Assembly: GCF_020382885.2 (NCBI RefSeq)
Contig: NC_058506.1
Span: forward strand, 12,812,318-12,876,317
DNA: 64,000 nt
Direction: 5' to 3'
Source of the DNA: Scatophagus argus
Taxonomy: Eukaryota > Chordata > Actinopteri > Scatophagidae
In this document: piece after piece, positions 1 through 64,000 of the stretch
Layout of the letters: every line of letters begins with the position of its first letter
Position numbering within the stretch: the first letter of the stretch is position 1
Notes under the pieces: model-generated
Databases searched by the model: none
Told to the model about the DNA's origin: nothing
Seen by the model: only the letters and a program-made list of their open reading frames with translations
Program-made: the position numbers and the translations under genes

Positions 1-999
1 CGGTTGTGTCTATAATAAGGTTCATACTCAAAACAGTAGAAGAAGAGAAAATCTGCACATGGGTCTTTTTGCTTTTCTCTTCATTCATCCACCATCACAA
101 TATGATGTTATGTTGTTGATACAAAGTGTTGAAGCTGTGTTATTGATCCTCCCCATTTAGAAAAAAAACTTTTCTTTTTCTTTCTTCTTCTTCTCCACTC
201 ATCCATGATATCCTCTGCTATATTCCTTTGCTGCATTTCCTCTCAAGTTTTGTGACAATGCTCTCACTGAAGTATGGAAATATGAGTTATTCCACTACTC
301 AGACCCCGACGCAGTTGGGATCTCTGGTTCCCATGGTAACACGGTTGCAGAGTCAGTGAATTGGCACATAGTCATGCCAGTCTATGCTTTGCCTCTGACA
401 TAGAGGTTCCATGTGATCCATGTGCCTGCATAAGTGTGTGTGCATGTGTTTTTGACTCATTTATACACTACAGTGTGAGTTTTTTTGTTTTGCTTTTTGT
501 TTTTTTCTTCCTGTAGATTATCATCAGATGCTGAGGTAGTCTAACAGCACAGCTGCAGTTTTGATGTATTGATATTACAGCCACACTCAGAGGAGCATGT
601 CAAATTTATCAAATATAAAATCATGATAAGAACATATGTTATTCTTCTTTGTTATTGTTTTTTTATTATTATTTTGCATTTATGTATGTTAAATTTACAA
701 CATTTTTTCCTAAATATCTGTGTCTCTATCGTTACATTTCAAATTCTGACACCACCAACACATCCTCCTCCTACGTTTGTATGCTCAAAATTGGAACTTG
801 TTGCAGGTGCTAATTCTGGTATGTGGTCACTGGGGCATTATGTTCTGTGTAAAAGCAGCCTCAGGCTGAGGATGCTGCCTCCCAGCAGGCCTCCATGCTG
901 CAGTCATACCATTGATTAGTGCATTTCTTTGGAGTCATTTCAGTGGATCAAACAGATGAAAAGTATAACTCTTTTTCTTTTTTTTTTTATTTCTTTAAG
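1..999 (+). other. trpc4 intron (window begins inside it)
   Basis: Non-coding sequence that ends in a T-rich tract and an AG acceptor at 998-999, just before the first visible TRPC4 exon. The upstream part of the gene (ankyrin repeats and N-terminus) lies outside the window. A short open frame at 569-919 has no recognisable protein features and no splice logic. Nothing else is visible here. Confidence 0.8.
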
Positions 1000-3900
1000 T
1001 TTGTAGCTCAGCCAAACTGCCAGCAGCTTTTGGCATCCCGCTGGTATGATGAGTTCCCCGGCTGGAGACGGCGCCATTGGGCAGGGAAGTTCTTCACCTG
1101 CGTCTTCATCGGCCTCCTCTACCCCATGTTTGCTCTCTGCTACCTCATTGCTCCTAAGAGTCGCTATGGTCTCTTCATTCGCAAGCCCTTCATCAAATTC
1201 ATCTGCCATACAGCGTCCTATCTGACTTTTCTGTTCCTGCTGCTCCTTGCCTCCCAGCACATTGTAACCACGGAACAGGACAGGCAGGGCCCTGCACCAA
1301 CCACTGTGGAGTGGATGATCCTGCCTTGGGTATTGGGTGAGTAAAAGGGAGGAGAACTGGGGGTGTAGGTAGTTGATAATGGGTGTGATTGGGTGTCCTG
1401 AAGTACAAGAATAACAGTGTGGATATTTAACTTGAAAAGAGATGAAAAGAGTTCAACTTATGGTTCATTTTTAAAGTTTGTGTGTAGTTAGCTTGCACAG
1501 TTTTATTCATGGGACATCCTGTTTTTCTCTGTTTGGTATGGTAGATGGCTCCAATCATTATCAATTACTACCTCAGCTAGCGTAGCTTTGGAGAGGACAC
1601 CAGTCACAGGCACAAATCAGAGATGTTTCAAATTTTGAACACTTTAAACATTTCCATTAAAAAATTGATTTGACTTCAGGATAAGGATTTAATCTCAGTG
1701 ACTGGATGTTTCTTGTAAAAATGCTGCCTGGGAGCCGTAGTGGCTTATCTCCATATGTCTATTAACAGTGCTGTGGCCATATGGACGGTAGTTTGTTGTC
1801 AGCTGGTCTTCCATTTAGATCCATATTTAAACATCTGAACACCCTGAGCTTTTCCTCTAGTGGACGTTTGTGACTACATATTATACTGCTACTCACCACT
1901 CAGACTGAACTGCCCTAAAATTTGCCAGACTGTTCATTCAGCTCCATCAGAATTTTTGTTTGATGCATAACCAATACTTTATGACAGTGACAATGGTAAA
2001 CATTGTAGCAGCTGAACATAAGCATTTTAGAATTGTCTGTGCGAGCATGCTTCCATGTCAATTTTAACAAAGCGGTTTTAAGACCATGTCTGTATTTCTA
2101 GGATTCATCTGGGCAGAGATCAAACAAATGTGGGATGGTGGTTTCCAAGACTACGTCCATGACTGGTGGAACCTGATGGACTTTGTCATGAACTCTCTAT
2201 ACCTGGCCACCATCTCCCTCAAGATTGTAGCCTACACCAAGGTAACCAGTTATCTTTGACTAACAGTAGAACAGACTGTTGTATTATAACATTTCTGCAT
2301 TCTCACTTTATGTGTTTGCCATCCTTTGCCCTGTTTAGTACAGCGGTAGTAAACCCAGGAACCAGTGGGAGATGTGGCACCCAACACTAGTAGCTGAGGC
2401 AGTGTTTGCCATTGCAAACATTTTTAGTTCCCTGCGCCTCATCTCACTGTTCACAGCCAACTCTCATCTAGGGCCACTGCAGATCTCTCTGGGGAGAATG
2501 CTTCTGGACATCCTGAAGTTCCTTTTCATCTACTGTCTGGTAAATGCACAAATGTTTGCACACAGGCAGGAATATAAACATGCACACAGTTGTTTCAAGA
2601 GAGCTATAGTCAATATGGAAAATATGAAACACATGGGTTGGCGTAATAATTGCATTCACTTTGCATGCACTCCAGGTCCTGCTGGCCTTCGCTAACGGGC
2701 TGAACCAACTGTACTTTTATTATGAGACCAAGGCTGAGAAGGGAAAATGCAAAGGCATCCGCTGTGTGGAGCAGAATAACGCTTTCTCCACGTGAGTTCA
2801 CATGGATCTAAACTTGCTTGTATGTGTAGTGTAGATGTGTGATGCTGTGAAATTGAGTGACAAAGAAAGAGAGAGCTGTGTGTGTACTGTATATGGCTGT
2901 TACTAGTTGTGAAACATGTGAAAGCTCTTAAAAAGTTTTCAGTTGCTAAAACTGATTTCAGATTTCTCCAACCTCATGGGAAAACCTTCAGCTGATAAGA
3001 TGTTCAACCAACAATGACAATACATACTATTTATTTGAGTAACATGTATGTTCCCATCCCAGGTTATTTGAGACGCTGCAGTCGCTCTTCTGGTCAATCT
3101 TTGGTCTGATCAGTCTGTATGTGACCAACGTGGATGCAGACCATCAGTTCACTGAGTTCGTCGGCGCCACGATGTTCGGCACCTATAACATCATCTCACT
3201 GGTGGTGCTCCTCAACATGCTCATAGCCATGATGAACAACTCCTACCAGCACATTGCTGTGAGCACAGATCAAATATACCACAGACAGAAGGCCACATGA
3301 GTGTGGGGAACACATAATGCTTGTGCTTGCAATGCATTTCATGTGTCCAAATCTTTGTTTCAGGATCATGCAGACATCGAGTGGAAGTTTGCCAGGACAA
3401 AGCTGTGGATGAGTTACTTTGAAGAAGGGGCCACTCTCCCAGCCCCTTTCAACATCATCCCAAGCCCCAAATCATTCTTGTATCTCATGTGCTGGGTCAA
3501 GAGGCAAATGTGCAAGAGGACAAGCTCCAAGCGGCCCGAGACTATTGGAACTCTTGGAGTAAGTTGGGTTCCGAAAAGGCTTTCAGGAAACATCTATGTG
3601 CACTTTTTGGTATTTTCTGGCATTTTCTAGACCAAAATAGTAATTAGATGAGCGAGACACAAAATGGCAGACTGATCAATACTTTAGATACTCATCAGTT
3701 GTGTTCCTAAAGAAGAGTCTTTTAGAGTTTGCTGTAACACTCTGGGCCACATGCCTCATGCGAGAACGCAAGGGTTGATATAGATTTGTGATACTGTGAA
3801 GAAAAACTGCATGTTCTTTTTTCTTCTGTAATTTAACCTCTCTGGCATCTGATGTCTGTGCAGCGGCGAGCAGCAGAGAATCTGAGGATAAACCATCAAT

Positions 3901-5855
3901 ATCAGGTAAATGTAGCCTGCTGAAGCTGATTACTGTCTTACTCTGGGCATAAGTGTGACAGATCAGACATTTTGCTCTTTGACTGCCTTTTCACACTTTC
4001 TTTTTCAATTCATCACCAGAATGCTTTTGTGATGTCTTGCATAATAGGCCTAACAATTAAACCCAGTGGGATGCTCACCACCATTTCCTGTAGAGAACTT
4101 TCTATTTGTCCATATCAGCAGGTGGTTACTGTAGCGTTATTCAAAGGAGATGTAGCTTGAAATGTTTCTTCTTGTGTGTGAATATATTTGCCATCTTTTT
4201 ACTGACTGACTTAGTTTTGTACTATACTGTAAAGTGACACTGTCATTCACTATTAGAAGGTTTTATTGTGTTGAAAGGCTTTTTTTTTTCTTTTCATTTT
4301 TTCATTTTTTTAGGAGGTACTGAGAAACTTAGTGAAGCGTTATGTGGCCGCCATGATCAGAGATGCCAAGACAGAGGAAGGCCTGACTGAAGAGAACTTC
4401 AAGGTAGGCACAGTTCCTATAGAACAAACAAATATGACTTAAAGTGGCTATAATAAGTATTTATATATTAACAGTAAGTTACATGATTACATGCATCTCA
4501 GGAACCTTCATCAGGTACTGGTAGAGACCAAACACAGAGCTTAAAAGTGAGTGAATATCAGGGGGACACAAGCAATTGCAAACAAATTCTAATGTTGCTC
4601 TGTAACTGTGAATGGATCAGCATCGGGTTATTAACATGTTTGCCACATCAACTTAAAAAGTGATAGCATGTCAATATTGCGTTTACACCTTGTTTATCCT
4701 TTCCCTACAGTGAAAAGTGAATACCACAACTCAGTCAGCAACTCAGCAAATCAGTTAGGGCTGAAGATGACTGAGTTGTGATATTTTGGTTTTCAGTCAG
4801 CAGCATAATCTCGTACTTTCCGTACACATAAAAAAACTTAAATCAGTATTCATTTGGAAGTATACACCGTTGAATATTGTCAATTATTTGTCTTCCGTGA
4901 CTTGGATCTCCTAAGACATGATATTTAAAGGCAAAATGGCCTATATTAAAATGTTTTTGTATGGTTTGAGAGAAAAGAAAGTACTGTATTATTATTTTAT
5001 GAATTAAACTTCGCCCACATAGTTGTAGCTGAGTTAAAAATGAATCTCTGTTCATCAGATACCAACAACTGGGACTAATAATTAAATGAAAAGCATTTGC
5101 TTGTTCACCAGGAGAGCTCACTTTTTGTTTTACTCTCCCAGGAGCTGAAACAAGATATCTCTAGTTTTCGTTACGAGGTGATGGGCATGATGAAGACAGG
5201 GAAGCCTGCTCTACAGGGTACAAAGGCCAGTGGCAGTTCAGTGGACTCCAGTCTTGCTTACTCCAAGTCCTCCCTCGAGGTTTCTCCCTGCCCCCAGAGC
5301 AGCCAGATGAAAAGCAAACTCAACCGATTCAAAATCATCACATCCATCCTCAAGCAGGGCAATTCCACAGCTTCACCCAGGCCTCCTGAAGCCTCCAACG
5401 GACTGCCTAATGGACTCTTGTCCCCAGTCTCTGATGAGAGCTCCACCGAAAAGTCATGCCAGAGGAGAAATTTCCCCAAAGATATCACCGACTTTGGCTT
5501 GTTCCAGAAACGCCACTGGGGTGGAAATGAAGATTCATCAGGTGCAGGCGAGACTTCCAGAAAAATGTACTCTTTGTCAGAGGAAGCAGGAGAGTCTGGA
5601 GACTCAGACGCAGAGGGGCAGGACAAAGAGCACAGTGCAAAGGGTAAGGACAAGGAAGGACTAGATACAGAAAAGGAGGAAGATGCTACTGTAAATGAGG
5701 CCCCAAATGAAAATAACAAGATTATTTTGAACACCAACAACTGCTCAGACGAAGGTGAAAACAAAGAAACAGAGGAAATGGAAAAGGATAAAATATCCTG
5801 CAGTGACTCAGTAGCTGATGGTTGCTTGTCAGGGGCATCCAGAGATGAAGCTTAA
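1000..5855 (+). CDS. trpc4: TRPC4-type short transient receptor potential channel, 3' part (9 exons)
   Basis: Subunit of a tetrameric, receptor-operated, calcium-permeable cation channel of the plasma membrane. Exons: 1000-1336, 2102-2241, 2339-2539, 2676-2791, 3063-3258, 3364-3558, 3864-3905, 4314-4403 and 5142-5855. Every junction is GT/AG, phases match, and the total is 676 residues plus TAA. The first exon opens with [11 protein letters not shown] and carries S1 and S2. The next three give S3-S5. The 3063 exon holds the pore (LFWSIFGLI) and S6 ([13 protein letters not shown]). The 3364 exon holds the TRP helix ([17 protein letters not shown]). The outer-pore cysteine pair is kept (CKGIRC). 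The 4314 exon plus the start of the last exon match the CaM/IP3R-binding segment ([20 protein letters not shown]). RDAKTEEG and RRAAENLR favour TRPC4 over TRPC5, and the periostin neighbour agrees. The last exon ends in an acidic tail finishing SRDEA instead of the usual TTRL. Which teleost duplicate (a or b) this is cannot be decided here. Confidence 0.95.
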
Positions 5856-6662
5856 GATGTGACTATACGTTAATATGACCACCGGCCAAGTAATGCTGGA
5901 CTGAAGACACAGAAACTGACAATCAATGTGAGCTTCAAGTGAGGGGGTTTGTTTCGTAGAGTCTAACTTTTCCAGTTAATACTAAACTGATGATCAAATT
6001 TGATCTTTGGAGACTCAGGGAGGCCTTTGGTTTAAGTGTTTTAAGTGCTGTTATATTAGCAGTGGAGATGCAGCACAGGTACGTAGAGCTCTGTGTGAGG
6101 GTCCAAGAATTTAGATTTTAGGATAAAGATCATCTCTTCTTATCTCATCCCTACAGATTATTGGAACGTAATTATTTTTCTGAAACTAAACATTCTCTCT
6201 TCTTAACCTCCTCTCTCCCCCTGTCCCTTATCTGACACATGCCTTTCTTTTGAGATCACTCATCACTCACCCTTTTCTCTTCTTCATCAGACTCTCTACC
6301 TCTTTTCCTTCCTGTTTATCTCTACACCGCTTAATGCTCACCATCTTAATCTCACTAGAGCAATAGATATATTCTGTTTTAGAGCTGACTTTCTGCCTTA
6401 CTCTGTCTGTTTCTGCACTTTACACACTTTCTGAAACTGTATCTTAAAGATGTGTCAAGCTCTGATCGTGCAACAACAATTGTGTCACTGTTGTTCTATG
6501 CAAAAACCTGGGATTGTGATTCACTAATCATTCTTAAACGGATAATGGTACAGTTCATGGTGACATTTTATTGTTATGTATGATAGAGCGTGGCAGACTG
6601 TCAATCAAAGTATACAACCATTCAAAGCCACATATTATTCATGTTTTATCACTCCTGCAGAA

Positions 6663-6668
6663 AATAAA
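6663..6668 (+). terminator. candidate poly(A) signal of trpc4
   Basis: This is the first good AATAAA after the trpc4 stop codon, about 810 bases downstream. A second AATAAA-containing stretch lies near 6763. Either would give a 3' UTR of 0.8-0.9 kb. It is assigned by position only. Confidence 0.4.
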
Positions 6669-7701
6669 CTAGTTATTTTGGACAAATTTGCTGTTTTTAA
6701 CTGATAACTTCAGATGTCTTGTTAGTTTGAATGATGTTATAGAAATTAAAAATTAGATTCAAAATAAACCAAAACTCTTTATTTGGATTTTTTGATTTAG
6801 TTCAGTGCGGATTGTAGACAGACATTAACTCTTAAACACTGTGATGCTGTCATGATGGTCCAACATGTTTTGAAGTATGTCACTTTTAAGGATTTTAATT
6901 TTTTGCAGACAGTATGTGCTTGCAAAACAATAATGATGTTTCTGATAATAAGAAAGTTTATAAATTCTGAGTGAAATCTGTGAGGTATTCGTAAGAAAAG
7001 ATTCCAAAAACACACATTTGGTCATGCTCATTTGGTTAGTTGACAATCCGGCAAAAGCAAATCTTCACTCCTTCACTCCCAGTTTAAAAACACATTTGTA
7101 GTAAGAGACGGTTCAGCGTTTGGAAGAAGAATGACGGACAGTTCCAAGGTTATTCAGACCTTTGTTTCAGAATATAAATTCTGTGTGGGCATAGTATCGG
7201 TTTGTTGATGGCCTTGTTGCAAATTTTTTCTTCAGTTACGTTTAAATGCTTTGCTTTTGTCTTTAATGCTTTACAAAGTCCAAAAGATGGATGAGTAAAC
7301 TTTACATGAAGTAATTAATTGAGAGTCAACGTCTGCCTTTTTGTTTTGAAAGGAAGCACTAGCTGTTAAAAAGTATGAATTCCAGAAGCGAGTGACATTT
7401 AATGAGTGCATTAACCACAGAATAACTGAATCATTTCAGGGAGTTTTTTTCCCCCTTCTCGCTCTAACAACAATCAGTCCATTAACAGCTCAAATGTCCT
7501 TCCATTAGTTCTAACAGTCAGCACAACCAAACCACGCAGTGGGAGGAAATTGTCTATGTGTCATTTGTCTGCCAGCACATTTACACCACTTCCTCTCCCA
7601 CTGAAATCTCTTTCAGTCCTCTGAACAACATGAGTTTGTTCATCAAACTAGAAGTACTAGAATTATAACATTGCATTATATTTTCTAACTCTGTGAAATT
7701 G

Positions 7702-7975
7702 AAGTTTGCATGTTCTCCCTGTGCCTACGTGGGTTTTCTCCGGGTACTTCGGCTTCCTCCCACAATACCAAAAACATGCACATTAGGTTAATTGACTACT
7801 CTAATTTGCCTCTAGGTGTGAGTGTGTGGTTGTTTGTCTTTGTGTGTTGGCCCTGCGATTGACTGGCGACCAGTCCAGGGTGTACCCCGCCTCTCGCCCG
7901 TAGTCAGCTGGGATAGGCTCCAGCTCCCCCGCGACCCTGACGGATAAGCGGTATAGAAAATGGATGGATGGATGG
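7702..7975 (+). repeat. LINE-like interspersed repeat, 3' tail
   Basis: The stretch has the wording of a very common fish repeat: a TTTTCTCCGGGTACTTCGG block, then CCAGTCCAGGGTGTACCCCG, then GCTGGGATAGGCTCCAGC, ending in GGATAAGCGG and an ATGG microsatellite. I recognise it as the 3' end of a fish non-LTR (L2-type) family, but the exact family name is from memory. Only the tail is present, as is typical for 5'-truncated retrotransposition. Confidence 0.7.
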
Positions 7976-8927
7976 ACTTTTCTTTGGCTCATTGGAAATG
8001 AGTGTCTCCGCATGTGAGTGTTCTGTTTATTCCAGGTAGAAGAAGAAGATAAAGAAGAAGAAGAAATGAAGCTATCTAAGACAGAACTGATGTGATAACA
8101 TAATTACATTAGCTTCCCTATTTGTTCTACTACAGACCAGACGTTTTTGTTTTCCCTGTAATGCTTTCCTATTTTAATTACCTATTTGTACTTCTCAGTG
8201 GCCAGTGATTTCTGTCAGCAAACAGGTGATCAAGTAAAAAGGTGATGAAATATTCAACAGATGATGAAACTGAGCTAGCGTGTGATCAAAAGGCTGCACT
8301 GAAATGCTCCTGGGTTTGTGATGGATCTTCCAGCTGCACTAAACCAGACAGTCACAGGTGCAGAAACACATGAACACTGAGCTCTCTAACTGACTATGCA
8401 TCCCCATGCTCATTTAAAGTCATGAATCTTATTTAGTAATATTAGTATTGTGTAATGTTAAATATTAGTTCACACTGATGTGAGGCTTTCAGTTATGACC
8501 TTTAACACTTTAGTAACATATCACTATGATTCTTTTTAAATTTTCCAAGGACAAAATCTAAATTTTCTCTAAATTCGGTGTGGAGTATAAAATGTGTTGC
8601 TTTATAAATATGGATACATGGCTTCCAGGAATTCTTTAACAGGGTGAACATCTGAATAATTCTGTTATTTTCTTCAACAATTCTGTGTGATTACAAATTG
8701 TTCTGCCAAATGTTACCTGTTTAATTAAAAATTTAAAAAACTAAATAAATAAATAAATAACCAAAAAATAAAAAGAACTTATGCATACTGGAATCATCAA
8801 TATATTCAATTCTACCTATTTAATTAATTAAACTTATTGTGCCCAACCTAGTCATGGAGACACCAAATAAACAATAATAATAACAATAACAAACAAGTGT
8901 AATTTTTGTCCTAATGGAAGAATTGTC

Positions 8928-8957
8928 ACTCGTCCTTATGAGGCAAAAAGGACGAGT
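8928..8957. repeat. 10-bp inverted repeat (hairpin)
   Basis: ACTCGTCCTT at 8928-8937 is exactly complementary to AAGGACGAGT at 8948-8957, with a 10-base loop. The flanks continue to match imperfectly (AATTGTC against CAAAATT). It may be the core of a small palindromic element; there is no sign of function. Confidence 0.5.
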
Positions 8958-9201
8958 CAAAATTTCTGTTTTTATTTTGTTTACTTTTCTTTTTTCTTTC
9001 CATCTGTGAAAACAGGTGGGATAAAGTTTGGAACCTGCAGAACCACATGTATTTTCAAACGTGAAAAAAAAGAAAATTAAACTTTTTTTTTTTTTTTTTT
9101 TTACACCTGTTTTCGTAGATGAACAAAATGAATGAATAAAAACTGCATTATGAGGTTACAATACAGAGGCTTCACATGTGTACTGCACTAAGAAGTCCTT
9201 T

Positions 9202-9214
9202 CCACTAGGGGGAG
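9202..9214 (+). promoter_or_regulatory. CTCF-like core motif between trpc4 and postn
   Basis: CCACTAGGGGGAG matches the vertebrate CTCF core (CCASYAGRKGGC) except for A in place of the last C. It lies between the two genes, 3.3 kb past the trpc4 stop and 1.7 kb before the postn TATA box. CTCF-like words also occur by chance and inside repeats, so this is only a candidate. Confidence 0.35.
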
Positions 9215-10850
9215 ATGTCAGTATAGGATGGAGTTTCTGCTCTCTTCTTCCTCTGTTCCCAGATCTCTGCATGATTGGAGATTCAAAATAACCACCTGCA
9301 GCCTGGAAGGACTGTGGTGCTGTCCCGTGTGCAGCAAGAGGATTTAAATCCCTCTTTTCCTTAGAGGATGGAAAGTTGACAGAGACAAATGGAAGACAGG
9401 TATTTTATTGTATTTAACTGTAATCAAAGTGTCAATTCGTCATGTACTCATGTGCTGATGAGTCTGTGTGTGTGTGTGTTTGTATGCGTGTGTAGTGAGG
9501 ATTTTAGAGGAGCCTCAGGCAGGGGAGGAAACTCATTGGAAATTAGTAGCTGGTAAGGTTTAATTTACTGTAAATTGCATGCTGGGTTGAATGTGTGTGG
9601 GTTTTTTTGTTTTTTTTTTTTTTTTTCTTAAATGTTATGATAGCATCATAGACAGGAAGTTGTCTGCAAAGGGAGGAGGCCCTGTTGGAGACGGCTCAGC
9701 CTCTCAGACCTCTCTGGGATCAAAGAGGTCATGCAAGTTCACAAAGAGTGAGTAAATCTGTGGTCTGCTGTGGGTTCATAAATGTGATTTCATTTAAATG
9801 TTTCATTAATCTTTTGATTTCATACTCCCTGATCCCTTACTGCATCACTTCCATATGCATAAGAAAGAATAGATTTACCTCTGCTTGTGTACACTCTGCG
9901 GTCAGATTTGTGGCATTAAACATAAGATTTAGCTCTTGATTTGATGAATCAACCTTACCATGGGAGCGCTGACCTGCATGTCTCCAGTTTACGAGCATAC
10001 CTGTTCACAAGTCAAGACCGTACATGATGGATTCCTGCTTTGAAGCCATATCAGATCTGGCTTCAACACGGGAGATGCAGACAGCTGTAGGGAGAAGATG
10101 GGACAGGGGGATTTGCTGAGCTGATAAACGATGAACATGACGGATGGGTAAAGTGGAAAGAGGAGCTGGAGCACAAACGGGAGTTCAGGGGAGGAAAAGC
10201 TGGGTGGAAATGATGAATCTGCATCGTAAAAGTAATGAGGGGGAAAGTGGTGTCCCAGGGGATGGGTGATAAAGATGCAGTCGAGCTTCTGTCAAGCAAA
10301 GTGTAAACTTATCATTTAAACAGATTTATCACCAAGGCTCTTTGAGTTTGATTCACAGCCTTATTTTCAAACCTATTTACAAAAGCCTCTCTGTTCATTT
10401 GTACTTGTTTAGTCACTATGATAACACTTGATTCATTGCATTACTTTAATTTTGCTTTTGTGCAGATTTCAACAATGACCGAATCTGCATGTGCATTCCC
10501 CTCTCAACGTATTCAACACTCTCAAATGCATAGTGGTCTAATATACTTTTTAATGATCCACAGCTGGAGGACAAGCTCTCATTTTTAAGCGTAGAGCGAT
10601 GTGAAGTTTTAGTTACAGGGTGTCCTCGGTGCGCTGGGATGTGATGGTGGCGAAGAGATTCATGAGACATCCAAGAGAAAATCGTGTGAAACAACGTGAG
10701 GGAGGGGAGACAATAAGCTCATGCTCGAGTCAGAGCGGGAGGGAGGATTCTGACTCAAGACAAGGGTGTGTGTGTGGGTGAGGGCAGGACATAACGGTAT
10801 GGAAAAGACAGTGAGGGAGTAAAAAGAGAGTGGGTGGGTACCGTGTGTGT

Positions 10851-10851
<1 letters not shown>

Positions 10852-10888
<37 letters not shown>
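10852..10888 (+). repeat. AG dinucleotide microsatellite
   Basis: An uninterrupted AG run of about 18 units ends 8 bases before the TATA box of periostin. A GAGA tract in this position can affect nucleosome placement; here that is inference only. Confidence 0.9.
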
Positions 10889-10891
<3 letters not shown>

Positions 10892-10896
10892 GTTGC

Positions 10897-10904
10897 TATA
10901 AAAG
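10897..10904 (+). promoter_or_regulatory. TATA box of periostin promoter
   Basis: TATAAAAG sits 143 bases upstream of the periostin ATG, which would put transcription start near 10925-10930 and give a leader of about 110 bases. The box is squeezed between an AG microsatellite (10852-10888) and a GT microsatellite (10977-11000) that would fall in the leader. Confidence 0.65.
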
Positions 10905-10976
10905 CTCCCTCTCTCACTTCCACTCCTATATCTCCTGTGTATTTTTTTGGGGGGGTGAGGGTGTGTCTTTAAAGAG

Positions 10977-11000
10977 GTGTGTGTGTGTGTGTGTGTGTGT
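10977..11000 (+). repeat. GT microsatellite in the periostin leader
   Basis: Twelve GT units, 40 bases before the start codon. If the TATA box at 10897 is used, this run is transcribed as part of the 5' UTR. Confidence 0.9.
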
Positions 11001-11039
11001 TTGTGCCCTTTCAGTGCAGAGGACTGATAACTCTCCAGG

Positions 11040-14000
11040 ATGCATCAGCTGCTCGTGGTGACCTTAGTGCTGGTGGCACTCTGCTCTATAGGGAGCGTGG
11101 ATTCTTCAGCTTACGACAAGATAGTCAGCCACAGTCGCATAAGGGCCAGGAAGGAAGGGTAAGGAGATGGGACATGGGGGGAGGGGGGGAGGGGGGTTGA
11201 CAAAATATGAGATATGTGTCACTTTAAAACTGAGTCATTTATATTTGAATCAAGAGATAACTTGTGATTTCAACCATTCTGATCAACCTGCTTGCGTTTG
11301 TCTCCGGATGTGAGAACATAAATTACATGATTAGCAACGAGCTGACAGATGTGTCACCTGTGTGAAGTGCTATGCACGTTGCATGGTATGTTTTAAGGTG
11401 GTTTTAAAACACACACAGCACTCGATCATGATTTGAGAAGCAGGTCAGGCACATTGAGGAAACTATTGATCCAAGCCATAATGGAAAATTCGATAGTGTC
11501 TCTGACATTCATTCACTTCTCTGCTGTAAACAGTGTGGTCAGTGTGTGGTGTTTGAAAATTTTTCATTTTCAAATCAAAATTTTCATTTTCATTTAAGTT
11601 TGAGGAGATTTGTTACTTTCTGAAATGAACCGTTAATCTGTACCCGTTTTTTTTACTGTGATGTTAGACACACCAACAGAAATCTATACACATCAGGGTG
11701 ACGGGTCTGCAACATAGCACAGCCTAACCCCTAACTAGAGTAGTTTGGAGTTAGGGGACTTAGCTCAAAGGAGCTACTGCCGCTCCAGTTAACTTCTGTT
11801 AAGAAATGATGATGAGACAAAATGAGACTTTGAATTATTGATTATTGAAAAGAAAGTCTTCAAACATTGTAAATAAGCCTCTGCATAAGCCTCCTTTATA
11901 AATGATGTATTTCTCCGCCTGCATCTGCCCCATCCTGTTACACCTTCCCTCCTCTCATCTCTCCTCATCTTACCGTTACTCCTTCTTCACTTTTACCCGT
12001 CTGTCTCTTTCACCTTCATACACCACCCACCTGCCCTCCCTGCTACCCCTGTTTCTCACTTTCTTTGTCCCTCTCCCCCCCCCCCCCTCCCTTACAGACC
12101 CAATGTGTGCGCGCTGCAGCAGGTCCTGGGGACTAAAAAGAAGTACTTCAGCACATGTAGGAACTGGTACAAAGGCTCCATCTGCGGCAAGAAGGCGTAA
12201 GTCTTCAGCAGAAGATTAAATGGATTGAATAACTGTGATAAGTAAAGGATTATCTTATTTTTTTATTTTATTCTTTTTTTATTTGTTTTTTGCTTTTTGA
12301 TGTCTTGCACCTACCTAAAGTGCAAACCACCCCCAGCTTCCAAACATCCCAACAGCAGTATTTCAGAACTTTCTTACAAGTCAGATTAACATGAATTACT
12401 TATTAATTATTAACATTTTAACATGAAAGTGCCTGTTTCTGCATATGTGGATGGACGTCCTCCTCACCTGTTTCCAGCTTTATTACTGTTTAAACAGCTG
12501 GGGTCAGTTCTGTATGGCCCAAGTTTTCTAGACCCTCAGGCATTGTGTCTGGAGTCTCCTGAACTCGTTGCGCGTTCTTCTCTGACCATAAAAATGTCTT
12601 TTTAAGTAATTTGAATTTTTTGAAATATGGAAAGAAACAAGACCCAAGCTGCAGTATATCATTCTTGTTTTCCTGAAGGCTTTAGCTCAATGTACAAACA
12701 TATGTTTTCCCTTTACAACCGGATTTCACACTCTCAGTTTATACTTTGAAACGTTATGTGCTTATAAGGTATAACAATCTCTCTTTGTCTTCATCTTCCT
12801 CTGCCGTCCTCTCAAGTCTGGGCATGCTGTGTAGCCTGCAGGCCGGAGCTTCACTCTATTGTTGGCCTGTTGATGTGATTGATGCCTCACTTTACCTCTG
12901 ACACATTTTAGGTGGTCAGAAAAACAACCACTTCAAATGCTTCCAGTGTTTCTGTGCAGCTGGGCGTAACTAAGGGTGTAATATTGCAGCTTTAGTTTCA
13001 CCAGGTTAGATTTCTTGTTATGGGTGATGGGTCTTAATTTGTACAGCTATTAAAACTTTAATAATGCTGGTTTCAATGAGGTCTCATAGTGGAAGTGATA
13101 GCTGTTTCCTGATTTAGTGATTAACAATAAAAATCAATTTTTGCTGGTTGAAAAACACCAAATTTGAAAATATTAATAAGCAAAAATGTTGGGTTTACAA
13201 GCAAGAGAAGAATGCATAAAGGTATAAATCCAGACATTGTTGATGGCCTTAGGTCGGTGTAATATATTCTAGAGACATCATGTGCAGCATTGATAGATAT
13301 TAGGGTAAAAATTATGAAATATTAAAGTTGAAGCGTTGATGGAGTGTAAGGCTCAGTTGGAGCTGTTTGCTGCCTTGTAAGTGACTTGAGTGAGTCACTT
13401 TCTGCCTATTACATACACATGGACCTGTACAAGAACACACTTACACAAACTGCTGCTGCTGTCTTACGATAAGCCTATGATGAGAGAGGGAGAATGGATA
13501 AAAGAGCGACTGTGTCCAGAAGAAGCAATGGATTATAATGAGATAACATTACATGGAGACACTCAGCAACTACAAAAAAAGACAAGATAATATAACATGA
13601 GGGAAGACAGCAGAAAGGTAATAAGGGTTTCTAAGATAGCAAGCACCTTGAATTGTTTTTTGTCTCTTGAACTGGAAAACTAAAATAAAGATCTCCTCTT
13701 ACGAATCTCATTAAATAGTTCACTAAGATATTATTATTTATATAAAATATATTTCTTTCTGTCCCTCAGTGCCTACAAAAGTTTAAAGAAGTCTACTAAG
13801 ACTAAGGTTAGGTTTAAAAAGATGTTGGGTTTAAATGTAATGAAAATAGCCATATATCTACATTCCAAAGTATGTTTTTAGCAAATTGAGAGTGTGAAAT
13901 ATATATTATTTATGGGACCATATCGGCCATCGGTTATGCATAAACCAAATGTGTTGCACTGTTTGTGAGCAGGCAAATAAAAATTGGGATAATGACAATA

Positions 14001-17000
14001 TGCAGAAAACAGAGACATATAAAAAAAGGAAAAGCCAGAAAAATCTTGTCTTTGTCTCTTCCTCTGTGTATGATCACAGCGAGGACATTGTTCAGCAGCA
14101 GTGAAGGAAATCCACCCAGCTGTGGTTATGTCTGAGATGGATTCGGTGTTGATGAGAGATTAGGAAAGTTTGTTTGAGTCGACAGTATGGCTGTTTCACT
14201 GCATGCTGGTTTATGAGCAAGCATGCAGTTGAAGTAATACATGGACCGAATCTCTTAAAAGCAAGCTCGAACAAATTCTGTCAATGGGAATTCAACCTGT
14301 GCTGTGTTCTTCTAATTATTTACTCTGGAGCTAAATGACACCCTGGGGATTTCTTAATGCCTTCCTTTCCACAAAGTTCTCTCTAGGCGATGTTGCCGGA
14401 GATTCAGGTGGAAGCAATTTCCTTTCAAAGTGATGTGGTCCAAGTGACAAACACAACATGCATGGATCAGAGGACAAGTACTTAGAATCAAGTTTATTTT
14501 TAGTTAAACCACAATAATGTCAAATGCACTGGCATCTTTATTTTTACAGAAAGAGTCCACTCATGTACATTCTCTCTCTCTCCATACACACACACACACA
14601 TATATATATATGCATATATATGTGTGTATATATAAACGCTGGCACAAAAAACACTTGATGAGGACAGAAGAGAGACTGTTGATAGTTGATTATATAACAG
14701 GAAAAACTGTGATGTATTTATCTGATGCTAGACAACACCACATTTTTTCTGTGTGAGTCTTATGTATGTATGTGTGTGCATGCGTGTGTGTGTGTGTGCG
14801 CTCTCTCATGCCCCATGTTTGCACATCTGTTCCTCTGGAAGCCTCACTGAGCTGGCTCGCGCAGTGACACTGCCAGAGGTCTGGTTGCAGTGTGCTGGCT
14901 CTGTCTCTGGTCTGTTCTGCATCCATTACCCAGAGCACAACCGGGGAACAGTGACTTCATACCTTCCTGACAGCCAGCTGTGAAAGGATATATTTATGTA
15001 TTTTTCATTATAATAATTAGTGCCAAAGCAGAAAGTGAGTGTACTGCAAGTGACATGGTTACATTCAAGTCATGCATAAATGCACAAATACTGATTAAAG
15101 TGGATTAGAGAGGGTTGGCCAAAACGTGTCATTTTAGGGAGTTGAACGGAGAAAGTGAGAGGTGTTGATTTTTGTGTGTGTGTGTGTGCTTGAAGTAGGC
15201 TATGAAGGAAGTGATTTGTCTGCATATCACTACTGTTTTTTTTCTGAAAGGCAAAGTAAACAGTTTTTGCTTTGGTCATGAATCTTGTAGAGAGTGCACA
15301 GGGTTCATAAAAAAACTGTAGTATACAGAAAGCAGGAAACATTAAAAATCAAATTATGCTGAGTGTGTAGTAAGCTCTGAGCAAACCTCTCTGAGTAAAC
15401 CACTTCAGCAAATACACCAAAAGCTGCAACTGGAACCCATGAGGTGCTTTGGGTTAAACCCCGATTAAACTTTTTTCCAGCGTTCACGAACTTTATGGCT
15501 GTTGGTGGATCACTGTTGCGCGTCCAATGTTGACTCACTCCGTTTGTGTTTGCATCTTGGAAGACTTGTGTTTATTAAATTAAAATTTCTGCTTTCATTA
15601 CTATAGTTCATTCCTTCATCAAACCTACATTTTACAGAATACTGTCTTCTCACACCTCATTCTGTCATTCATAGGGTTACAGTAAAGTGTAACTTGATCC
15701 CCTGTGAACCATGCTGTACGTCTGATTACAGCTGCACGCTCCTTTGGTGCACTTTTTGTTAGCAGGTCCTCTCAGCTTCCTGCCAGGATGTTTCTACTTC
15801 TTTGAGCTGTGTTTTCACGACTTCATAAGCTGTTCCTTCCACCCCAGAAAACGAAATCTATCACAGGCACAAGAAGTCAACTGTATATCAAGATTTTATT
15901 TTGTTTTTTTTGGACACTTTCTGGAGATTTAACTTAATGGCCAAGGGGGCTGTTTTTTTATGTTAACATGCTTACAGTGTAGGTAGATGAATATAAAAAC
16001 TGTAAAGCCTTGATTTTCTTAGGGATGTGGTAGCCATTAGTCTCCGTAAAGTTTCTGGGACTATGCTGTTGGATTTGACCAGTGTGACAGCCTGCAGAAA
16101 TACTGCTTTACATTATACTGAAGAGATAGAATAGTTTAAAAATGTTGAACTAGTGGGTTGTGTATTGATTTCTGTTTTTTATTTGCTGGATTTGTTACTG
16201 CTGTATGAGATATTGGAAATGATGTTAGCTGGCTCACTTGCAACAAGTGTCTTTATTTCCAGTCCAGCTTTTCCCTGTGAGTGGCCTGTGGGGAGCTGTG
16301 CACTTTCTGCCAGTTTTTCTTGTGGAAGCGTTTAATGTTCCACCCTCATGTTAAAACTGTTTTGTCTTTTTTTGCATTCTCGTTAACTTGCTTGCTTTTT
16401 GGGATGCGCTGCCATTACTTACTTGGTGAGTGAGATCCTCTCTCTGCTCTCCTGTCTCAAATCTCTTCACCGTTCTCGGTCCAAGCACTCGTCACTCTCT
16501 CCCATCACAGTTCCAGAGGTTGTTATTCCTCACAGATGTCAGTTCTGCTTTGCTGATCTTGCAAGCTTTTGCTTTCTCAAACTGCATTACAATTACACTC
16601 CATATTGCAAAGATTTTATTTTTGCTGTTGCAAAAACTGTGCATCATTACAATTTGCATCTCTCTGACTGTATGGCCTCCCACACCATAAAAATCACTCA
16701 ATCACTTTTTCACATTCTGTGCCTGAAAATCAATAATTTATGTTTTTCACAATCAGCTGATCTACCGTGTAGCAAGTCTAATGTGTTTGTTCTTTTTTGA
16801 AAGTGTGGTCCTTTATGAATGCTGTCCTGGGTACATGAAGCTGGAGGGCATGAGAGGATGCCCTGCAGGTAAATAGCTCTCACCACAGTCCATCTGGTGT
16901 GATGATTTAATTATTATCCCATGAACAAAAGGAGTTGATTCAAAGTTCAAAATTTCCTCTTCTTTTCCCCCTTAGTGGCTCCCATTGACCATGTGTATGG

Positions 17001-20000
17001 TACGCTGGGGCTCATAAAGGCTACGACTACACAGCAGTACTCTGACATGTCAAAGCTGAGAAATGAAATTGAAGGCCAAGGCTCCTTCACCATGTTTGCC
17101 CCAAGCAACGAAGCCTGGGATGAACTGGACCCTGTAAGTACACTGGAGCTTTAGAACTTTTCCAGTGGAACATAAATGAATTGGTTACTCACACACTTAT
17201 TAACCTTTAAATAATGTTGTGATTTTCCCAGACTGTACGGTCTGCACTCGTGAGCAACGTGAACATCGAGCTGTACAACGCTCTCCACTTCCACATGGTG
17301 AATCACCGTCTTCTGACCAAAGACATGAGGAACGACATGACTGTCACTTCCATGTACAATGACCTGGGCCTGTACATCAACCACTACTCGAACGGGGTCA
17401 GTTTTCATGAATGCCTGATTGAATTAAGACTGAGACTGAATAAAAGACCTCTGACCGAAATGATGGTCTTTGCTTAATATAAAATTTCCTCTCTGTGAAG
17501 ATTGTGACAGTGAACTGTGCCAGGATCATCCATGGTAACCAGGTGGCCACAAACGGCGTGGTGCATGTCATTGATCGGGTCATCAGCGCTGTGGGCAACA
17601 CCATCAAAGAAGTCCTGGATGTCAACGATGATCTCTCTTCCTTCAATGTATGTAAAGCATGCATGCTCTATATTAATCTTAGAACACTACATTTGACTGA
17701 TATGCTTAAAATGAAATGTGTTTTTTAAAAAAAGCAATTGGTTTGTTATCCAGGCTGCAGCATTGGCTTCTGGTATGATGGACAAGCTGGACCAGCCTGG
17801 CCACTATACTCTGTTTGCTCCCACTAATGAAGCCTTCGACAGACTGAGCCCAGGCTACCTGGAGCGTATCATGGCAGACAAGACTGTTATTGCAGGTACA
17901 TTCCACATGTGATACATTATGATGATATAAGCCTCTAGCATCCCATTCTTTCAATGATTTTGGTTAGAGTAGATAGAGTTCCAGGCTGAAATAAAACAAA
18001 TGTTGGATAGAGCAGCATGAAACTGAGTACAGATTGTCATTGTTACCTGAGAATGAATCCTGTAGACTTTAGCTTCCCTCACTTCTCTTCCGCCACAAGC
18101 AGAAGTTTGGTAACTTTAGCTGAAGACCACATCTAGAGTGCATTATGGGAGCATTTTAAGTGTATTATTATGCATTCACAATTGAAATGAAATATCTCAT
18201 CAGGTAGGCATATGGGATGGATTGCAATGAAATCTGTCTGTCTTTAATTTCCCTTTCAGGATGAATTGTAATCACTTTGATGATATGCTTACAGTACATG
18301 TCATATAATGCCATCATGTCAAAATTTGCCCAATACTTTGTATTAAGACAATATTTGCAAAAAGCCTTCACTATACTGTTAGCACCCTAACTGGGAATTG
18401 CAGTTATGATAAACATTATGGCTGCATAGCATTAACACATAAGCACGGTCACTGTGAAATTGTTAGCATGCTAACATTAGTACTTAGCTCAAAGCACCAC
18501 TGTGCCAAGTACAACTTTTGATTGTTTAACTTTGAAAATTAATTTGTCCGGAAGTCAACTTAATTAATGCTGACAGATCAATTTCAAATTTAAACTAAAG
18601 TACTGAAACCATCTTCCAAATTCATTCAGTAAATTCCTACTAACTGCATGTCTAAACTTAGATATCTATCCAATAAAAGAGTGCATGCATACACAAGCAT
18701 GTCTACAAACTAAAAAGCGGGAAACTTATGTCTCCACAGTGGCAGTTAATCTGCTTATTTGCTGAGTCACTGGCCTGCCAGGAACCTCTATTAGCAGGAA
18801 GACAGTTTGCACTGTCCTCAGTGAGTGGCTCCCTCTGGGAATACAATATAACCTCAGATAAGTTCTCAGACACTTGGCAAACAGGCTTTGCTGACCAACC
18901 ATGTCAGAACATACTCCAAAGTAAAGATTATATGGAGGCTTGTGCCTTGTCTCTGCAAGAGTTGATGTGGGCCACAGAGCAATTCAACTTGAAGTCCAAC
19001 TGATTGTATTGAATTTTTTGTGGATTTGGCAGGATTTTTTATGTTTTCATTGCATTGCTTTTGCAGTTTTGCTTGCTTAGTTTAACAGTTGGGTGCAGTC
19101 ATGGGTGTAATCCCATATCTTTATGCTGACAAAAGTGTGTAAATATTCCCAAAAGAGCTGAAAGAATATGCGTGTGTATGTGTGCATGTTCACTGAGTAA
19201 TGGTCTCATTTGTAAATTTTGGATTGCGTAACCAGATTATAAAAATACCTACAGGCAACAAAGTCTGTAAAGTGACCAATCTGATCAGCAACTTTTTCTT
19301 TTTCTCGCCCTTTATCTCTTTCACACTTCAACCCACCCACTCAGCCCTGGTGAACTACCATCTGCTGAACAGTGTCCAGTGTTCGGAGGCAATCATGGCA
19401 GGGTCAGTGTATGAGACCGCAGAGGGCAGCACCATACAGATCGGCTGTGATGGCGACAGTCTGACAGTCAACGGCATCAAGATGGTGCTGAAGAAGGACA
19501 TTGTTACCACCAATGGCGTCATCCACCTCATCGACCAGGTGCTCATCCCTGACTCAGGTAACAAAACATCTTGAACATCTTTAATTCTAATTTAGTTCAA
19601 ATGATTTGACTGTATCTTTATTGTGTGATCACCAACATGTCCTGTTTATTCACATCAGCTAAGGACGGGATGGAGTTGTTGGGAGACTCCCAGGGCACTT
19701 TCAGCGACATGGTGTCCGAACTGGGCTTAGCCGCTGCCATGGGTCCAAAGACAGAGTACACACTGCTTGCTCCTGTCAACTCTGCCTTCACCAGTGAGTT
19801 GATCTCCAAAAAAGTTCTTGTAGACATCACTTTGACACACTGACTTTTTTTTAAACCTTCTTTTTTGGCCATTAAAAAAAAACCTTCAGCAACAATATAA
19901 AGAAAAAAATCATATTTTGTCTTTGACAGATCAGAAAATATGCTAACTCATTTTGTACTTTCAGTAACAGAACATTCTAAGGCACACAGAAGAGGAAATG

Positions 20001-23000
20001 TTTTATCAGGACAGGCATCTAATATTAATCTGTAAGTATCAATTATGTTTTAGAAATCTGTAACTTTTTTTCTGTTTGTCAGGTGAAGTGATGTCCACAG
20101 ACCAAAGCTTACTGAGAACCATTCTGGAGAATCACATCTTGAAGTTCAAAATTACGCTGAGTGAGCTCTACAATGGACAACTGCTGGAAACATTGGCTGG
20201 CAAACTGCTCAGAGTCTTCATTTACCGCACTGTGAGAACATCGTGTGTCTTTTTGTGTGTGTGTGTGTGTTGTTGCATCAGCGAGTCAAACGGTATCATG
20301 AAAGAAAGGGAAAAACATGATGGATAGAAACTGGAAAGCACTGGCTTCCTTAGTGGAGATCTGAAAGCCCTTTTTAGGCCCCTTACCAAGTGCTAACATG
20401 ATTCTGCTGTTTTCAGCTTTAATCAAAAGTTTAAAAAAAAGCAGCTTATTAGTTCAGTTTGGCAGATTAAGTGTGTTTCCAATGGTTTAAATATTGCAAA
20501 CAGCTGGTTTAATAGAAATTGTTCTTTTTGATTGATCACAATCAAACAAGCATGTGTGACAGCTCCCCTCCTCTAAGCTAAATGGTTACCAGATGTGCAC
20601 AGTGACATTCGGAAATGTAACTTTGTTAAATGTTCTTCATCTAGGCTGTGTGCATAGAAAATGCATGTATGGTGCGTGGCAGTAAAGAGGGAAGCAACAG
20701 TGCCCTCCATGTTATGAAGTCCATCATCAAACCTGCAGAGAAAACAATATACGAGCACCTGATTGCTGACGGACGGTTCAAGTAAGAGTTCAAGTGCATT
20801 ATATATATACATAAACATGTACCATGTCACTTACAGTGACGTGTAGTAGCAAGCAAGGTTTAAGTACGTAGGAAAAGTGAGAAATTGAGTTGTGGTGTAA
20901 AGGGAATATTATTCACAATAAAATAAAATGTCATGGACAATGTCTGACCTTACACTCTTAATATTTTCTGGCACTATGATGGATATTGGCACCAGAAGAG
21001 GCTGATGATGAATAACTGAGGAAGCAGTTGTGTGACTCAGTTTGACCACACAAGCACACAGGTCTCACACCAATCCCAATCTGAACTCCAAATCCAAATT
21101 ATAGTTTGGTCTCCCCACAGCACAGAACTCATTGTGTCATTGTAGCCAGAGCTGTTCCCTTGCTCATTTCCTGCAGTCTGAAACCAACTCACTGTGATGA
21201 AAAAATAAAACTAACAGCAGAATTGGTAAATAAAGAAAAACATTTTTAAAGACCTCCTTTACTCTATAATGCACTGTTGCAGAGTAAGGAACCACGTTTG
21301 TGTCACTGAACATTATTTACTTTCTCACTTTTCAGTTTGTATGTCTGTCTTTGTAGATTGTAAAACATCACCATCACTGAAGTCAAAAGTGTACAACATT
21401 GCACTTACGTTTAGGCCATAGGCTTCACTCCTTGAGTACCGTATGTTGATTTTGTGACTTTTGTGCTCCCTTACTTTTATTTTATTTGAATAAATGCAGG
21501 ATTTTCCTGTCGTTGATGGAGACAGCAGATCTGACTGATTTGCTGAAGCAGGAAGGCTCTTACACCATCTTTGCACCAACGGATGATGCCTTCGCTGACC
21601 TCACCAAAGAGGACTTGGCTCTGCTGAAAAGTGAGAACTCCACTGAAATGAAACACATGCTTTCATGCATCTTGCTTTTGAAGACTGAGGATTGCTAAGC
21701 TATTTAAAGCTATATAGTGCAGGAGAAGATGAGGAGGGAAAAAAAAATATCAAGAGCTGTAGCTCTCTTGTGCAGTATGAACATAATTTTTGACTTGTAT
21801 TGTCATTGACAGGTGATCTGAATACTTTGAGGGTCATTCTGCTGTACCACTTCAGTAATGGCATATTCATCAATGGAGGATTAGAGGGAGGAGTTACCAA
21901 TCTTCTCAAAACACTCCAAGGCAGCAACCTGCAAGTTATGTCTGTATGTACAACCCTAAATCTTTATAATTTTTTTCTGCACCAACCAATGCATCAGCTC
22001 ATGAAGTCCAACAATTCAAGAATGTTCTGTTTGTGCAGCCATGATTATTCTACCCTACAAACAATTTCAATTCCTCCCTGCTTTTGATTAAAAAAGCAGG
22101 GAGGAATTCTCTCCCTTTAAGAGCATAGTTTTAAAAGTTTTAAAGTGTCTACAAGGAACTTATTGTGTTTTTAGTGGCCTCTATTGGTAAAACCAGCATT
22201 TCCAGAGTGACAAAGTTCATAAATATCTTGATCTGGCTGGCACATGCATTTGTTTTGAAAGGGAGTGAAAGAATGACAACATTTTTTTAAAATCCTAGTT
22301 TTCTTTTTTAAAACACAGCTGTTAGCAGGACCTATAGTGATGAGGTAATGTACCTATTTGTGGCTATTAATAACATAATATTATGATGATGGTGACACAA
22401 TGCAAACTATGTTTTAATACCTTTCATATGCCTAGGTTACATAAGCCTACAACTTACAGATTTGGTTTCTCTGCAATAACGATTTTCTTGAGAAAGCCAA
22501 ACTTATTAACATTCACATATGTAAGTCTTTTCTATTACAATATTATCTACTGTGATATACCTCCATGGACTGTAAACTTCTATTTCATAAAATAAACATA
22601 CCATATTACATACCTATTTAGGAGGAAGAGGGCCAGTTCAGGATTTTGAATTACTCAGTTATGAGATCTTGCCCCAGTTTCAGCCATAACAAGAAAAATA
22701 AAATGTCAAACATAAAATTTTCTAAAAATATCTCGCCCTGCTTCCTTTTCAGCTGGCTAATGTATTACTCATTGTAAATCTTTGCCTTGTAAAACGTAAA
22801 CAAAGGCTCGACTGGAAGAGCCTGTGTTTGTGTGCTTGCTGTAAATCGTTTTGTCTGATGAAACAGGGTATGAGACCTGATGACAGGCATTAAAAATAAC
22901 CATATGCAAATAGCTCATCTTCATACTGGTAGTCTTGTTTGCTTGTGTAGTTCATATAGAGGCATCAATATTAAACTGAGACTGTGACCAGATAAAACTC

Positions 23001-26000
23001 CTGCTGCTTTAATTGACCTCATATAATAATTTTTTTCCATGTCTCAGAGCCTCCATTGTGAGGCTTTAACCCAGTCTTTCTCCACATTCTCATTTAAGCA
23101 ATAGCATCAAAGAACCCATGCTAATCTGTAACTTCAAAGCTGTGTATCTCTAAAGAAAGGCCCAACATAATAAAACCTGGCATCTTGCCATTGCCATCAC
23201 CGCCCACTCTCTGTATTCACCACTTTGCCACCTCCCATCCTGATGCCTTCCATTCTTCTCTGTCTGCTTTGCTCTTGCTTGTCAGTCTTCATGTCAGCTT
23301 TATCAGCATTTCACCCATTACCTCAATTTTGCCCTGCCTCTGTCTCCTACCATGCTATCAGGTTATTAGCAAAGGTCTCATATCAGGCCTGAAGGACTTC
23401 CTCAATGAACTCAGGAAAAGCTTGTTTGCCAGAAACAGAAAAGTGGGCAATTAAGGCCCAGTGTTTAAAGAAAATACATAAATTAACATAAACTTGATAC
23501 ATGTAGTTCATGTGGTTACGTTTTAAAAACATGACTGGGACAGAAATGTGAATGATGTGGCTGAAGTTAGTGAGTGAGTGGGTGAGAGGAAGTAGGGTTG
23601 GAGGGAAACCAATTCCTTACTTACTGATCATGTCCACCTTCAGACATCCCCATGGAGACAATTAAACTGCAGGAAAGTAAGCACGAATGGGATTCACAGA
23701 TCTCTTCAAGCCTCGTCTCACCTGAAAACCTCTCATGGCAAACCATTTAAAAAAAGTTTAATAGGGGATTTGAGTTTGTTTTAGAGTCGGTAGTAGACGC
23801 AGCTCTCAAAATAAGATCATATCTATTGATTCCCTTATAAAATAGATATGTATACATTATTTTCTCTGTTTTTCCCAGGTAAACAACTCTATCCATGTCA
23901 ACTCTGTGGATGTGCCAGACAGTGATTTGATGGCAACAAATGGTGTGATCCATGTGGTGAAGAATATTCTCTATCCTGCAGGTGAGAGGAGCTTACAGTC
24001 CAGGCTTTGTGGGAGATGGACGGCTCCAGTAAATGGACATTACATTAGTTATTACATTAATTATTAAAAGGAGAAAACATAGAAGAGCCTACATCAGTTT
24101 AATGTGGTGAAAATAGTAGCAGTAGTTATAGGGAACTATAATGTTTTGGGGGGTTTTGTTTCCACTTTTCCAAGTCAGAAACTAGTGTGTGTCTTGTGTC
24201 TTGGAACCAAATTTTATTTATTTAGTGTTGTGTTAAGTTATGTGGAACAGCAGTATTAGACTATCTTGGCTCAACTGTTGAGTGTCTGTGGAATCAAATA
24301 ACATAATAACATAATTCTGATCGAGAGATTTAACAACACTGAGCAAGTAAACTTGGGGGGGGTGTAGCTTGGTCAGAGGGGATTATTACATTATTACTAC
24401 ATAATAATATTACTACATTATTATATATTTGTATAATGTGTCCCCTTGTCCTTGAATGTATTACGTTTGTCTGATGATGCAATTTTGTTACAGACCTGCC
24501 TGTGGGCCGCCAGGACCTCCTGGTCCTTCTGAGGAAGCTGATTAGATACATCCAGATAAAGGTATAGAGAAAGAGAAAACACACGTAGGTCTGAACATGC
24601 ATTGATCAAAGGGAGGTTTTCTATTATTTTGTGTCTTATACCTTTCATTTTGTTATTTGTTATTCTTTTTGTTTTTCTGTTTTTTAGTTTGTTTCTGGAT
24701 ATACTTATGCTGAGATCCCACTCACCTTTCTCAGTAAGTTTCTTTAGTTGCACTCTCACTGTGTAAAGTGTAAATAATATTGCATCTGCATCAATTTAAA
24801 ACGACTTGTGTTACTTTACAGAGAGGATCATCACTATTGAAACAGGTAAGACTGCTATTGCGACATGATTAAAAGAAGTTTTGAATCCATCATGATCATA
24901 CAGTGCATGTAACCTTAGTGTGGTCATTAAGAAAGGCCTTTGAAACTAATTCATGTTCTTTGTTCAAAAATGGGCAAGTGAAATCCAACCTGCAGCCACA
25001 GGGCCATTACATGCATATCAACCTCCAGCTCCATACAGGCCTCCTCCATCTTCTGTGTTCCTCCAATTATCTACTCTTGCTATTGCTTCAGTCCTCTTGG
25101 AATATTTAATCAGCTCCTTTAGGGAGAAGGTAATTAGGCTGTCAAAGCCTAACAGGGTCAGATACCACAGAGGACTGTTGGATTTTGTTCATTAAGTTGG
25201 GCTCAGTCCAGTGCACTTCCACACAGATGAGAGCATGCCTTCACATATTGGGTAACATAGGGGGGGCGAAGTCTGACTCTTCAAAGGTAATTAGGCATAT
25301 TACATGAACTACAGAGACACAAGAGAGGTTGTAAAATTTATGGGAATGTGTTATACCTGATTAATCTATTGTAATTTCTACTTTCTACCATTTTTGGCAC
25401 TATGTATAAAGTTTCCACATTCTTTGATCAAACAAAAGCATGTGGGAAAGAAAAACGAGTCTTACAAGTAGACATATCTTTGTTTTATGTGCTGTTTTAT
25501 GTGTGAGGCCAAAAGGTTTACTACTGCTCAAGAGGTTTTCAATGCACAATTTAACATCCACTGTTTCTTGGGATTAGGTAGCTAAAGTATAAGGCCTAAA
25601 AGTACAGAAACTGCTATGCTCTGCTGTGATACCATCTGATATATATTTTTAGATTGAATAATGGCTCCTAAAGATGCAATTCATAAGTGAACCTTACTGA
25701 ACAGGAAGTGGGGCTGATCCTGATAAAGCCAACAAATGATTGATCATACTGATTCACTGTATAAGAGCCTTGAAATTAAAATGGTTGTAGTTTTAAGCTA
25801 CAAGAAAAAATAAAACCTTTATATGAATAAGAAAGTACACATCTGGTGGTAAAATCATGCAGAACACACTCTCTCACTTTTGCACACACACACACACAGT
25901 TATAAACTATATCATTCTTATCTTTAGCACTGAGATTAGCACAGCCTATTAAGGCTGTGTGTGTGCTTGTAGCAGCCTATATTCACAAAGCAGCATTACC

Positions 26001-29000
26001 GAAATCTCTTAATGAATTTGTTTGAAAGACATGAGTCTGGCTCTGATTAACCAGACTAGGTCACGTATCAAGGGATCTCAAGCCAAAGATTAGAAACCCT
26101 CTGATACAAACACGCATCTGTCAGCTTTCATCTCTTTATAGCACATATAAATACTGTCACATTAAAAAAAATCATTGCTCAGAAGTAAAAGAAGTGAAAA
26201 AATGTCCCTGGCTGAGGTTTCCATTGAAGCTGATTCAAGAAATGACCTGTAGGGATTTATGGAGGTATCTGGTCCCAGATGTTAATTCACTGAGTAGAGA
26301 AAAAACGTGTTGAAAGATAATGCATCATGTCACATTTTCTATTATTTTCAGATAAGTAGAAAAGATTCTTTAAATTTGTAATTGTTAGAATTTAAACATG
26401 TCTATAATGTGATCCCTGGACCATGTAGCTTAACAGCAGCAGTTATCAAAGCTTAATATCTGACACAAATCAGCCTCTGTTTGTACTGGAAGCTTTGATA
26501 GCCTCACATATGGTTCCTCTGTCTCCACTCTTCTCCCATAATAGAGAAAAAGTGGGAGTGTTTTAAAGATGTTGTTTTGTAAGCATATTTAATGCTATTT
26601 TAGAATTTCCTTGAAAGTTTTGAAAGAAAAATGTTGATGACTCATCCTGCACTTGACTAATTTTGCTTTCCATGAAACATTTCATCAAATTTTTATGATG
26701 CCGTCAGAGCTGGGCACCATTGATTACCAGACAAAAATGTAACTCTATTATTTTATTCACTGATTTGGGTAAAACTGGGTAATATGATATGGAGAAAATA
26801 TCTTCTGGGGTTCCCTCTGATGTCCTTTGGCTGCTCTCCCTCAACTCTCTGTGATTTACAGGGTTTCCTGATGGACAGATGTGGCAAAGTAACCACCAAG
26901 TCCTGATAACTGTAGCTGCCATTAGGTTACACATCCATTGGATGTGTAACACCTTCAGTGCTATTAGATACCATGAAAGCTTAGAAATATGCAGATTCCA
27001 ATAGCACTCAAGGGATGCTCATGTTACCTCTCCCTCTCAACAGTCCCTGATGTAACAAAGGTGACCAGGGTCATTCAGGGTGATCCCACTTTAACCAAGG
27101 TTACCAGGGTCATCAAAGGGCAGCCAACCATCACCAAGGTAACAAGAGTCATCGAGACAGAGCCAACAGTCACTAAGGTGGTCATTGAGGGGGAGCCCGT
27201 GATCACAAAAGTAACCAGGGTCATTGAAGGTCAGCCTTCCATTACCAAGGTTACGAGAGTTATTGAAGGTAAGCTGCTAATCTTTTTAATACTTTGAAAT
27301 GATTCATATTTTTTGTGAAAATGATGAAACTTCAAAAGGATTTCAACATTGATTTGATGACACAGCACCTATTTATTTGATGCAGGTGGAAACCTTGACG
27401 CAGAGGGAAAGACATTTACAGGTCAGTGTTTCTTAACCCCTGGAGAGCATGAGAGCGTAGCTCTAAGAACTTTCATGCCTTTTCTAACAGCTCTTTAACA
27501 AATGCATCCATGGTTTTTTTGTTCTGTCAGGTGTGTGAATTTCATTTCACATTACATTTCATGTTTCCTCAAGTAATAAATCAGACACATTTTCATGGTG
27601 TGCACCAGTTTTAACCTTATAGGTAACTTTTTCATGTTATTATATTTTTATACAATCTTATGACACCAATTATCATCTCATAAGCATAGTGACTTGGTTC
27701 ATTTGGCTGCCATTGTTGGTTTCTAGCTACATCTTTATGGCTACAGGTTGACTCATTGCCGGTGGTTCAAAAACAAGCCTAAAACCTACATCTTTTCCGT
27801 CGTGCACTGCTGTGTTTCAAATTCCAGCCAGAGTTCTGGTTGCTGCTTGAGGCTGTCTTTTCTTTTTCTCAACTTCTTGATCAGCATTCAGCATTGGCTT
27901 ATAAAACTAAGCATCTACTGTTTATCCAACTTGATTAAAACAACATGGAAAATCTGTTTGCGAATGGCAAAGTTGGATTTACCCAAGACTAAATCCATGT
28001 ATCTGGGTAAATTTAAAGGGTCAAAAGTGGAGTACACTATAATTACACTTGCTGTTACAGTTTATTAATTTAAATAGTCCCACTTAAGGATATTCTCATC
28101 ACAGTCTGGCTCATGAAGTAGGCCAGTGACATACAAACAGAGCCAATGAATGTTTAAAAAGGTTGTTGCTTAGACAAGCTTTGGCGAGACACCACCCACA
28201 TGCAAAACAACATAAGCTGATTTTGGCTTATGATGTTCGTATAGGGTCACTAATGATTCTACAGAGGAAGGACGCCCATTTTTCCATCCACTGGTTACAC
28301 ATACAGAACTAAATAAAAATAAAGCAAAATTTTTGTATATGGTTTTATTATTCCCGTGGTGCACCATGATTTGGATGTCTGTCCATCCTACCACTTACCC
28401 ATCTGATTTCAGGACAGTGTTCTTGTCTCTGAGGCAGAACTCCCATTATAGTCCATTCTCTACCTAATATAGCAGTGGTGTTTGTGTGTGTGCGAGCAGT
28501 GTGCAAATCATACTGTGCCATTTTGGGGTGCTGTAACTGCTTCACTGATGTCTTGCAGCTTAGTTTGTGGGCAAAGAAAAAGAATTTGCTCTCTTTTTCT
28601 GAGCTGAGTGCCCTCTGCACACCTGTACTTCACACCCTTAGCATTTGTGTGCAAGAGTGTGTGTATGTGTGGTCATAAATACTGCACATCTGTGTTTGAC
28701 TTTGTGCTGGCGGTGGCGGAGGAGCTGTTTTAAGGGGTGTATGTACCTGTCAGTCTGTCCGTCTGTCAGTCAGTAAGTCGTTGCTAAGTCGTTAAATGAC
28801 TTTCAACACCCTTCTCCGCTGCCCGTCTGAAGGTGGATCCAGACACACCACGGCGAACGAACCTTATCTCATTAAGGGTAGGGTCTCCAAACACAAACTC
28901 TTTATATCCAATAGGTTTCATTCATATGATTTTTGTCCTTTCCGCCTTGAAATAATCATGTTACAAAGCTGCATATGCATGTTAGTCATAAGCATGTTAA

Positions 29001-29695
29001 GTGATTACTTCAAGGCCGAAAAGAGAATGTGATGCATTTTTAAAAGTGATATACATAATTTCATTTGTGAGGCACAAACAGTTTTGCAGTTTGGATCTAA
29101 TGGCTTTGTTTTGAACATTTAGGTCCAGACTTGTCCAAGATCACCACCATCCACGGCAATCCAAATCTGATCAACGAGGAATCAGAGAGAATTACCAAAA
29201 TCATTAAAGGTGAATGCTTGTAATTGCAGACCTGCACAAATTTTGTGCAATACTTGCTTGTGTGTGTGGCCCAAATCCAGTGTTTGATGAGGGTGCTTCT
29301 TCGTTTTGCAGAGGGAGGTAGATTCGCTGCTGCCAAGAAAGCCCCAGGTAAGATAATAGTTAGATGATGACACATTCATCAACACCAGTGTTGGATTGGA
29401 CTAAAAAGAGATTGCCAAAAGCCACATAATCACTGATGGAAAGTATGCAAATAAAAGCCAACTGTCTATCTTGTTATTGTTGGATTTTCATTTTGCTCTT
29501 ACAGTATTTTTTCCATTTGCCACTCTTGCGTGCTTCAAACTTTTCCGCACGTCTAATATTTTCTCTCCTTGGCTTTTTTTTTCTTTGTATTCAGGTATAC
29601 CTCCATTTCCCTCCATTAACTCTGTCTCCTCTTTTACAGCTGGAATGAGAAGGAGAGCAAGGTTGGTCAGGCGTCACCACAAGCCAAGGGAGTGA
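11040..29695 (+). CDS. postn: periostin (complete, 22 coding exons)
   Basis: Secreted matricellular protein that binds collagen, integrins and other matrix proteins in skin, bone, fin and heart connective tissue. Exons: 11040-11158, 12098-12196, 16804-16868, 16976-17133, 17232-17396, 17501-17647, 17754-17895, 19345-19557, 19659-19793, 20083-20231, 20645-20781, 21500-21630, 21813-21943, 23879-23981, 24494-24561, 24688-24733, 24822-24845, 27044-27268, 27386-27421, 29123-29209, 29312-29347, 29640-29695. All junctions are GT/AG, phases agree, and the sum is 823 residues plus TGA (human: 836). In order: signal peptide (1 to about 22); [14 protein letters not shown] domain with [14 protein letters not shown] and YECCPGYM (about 40-95); four FAS1 domains (about 97-630) with [15 protein letters not shown] and HVVKNILYP at their ends; then a C-terminal region of small exons, including 13-residue repeats, and a basic end ([15 protein letters not shown]). 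The ATG is fixed by the signal peptide and by equal spacing to the EMI domain as in human. The teleost duplicate (a or b) is undecided. Confidence 0.97.
11176..11196 (+). other. G-run block at the start of postn intron 1
   Basis: G6-A-G7-A-G6 begins 18 bases after the first exon ends. Such a block can form a G-quadruplex in RNA or DNA. A run of 13 C (12075-12087) lies at the other end of the same intron. Confidence 0.6.
12075..12087 (+). other. C13 run in the polypyrimidine tract of postn exon 2
   Basis: Thirteen C residues sit just upstream of the acceptor AG at 12096-12097. They make an unusually C-rich polypyrimidine tract, and the run is complementary to the G block at the start of the same intron. 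Confidence 0.7.
14571..14634 (+). repeat. compound TC/CA/TA microsatellite
   Basis: Consecutive TC, CA and TA runs followed by a TATATGCATATA-type palindromic stretch and a short TG run. It lies in periostin intron 2. Confidence 0.85.
14761..14799 (+). repeat. TG-rich microsatellite
   Basis: TATG units pass into TG units with a few interruptions. It lies in periostin intron 2. Confidence 0.8.
18110..18515. repeat. old fish interspersed repeat in postn intron 7
   Basis: The stretch contains wording seen widely in fish non-coding DNA: GGATGAATTGTAATCACTTT, then AACTGGGAATTGCAGTTATG, a perfect 14-base palindrome GTTAGCATGCTAAC at 18462-18475, and TTAGCTCAAAGCACCACTGT. I recognise it as a dispersed repeat but cannot name the family. 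The edges are approximate, and no coding part is present. Confidence 0.5.
22069..22108. repeat. perfect 17-bp hairpin in postn intron 13
   Basis: AATTCCTCCCTGCTTTT (22069-22085) is followed by a 6-base loop and its exact complement (22092-22108). The rest of this 1.9-kb intron (21944-23878) shows nothing recognisable. The stem is shorter than a usual microRNA precursor. Confidence 0.75.
24846..27043 (+). other. postn intron 17 (2.2 kb)
   Basis: No gene was recognised. It holds a CA run near 25883-25899 and a compact 11-bp inverted repeat (26926-26936 with 26940-26950, loop of three) close to its 3' end. Confidence 0.6.
26926..26950. repeat. 11-bp inverted repeat with 3-base loop
   Basis: GTTACACATCC, loop ATT, then GGATGTGTAAC. 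The match is perfect, and it lies 93 bases before the acceptor of the repeat-coding periostin exon 18. Confidence 0.6.
27044..27268 (+). repeat. postn: 39-bp coding repeats in postn exon 18
   Basis: This exon codes for six consecutive units of the pattern P[10 protein letters not shown]/K-G/T-x (h is hydrophobic), about residues 678-752. The fourth unit ([11 protein letters not shown]) is two residues short. The unit length matches the 13-residue repeats known from the periostin C-terminal region. Alternating hydrophobic and charged residues suggest a beta-strand per unit; this is inference. Confidence 0.9.
27422..29122 (+). other. postn intron 19 (1.7 kb)
   Basis: No exon was recognised. 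An open frame at 27748-28068 has no recognisable domain. Near the 3' end an imperfect inverted repeat (28939-28958 with 29002-29022) could fold into a hairpin with a loop of about 43 bases. Confidence 0.6.
28939..29022. repeat. imperfect 20-bp inverted repeat
   Basis: The arm TTTCCGCCTTGAAATAATCA pairs with a downstream arm of TGATTACTTCAAGGCCGAAA type with about three differences. The loop contains GCATATGCATG. It could be a small palindromic element or an unremarkable fold. Confidence 0.4.
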
Positions 29696-30215
29696 ATCCA
29701 ACAGAGAGAAAGCAACTTCGGGCTCACTGCAGAGACTGAATGCATCTCCAGGGCTCCTAGTCGAGTGCTGGGGAATTGAAAAGTTGTGGACCAACAGGGA
29801 GAGATCGAATCAATCTTACTATTTCATTTTCAAAACCCCAGCAAGATGGATTGTTTACTACACCATCTGGGCCATACTGTATGTGATAAGCATGATGTGT
29901 AATAGCAATGCAATGAAATTAGAATACCCCCATGTAAGTAACGTAATGTGAAAGGAAAATATTGCAGCTTGATAGATGGTGTGTTAAGCGAGATCTTCTA
30001 CCACTGAGAGATTTTTTTTTTTTTTAAAGATTTGCTTTTTTTAAATCATGTCCCTTCATAAACAGATGGCTTGGGAAAACTTTCATATGCTTTTTATGGT
30101 GCTTACATTCTGTATGATGGATGCATTTCAATTAATACGACAAATGAAACTGTGTCAACCAGTGTTTTGCTACCATTAGATGCTGTACTGTACCTCTGTA
30201 AATTATCACACAGTA

Positions 30216-30221
30216 ATTAAA
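30216..30221 (+). terminator. candidate poly(A) signal of postn
   Basis: ATTAAA, the commonest variant signal, lies 521 bases after the periostin stop in A/T-rich sequence. An AATAAA follows near 30596. Confidence 0.4.
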
Positions 30222-33200
30222 AATACAGTGAATTTTTATCTAGTTTCCAGTCATTCTTAACAGCTTCCATGGCTGTTTCATGCTGTTGAATGTGAGCTTT
30301 ATTTGCAATTGTCCTTGTGCAGTTCAAGGAACGTAGTTCTAAGGAATACCCTTTTTATTTTATCCTACTGCAAGAACAAAGAATGATTGTTCTTAGGACG
30401 CAGGTTCTCAGGGAATTCTTTTACATTTACTCCAGAGTAGGTGCTCTGCCAGCACAAAAGGAACCTTGGGAGATAACAGCTGCCATATTTAAAAACCTGT
30501 GTGAAACATCAGCCGCATTAGCAACAGTAGCCTAAAAAAATAAACAAAACACTAATAAATGTCCATGGAATTGTTGTTATAACATTGTTTACAACAATAA
30601 AGGGGCTCAACTTACTCAACTGGTGGTCAACTTAAAAAGAGTAGATTAACAGAATCATCTTCTAACATTGCAGGATTTTTGCATTTATATAAAAGCTTTT
30701 TTATATATTGGTCATTGCTGAAATCATTTATTTTCTTTTCAGTAATGCAATAATGGAACCAAACAAACTGTGAAAACACATTTAAGAAACCCAAAAAATT
30801 ATATTGCGCATTCAGGGTCTAACAGTACAGTAAAATCTGAATTTTTTCATATAAAATTAGATGAACGTAAAGCTTCAAAGTTTCGACGAATGTTTCTATG
30901 GGCATCTTAAAACAAAGCTTAATGCACAACAGTCCAGAGCAATCCACAGCTGCTGATACTGAGTGCAAAGAAAGTGGTTTTAACAAGTTTCATAGCTTTG
31001 AAAAACTTTTTTTTTTTTTTACAGTTTGTATAACATTCTTTAATTCTTACATCACATCATCATCATCCAACTGGTTTGTATATTGTACTAGATCTGCAAG
31101 TCATCATTTATGGTCATGACGTCTTTATGACCAGGTACTACTTAACTTGCATAACACTCAAGGCCACACACACAAACATGTTTATCCCTCTTTCTTAATC
31201 ATTGCTTTACAGTGTACCTGGAGGCTACAACATATATAATCAACACTGATACTACAGGAATATTACCATATATTTACAACATGGGGGTGTGTCAAGAAGG
31301 GAAGAGCAAGTTTTTTCCTTTGAGTATTTACACTTGCAAATCTCTCATTGACTTTCGACCACCGTTAGTGTCCCTCACATGGTTCACTTCACCTGCCCTA
31401 TGAATCCAATGAACTTTAAAAGACAATCTGACAAAAATGTTCAGCAGATTTATTGAAAAGCTGTACATTTGTCTTTTGCATCTCCTGATCAGAGGATACA
31501 TGCACAATGACCATATGTACATTATACATCGAAACATGCCTGATTACGTAGTTACACACAATAGTTACACAATGCACTATTTCCCTGTAGTATGTGTACC
31601 AGTTTGATCACACAAGTGCGCATCAGTTGGAGTCATATTTTCCTGCATTATATCACATTTTCCTTCTGAGAAGAAATTGAACATAAGACTATGAGCTAGA
31701 AATGATGAAATAGTTCTCTCTGTGTAGTGTAGCTGTGTTGCAACCTCAGTGAAATGATGGCAGCTTTTCCAGGGCAGCAGCAGCAGAGGTGAGACAAAGT
31801 TTGCATAAGGACTACAGGCAAAATGTCACTAATGACTGATAGCAAGATGCCAAAAGGTTAACTTACTAGGTGTGTTCATGTAGCACAGGGGTATAGACGC
31901 TCACATACAAGATGTAGCTGCAACCCTGGAACTCTGGCTTTGATTGATATGGATTATTAGTTTTGAGAATGACGCAACTGTTTGTGTCCTCATCCAATAA
32001 TTTGGAAGCTGGTAAGGAATATGGCTTTTGGACCCAAATTTGGATCATTATCATGACGCAACATGATCAGTCACACATGTTTAAGCCATTAATACGCAAA
32101 GAATTTTTAGACGAATGTCAGGGTTTTTCTCTTCTTCATAAAATGGAAATTACAGAACTTTGTGAAAATCTTACACAGTAAAATCCAGCTCCATTTTACT
32201 GGACTCAACACAGCCATGATTCAAGCTTGTCATCACAGTCCTATGCTGTCATGGGAGCCATTACATACATTTTGAGAAGTACATTTAGATGAGAAAAATG
32301 ATATAAAAATATAGTAAAATATACAAATTATTGGATAAGCTTCACTACATCAACTGTAGCTGTCATAACATCTAAAGTAGAATGAGTGGTTTGTAAACTA
32401 TTTACTCTCTGTTGTTGGAAATGATTTAGTTACTGGCAGTGTATAAGTACCAATGGTAATTATTAAATTCAGGGACCAATAACCAAACAATGGAAGAAAT
32501 CTAAAAAAAAGGGGTTTGAAACTAAAAATTTAGTGTAGGGAATTTAGAAAATAATTTTTAAAGGGGTAAAGTAAAGGTGTGAATTTGAGCAGTTACTGTC
32601 GCAACCAGCTGTTGTACAACATGCACAAGCAAATAATCACAAACAACTGCTCCTAAGACTGTGTGTGTGTGTGTGTGTTACATATAGGAATTTCATGATG
32701 TATTCAGGTACACCTTGTGAAAAAACTACCTTGTTTGAAATTGGGCAAAGAATGGTTAATCAAGGCTCTGTTATTAAAATGGCAATAATACCAAAGAGCT
32801 CATTAATGTTGTTTAGGACTCACAACTCAAAGATGAGGTCTTGGAGCGTGACTTGATGCTTGCCTTGATTGTCAGATTTGATAGGTTTTTGGCACACTTT
32901 GATTGTTTATAGAATCCTGGATTTACATTTGGGGTTTGAACACATGGTGAGGTCCCAACATTGTCTACATATTCTAGTAACATAGTAATTTAACAGTAAT
33001 ATATGTTTTGATTAAAATCAACATCACATTTACGGTATCCCAACGCTCCCTGCAGAAGCTTTAATGGTGAAATCAGTGCCACCCCATAGATAAACTGTGG
33101 GGTTGGTAGAATGGCTCCTTTGTTTCTCACTGTCATGAGCAATTGAAAAAAAAAAATAAAACTGTTGACTGGCTCTCACAAAGACACATTCAATCCAGAA

Positions 33201-33819
33201 TCCTGGATTTGATTTAGATCTTTTTATCTTGTTCCAGAAACCAGTTAGCCAACTATGAACTCACAGTGTTCCACAGATTTATAGTTAGAGTGCAAGAAGT
33301 AAACATAAAAACAATGGAATCAGCACTGAAATGGTCTGTGAATGTGAGCGAGTAAATTGGTTGTAAAAATAGTGACCTGGAATAATAATAATCTGTCAGC
33401 CTGTGAAAATATGTCTTTATAATCAAAAATTAGCTCTTCATCATAATTTACTTCATTTTTGAGGGAAAATAAAACCTAACTGGCTGCTCCATTTTATTTT
33501 CCTTTGCAGTTTTTTTGTAGTTTCACATAATTTCAACAGTTCACCATCCAATAAAACTCCATTTTTTAAAAAATTGTTTGATATGTGCAAGATCTAGATT
33601 TAAAGACAATAATTTCAGTTCATATATTATTTCAGAAGACACGCATTTGTAAATTTAAATCAGAATCAGAATTAGAGACCCCGCAAGAATACGAATCAAA
33701 GACAAGATAAATCACGTACTTGATGTGACCTGATGATGTGATGCTGATCTGGCTTCAAGTCTTGTCATGCTCAGAAATTTTAATAGTTCGCATTTTAGCA
33801 CCTGCATCCAGCCTCCTAC

Positions 33820-34123
33820 CAGCTGGACAATGCATCTCAGGAATGTCTCAAGGACCACAACAACAGCATGCAGACTCTCCAAAGCCAAACCTGACCAAAT
33901 ATCTGTGGGATACAAAGGAATAAGACAAATCCACTCTCCCACCAGGTGAAGCATCCCACCCTGAGATCACACACTTAATTCACAGGACCCAAAGCATCGA
34001 ACATTCTGATTCCCCAGAGGTCCCGTGTCCCTTTCCCTGATGGGTCAGAGCGGTTTTGGCAGCACAAGATATTAAAATATTAATGCATACTACAAGATAT
34101 TAAACAGGTGGCTGATCGGTGTA
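33820..34123 (+). mobile_element. decayed Tc1/mariner transposon, 3' end
   Basis: The wording matches the 3' part of a fish Tc1-like element whose transposase ends with an LWD, SMPRRV, AVLAAK type of sequence. Markers here are CTCAGGAATGTCTCAAGGAC, ATCTGTGGGATAC, GGTCAGAGCGGTTTTGGCAG and the terminal CTGATCGGTGTA near 34112-34123. The coding part is ruined by substitutions and indels, and the 5' end with its matching terminal repeat was not found, so this is an old fragment that cannot move. Confidence 0.65.
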
Positions 34124-37100
34124 TGTATTTAAGGATAAGTAGTTTGCGTGCTATGTCCCTTGATAAATACACAGTTTGGACAAATGTTTCTATACCAAAA
34201 CTGGGCTGTGTCTCCACTAAGGGTTTGACCTGTCAGCTTAGTGTACTGTCTGTTGTTGTTGTCCGTCCTCCAAGTCTAAATTAAAACCAGCACACTGCAA
34301 CTTTGGATCGGAAATTTATGGAGGTGGAGGGTAATCTCCGCAGATACAAGAGCTAAGTACCATTCAGCATTCACCTCATGATCGATGTACTGACAGAGAA
34401 GCATTTCCACATCAATCCAAATATGCCGCTTCCATTGATCTTAGACAATGTGTTTGGATTTAGTCTGTTGTAGAGGTTTATGTGAAAAGAAAGATGTGCA
34501 GTGGTAAGCTATATTCCAATAAAAAGCAGGATCCTTATAAAATATTTTGATTATATCATCATATTCAGACAACATAAAAGTCAAATTCTGTAGCATCAGT
34601 AAATAAATGTGTTAAACAGAGCACATCCAGTGCAGGTGATCATGAATCTTTGTCGAAAGGCAATAAAATATATAAAAATAAAACAAACAAAGTGCGATTA
34701 AAATCAGACTTTTCTTTACCTTTGATTGAATTGTTTTTGATCATTTATTATACAGCAGTAGTATCCATGTTTCCTTTACTCACTAGTGAAGGGATCTGCA
34801 ATTCAGTGTGCTCCAACCCAGCCTTGACCAGTCTCTAACACAGAACATGCACAATGATGTCACCCTTTACCAACAATGACTGTAGGAGGGATTTTCCAAG
34901 AAAATGGTGGGGGGTGCAAAATCAGACAGGGAGGTGGGAGGGAGCAGAACAAGAAAAGACCCAGACTTGAAAACAGATCCACAGAGGGATCAGAGGACAC
35001 AATTGGAGGAAGGACATGCGCTCACTTTCACAGTTGCTGATACCAGTGATGAGACAGACACATGCGTAACACCTGTTTTATATATGCATGTTGGCTGTCC
35101 CTGCAGCAGATGTTAGGGTGTCTGACCCTGTATGTCTGGACTAGTCGAGCCCTCCCTCCAGGCAAAACTCATACTCATACGAACTACACGTAAAAGTTGT
35201 GCAACAGAGAATCACAGGAATTAGGGTTGCAGTCAACTGTTGACTTCAAGCTTTATTTGAGAGTACATTTGTTCTGAGATCAAAACAGAGTTTGAAAATG
35301 CTCTGTCTGACTTGAAAAGGAAAACTGAAAAACTGGAATGTTTTCATTCAGCAAATGCATTTCAACCGGAGAAGAACTAAGCCTATTAATTTCTACTTAA
35401 GTATGTTGTTGCACCATTTCAAATTAGATTTGTATTTGTTTAAACAGAACAGGCTAATTTACATAAGTTTGTCTCATTTCACCACATCATTAAAATGTGA
35501 TTTAAACAAGAAACAACTGCATCATTTCTTCCATTTTCTTCCTCCTTTCAGTATCAATTGCAGCAATATGCCACACAAACTTTGTTGGGTATCAAATGCT
35601 CTTTGGGATGAATGGCTATTAATAGGTGATAATTTTCATACTAGCGGCTGCATTCAGTTTGATTTCATCATGGTTCAAAATGTCTGTAGAAGCTTTTAAA
35701 CTGCTACTGCATCTTAACTGACCTCTCCACTGTCTATATGCTCATCCTGTTACAAACAGTTGTTATTTTATCAAAATATGGTTTAGTATGTGAGTGTGTG
35801 TTTGTGCACCACAGCTCTCCCAAATACATCTCTATCTTGACCCTCATCAACCTCCATCATCTGAAAGACAGCCCAAAATCTCTACAAAAGAACAGCAATT
35901 AAATAACACACAGTGGTGATGTGAAATAAACCAGTTGCCTACAACATTGTGGACTCAACTTTGTACAGCAAGCAACAAAGTTTGCAAATTCACAAAAAGT
36001 TGACAACTTTCAAAGCTCACTTGTTCTATAACTCACTCAGGTCCAAGGCAAAGGCATTTTATAGATATACTTTCAGAAATTGGGTGAATCTAGTAAAATA
36101 TTGTGTGAACACTGGATTTATAAAGCTCTGCTTCACGTCGAAATCAGAAATCAAACTGAGTGCAATCAAACTGTATCAAATCAGCTCTGAATCATATTGT
36201 ATTTTATTGTTAAAAATGTACTTGTATCAAGTCATTGATTGTGAAAATATGATTCAACATTTGACTAAAACCAACAGACACTACCCCTACAAGGCAGTGT
36301 AGTAAGCAGAGCAAAAAATATAACACTGACTTTCTGACACTGACTAACACCAATTATTTATGTTGTGAAACCTATGCTTTTATCAACTAAAAATAACTAT
36401 TATACTACTCAAACTTGACTGTCCTTAATTCATTTGATTCGCAAAATTTTCCTTGAAATCACAGATGACTGTACACACATGCCACTGCACCTACACACAC
36501 GTTAGTTATATCCAAACCCACACACACAATTCTTCATTCTCCTGTTTCTTTCTTCATCTTTGTTTCTTCCAACTGTTACTCTTAATGTCATTCCAGGCCT
36601 CATAAATCAATTCACTGCCTCCTTTCTGTGCCTCGGAATATTTTCACTGATTTGTTTTTCTCATCAGTCAGTCTCAAGAAGTGCATCACACAATGATAAG
36701 TGAAGCATAATTAAGCTTGTAGTTGGATTTACTAACCTCACTCGTCTTATAAATCAAAACCATATGAGTTTATGCTTTATCAAAGAGGGTTTTTCTTTGC
36801 AGCCACTGATTGTTTCAAGAAATCTGTTTCTGGACTGTTTAGGAAATGGAAATTGTTTTAATGCGGTCTATTTTTTCTGAAATAGGAGTCATTTTGCGAT
36901 TTATCTTCTCCTTGGTTTGATTTGATTTATCGTTTAGAAGATGATGCAATTTATTGGGTTTGATATAAACACAAAGAATAACAAGCCACACATAATCAAT
37001 CTTCACGTTTTCTATAAAAATTTGTCTGTGGCATCCTGGTAATTTTACATACATGTGCTCTTGAAATTGGGATTAACAAAGCTGGTTCTCAAAATGCTAT

Positions 37101-37203
37101 ATAACAAAGGCCTCTCAAGGTAAACACTGCAGCAAGAGATAAATACATTACACCAGCTACATCTGTGTCCCTGAGTTCTTTTTTTCATCTTCTTTTTTAA
37201 CAT

Positions 37204-37225
37204 TATCTAGTCTTCTGACTAGATA
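37204..37225. repeat. 9-bp dyad
   Basis: TATCTAGTC, a TTCT loop, then GACTAGATA. It lies in the spacer before the UGT array; no function can be inferred. Confidence 0.5.
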
Positions 37226-37846
37226 CTGAAATACAATCTGATTTGCATTCTGGTCCAGTGGAAAACAGATCTCACAGCATTGCTAAAGAAATGACAGCTG
37301 TGATGTCTAACGTAATGTGGGCAGTTGTTTTGGGTTTGGACGAGGGCTTCTGCTGGGATGTGGGCATGTGTGTCCAAGACATCTGTGAAATGAAGAGTTA
37401 CAGACAACAAGAACCAAGTTACATTATTGTGTTCCTTGGGTGAGTCATTGCGTTAGAGAGATTTTTTTTTTTTTTACATAATATCCATGATTGTAAGGTT
37501 GATGATAAAAGCAATTTATTTTAAATAAAAAATACAATAAGTTACAGAAGTCAGAATATGTGTTGATTATTGTAGGTGTTTGCGAAAAAAAAAACAGAAA
37601 GAAAATGGATGGATGTGTCTCCACATGAGGTGGAGCAGTTCTGGGTATCCTTATGGCACTGTAGCATATTTGTCTTTAACATATTGAAAGATGGATGTAG
37701 GATGGATGTGTTCATCAAGCTGAACAAAAATATACTGAGATGAAGTACTGTCATCTTGTGCTGATGCCGTCATTTGAAGCCAGAGACTGCACAGTAATAA
37801 TCAGCGCATACACACAGCTGAGCCAATCATGTTGTTTCACCTCCTT

Positions 37847-37852
37847 TTTATT
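37847..37852 (-). terminator. poly(A) signal of UGT copy 1
   Basis: AATAAA on the minus strand starts 285 bases after the stop codon. It is kept at the same distance in every unit: 42082-42087, 46334-46339, 50564-50569, 54465-54470, 58722-58727 and 62974-62979. Confidence 0.6.
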
Positions 37853-38136
37853 GCAGCAAATAACTAATCAAAACCAAACTTTTCAGCAAAATGAACATTT
37901 GAACATGTTACATAAAATGACACAAATCCTCGTTGGGAAAATGTATTTGTTGCTTACTTTGAGTTTTAGTGTGGCCCAAATCCTATCTGCTAACATGGAG
38001 GGAAATTGAGTTGTGACCTGTACTGGATCCAACCAACAGGAGGCGATCAACATGCCTTGGCTTCACTTTTGGGAAGGTCTTGTGTCATCCAGCTTTATAC
38101 ACAGTCAATTACATTTCTCAACAAATTTGACCTTAA

Positions 38137-40679
38137 TTAGTGTTGTTTGGTTTTGATCTTTCTTCTACTTCTGCAGCAAAGGAACCTGAAAATGGCTAAA
38201 GTAGAAATCAGCAGTACAGTCACCGCAGTCAGTAATACCAGAAGTACATCTAAACAGTAGTACGAGTACCAGGGCATCTTATATGACTCTGTACGCAGAT
38301 GCGGAGCACCTTTGTGACGCATTACATATTCCACCCAGAAGATACCCTGATCCATGGGTGCCATTGGCTGATCTCTGTGCAAACGTGACAGTCTTTGCAT
38401 GTTCTCTCTGTAGCTGTCTTGATGGAGTACATCTTTGATACCTTGCTCAAAACTGTGGCTATTAACATCACCCAGCTGAATGATCTTCCCAGCTCCTCTC
38501 TCCTGCAGACGGAGAAGGTTGTCATACTGGTCAAAGAACACGGGTATTCCGAGCACAGGGACCCCGTGGTAAATGGCCTCTTGGACTCCATTGGTTCCAC
38601 CATGAGCTACAAAGACTTTGGTCTGTGGGTGGCCCAGGAGGTCCTTCTGTGGCATCCAGTCCACTATCAGGGTGTTGTTGCCCAAAGTAGATGGACGTTC
38701 CCCTTTGTGCCTCCATATCACCTGAGTAGAATATGAAAAGAATCATGAAGACTTTGTTGTATACCTGTACACCACCAGATATATAATATCTAAATAAATT
38801 ATGAAACGTTGCTACCAACAACTACCACACAGCTGTAAATTATGTAATACTAACACTGATGAACATATAAGATAGATGCATTGCTATTTGAATAGCTCTG
38901 AGAATCTCTATGTCAAACAAGTAATTGGCAACTGGTGGTTTATGTCACTGCAAAAGTGAATCAGTGAGCAGGTGTTACCTTCTGAGGCAACTCAGCAAAG
39001 ACGCTGGCAATTTCATCTGCAATCTCTATCGGTAGAGCATTAACCAAAGTTCCCAAGGTCATGATGATCACTCCGTGGTCCCCAGAACTCTGTACAAACT
39101 CCTCCAGGTCTGCTGGCAGAGGTTGTGCTGGTTTGCACTGGAACCCTCCTATGTAGATGACATTTGGCATTGTGGGTCGCGGGAAATCAAACACAAAATC
39201 TGACCTGAACAGCCAAATGTCGGCTTCCTGAAGAAGAGAGATGATGTCACATCCACCCTCAATATATTTGTCACAGAGGACATCATAGCTTGGTCCAACT
39301 ATGAATTGCTGCTGGAACACTATGATGCTGTAGAAAAACATATTCTTGATCCTCTGGATGAAATCCATTTTGTCCGTCAAGCCCGATCCTGGCACTGGGA
39401 TGTAAGAGAGTGGTGAGGGAGCTATCACAAAGTGGCCTTCTCCACTGGTGATCCAGCGAACATTGAGCACCAAGGGCAGTTTCAGATACTTGGCAAGTAT
39501 TACCCCTGGTGCAATGCCTGGGTCAGTGAGAACAAGATCATATTTGGAATCCATTAAGCTTTTTATCATCTTTTCATCCTCCAATATTTGAACAAGGGCA
39601 TCAGACCACATTGCATGGACCTCAAAAATCATTGAAAGGAAATTCTTGATGAGTTTGATGAAAGTAAGTGCTGAAGCCCCCTCTCTCTGTGTCTGGAAAA
39701 ATCATTGAAAAATTGGGGTGAAAAAGTGATTATCTTGATATGTGAATGACTAAATGACCCACATGAGGTCTGAACATAATTCAGAATTACTTACTTTTAT
39801 TTGATCCTGCAAGAATACATCAAAAAAGGTTGCTATACTCTGATCCATTTCAAGGTTAATAGATGTGTAGAGAGGAGACTTTTCTGGGATGTACCAGCTG
39901 TTGGTGGCCCTGATCACAGTGATGTTGTGTCCCTTGGCATGAAGTTCTTCCAGGAGGATCTTCATATTGATCCAGTGGCTGCCATCGACTGGGAAAACCA
40001 GAATGTTTCCTCCATCGCAAGGTGGTGTGATGGAAATCAGAGATACACTGAGGAATGCAAATATTTCACACACACGATACAGTGGAGTAGTTCCTAAAAT
40101 ATATCAGAAAGATGATAAAATGAGAGCCCTTATTTTCGACATATAACTAGGAAGAAATTAGTTCAACACTTTATGGTTTGTATCAGAATCAGAATCAGAA
40201 TTGACTTTAATGCCATTGTAAGTGAAGAGGTTTCACATTACTAGGAATTTGTCTTGGTGATTGGTGCATACATAGAACGTAACGAGTAACATATAATAGT
40301 AGAATAAAATAGAATAAGGTAAAACAAAATAAAATAAGTAAAATAAATATGATTCTGGAGGTAGTTCAAAAGTGAGGTAGTGCTGGGTGGAAGTATAGTG
40401 CAAGTAAGTGAGGTAAACAGTGCAAATGAACAGCAGGTGGATAATGACATGAGCAGAAATCAGTGCCTGTACTGAAGTAACTAAAGTGCATGTTAGTCAG
40501 TTGGTGTTCAACAGTATCAGGTGAAAACAATGTGAAGAAAGAGTTCTGGCTGTTTAAAAAAAAACACATATCTGCATCTTTTTGATACTTTAACCAGTAG
40601 GAAACGTTGTACACTGCTAAGAAAATACAACATGATACCGGCAACAGCATGATCGTGTTCCTGAAATTTACTTACCCAT
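38137..40679 (-). CDS. UDP-glucuronosyltransferase, UGT5-like, copy 1
   Basis: ER membrane enzyme that transfers glucuronic acid from UDP-glucuronate to small lipophilic acceptors. Coding exons in transcript order: 40679-40676 (only ATG plus G), 40093-39795, 39692-38979 and 38721-38137. All junctions are GT/AG and the sum is 533 residues plus TAA, the usual UGT length. The first splice completes MGTTPLYR and leads into a signal peptide ending near residue 24-30. GSHW carries the likely catalytic base His41 and LTDP the partner Asp158. The UDP-sugar-binding half has DWMPQKDLLGHP and the UGT signature FVAHGGTNGVQEAIYHG (about 377-392), with DQ at 403-404. A membrane anchor at about 495-517 is followed by a basic tail ending KTKQH, a KxKxx ER-retrieval signal. 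N-glycosylation sequons lie at N58 and N354. GNILVFPVDGSHW and FPRPTMPN fit fish UGT5. Unique here: Val400 just before FFDQ (Leu in the others) and Glu186 (Asp in the others). Confidence 0.93.
40187..40520. mobile_element. 334-bp insertion in intron 1 of UGT copy 1
   Basis: Bounded by TATCAG direct repeats (40181-40186 and 40515-40520) and absent from copy 4, which has one TATCAG at the same place. It begins with AATCAG units and TTGACTTTAATGCCATTG, then an AAAATA-rich stretch. It resembles a dispersed fish repeat that starts with repeated AATCAG; I cannot name its family. No coding capacity. Confidence 0.6.
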
Positions 40680-42081
40680 TCTCAGGAGTGGCAACAGTAA
40701 TCCAACTTGCCCACAGACTGTCAGCTCAACTAAACGATTCCTTACATATTTGAGTTCAAACTCCACTCTCAGAGGTGATTGCTCCTTTCACATGTAAATA
40801 ACTCACATCTGACACGTGTGTCTTATGACGCTTTGTCGCTGTCATTCATGTTATACAAAGAATAAACAAACTGATTATCTCTTCCTTGTCATTTCATCAT
40901 AGAGTTTTACTCTCTCATTTTATAATGTTGTTAAACTATTAAGAGTATCCTGTGCAGCGCAGTTTTGTGAATGTTTCTCTCTGCCAAGCAAGAACAATAC
41001 CTCGATTAGAAGGACCTGTGTCCTCTTTCACAAGATCAGTAGCATTGGTTATGCAATATTAATCTGCATGATTTAGTCCACTAAGTTTCATGCATATTGT
41101 GTTAAAATAATACAAATGTATACTTGTAGAAATGGTTCCCTGAGTACAATATGTATAAGTCTTCATGCTTTTGTCACATAGTGCAGTTATTTTCTTCACG
41201 GGCTGACCTGGTGGTTTGTTACATATGTCACACAAAGTTGAATGTGGGCTGCAGGTCACAGGACTGAACTCAGATGACCGGAGGCATTTACTCTCATGTC
41301 AGTAGTGAAGGTGGTATTCTGATCCTTTAAATAAGTAAAAGTACCAATATGCCACACATGTACATACATACAAGTAAGAGTCATTACACTGAAGATATTA
41401 CTTAATGTATAAGTAAACATGTGTAAGTGTCAGGAAATGTTCTTAAAGTATCAAAATAATCCCCCCGTCTCTGTTCTGGTGTTGTGTATTAATACCATTG
41501 AAACTGATGCATTAATGTGTAAACTGCATTTTACTGTTATAGCTGGGCAAGGTGAAGTTAATTTTTTAACAATATTATATAAGGTTATAACTAATGATTG
41601 TTTTTGTTATGGATAAAATTGAGAATTGTTCTTTCATCCAGCTATTGATTCAGTTTACGGTAACTTCAGATAAAGCAGGAAATTCTCATATTTTGAAGCT
41701 GGAACCTTGAAATTTCTGAAATTGTTGAATGGAATATAAACATTATTCAGAATTACTTAGCAAAATAGCTACAAATGACACACATATACAACAAATTAGT
41801 TACGTGATCATTTTGCTAATAGTTTTGTACATAAGTAGGTTTTAATACTGTTGGGTGGTAAATCTTCTGCAATGCATCATATTTTAAAGGCTCTATATAT
41901 TACAAAGGACATTTATGTCATGAAATAAATAATCACTTCAATGTGACTGAAAGAGGATGATCAATAAGTCACTGATTATTATGGAAAATGTTTCTTATAA
42001 AGCAAGGTATTTAGCCAGAGACTGCACAGTAATAATCACCGCATACACGCAGCTGAGCCAATCATGTTGTTTCACCTCCTT
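40680..42081. other. spacer between UGT copies 1 and 2 (model for all spacers)
   Basis: No gene was recognised. The spacer holds the upstream region of copy 1, then A/T-rich sequence up to the poly(A) signal of copy 2. The matching spacers are 44932-46333, 49162-50563, 53063-54464, 57320-58721 and 61572-62973. All are 1,402 bases long and almost identical. Their short repeated open frames (65-95 codons) reflect recent duplication, not coding. Confidence 0.7.
40742..40819 (-). promoter_or_regulatory. candidate upstream region of UGT copy 1 (E-box, forkhead site, ATG-TAA)
   Basis: Upstream of the ATG at 40679 on the minus strand lie an ATG directly followed by TAA (40747-40742), a forkhead-type TTATTTACA (40801-40793) and a palindromic E-box ACACGTGT (40819-40812). 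A TATAAAAT at 40924-40917 could be the TATA box. The same words occur in the upstream regions of the other five complete copies, though copy 4 has TATAAAGT. The start of transcription cannot be fixed from sequence alone. Confidence 0.35.
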
Positions 42082-42371
42082 TTTATTGCAGCAAATAACT
42101 AATCAAAACCAAACTAATCAGCAAAGTGAACATTTCAACATGTTACATAAAATGACACAAATCCTCGTTGGGAAAATGTATTTGTTGCTTACTTTGAGTT
42201 TTAGTGTGACCCAAATCCTATCAGCTAACATGGAGGGAAATTGAGTTGTGACCTGTAATGGATCCCACCAACAGGAGGCGATCAACATGCCTTGGCTTCA
42301 CTTTTGGGAAGGTCTTGTGTCATCCAGCTTTATACACAGTCAATTACATTTCTCAACAAATTTGACCTTAA

Positions 42372-44931
42372 TTAGTGTTGTTTGGTTTTGATCTTTCTTC
42401 TACGTCTGCAGCAAAGGAACCTGAAAATGGATAAAGTAGAAAGCAGCAGTACAGTCACCACAGTCAGTATTACCAGAAGTACATCTAAACAGTAGTACGA
42501 GTACCAGGGCATCTTATATGACTCTGTACGCAGATGCGGAGCACCTTTGTGACGCATTACATATTCCACCCAGAAGATACCCTGATCCATGGGTGCCATT
42601 GGCTGATCTCTGTGCAAACGTGACAGTCTTTGCATGTTCTCTCTGTAGCTGTCTTGATGGAGTACATCTTTGATACCTTGCTCAAAACTGTGGCTATTAA
42701 CATCACCCAGCTGAATGATCTTCCCAGCTCCTCTCTCCTGCAGACGGAGAAGGTTGTCATACTGGTCAAAGAACAAGGGTATTCCGAGCACAGGGACCCC
42801 GTGGTAAATGGCCTCTTGGACTCCATTGGTTCCACCATGAGCTACAAAGACTTTGGTCTGTGGGTGGCCCAGGAGGTCCTTCTGTGGCATCCAGTCCACT
42901 ATCAGGGTGTTGTTGCCCAAAGTAGATGGACGTTCCCCTTTGTGCCTCCATATCACCTGAGTAGAATATGAAAAGAATCATGAAGACTTTGTTGTATACC
43001 TGTACACCACCAGATATATAATATCTAAATAAATTATGAAACGTTGCTACCAACAACTACCACACAGCTGTAAATTATGTAAAACTAACACTGATGAACA
43101 TATAAGATAGATGCATTGCTATTTGAATAGCTCTGAGAATCTCTATGTCAAACAAGTAATTGGCAACTGGTGATTTATGTCACTGCAAAAGTGAATCAGT
43201 GAGCAGGTGTTACCTTCTGAGGCAACTTAGCAAAGACGCTGGCAATTTCATCTGCAATCTCTATCGGTAGAGCATTAACCAAAGTTCCCAAGGTCATGAT
43301 GATCACTCCGTGGTCCCCAGAACTCTGTACAAACTCCTCCAGGTCTGCTGGCAGAGGTTGTGCTGGTTTGCACTGGAACCCTCCTATGTAGATGACATTT
43401 GGCATTGTGGGCCGTGGGAAATCAAACACAAAATCTGACCTGAACAGCCAAATGTCGGCTTCCTGAAGAAGAGAGATGATGTCACATCCACCCTCAATAT
43501 ATTTGTCACAGAGGACATCATAGCTTGGTCCAACTATGAATTGCTGCTGGAACACTATGATGCTGTAGAAAAACATATTCTTGATCCTCTGGATGAAATC
43601 CATTTTGTCCGTCAAGCCTGATCCTGGCACTGGGATGTAAGAGAGTGGTGAGGGAGCTATCACAAAGTGGCCGTCTCCACTGGTGATCCAGCGAACATTG
43701 AGCACCAAGGGCAGTTTCAGATACTTGGCTAGTATAATCCCTGGTGCCATGGCTGGGTCAGTGAGAACAAGATCATATTTGGAATCCATTAAGCTTTTTA
43801 TCATCTTTTCATCCTCCAATATTTGAACAAGGGCATCAGACCACACTGCATGGGCCTCAAAAATCATTGAAAGGAAATTCTTGATGAGTTTGATGAAAGT
43901 AAGTGCTGAAGCCCCCTCTCTCTGTGCCTGGAAAAATCATTAAAAGATTCAGGTGAAAAAGTGATTATCTTGATATGTGAATGACTAAATGACCCACGTG
44001 AGGTCTGAACATAATTCAGAATTACTTACTTTTATTTGATCCTGCAAGAATACATCAAAAAAGTTCTCCATACTCTGATCCATTTCAAGGTTAATAGATG
44101 TGTAGAGAGGAGACTTTTCTGGGATGTACCAGCTGTTGGAGGCCCTGATCACAGTGATGTTGTGTCCCTTGGCATGAAGTTCTTCCAGGAGGATCTTCAT
44201 ATTGATCCAGTGGCTGCCATCGACTGGGAAAACCAGAATGTTTCCTCCATCGCAAGGTGGTGTGATGGAAATCAGAGATACACTGAGGAATGCAAATATT
44301 CCACACACACGATACAGTGGAGTAGTTCCTAAAATATATCAGAGAGATGATAAAATGAGAGCCCTTGTTTTCAACATATCATTAAGAGGAAATTAGTTCA
44401 ACACTTTATGGTTTGTATCAGAATCAGAATCAGAATCAGAATCAGAATTGACTTTATTGCCATTGTAAGTGAAGAGGTTTCACATTACTAGGAATTTGTC
44501 TTGGTGATTGGTGCATACATAGAACGTAACAAGTAACATATAATAGTAGAATAAAGTAAAATAAAATAGAATAAGGTAAAACAAAATAAAATAAGTAAAA
44601 TAAATATGATTCTGGAGGTAGTTCAAAAGTGAGGTAGTGCTGGGTGGAAGTATAGTGCAAGTAGGTGAGGTAAACAGTGCAAATGAACAGCAGGTGGATA
44701 ATGACATGAGCAGAAATCAGTGCCTGTACTGAAGTAACTAAAGTGCATGTTAGTCAGTTGGTGTTCAACAGTATCAGGTGAAAACAATGTGAAGAAAGAG
44801 TTCTGGCTGTTTAAAAAAAAAGCATGCATCTTACTGATACTTTAACCAGTAGGAAACGTTGTACACTGCTAAGAAAATACAACATGATACCGGCAACAGC
44901 ATGATCGTGTTCCTGAAATTTACTTACCCAT
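42372..44931 (-). CDS. UDP-glucuronosyltransferase, UGT5-like, copy 2
   Basis: Same four-exon layout as copy 1: 44931-44928, 44328-44030, 43927-43214 and 42956-42372, giving 533 residues with all splice sites intact. It belongs to the second sequence class: Gly11, Ser65, MEN at 88-90, Ala102, Ala126, Val129, AMAPGI at 160-165 and Lys335. Its anchor variant is Ile502, Val505, Leu511, Ser515, with Arg524 in the tail. The encoded protein appears identical to that of copy 6, so the two are very recent duplicates or have been homogenised. His41, Asp158, the signature and the KxKxx tail are all present. Intron 1 carries the insertion in its longer, 356-bp form. Confidence 0.93.
44422..44777. mobile_element. 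356-bp insertion in intron 1 of UGT copy 2
   Basis: The same insertion as in copy 1, 22 bases longer: two more AATCAG units at the left end and 10 extra bases in the A-rich part. TATCAG direct repeats lie at 44416-44421 and 44772-44777. Confidence 0.6.
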
Positions 44932-46623
44932 TCTCAGGAGTGGCAACAGTAATCCAACTTGCCCACAGACTGTCAGCTCAACTAAACGATTCCTTACATA
45001 TTTGAGTTCAAACTCCACTCTCAGAGGTGATTGCTCCTTTCACATGTAAATAACTCACATCTGACACGTGTGTCTTATGACGCTTTGTCGCTGTCATTCA
45101 TGTTATACAAAGAATAAACAAACTGATTATCTCTTCCTTGTCATTTCATCATAGAGTTTTACTCTCTCATTTTATAATGTTGTTAAACTATTAAGAGTAT
45201 CCTGTGCAGCGCAGTTTTGTGAATGTTTCTCTCTGCCAAGCAAGAACAATACCTCGATTAGAAGGACCTGTGTCCTCTTTCACAAGATCAGTAGCATTGG
45301 TTATGCAATATTAATCTGCATGATTTAGTCCACTAAGTTTCATGCATATTGTGTTAAAATAATACAAATGAATACTTGTAGAAATGGTTCCCTGAGTACA
45401 ATATGTATAAGTCTTCATGCTTTTGTCACATAATGCAGTTATTTTCTTCACGGGCTGACCTGGTGGTTTGTTACATATGTCACACCAAGTTGAATGTAGG
45501 CTGCAGGTCACAGGACTGAACTCAGATGACCGGAGGCATTTACTCTCATGTCAGTAGTGAAGGTGGTATTCTGATCCTTTAAATAAGTAAAAGTACCAAT
45601 ATGCCACACATGTACATACATACAAGTAAGAGTCATTACACTGAAGATATTACTTAATGTATAAGTAAACATGTGTAAGTGTCAGGAAATGTTCTTAAAG
45701 TATCAAAATAATCCCCCCATCTCTGTTCTGGTGTTGTGTATTAATACCATTGAAACTGATGCATTAATGTGTAAACTGCATTTTACTGTTATAGCTGGGC
45801 AAGGTGAAGTTAATTTTTTAACAATATTATATAAGGTTATAACTAATGATTGTTTTTGTTATGGATAAAATTGAGAATTGTTCTTTCATCCAGCTATTGA
45901 TTCAGTTTACGGTAACTTCAGATAAAGCAGGAAATTCTCATATTTTGAAGCTGGAACCTTGAAATTTCTGAAATTGTTGAATGGAATATAAACATTATTC
46001 AGAATTACTTAGCAAAATAGCTACAAATGACACACATATACAACAAATTAGTTACGTGATCATTTTGCTAATAGTTTTGTACATAAGTAGGTTTTAATAC
46101 TGTTGGGTGGTAAATCTTCTGCAATGCATCATATTTTAAAGGCTCTATATATTACAAAGGACATTTATGTCATGAAATAAATAATCACTTCAATGTGACT
46201 GAAAGAGGATGATCAATAAGTCACTGATTATTATGGAAAATGTTTCTTATAAAGCAAGGTATTTAGCCAGAGACTGCACAGTAATAATCACGGCATACAC
46301 GCAGCTGAGCCAATCATGTTGTTTCACCTCCTTTTTATTGCAGCAAATAACTAATCAAAACCAAACTGATCAGCAAAGTGAACATTTCAACATGTTACAT
46401 AAAATGACACAAATCCTCTTTGGGAAAATGTATTTGTTGCTTACTTTGAGTTTTAGTGTGACCCAAATCCTATCAGCTAACATGGAGGGAAATTGAGTTG
46501 TGACCTGTACTGGATCCAACCAACAGGAGGCGATCAACATGCCTTGGCTTCACTTTTGGGAAGGTCTTGTGTCATCCAGCTTTATACACAGTCAATTACA
46601 TTTCTCAACAAATTTGACCTTAA

Positions 46624-49161
46624 TTAGTGTTGTTTGGTTTTGATCTTTCTTCTACTTCTGCAGCAAAGGAACCTGAAAATGGCTAAAGTAGAAAGCAGCA
46701 GTACAGTCACCACAGTCAGTATTACCAGAAGTACATCTAAACAGTAGTACGAGTACCAGGGCATCTTATATGACTCTGTACGCAGATGAGGAGCACCTTT
46801 GTGGCGCATTACATATTCCACCCAGAAGATACCCTGATCCATGGGTGCCATTGGCTGATCTCTGTGCAAACGTGACAGTCTTTGCATGTTCTCTCTGTAG
46901 CTGTCTTGATGGAGTACATCTTTGATACCTTGCTCAAAACTGTGGCTATTAACATCACCCAGCTCAATGATCTTCCCAGCTCCTCTCTCCTGCAGACGGA
47001 GAAGGTTGTCATACTGGTCAAAGAACAAGGGTATTCCGAGCACAGGGACCCCGTGGTAAATGGCCTCTTGGACTCCATTGGTTCCACCATGAGCTACAAA
47101 GACTTTGGTCTGTGGGTGGCCCAGGAGGTCCTTCTGTGGCATCCAGTCCACTATCAGGGTGTTGTTGCCCAAAGTAGATGGACGTTCCCCTTTGTGCCTC
47201 CATATCACCTGAGTAGAATATGAAAAGAATCATGAAGACTTTGTTGTATACCTGTACACCACCAGATATATAATATCTAAATAAATTATGAAACGTCGCT
47301 ACCAACAACTACCACACAGCTGTAAATTATGTAAAACTAACACTGATGAACATATAAGATAGATGCATTGCTATTTGAATAGCTCTGAGAATCTCTATGT
47401 CAAACAAGTAATTGGCAACTGGTGATTTATGTCACTGCAAAAGTGAATCAGTGAGCAGGTGTTACCTTCTGAGGCAACTTAGCAAAGACGCTGGCAATTT
47501 CATCTGCAATCTCTATCGGTAGAGCATTAACCAAAGTTCCCAAGGTCATGATGATCACTCCGTGGTCCCCAGAACTCTGTACAAACTCCTCCAGGTCTGC
47601 TGGCAGAGGTTGTGCTGGTTTGCACTGGAACCCTCCTATGTAGATGACATTTGGCATTGTGGGCCGCGGGAAATCAAACACAAAATCTGACCTGAACAGC
47701 CAAATGTCGGCTTCCTGAAGAAGAGAGATGATGTCACATCCACCCTCAATATATTTGTCACAGAGGACATCATAGCTTGGTCCAACTATGAATTGCTGCT
47801 GGAACACTATGATGCTGTAGAAAAACATATTCTTGATCCTCTGGATGAAATCCATTTTGTCCGTCAAGCCCGATCCTGGCACTGGGATGTAAGAGAGTGG
47901 TGAGGGAGCTATCACAAAGTGGCCGTCTCCACTGGTGATCCAGCGAACATTGAGCACCAAGGGCAGTTTCAGATACTTGGCTAGTATAATCCCTGGTGCC
48001 ATGGCTGGGTCAGTGAGAACAAGATCATATTTGGAATCCATTAAGCTTTTTATCATCTTTTCATCCTCCAATATTTGAACAAGGGCATCAGACCACACTG
48101 CATGGGCCTCAAAAATCATTGAAAGGAAATTCTTGATGAGTTTGATGAAAGTAAGTGCTGAAGCCCTCTCTCTCTGTGCCTGGAAAAATCATTAAAAGAT
48201 TCAGGTGAAAAAGTGATTATCTTGATATGTGAATGACTAAATGACCCACGTGAGGTCTGAACATAATTCAGAATTACTTACTTTTATTTGATCCTGCAAG
48301 AATACATCAAAAAAGTTCTCCATACTCTGATCCATTTCAAGGTTAATAGATGTGTAGAGAGGAGACTTTTCTGGGATGTACCAGCTGTTGGTGGCCCTGA
48401 TCACAGTGATGTTGTGTCCCTTGGCATGAAGTTCTTCCAGGAGGATCTTCATATTGATCCAGTGGCTGCCATCGACTGGGAAAACCAGAATGTTTCCTCC
48501 ATCGCAAGGTGGTGTGATGGAAATCAGACATACACTGAGGAATGCAAATATTTCACACACACGATACAGTGGAGTAGTTCCTAAAATATATCAGAAAGAT
48601 GATAAAATGAGAGCCCTTATTTTCGACATATAACTAGGAAGAAATTAGTTCAACACTTTATGGTTTGTATCAGAATCAGAATCAGAATTGACTTTATTGC
48701 CATTGTAAGTGAAGAGGTTTCACATTACTAGGAATTTGTCTTGGTGATTGGTGCATACATAGAACGTAACGAGTAACATATAATAGTAGAATAAAATAGA
48801 ATAAGGTAAAACAAAATAAAATAAGTAAAATAAATATGATTCTGGAGGTAGTTCAAAAGTGAGGTAGTGCAGGGTGGAAGTATAGTGCAAGTAGGTGAGG
48901 TAAACAGTGCAAATGAACAGCAGCTGGATAATGACATGAGCAGAAATCAGTGCCTGTACTGAAGTAACTAAAGTGCATGTTAGTCAGTTGGTGTTCAACA
49001 GTATCAGGTGAAAACAATGTGAAGAAAGAGTTCTGGCTGTTTAAAAAAAAAGCATGCATCTTACTGATACTTTAACCAATAGGAAACGTTGTACACTGCT
49101 AAGAAAATACAACATGATACCGGCAACAGCATGATCGTGTTCCTGAAATTTACTTACCCAT
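46624..49161 (-). CDS. UDP-glucuronosyltransferase, UGT5-like, copy 3
   Basis: Exons 49161-49158, 48580-48282, 48179-47466 and 47208-46624; 533 residues, all splice sites and phases intact. The catalytic half is of the copy 2 class (MEN at 88-90, AMAPGI, Lys335), but residues 11 and 65 (Glu, Thr) are those of copies 1 and 5, so exon 2 is a mixture. Changes found only here: Cys19 in the signal peptide, Arg106 in place of Gly, and Glu421 in place of Gln. The anchor variant is Ile502, Val505, Leu511, Ala515 with Ser524. Active-site residues and the ER-retrieval tail are kept, so it should be functional. Confidence 0.93.
48674..49007. mobile_element. 334-bp insertion in intron 1 of UGT copy 3
   Basis: The short form with two AATCAG units, as in copy 1. 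TATCAG direct repeats lie at 48668-48673 and 49002-49007. Confidence 0.6.
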
Positions 49162-50853
49162 TCTCAGGAGTGGCAACAGTAATCCAACTTGCCCACAGAC
49201 TGTCAGCTCAACTAAACGATTCCTTACATATTTGAGTTCAAACTCCACTCTCAGAGGTGATTGCTCCTTTCACATGTAAATAACTCACATCTGACACGTG
49301 TGTCTTATGACGCTTTGTCGCTGTCATTCATGTTATACAAAGAATAAACAAACTGATTATCTCTTCCTTGTCATTTCATCATAGAGTTTTACTCTCTCAT
49401 TTTATAATGTTGTTAAACTATTAAGAGTATCCTGTGCAGCGCAGTTTTGTGAATGTTTCTCTCTGCCAAGCAAGAACAATACCTCGATTAGAAGGACCTG
49501 TGTCCTCTTTCACAAGATCAGTAGCATTGGTTATGCAATATTAATCTGCATGATTTAGTCCACTAAGTTTCATGCATATGGTGTTAAAATAATACAAATG
49601 AATACCTGTAGAAATGGTTCCCTGAGTACAATATGTATAAGTCTTCATGCTTTTGCCACATAATGCAGTTATTTTCTTCACGGGCTGACCTGGTGGTTTG
49701 TTACATATGTCACACCAAGTTGAATGTAGGCTGCAGGTCACAGGACTGAACTCAGATGACCGGAGGCATTTACTCTCATGTCAGTAGTGAAGGTGGTATT
49801 CTGATCCTTTAAATAAGTAAAAGTACCAATATGCCACACATGTACATACATACAAGTAAGAGTCATTACACTGAAGATATTACTTAATGTATAAGTAAAC
49901 ATGTGTAAGTGTCAGGAAATGTTCTTAAAGTATCAAAATAATCCCCCCATCTCTGTTATGGCATTGTGTATTTATACCATTGAAACTGATGCATTAATGT
50001 GTAAACTGCATTTTACTGTTATAGCTGGGCAAGGTGAAGTTAATTTTTTAACAATATTATATAAGGTTATAACTAATGATTGTTTTTGTTATGGATAAAA
50101 TTGAGAATTGTTCTTTCATCCAGCTATTGATTCAGTTTACGGTAACTTCAGATAAAGCAGGAAATTCTCATATTTTGAAGCTGGAACCTTGAAATTTCTG
50201 AAATTGTTGAATGGAATATAAACATTATTCAGAATTACTTAGCAAAATAGCTACAAATGACACACATATACAACAAATTAGTTACGTGATCATTTTGCTA
50301 ATAGTTTTGTACATAAGTAGGTTTTAATACTGTTGGGTGGTAAATCTTCTGCAATGCATCATATTTTAAAGGCTCTATATATTACAAAGGACATTTATGT
50401 CATGAAATAAATAATCACTTTAGTTTGACTGAAAGAGGATCATCAATAAGTCACTGATTATTATGGAAAATGTTTCTTATAAAGCAAGGTATTAAGCCAG
50501 AGACTGCACAGTAATAATCACGGCATACACGCAGCTGAGCCAATCATGTTGTTTCACCTCCTTTTTATTGCAGCAAATAGCTAATCAAAACCAAACTGAT
50601 CAGCAAAGTGAACATTTCAACATGTTACATAAAATGACACAAATCCTCGTTGGGAAAATGTATTTGTTGCTTACTTTGAGTTTTAGTGTGGCCCAAATCC
50701 TATCTGCTAACATGGAGGGAAATTGAGTTGTGACCTGTACTGGATCCAACCAACAGGAGGCGATCAACATGCCTTGGCTTCACTTTTGGGAAGGTCTTGT
50801 GTCATCCAGCTTTATACACAGTCAATTACATTTCTCAACAAATTTGACCTTAA

Positions 50854-53062
50854 TTAGTGTTGTTTGGTTTTGATCTTTCTTCTACGTCTGCAGCAAAGGA
50901 ACCTGAAAATGGCTAAAGTAGAAAGCAGCAATACAGTCACCGCAGTCAGTAATACCAGAAGTACATCTAAACAGTAGTACGAGTACCAGGGCATCTTATA
51001 TGACTCTGTACGCAGATGCGGAGCACCTTTGTGACGCATTACATATTCCACCCAGAAGATACCCTGATCCATGGGTGCCATTGGCTGATCTCTGTGCAAA
51101 CGTGACAGTCTTTGCATGTTCTCTCTGTAGCTGTCTTGATGGAGTACATCTTTGATACCTTGCTCAAAACTGTGGCTATTAACATCACCCAGCTGAATGA
51201 TCTTCCCAGCTCCTCTCTCCTGCAGACGGAGAAGGTTGTCATACTGGTCAAAGAACAAGGGTATTCCGAGCACAGGGACCCCGTGGTAAATGGCCTCTTG
51301 GACTCCATTGGTTCCACCATGAGCTACAAAGACTTTGGTCTGTGGGTGGCCCAGGAGGTCCTTCTGTGGCATCCAGTCCACTATCAGGGTGTTGTTGCCC
51401 AAAGTAGATGGACGTTCCCCTTTGTGCCTCCATATCACCTGAGTAGAATATGAAAAGAATCATGAAGACTTTGTTGTATACCTGTACACCACCAGATATA
51501 TAATATCTAAATAAATTATGAAACGTTGCTACCAACAACTACCACACAGCTGTAAATTATGTAAAACTAACACTGATGAACATATAAGATAGATGCATTG
51601 CTATTTGAATAGCTCTGAGAATCTCTATGTCAAACAAGTAATTGGCAACTGGTGGTTTATGTCACTGCAAAAGTGAATCAATGAGCAGGTGTTACCTTCT
51701 GAGGCAACTTAGCAAAGACGCTGGCAATTTCATCTGCAATCTCTATCGGTAGAGCATTAACCAAAGTTCCCAAGGTCATGATGATCACTCCGTGGTCCCC
51801 AGAACTCTGTACAAACTCCTCCAGGTCTGCTGGCAGAGGTTGTGCTGGTTTGCACTGGAACCCTCCTATGTAGATGACATTTGGCATTGTGGGCCGCGGG
51901 AAATCAAACACAAAATCTGACCTGAACAGCCAAATGTCGGCTTCCTGAAGAAGAGAGATGATGTCACATCCACCCTCAATATATTTGTCACAGAGGACAT
52001 AATAGCTTGGTCCAACTATGAATTGCTGCTGGAACACTATGATGCTGTAGAAAAACATGTTCTTGATCCTCTGGATGAAATCCATTTTGTCCGTCAAGCC
52101 TGATCCTGGCACTGGGATGTAAGAGAGTGGTGAGGGAGCTATCACAAAGTGGCCGTCTCCACTGGTGATCCAGCGAACATTGAGCACCAAGGGCAGTTTC
52201 AGATACTTGGCAAGTATTACCCCTTGAGCAATGGCAGGGTCAGTGAGAACAAGATCATATTTGGAATCCATTAAGCTTTTTATCATCTTTTCATCCTCCA
52301 ATATTTGAACAAGGGCATCAGACCACATTGCATGGACCTCAAAAATCATTGAAAGGAAATTCTTGATGAGTTTGATGAAAGTAAGTGCTGAAGCCCCTTC
52401 TCTCTGTGCCTGGAAAATTCATTGAAAAATTGGGGTGAAAAAGTGATTATCTTGATATGTGTATGACGAAATGTCCCACATGAGGTCTGGACATAATCCA
52501 GAATTACTTACTTTTATTTGATCCTGCAAGAATACATCAAGAAAGCTCTCTATACTCTGTTCCATTTCAAGGTTAATAGATGTGTAGAGAGGAGACTTTT
52601 CTGGGATGTACCAGCTGTTGACAGCCCTGATCACAGTGATGTTGTGTCCCTTGGCATGAAGTTCTTCCAGGAGGATCTTCATATTGATCCAGTGGCTGCC
52701 ATCGACTGGGAAAACCAGAATGTTTCCTCCATCGCAAGGTGGTGTGATGGAAATCAGAGATACACTGAGGAACGCAAATATTCCACACACACGATACAGT
52801 GGAGTAGTTCCTAAAATATATCAGAAAGATGATAAAATGAGAGCCCTTATTTTCAGCACATTATTAGGAAGAAATGAGTTCAACACTTTATGGTTTCTAT
52901 CAGGTGAAAACAATGTGAAGAAATAGTTCTGGCTGTTTAAAAAAAAACACATATCTGCATCTTTTTGATACTTTAACCAGTAGGAAACGTTGTACACTGC
53001 TAAGAAAATACAACATGATACCAGCAACAGCATGATCGTGTTCCTGAAATTTACTTACCCAT
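50854..53062 (-). CDS. UDP-glucuronosyltransferase, UGT5-like, copy 4 (most divergent)
   Basis: Exons 53062-53059, 52810-52512, 52409-51696 and 51438-50854; 533 residues, intact. It differs most in the acceptor-binding half: Val65, Glu85, IES at 88-90, Leu92, Ala160, Gln163 (PG becomes QG) and Tyr238 in place of Asp. The UDP-sugar-binding exon is nearly unchanged. The anchor variant is Leu502, Ala505, Leu511, Ala515 with Arg524. Intron 1 is about 330 bases shorter than in the other copies because the insertion is absent. His41 and Asp158 are kept. It may have a different acceptor range; that is inference from where the changes fall. Confidence 0.93.
52898..52903. other. empty insertion site in intron 1 of UGT copy 4
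   Basis: A single TATCAG stands where the other copies have two TATCAG copies around a 334-356 bp insertion. The left flank reads GGTTTC instead of GGTTTG; the right flank GTGAAAACAATGTGAAG is the same. Confidence 0.6.
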
Positions 53063-54754
53063 TCTCAGGAGTGGCAACAGTAATCCCACTTTCCCACAGA
53101 CTGTCAGCTCAACTAAACGATTCCTTACATATTTGAGTTCAAACTCCACTCTCAGAGGTGATTGCTCCTTTCACATGTAAATAACTCACATCTGACACGT
53201 GTGTCTTATGACGCTTTGTCGCTGTCATTCATGTTATACAAAGAATAAACAAACTGATTATCTCTTCCTTGTCATTTCATCATAGAGTTTTACTCTCTCA
53301 CTTTATAATGTTGTTAAACTATTAAGAGTATCCTGTGCAGCGCAGTTTTGTGAATGTTTCTCTCTGCCAAGCAAGAACAATACCTCGATTAGAAGGACCT
53401 GTGTCCTCTTTCACAAGATCAGTAGCATTGGTTATGCAATATTAATCTGCATGATTTAGTCCACTAAGTTTCATGCATATTGTGTTAAAATAATACAAAT
53501 GAATACCTGTAGAAAGGGTTCCCTGAGTACAATATGTATAAGTCTTCATGCTTTTGCCACATAATGCAGTTATTTTCTTCACGGGCTGACCTGGTGGTTT
53601 GTTACATATGTCACACAAAGTTGAATGTGGGCTGCAGGTCACAGGACTGAACTCAGATGACCGGAGGCATTTACTCTCATGTCAGTAGTGAAGGTGGTAT
53701 TCTGATCCTTTAAATAAGTAAAAGTACCAATATGCCACACATGTACATACATACAAGTAAGAGTCATTACACTGAAGAAATTACTTAATGTATAAGTAAA
53801 CATGTGTAAGTGTCAGGAAATGTTCTTAAAGTATCAAAATAATCCCCCCATCTCTGTTATGGCGTTGTGTATTTATACCATTGAAACTGATGCATTAATG
53901 TGTAAACTGCATTTTACTGTTATAGCTGGGCAAGGTGAAGTTAATTTTTTAACAATATTATATAAGGTTGTAACTAATGATTGTTTTTATTATGGATTAA
54001 ATTGAGAATTGTTCTTTCATCCAGCTATTGATTCAGTTTACCGTAACTTCAGATAAAGCAGGAAATTCTCATATTTTGAAGCTGGAACCTTGAAATTTCT
54101 GAAATTGTTGAATGGAATACAAACATTATTTAGAATTACTTAGCAAAATAGCTGCAAATGACACACATATACAACAAATTAGTTACGTGATCATTTTGCT
54201 AATAGTTTTGTACATAAGTAGGTTTTAATACTGTTGGGTGGTAAATCTTCTGCAATGCATCATATTTTAAAGGCTCTATATATTACAAAGGACATTTATG
54301 TCATGAAATAAATAATCACTTCAATTTGACTGAAAGAGGATCATCAATAAGGCACTGATTATTATGGAAAATGTTTCTTATAAAGCAAGGTATTAAGCCA
54401 GAGACTGCACAGTAATAATCACCGCATACACGCAGCTGAGCCAATCATGTTGTTTCCCCTCCTTTTTATTGCAGCAAATAACTAATCAAAACCAAACTGA
54501 TCAGCAAAGTGAACATTTCAACATGTTACATAAAATGACACAAATCCTCTTTGGGAAAATGTATTTGTTGCTTACTTTGAGTTTTAGTGTGACCCAAATC
54601 CTATCAGCTAACATGGAGGGAAATTGAGTTGTGACCTGTACTGGATCCAACCAACAGGAGGCGATCAACATGCCTTGGCTTCACTTTTGGGAAGGTCTTG
54701 TGTCATCCAGCTTTATACACAGTCAATTACATTTCTCAACAAATTTGACCTTAA

Positions 54755-57319
54755 TTAGTGTTGTTTGGTTTTGATCTTTCTTCTACTTCTGCAGCAAAGG
54801 AACCTGAAAATGGCTAAAGTAGAAATCAGCAGTACAGTCACCGCAGTCAGTAATACCAGAAGTACATCTAAACAGTAGTACGAGTACCAGGGCATCTTAT
54901 ATGACTCTGTACGCAGATGCGGAGCACCTTTGTGACGCATTACATATTCCACCCAGAAGATACCCTGATCCATGGGTGCCATTGGCTGATCTCTGTGCAA
55001 ACGTGACAGTCTTTGCATGTTCTCTCTGTAGCTGTCTTGATGGAGTACATCTTTGATACCTTGCTCAAAACTGTGGCTATTAACATCACCCAGCTGAATG
55101 ATCTTCCCAGCTCCTCTCTCCTGCAGACGGAGAAGGTTGTCATACTGGTCAAAGAACAAGGGTATTCCGAGCACAGGGACCCCGTGGTAAATGGCCTCTT
55201 GGACTCCATTGGTTCCACCATGAGCTACAAAGACTTTGGTCTGTGGGTGGCCCAGGAGGTCCTTCTGTGGCATCCAGTCCACTATCAGGGTGTTGTTGCC
55301 CAAAGTAGATGGACGTTCCCCTTTGTGCCTCCATATCACCTGAGTAGAATATGAAAAGAATCATGAAGACTTTGTTGTATACCTGTACACCACCAGATAT
55401 ATAATATCTAAATAAATTATGAAACGTTGCTACCAACAACTACCACACAGCTGTAAATTATGTAATACTAACACTGATGAACATATAAGATAGATGCATT
55501 GCTATTTGAATAGCTCTGAAAATCTCTATGTCAAACAAGTAATTGGCAACTGGTGGTTTATGTCACTGCAAAAGTGAATCAGTGAGCAGGTGTTACCTTC
55601 TGAGGCAACTCAGCAAAGACGCTGGCAATTTCATCTGCAATCTCTATCGGTAGAGCATTAACCAAAGTTCCCAAGGTCATGATGATCACTCCGTGGTCCC
55701 CAGAACTCTGTACAAACTCCTCCAGGTCTGCTGGCAGAGGTTGTGCTGGTTTGCACTGGAACCCTCCTATGTAGATGACATTTGGCATTGTGGGCCGCGG
55801 GAAATCAAACACAAAATCTGACCTGAACAGCCAAATGTCGGCTTCCTGAAGAAGAGAGATGATGTCACATCCACCCTCAATATATTTGTCACAGAGGACA
55901 TCATAGCTTGGTCCAACTATGAATTGCTGCTGGAACACTATGATGCTGTAGAAAAACATATTCTTGATCCTCTGGATGAAATCCATTTTGTCCGTCAAGC
56001 CCGATCCTGGCACTGGGATGTAAGAGAGTGGTGAGGGAGCTATCACAAAGTGGCCGTCTCCACTGGTGATCCAGCGAACATTGAGCACCAAGGGCAGTTT
56101 CAGATACTTGGCAAGTATTACCCCTGGTGCAATGCCTGGGTCAGTGAGAACAAGATCATATTTGGAATCCATTAAGCTTTTTATCATCTTTTCATCCTCC
56201 AATATTTGAACAAGGGCATCAGACCACATTGCATGGACCTCAAAAATCATTGAAAGGAAATTCTTGATGAGTTTGATGAAAGTAAGTGCTGAAGCCCCCT
56301 CTCTCTGTGTCTGGAAAAATCATTGAAAAATTGGGGTGAAAAAGTGATTATCTTGATATGTGAATGACTAAATGACCCACATGAGGTCTGAACATAATTC
56401 AGAATTACTTACTTTTATTTGATCCTGCAAGAATACATCAAAAAAGGTTGCTATACTCTGATCCATTTCAAGGTTAATAGATGTGTAGAGAGGAGACTTT
56501 TCTGGGATGTACCAGCTGTTGGTGGCCCTGATCACAGTGATGTTGTGTCCCTTGGCATGAAGTTCTTCCAGGAGGATCTTCATATTGATCCAGTGGCTGC
56601 CATCGACTGGGAAAACCAGAATGTTTCCTCCATCGCAAGGTGGTGTGATGGAAATCAGAGATACACTGAGGAATGCAAATATTTCACACACACGATACAG
56701 TGGAGTAGTTCCTAAAATATATCAGAGAGATGATAAAATGAGAGCCCTTGTTTTCAACATATCATTAAGAGGAAATTAGTTCAACACTTTATGGTTTGTA
56801 TCAGAATCAGAATCAGAATCAGAATCAGAATTGACTTTATTGCCATTGTAAGTGAAGAGGTTTCACATTACTAGGAATTTGTCTTGGTGATTGGTGCATA
56901 CATAGAACGTAACAAGTAACATATAATAGTAGAATAAAGTAAAATAAAATAGAATAAGGTAAAACAAAATAAAATAAGTAAAATAAATATGGTTCTGGAG
57001 GTAGTTCAAAAGTGAGGTAGTGCTGGGTGGAAGTATAGTGCAAGTAGGTGAGGTAAACAGTGCAAATGAACAGCAGGTGGATAATGACATGAGCAGAAAT
57101 CAGTGCCTGTACTGAAGTAACTAAAGTGCATGTTAGTCAGTTGGTGTTCAACAGTATCAGGTGAAAACAATGTGAAGAAAGAGTTCTGGCTGTTTAAAAA
57201 AAAACACATATCTGCATCTTTTTGATACTTTAACCAGTAGGAAACGTTGTACACTGCTAAGAAAATACAACATGATACCGGCAACAGCATGATCGTGTTC
57301 CTGAAATTTACTTACCCAT
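54755..57319 (-). CDS. UDP-glucuronosyltransferase, UGT5-like, copy 5
   Basis: Exons 57319-57316, 56711-56413, 56310-55597 and 55339-54755; 533 residues, intact. The protein is a near twin of copy 1 (Thr65, IAT at 88-90, Thr102, GIAPGV, Glu335, and the Leu502/Ala505/Ile511/Ala515/Ser524 anchor). It differs from copy 1 at Asp186 and Leu400, where it agrees with the rest of the array. Intron 1, however, carries the long insertion form and the single-base changes of copies 2 and 6, so the gene is a mosaic. The signature, catalytic His/Asp pair and KxKxx tail are present. Confidence 0.93.
56805..57160. mobile_element. 356-bp insertion in intron 1 of UGT copy 5
   Basis: Long form with four AATCAG units, as in copies 2 and 6. 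It shares GGTTCTGG with copy 6, where copy 2 has GATTCTGG. TATCAG direct repeats lie at 56799-56804 and 57155-57160. Confidence 0.6.
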
Positions 57320-59011
57320 TCTCAGGAGTGGCAACAGTAATCCAACTTGCCCACAGACTGTCAGCTCAACTAAACGATTCCTTACATATTTGAGTTCAAA
57401 CTCCACTCTCAGAGGTGATTGCTCCTTTCACATGTAAATAACTCACATCTGACACGTGTGTCTTATGACGCTTTGTCGCTGTCATTCATGTTATACAAAG
57501 AATAAACAAACTGATTATCTCTTCCTTGTCATTTCATCATAGAGTTTTACTCTCTCATTTTATAATGTTGTTAAACTATTAAGAGTATCCTGTGCAGCGC
57601 AGTTTTGTGAATGTTTCTCTCTGCCAAGCAAGAACAATACCTCGATTAGAAGGACCTGTGTCCTCTTTCACAAGATCAGTAGCATTGGTTATGCAATATT
57701 AATCTGCATGATTTAGTCCACTAAGTTTCATGCATATGGTGTTAAAATAATACAAATGAATACCTGTAGAAATGGTTCCCTGAGTACAATATGTATAAGT
57801 CTTCATGCTTTTGCCACATAATGCAGTTATTTTCTTCACGGGCTGACCTGGTGGTTTGTTACATATGTCACACCAAGTTGAATGTAGGCTGCAGGTCACA
57901 GGACTGAACTCAGATGACCGGAGGCATTTACTCTCATGTCAGTAGTGAAGGTGGTATTCTGATCCTTTAAATAAGTAAAAGTACCAATATGCCACACATG
58001 TACATACATACAAGTAAGAGTCATTACACTGAAGATATTACTTAATGTATAAGTAAACATGTGTAAGTGTCAGGAAATGTTCTTAAAGTATCAAAATAAT
58101 CCCCCCATCTCTGTTCTGGTGTTGTGTATTAATACCATTGAAACTGATGCATTAATGTGTAAACTGCATTTTACTGTTATAGCTGGGCAAGGTGAAGTTA
58201 ATTTTTTAACAATATTATATAAGGTTATAACTAATGATTGTTTTTGTTATGGATAAAATTGAGAATTGTTCTTTCATCCAGCTATTGATTCAGTTTACGG
58301 TAACTTCAGATAAAGCAGGAAATTCTCATATTTTGAAGCTGGAACCTTGAAATTTCTGAAATTGTTGAATGGAATATAAACATTATTCAGAATTACTTAG
58401 CAAAATAGCTACAAATGACACACATATACAACAAATTAGTTACGTGGTCATTTTGCTAATAGTTTTGTACATAAGTAGGTTTTAATACTGTTGGGTGGTA
58501 AATCTTCTGCAATGCATCATATTTTAAAGGCTCTATATATTACAAAGGACATTTATGTCATGAAATAAATAATCACTTCAATGTGACTGAAAGAGGATGA
58601 TCAATAAGTCACTGATTATTATGGAAAATGTTTCTTATAAAGCAAGGTATTTAGCCAGAGACTGCACAGTAATAATCACCGCATACACGCAGCTGAGCCA
58701 ATCATGTTGTTTCACCTCCTTTTTATTGCAGCAAATAACTAATCAAAACCAAACTAATCAGCAAAGTGAACATTTCAACATGTTACATAAAATGACACAA
58801 ATCCTCTTTGGGAAAATGTATTTGTTGCTTACTTTGAGTTTTAGTGTGACCCAAATCCTATCAGCTAACATGGAGGGAAATTGAGTTGTGACCTGTAATG
58901 GATCCCACCAACAGGAGGCGATCAACATGCCTTGGCTTCACTTTTGGGAAGGTCTTGTGTCATCCAGCTTTATACACAGTCAATTACATTTCTCAACAAA
59001 TTTGACCTTAA

Positions 59012-61571
59012 TTAGTGTTGTTTGGTTTTGATCTTTCTTCTACGTCTGCAGCAAAGGAACCTGAAAATGGATAAAGTAGAAAGCAGCAGTACAGTCACCA
59101 CAGTCAGTATTACCAGAAGTACATCTAAACAGTAGTACGAGTACCAGGGCATCTTATATGACTCTGTACGCAGATGCGGAGCACCTTTGTGACGCATTAC
59201 ATATTCCACCCAGAAGATACCCTGATCCATGGGTGCCATTGGCTGATCTCTGTGCAAACGTGACAGTCTTTGCATGTTCTCTCTGTAGCTGTCTTGATGG
59301 AGTACATCTTTGATACCTTGCTCAAAACTGTGGCTATTAACATCACCCAGCTGAATGATCTTCCCAGCTCCTCTCTCCTGCAGACGGAGAAGGTTGTCAT
59401 ACTGGTCAAAGAACAAGGGTATTCCGAGCACAGGGACCCCGTGGTAAATGGCCTCTTGGACTCCATTGGTTCCACCATGAGCTACAAAGACTTTGGTCTG
59501 TGGGTGGCCCAGGAGGTCCTTCTGTGGCATCCAGTCCACTATCAGGGTGTTGTTGCCCAAAGTAGATGGACGTTCCCCTTTGTGCCTCCATATCACCTGA
59601 GTAGAATATGAAAAGAATCATGAAGACTTTGTTGTATACCTGTACACCACCAGATATATAATATCTAAATAAATTATGAAACGTTGCTACCAACAACTAC
59701 CACACAGCTGTAAATTATGTAAAACTAACACTGATGAACATATAAGATAGATGCATTGCTATTTGAATAGCTCTGAGAATCTCTATGTCAAACAAGTAAT
59801 TGGCAACTGGTGATTTATGTCACTGCAAAAGTGAATCAGTGAGCAGGTGTTACCTTCTGAGGCAACTTAGCAAAGACGCTGGCAATTTCATCTGCAATCT
59901 CTATCGGTAGAGCATTAACCAAAGTTCCCAAGGTCATGATGATCACTCCGTGGTCCCCAGAACTCTGTACAAACTCCTCCAGGTCTGCTGGCAGAGGTTG
60001 TGCTGGTTTGCACTGGAACCCTCCTATGTAGATGACATTTGGCATTGTGGGCCGTGGGAAATCAAACACAAAATCTGACCTGAACAGCCAAATGTCGGCT
60101 TCCTGAAGAAGAGAGATGATGTCACATCCACCCTCAATATATTTGTCACAGAGGACATCATAGCTTGGTCCAACTATGAATTGCTGCTGGAACACTATGA
60201 TGCTGTAGAAAAACATATTCTTGATCCTCTGGATGAAATCCATTTTGTCCGTCAAGCCTGATCCTGGCACTGGGATGTAAGAGAGTGGTGAGGGAGCTAT
60301 CACAAAGTGGCCGTCTCCACTGGTGATCCAGCGAACATTGAGCACCAAGGGCAGTTTCAGATACTTGGCTAGTATAATCCCTGGTGCCATGGCTGGGTCA
60401 GTGAGAACAAGATCATATTTGGAATCCATTAAGCTTTTTATCATCTTTTCATCCTCCAATATTTGAACAAGGGCATCAGACCACACTGCATGGGCCTCAA
60501 AAATCATTGAAAGGAAATTCTTGATGAGTTTGATGAAAGTAAGTGCTGAAGCCCCCTCTCTCTGTGCCTGGAAAAATCATTAAAAGATTCAGGTGAAAAA
60601 GTGATTATCTTGATATGTGAATGACTAAATGACCCACGTGAGGTCTGAACATAATTCAGAATTACTTACTTTTATTTGATCCTGCAAGAATACATCAAAA
60701 AAGTTCTCCATACTCTGATCCATTTCAAGGTTAATAGATGTGTAGAGAGGAGACTTTTCTGGGATGTACCAGCTGTTGGAGGCCCTGATCACAGTGATGT
60801 TGTGTCCCTTGGCATGAAGTTCTTCCAGGAGGATCTTCATATTGATCCAGTGGCTGCCATCGACTGGGAAAACCAGAATGTTTCCTCCATCGCAAGGTGG
60901 TGTGATGGAAATCAGAGATACACTGAGGAATGCAAATATTCCACACACACGATACAGTGGAGTAGTTCCTAAAATATATCAGAGAGATGATAAAATGAGA
61001 GCCCTTGTTTTCAACATATCATTAAGAGGAAATTAGTTCAACACTTTATGGTTTGTATCAGAATCAGAATCAGAATCAGAATCAGAATTGACTTTATTGC
61101 CATTGTAAGTGAAGAGGTTTCACATTACTAGGAATTTGTCTTGGTGATTGGTGCATACATAGAACGTAACAAGTAACATATAATAGTAGAATAAAGTAAA
61201 ATAAAATAGAATAAGGTAAAACAAAATAAAATAAGTAAAATAAATATGGTTCTGGAGGTAGTTCAAAAGTGAGGTAGTGCTGGGTGGAAGTATAGTGCAA
61301 GTAGGTGAGGTAAACAGTGCAAATGAACAGCAGGTGGATAATGACATGAGCAGAAATCAGTGCCTGTACTGAAGTAACTAAAGTGCATGTTAGTCAGTTG
61401 GTGTTCAACAGTATCAGGTGAAAACAATGTGAAGAAAGAGTTCTGGCTGTTTAAAAAAAAAGCATGCATCTTACTGATACTTTAACCAGTAGGAAACGTT
61501 GTACACTGCTAAGAAAATACAACATGATACCGGCAACAGCATGATCGTGTTCCTGAAATTTACTTACCCAT
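59012..61571 (-). CDS. UDP-glucuronosyltransferase, UGT5-like, copy 6
   Basis: Exons 61571-61568, 60968-60670, 60567-59854 and 59596-59012; 533 residues. The protein appears identical to copy 2 and the gene has the same length to the base (2,560). The spacing to the next gene (4,252) also equals that of copy 2. This points to a block duplication that produced copies 1-2 and 5-6. One base difference was noticed in intron 1 (GGTTCTGG against GATTCTGG). Active-site residues, anchor and tail are intact. Confidence 0.93.
61062..61417. mobile_element. 356-bp insertion in intron 1 of UGT copy 6
   Basis: Long form with four AATCAG units. TATCAG direct repeats lie at 61056-61061 and 61412-61417. Confidence 0.6.
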
Positions 61572-63263
61572 TCTCAGGAGTGGCAACAGTAATCCAACTT
61601 GCCCACAGACTGTCAGCTCAACTAAACGATTCCTTACATATTTGAGTTCAAACTCCACTCTCAGAGGTGATTGCTCCTTTCACATGTAAATAACTCACAT
61701 CTGACACGTGTGTCTTATGACGCTTTGTCGCTGTCATTCATGTTATACAAAGAATAAACAAACTGATTATCTCTTCCTTGTCATTTCATCATAGAGTTTT
61801 ACTCTCTCATTTTATAATGTTGTTAAACTATTAAGAGTATCCTGTGCAGCGCAGTTTTGTGAATGTTTCTCTCTGCCAAGCAAGAACAATACCTCGATTA
61901 GAAGGACCTGTGTCCTCTTTCACAAGATCAGTAGCATTGGTTATGCAATATTAATCTGCATGATTTAGTCCACTAAGTTTCATGCATATGGTGTTAAAAT
62001 AATACAAATGAATACCTGTAGAAATGGTTCCCTGAGTACAATATGTATAAGTCTTCATGCTTTTGCCACATAATGCAGTTATTTTCTTCACGGGCTGACC
62101 TGGTGGTTTGTTACATATGTCACACCAAGTTGAATGTAGGCTGCAGGTCACAGGACTGAACTCAGATGACCGGAGGCATTTACTCTCATGTCAGTAGTGA
62201 AGGTGGTATTCTGATCCTTTAAATAAGTAAAAGTACCAATATGCCACACATGTACATACATACAAGTAAGAGTCATTACACTGAAGATATTACTTAATGT
62301 ATAAGTAAACATGTGTAAGTGTCAGGAAATGTTCTTAAAGTATCAAAATAATCCCCCCATCTCTGTTCTGGTGTTGTGTATTTATACCATTGAAACTGAT
62401 GCATTAATGTGTAAACTGCATTTTACTGTTATAGCTGGGCAAGGTGAAGTTAATTTTTTAACAATATTATATAAGGTTATAACTAATGATTGTTTTTGTT
62501 ATGGATAAAATTGAGAATTGTTCTTTCATCCAGCTATTGATTCAGTTTACGGTAACTTCAGATAAAGCAGGAAATTCTCATATTTTGAAGCTGGAACCTT
62601 GAAATTTCTGAAATTGTTGAATGGAATATAAACATTATTCAGAATTACTTAGCAAAATAGCTACAAATGACACACATATACAACAAATTAGTTACGTGAT
62701 CATTTTGCTAATAGTTTTGTACATAAGTAGGTTTTAATACTGTTGGGTGGTAAATCTTCTGCAATGCATCATATTTTAAAGGCTCTATATATTACAAAGG
62801 ACATTTATGTCATGAAATAAATAATCACTTTAGTTTGACTGAAAGAGGATCATCAATAAGTCACTGATTATTATGGAAAATGTTTCTTATAAAGCAAGGT
62901 ATTAAGCCAGAGACTGCACAGTAATAATCACCGCATACACGCAGCTGAGCCAATCATGTTGTTTCACCTCCTTTTTATTGCAGCAAATAGCTAATCAAAA
63001 CCAAACTGATCAGCAAAGTGAACATTTCAACATGTTACATAAAATGACACAAATCCTCGTTGGGAAAATGTATTTGTTGCTTACTTTGAGTTTTAGTGTG
63101 GCCCAAATCCTATCTGCTAACATGGAGGGAAATTGAGTTGTGACCTGTACTGGATCCAACCAACAGGAGGCGATCAACATGCCTTGGCTTCACTTTTGGG
63201 AAGGTCTTGTGTCATCCAGCTTTATACACAGTCAATTACATTTCTCAACAAATTTGACCTTAA

Positions 63264-63848
63264 TTAGTGTTGTTTGGTTTTGATCTTTCTTCTACGTCTG
63301 CAGCAAAGGAACCTGAAAATGGATAAAGTAGAAATCAGCAGTACAGTCACCGCAGTCAGTAATACCAGAAGTACATCTAAACAGTAGTACGAGTACCAGG
63401 GCATCTTATATGACTCTGTACGCAGATGCGGAGCACCTTTGTGACGCATTACATATTCCACCCAGAAGATACCCTGATCCATGGGTGCCATTGGCTGATC
63501 TCTGTGCAAACGTGACAGTCTTTGCATGTTCTCTCTGTAGCTGTCTTGATGGAGTACATCTTTGATACCTTGCTCAAAACTGTGGCTATTAACATCACCC
63601 AGCTGAATGATCTTCCCAGCTCCTCTCTCCTGCAGACGGAGAAGGTTGTCATACTGGTCAAAGAACAAGGGTATTCCGAGCACAGGGACCCCGTGGTAAA
63701 TGGCCTCTTGGACTCCATTGGTTCCACCATGAGCTACAAAGACTTTGGTCTGTGGGTGGCCCAGGAGGTCCTTCTGTGGCATCCAGTCCACTATCAGGGT
63801 GTTGTTGCCCAAAGTAGATGGACGTTCCCCTTTGTGCCTCCATATCAC
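63264..63848 (-). CDS. UDP-glucuronosyltransferase, UGT5-like, copy 7 (last exon only; cut by window end)
   Basis: Only the 3' exon is inside the window: residues 340-533 with the UDP-sugar-binding segment, UGT signature, membrane anchor and KTKQH tail. The acceptor AG lies directly upstream at 63850-63849. The anchor variant (Leu502, Ala505, Ile511, Ser515, Arg524) is a combination not found in the other six copies. The intron that follows on the + side (63849-64000) matches the other units, so the gene very probably continues beyond the window; whether it is intact is unknown. Confidence 0.9.
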   Translation of the reverse strand: MIWRHKGERPSTLGNNTLIVDWMPQKDLLGHPQTKVFVAHGGTNGVQEAIYHGVPVLGIPLFFDQYDNLLRLQERGAGKIIQLGDVNSHSFEQGIKDVLHQDSYRENMQRLSRLHRDQPMAPMDQGIFWVEYVMRHKGAPHLRTESYKMPWYSYYCLDVLLVLLTAVTVLLISTLSIFRFLCCRRRRKIKTKQH

Positions 63849-64000
63849 CTGAGTAGAATATGAAAAGAATCATGAAGACTTTGTTGTATACCTGTACACC
63901 ACCAGATATATAATATCTAAATAAATTATGAAACGTTGCTACCAACAACTACCACACAGCTGTAAATTATGTAAAACTAACACTGATGAACATATAAGAT

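Follow-up and report, generated by a model that had tools for sequence, protein, structure and literature searches.

According to the available portions of the paper by Huang and Wu (2010; PMC2819257), Ugt5 genes are mostly single-exon ORFs, the exceptions being Ugt5g2 and the Ugt5d genes of medaka and stickleback, whose three exons measure 288, 714 and 585 bp. In the same portions, Ugt5d is tandem-duplicated in medaka, seems to have been lost in pufferfishes and is described as a likely pseudogene in stickleback. Tandem UGT5 genes also make up the 5a, 5b and 5c clusters of zebrafish and a group of five Ugt5b genes in tetraodon, all described there as single-exon ORFs, and two of the five tetraodon copies are apparently pseudogenes (PMC2819257). 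In the vertebrate Ugt1 and Ugt2 clusters, as described in the accessible parts of the study by Li and co-authors (PMC1885805), diversity is concentrated in the acceptor-binding half, positively selected sites fall in the acceptor pocket, and gene conversion is not predominant, dog Ugt1 excepted. Constant exons are shared in Ugt1 and Ugt2a, and zebrafish Ugt1 has undergone a block duplication of two variable exons (PMC1885805). The red/green opsin duplicates are homogenised and retain a divergence peak at functional codons, which the available part of the source describes as a mark of selection against homogenisation (PMC3924837).

The window analyzed here, a 64,000-nucleotide stretch of the Scatophagus argus genome (contig NC_058506.1), holds what is very probably a teleost tandem array of whole Ugt5d-type genes that have been duplicated and homogenised by exchange. 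Like medaka and stickleback Ugt5d, these are intron-bearing Ugt5-like genes, and like medaka Ugt5d they are tandemly duplicated; in contrast to the available account of those species (PMC2819257), there are at least seven nearly identical copies. The array shares its tandem arrangement with the zebrafish and tetraodon clusters but has four coding exons per gene instead of one, and none of its six complete genes is broken. It resembles the Ugt1 and Ugt2 clusters in the concentration of diversity in the acceptor-binding half and zebrafish Ugt1 in its probable block duplication, whereas whole genes are repeated here and exchange is plentiful. With the opsins it shares homogenisation and a divergence peak, but the peak here includes intron 2 and silent sites, and selection is suggestive only. 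The array exemplifies well a type of gene array that is already familiar, built from a known type of detoxification-enzyme gene, and does not represent a new kind of system. A search of the open-access literature on ugt5/UGT tandem duplication, judged mostly by title, found no report of it.

Organization of the array and gene structure

Self-alignment and alignment of the units revealed a head-to-tail array that starts at 37778 and continues past the window end at 64000. The window holds six full units and a truncated seventh, all with their genes on the minus strand. Unit 1 (37778..42012, 4235 bp) has its CDS at 40676-40679, 39795-40093, 38979-39692 and 38137-38721; unit 2 (42013..46264, 4252 bp) at 44928-44931, 44030-44328, 43214-43927 and 42372-42956; unit 3 (46265..50493, 4229 bp) at 49158-49161, 48282-48580, 47466-48179 and 46624-47208; unit 4 (50494..54394, 3901 bp) at 53059-53062, 52512-52810, 51696-52409 and 50854-51438; unit 5 (54395..58652, 4258 bp) at 57316-57319, 56413-56711, 55597-56310 and 54755-55339; and unit 6 (58653..62903, 4251 bp) at 61568-61571, 60670-60968, 59854-60567 and 59012-59596. 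Unit 7 (62904..64000) is cut by the window end, and its visible part includes only the last coding exon (63264-63848), which is open over 195 codons including the stop.

Pairwise identity among the six complete units, introns and spacers included, is 97.87-99.76% (15 pairs), and the 1097 bp of unit 7 match them at 98.72-99.64%. The alignments therefore bear out the first-pass annotation of seven tandem copies at about 4.2 kb with similar introns and spacers, except that unit 4 measures only 3.9 kb, about 350 bp less than the other complete units, because it lacks an insertion in intron 1. A search of positions 1-37776 with the unit-1 protein found no second UGT gene (best tblastn E 0.94).

The coding exons measure 4, 299, 714 and 585 bp in all six complete genes, each of which translates into 533 amino acids and ends in a single stop. 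In all six, coding exons 1-3 are followed by GT donors and coding exons 2-4 are preceded by AG acceptors, so that the earlier claim of fully retained splice sites and an intact 533-codon frame stands. A search for AATAAA or ATTAAA located a poly(A)-signal pattern beginning 285 nt past the stop in all seven units; it is AATAAA in the units read by eye, unit 1 among them (37847..37852, minus strand). About 70 bp separate the unit-1 signal from the left edge of the array, and a unit therefore seems to contain a whole transcription unit. In order of transcription, a complete unit would comprise some 1.3 kb of 5'-flanking sequence, a small first exon with the start codon, two exons encoding the acceptor half, the second of which would extend into the donor half, and a final exon encoding the remaining part of the donor half together with the membrane tail, followed by the poly(A) signal; the units are predicted to be transcribed and spliced in this way.

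In unit 1 (40093-40679), the start codon occupies a small 5' exon of its own (ATGG followed by GTAAGT), and a CTG stands at the point expected for the beginning of a first exon of 288 bp; to judge from exon lengths only, the start may have moved upstream. The 300 bp 5' of the start codon (40680-40979 and homologues) contain 3 variable sites, compared with 27 in 1032 positions further upstream, and are the least variable of nine stretches counted. A conserved promoter perhaps lies there. The genes may instead depend on one shared promoter, as for zebrafish Ugt5a1-5a4, but an ATG exon and a 5' flank are present in each of the six complete units. No RNA family matched at gathering scores in the window.

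Assignment to the UGT superfamily

The unit-1 protein matches PF00201 over residues 30-524 of 533 (E 6.9e-148), which places it in the UGT superfamily, and the other five proteins differ from it at 2-19 of the 533 residues. Its best relatives of solved structure are the donor domains of human UGT2B enzymes (UGT2B15, 2.7e-59). The UGT signature (PS00375) occurs in all seven units. All six complete genes keep H41 and D158, which are presumably the catalytic His and Asp, as judged from their motif context (compare the available part of PMC1885805). The enzymes would sit in the ER membrane, given a hydrophobic stretch and a K-x-K-x-x tail recognized by eye, and would conjugate small hydrophobic compounds with a UDP-sugar.

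A UGT5 gene is expected to have its whole ORF in one large exon, and four coding exons were found here; this does not exclude Ugt5d, since the defining paper, in its available portions, exempts Ugt5d from that rule (PMC2819257). We file the array under Ugt5d because its 714- and 585-bp exons equal those of medaka and stickleback Ugt5d exactly; the first part of the coding sequence comprises 4 + 299 bp, the start codon being carried by an additional exon further upstream, instead of a single 288-bp exon. The data thus support the UGT5-like identity proposed earlier, and the exon lengths probably refine it to Ugt5d, for which the support is good but incomplete.

An insertion in intron 1

Five of the six complete units carry an insertion of 334-356 bp in intron 1. 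In unit 1 it spans 40182..40515 (334 bp); one end consists of (ATCAGA)n, and each edge bears a TATCAG. Its homologues lie at 44417-44772, 48669-49002, 56800-57155 and 61057-61412 in units 2, 3, 5 and 6. It is absent from unit 4, in which the empty site (52898/52899) holds one copy of the flanking TATCAG, and no other copy was found in 1-37776 at E 0.01. We prefer the reading that unit 4 never had the insertion, because this unit also carries 39 private substitutions. The empty site is no proof of this ancestral state, since the TATCAG repeats at both edges also allow a precise secondary deletion. On the gene strand, an AATAAA/ATTAAA pattern stands just before the repeat tail in all five copies, and the insertion could therefore serve for polyadenylation within the intron, unit 4 excepted.

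Probable exchange between the copies

The closest relatives in the array are four units apart. Units 2 and 6 differ at 10 of 4251 aligned bp, none of them in the CDS, and their coding sequences are identical; units 1 and 5 differ at 34 of 4235, with two amino-acid differences. Both pairs being offset by four units, a block duplication of several units would have produced units 5 and 6 from units 1 and 2, or the reverse. A plain four-unit duplication was rejected as insufficient, since unit 7 is closer to unit 4 (4 differences in 1097 bp) than to unit 3 (14 in 1096).

Relationships also change along the unit. Unit 5 groups with unit 1 in exons 2-3 and with units 2 and 6 in part of intron 1, whereas unit 3 groups with unit 1 in that part of intron 1 and with units 2 and 6 in much of exons 2-3, and is a mosaic of unit-1-like and unit-2-like stretches. 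Of the 1540 pairs formed by the 56 informative sites of the six units, 692 are incompatible, and the site patterns require a minimum of 12 recombination events. Within five neighbouring sites the incompatibility is 0.28, whereas 5000 shuffles gave 0.45 on average, and none of them reached the compatibility observed among near sites. Misaligned meiotic exchange, by unequal crossing-over and gene conversion, would both create copies and keep them alike.

These data bear on the possibility that the array goes back to a single gene multiplied in one very recent burst, after which new mutations arose but no exchange took place. The identity of 97.9-99.8%, which extends to introns and spacers, and the six open frames would be expected from such a burst, but the conflicting site patterns along the unit, with unit 5 joining first unit 1 and then units 2 and 6, the presence of the insertion in five of six complete copies and the requirement for at least 12 recombination events argue against it. 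Those events largely refute a burst unless the mosaics are assembly errors, and we regard it as highly improbable. Exchange between the copies is thus favoured over recency alone as the explanation of their likeness. Of the two alternatives in the first-pass annotation, very recent expansion or strong homogenisation, recency alone accounts less well for the array, and exchange on top of duplication is favoured by the recombination events, the mosaics and the insertion-free unit 4.

Alternatively, the array could in part be a product of assembly, if unit 5 onward were the other haplotype of units 1-3 joined in, or if the mosaics were switch errors. The constant four-unit offset of both close pairs and the alignment of 37777-47360 with 54395-64000 at 99.16% are consistent with this, as is the 0.24% difference between units 2 and 6, a value of the order of heterozygosity in fish. 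However, unit 7 is more like unit 4 than unit 3, the differences between units 1 and 5 are clustered and not even (run of 7 differing sites, p 0.0055), and the junction between units 4 and 5 is the same as at other units, in a window with no N bases. An assembly origin for part of the array, in either form, is quite improbable, while the mosaics and near-duplicates could to some extent come from this source.

The array is useful because shared tracts and one insertion allow its copies to be ordered relative to one another, so that long reads and enzyme assays can separate dose, exchange and acceptor diversification. Heavy exchange in a Ugt5d array would also set it apart from the Ugt1 and Ugt2 clusters, a contrast that deserves attention because conversion is not predominant there in the available description (PMC1885805).

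Divergence at the acceptor domain

Divergence between the copies, with 121 variable sites in 3895 fully ungapped columns, is highest in intron 2 and the neighbouring codons for the acceptor domain in exons 2 and 3 (approximately 39430..39930, minus strand, in unit 1; alignment columns about 1659-2150). The peak, at intron 2 and codons 65-167, has 30 variable sites in 400 columns (p 0.0005 versus random placement), and intron 2 has 11 in 102 positions; with unit 4 left out the peak weakens (19 of 88 sites, p 0.03). The acceptor domain as a whole has 39 of the 121 variable sites in 882 of the 3895 columns, where 27.4 would be expected. Codons 60-190, a stretch picked after the data had been seen, have 25 variable sites in 393 positions against 87 in 2627 of noncoding DNA (p 0.006), comprising 18 nonsynonymous and 7 silent changes (ratio 0.80).

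Three acceptor-site types can be distinguished at codons 88-165, one in units 1 and 5, one in units 2, 3 and 6, and one in unit 4; within its type, unit 3 carries a single change of its own, at 106. Among the variable residues are 160, 161, 163 and 165, which follow the presumed catalytic D158. Residue 160 lines up by offset with F153 of UGT1A1, which stands two residues after D151 and was placed in the acceptor pocket by Li and co-authors, in the available part of their paper (PMC1885805).

It is possible, if rather unlikely, that selection holds these three types apart against homogenisation, as in the red/green opsin genes. The peak, the variability of codons 60-190 and the position of the residues beside D158 are in line with this view, and such peaks are the signature described for it (PMC3924837, as far as available). 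Amino-acid change is nevertheless not in excess over silent change, and the peak depends in part on unit 4. Moreover, p values from uniform placement are too generous, because conversion itself clusters differences, and a simulation of neutral conversion was used instead (600 runs per tract mean, ignoring population polymorphism and unequal crossing-over). With tract means of 100, 300, 600, 1200 and 2500 bp, the observed peak was reached in 0.2, 4.0, 5.8, 12.2 and 11.0% of the runs, and the acceptor-domain share in 1.3, 2.8, 3.2, 5.0 and 6.8%. For the same tract means, the runs with a similar number of variable sites gave 0.2, 4.0, 6.4, 16.3 and 16.8% for the peak and 1.3, 2.9, 2.9, 3.1 and 12.1% for the share.

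Acceptor diversification is consequently suggestive only, as silent sites and intron 2 share the peak and the neutral simulation reaches it. The selection for acceptor diversity proposed in the first-pass annotation retains the peak at acceptor codons in its favour, set against a pN/pS of 0.63 and neutral-conversion p values of about 0.03-0.06 for tracts of 300-600 bp. A more specific proposal would be that whole-gene exchange keeps the donor domain and promoter alike while selection separates and reshuffles at least three acceptor types, in an opsin-like manner; we consider this unlikely, but, if true, it would represent a small in-cluster generator of diversity within the UGT superfamily, for whose Ugt1 and Ugt2 clusters a birth-and-death mode of evolution has been described. 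As far as can be predicted from the sequences, the array may provide dose, through identical copies, together with a modest spread of substrates, through the three acceptor-site types.

Possible coding constraint

The whole-CDS pN/pS of 0.63 (29 nonsynonymous and 15 silent changes in six genes, classed by approximation against the commonest codon) does not depart significantly from neutrality (lower tail p 0.10). With this value and the ratio of 0.80 for codons 60-190, codon counts do not show positive selection. None of the six indel events falls in the CDS, although two of them are single columns at arbitrary unit edges, and no nonsense change was seen where 1.6 would be expected among 44 substitutions. 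Donor codons 286-490 have 5 changes in 615 positions against 87 in 2627 of noncoding DNA (p 0.0002), a deficit that may reflect homogenisation because silent sites are also low there (2 of 151.5). Codons 491-533 have 5 nonsynonymous changes versus 1 silent. The case for purifying selection on the array genes is thus weak.

Genomic neighbourhood

Two of the nine ORFs compared in the left flank matched Pfam. The ORF at 916-1341 (plus strand) has zebrafish TRPC4a as its best match (4.2e-70), and that at 2339-2692 (plus) has a weak Ion_trans match below the Pfam cut-off; the interval 916-2692 (plus) contains exon-like ORFs of a TRPC4-type channel, of which the ORF at 5082-5852, without a Pfam match, may by eye be the tail. 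No solved-structure match was found for the ORF at 18677-19000. The ORF at 19197-19571 (plus) has periostin as its best match (1.5e-43) and a Fasciclin domain, and that at 26977-27294 (plus), without a Pfam match, contains TKVTRVI-type repeats of about 13 residues; we take the latter to be the C-terminal part of a periostin-like gene (19197-27294, plus). Linkage of trpc4 and periostin is conserved in vertebrates. As the TRPC4 and periostin ORFs read on the plus strand and the array on the minus strand, the array and the periostin-like gene converge.
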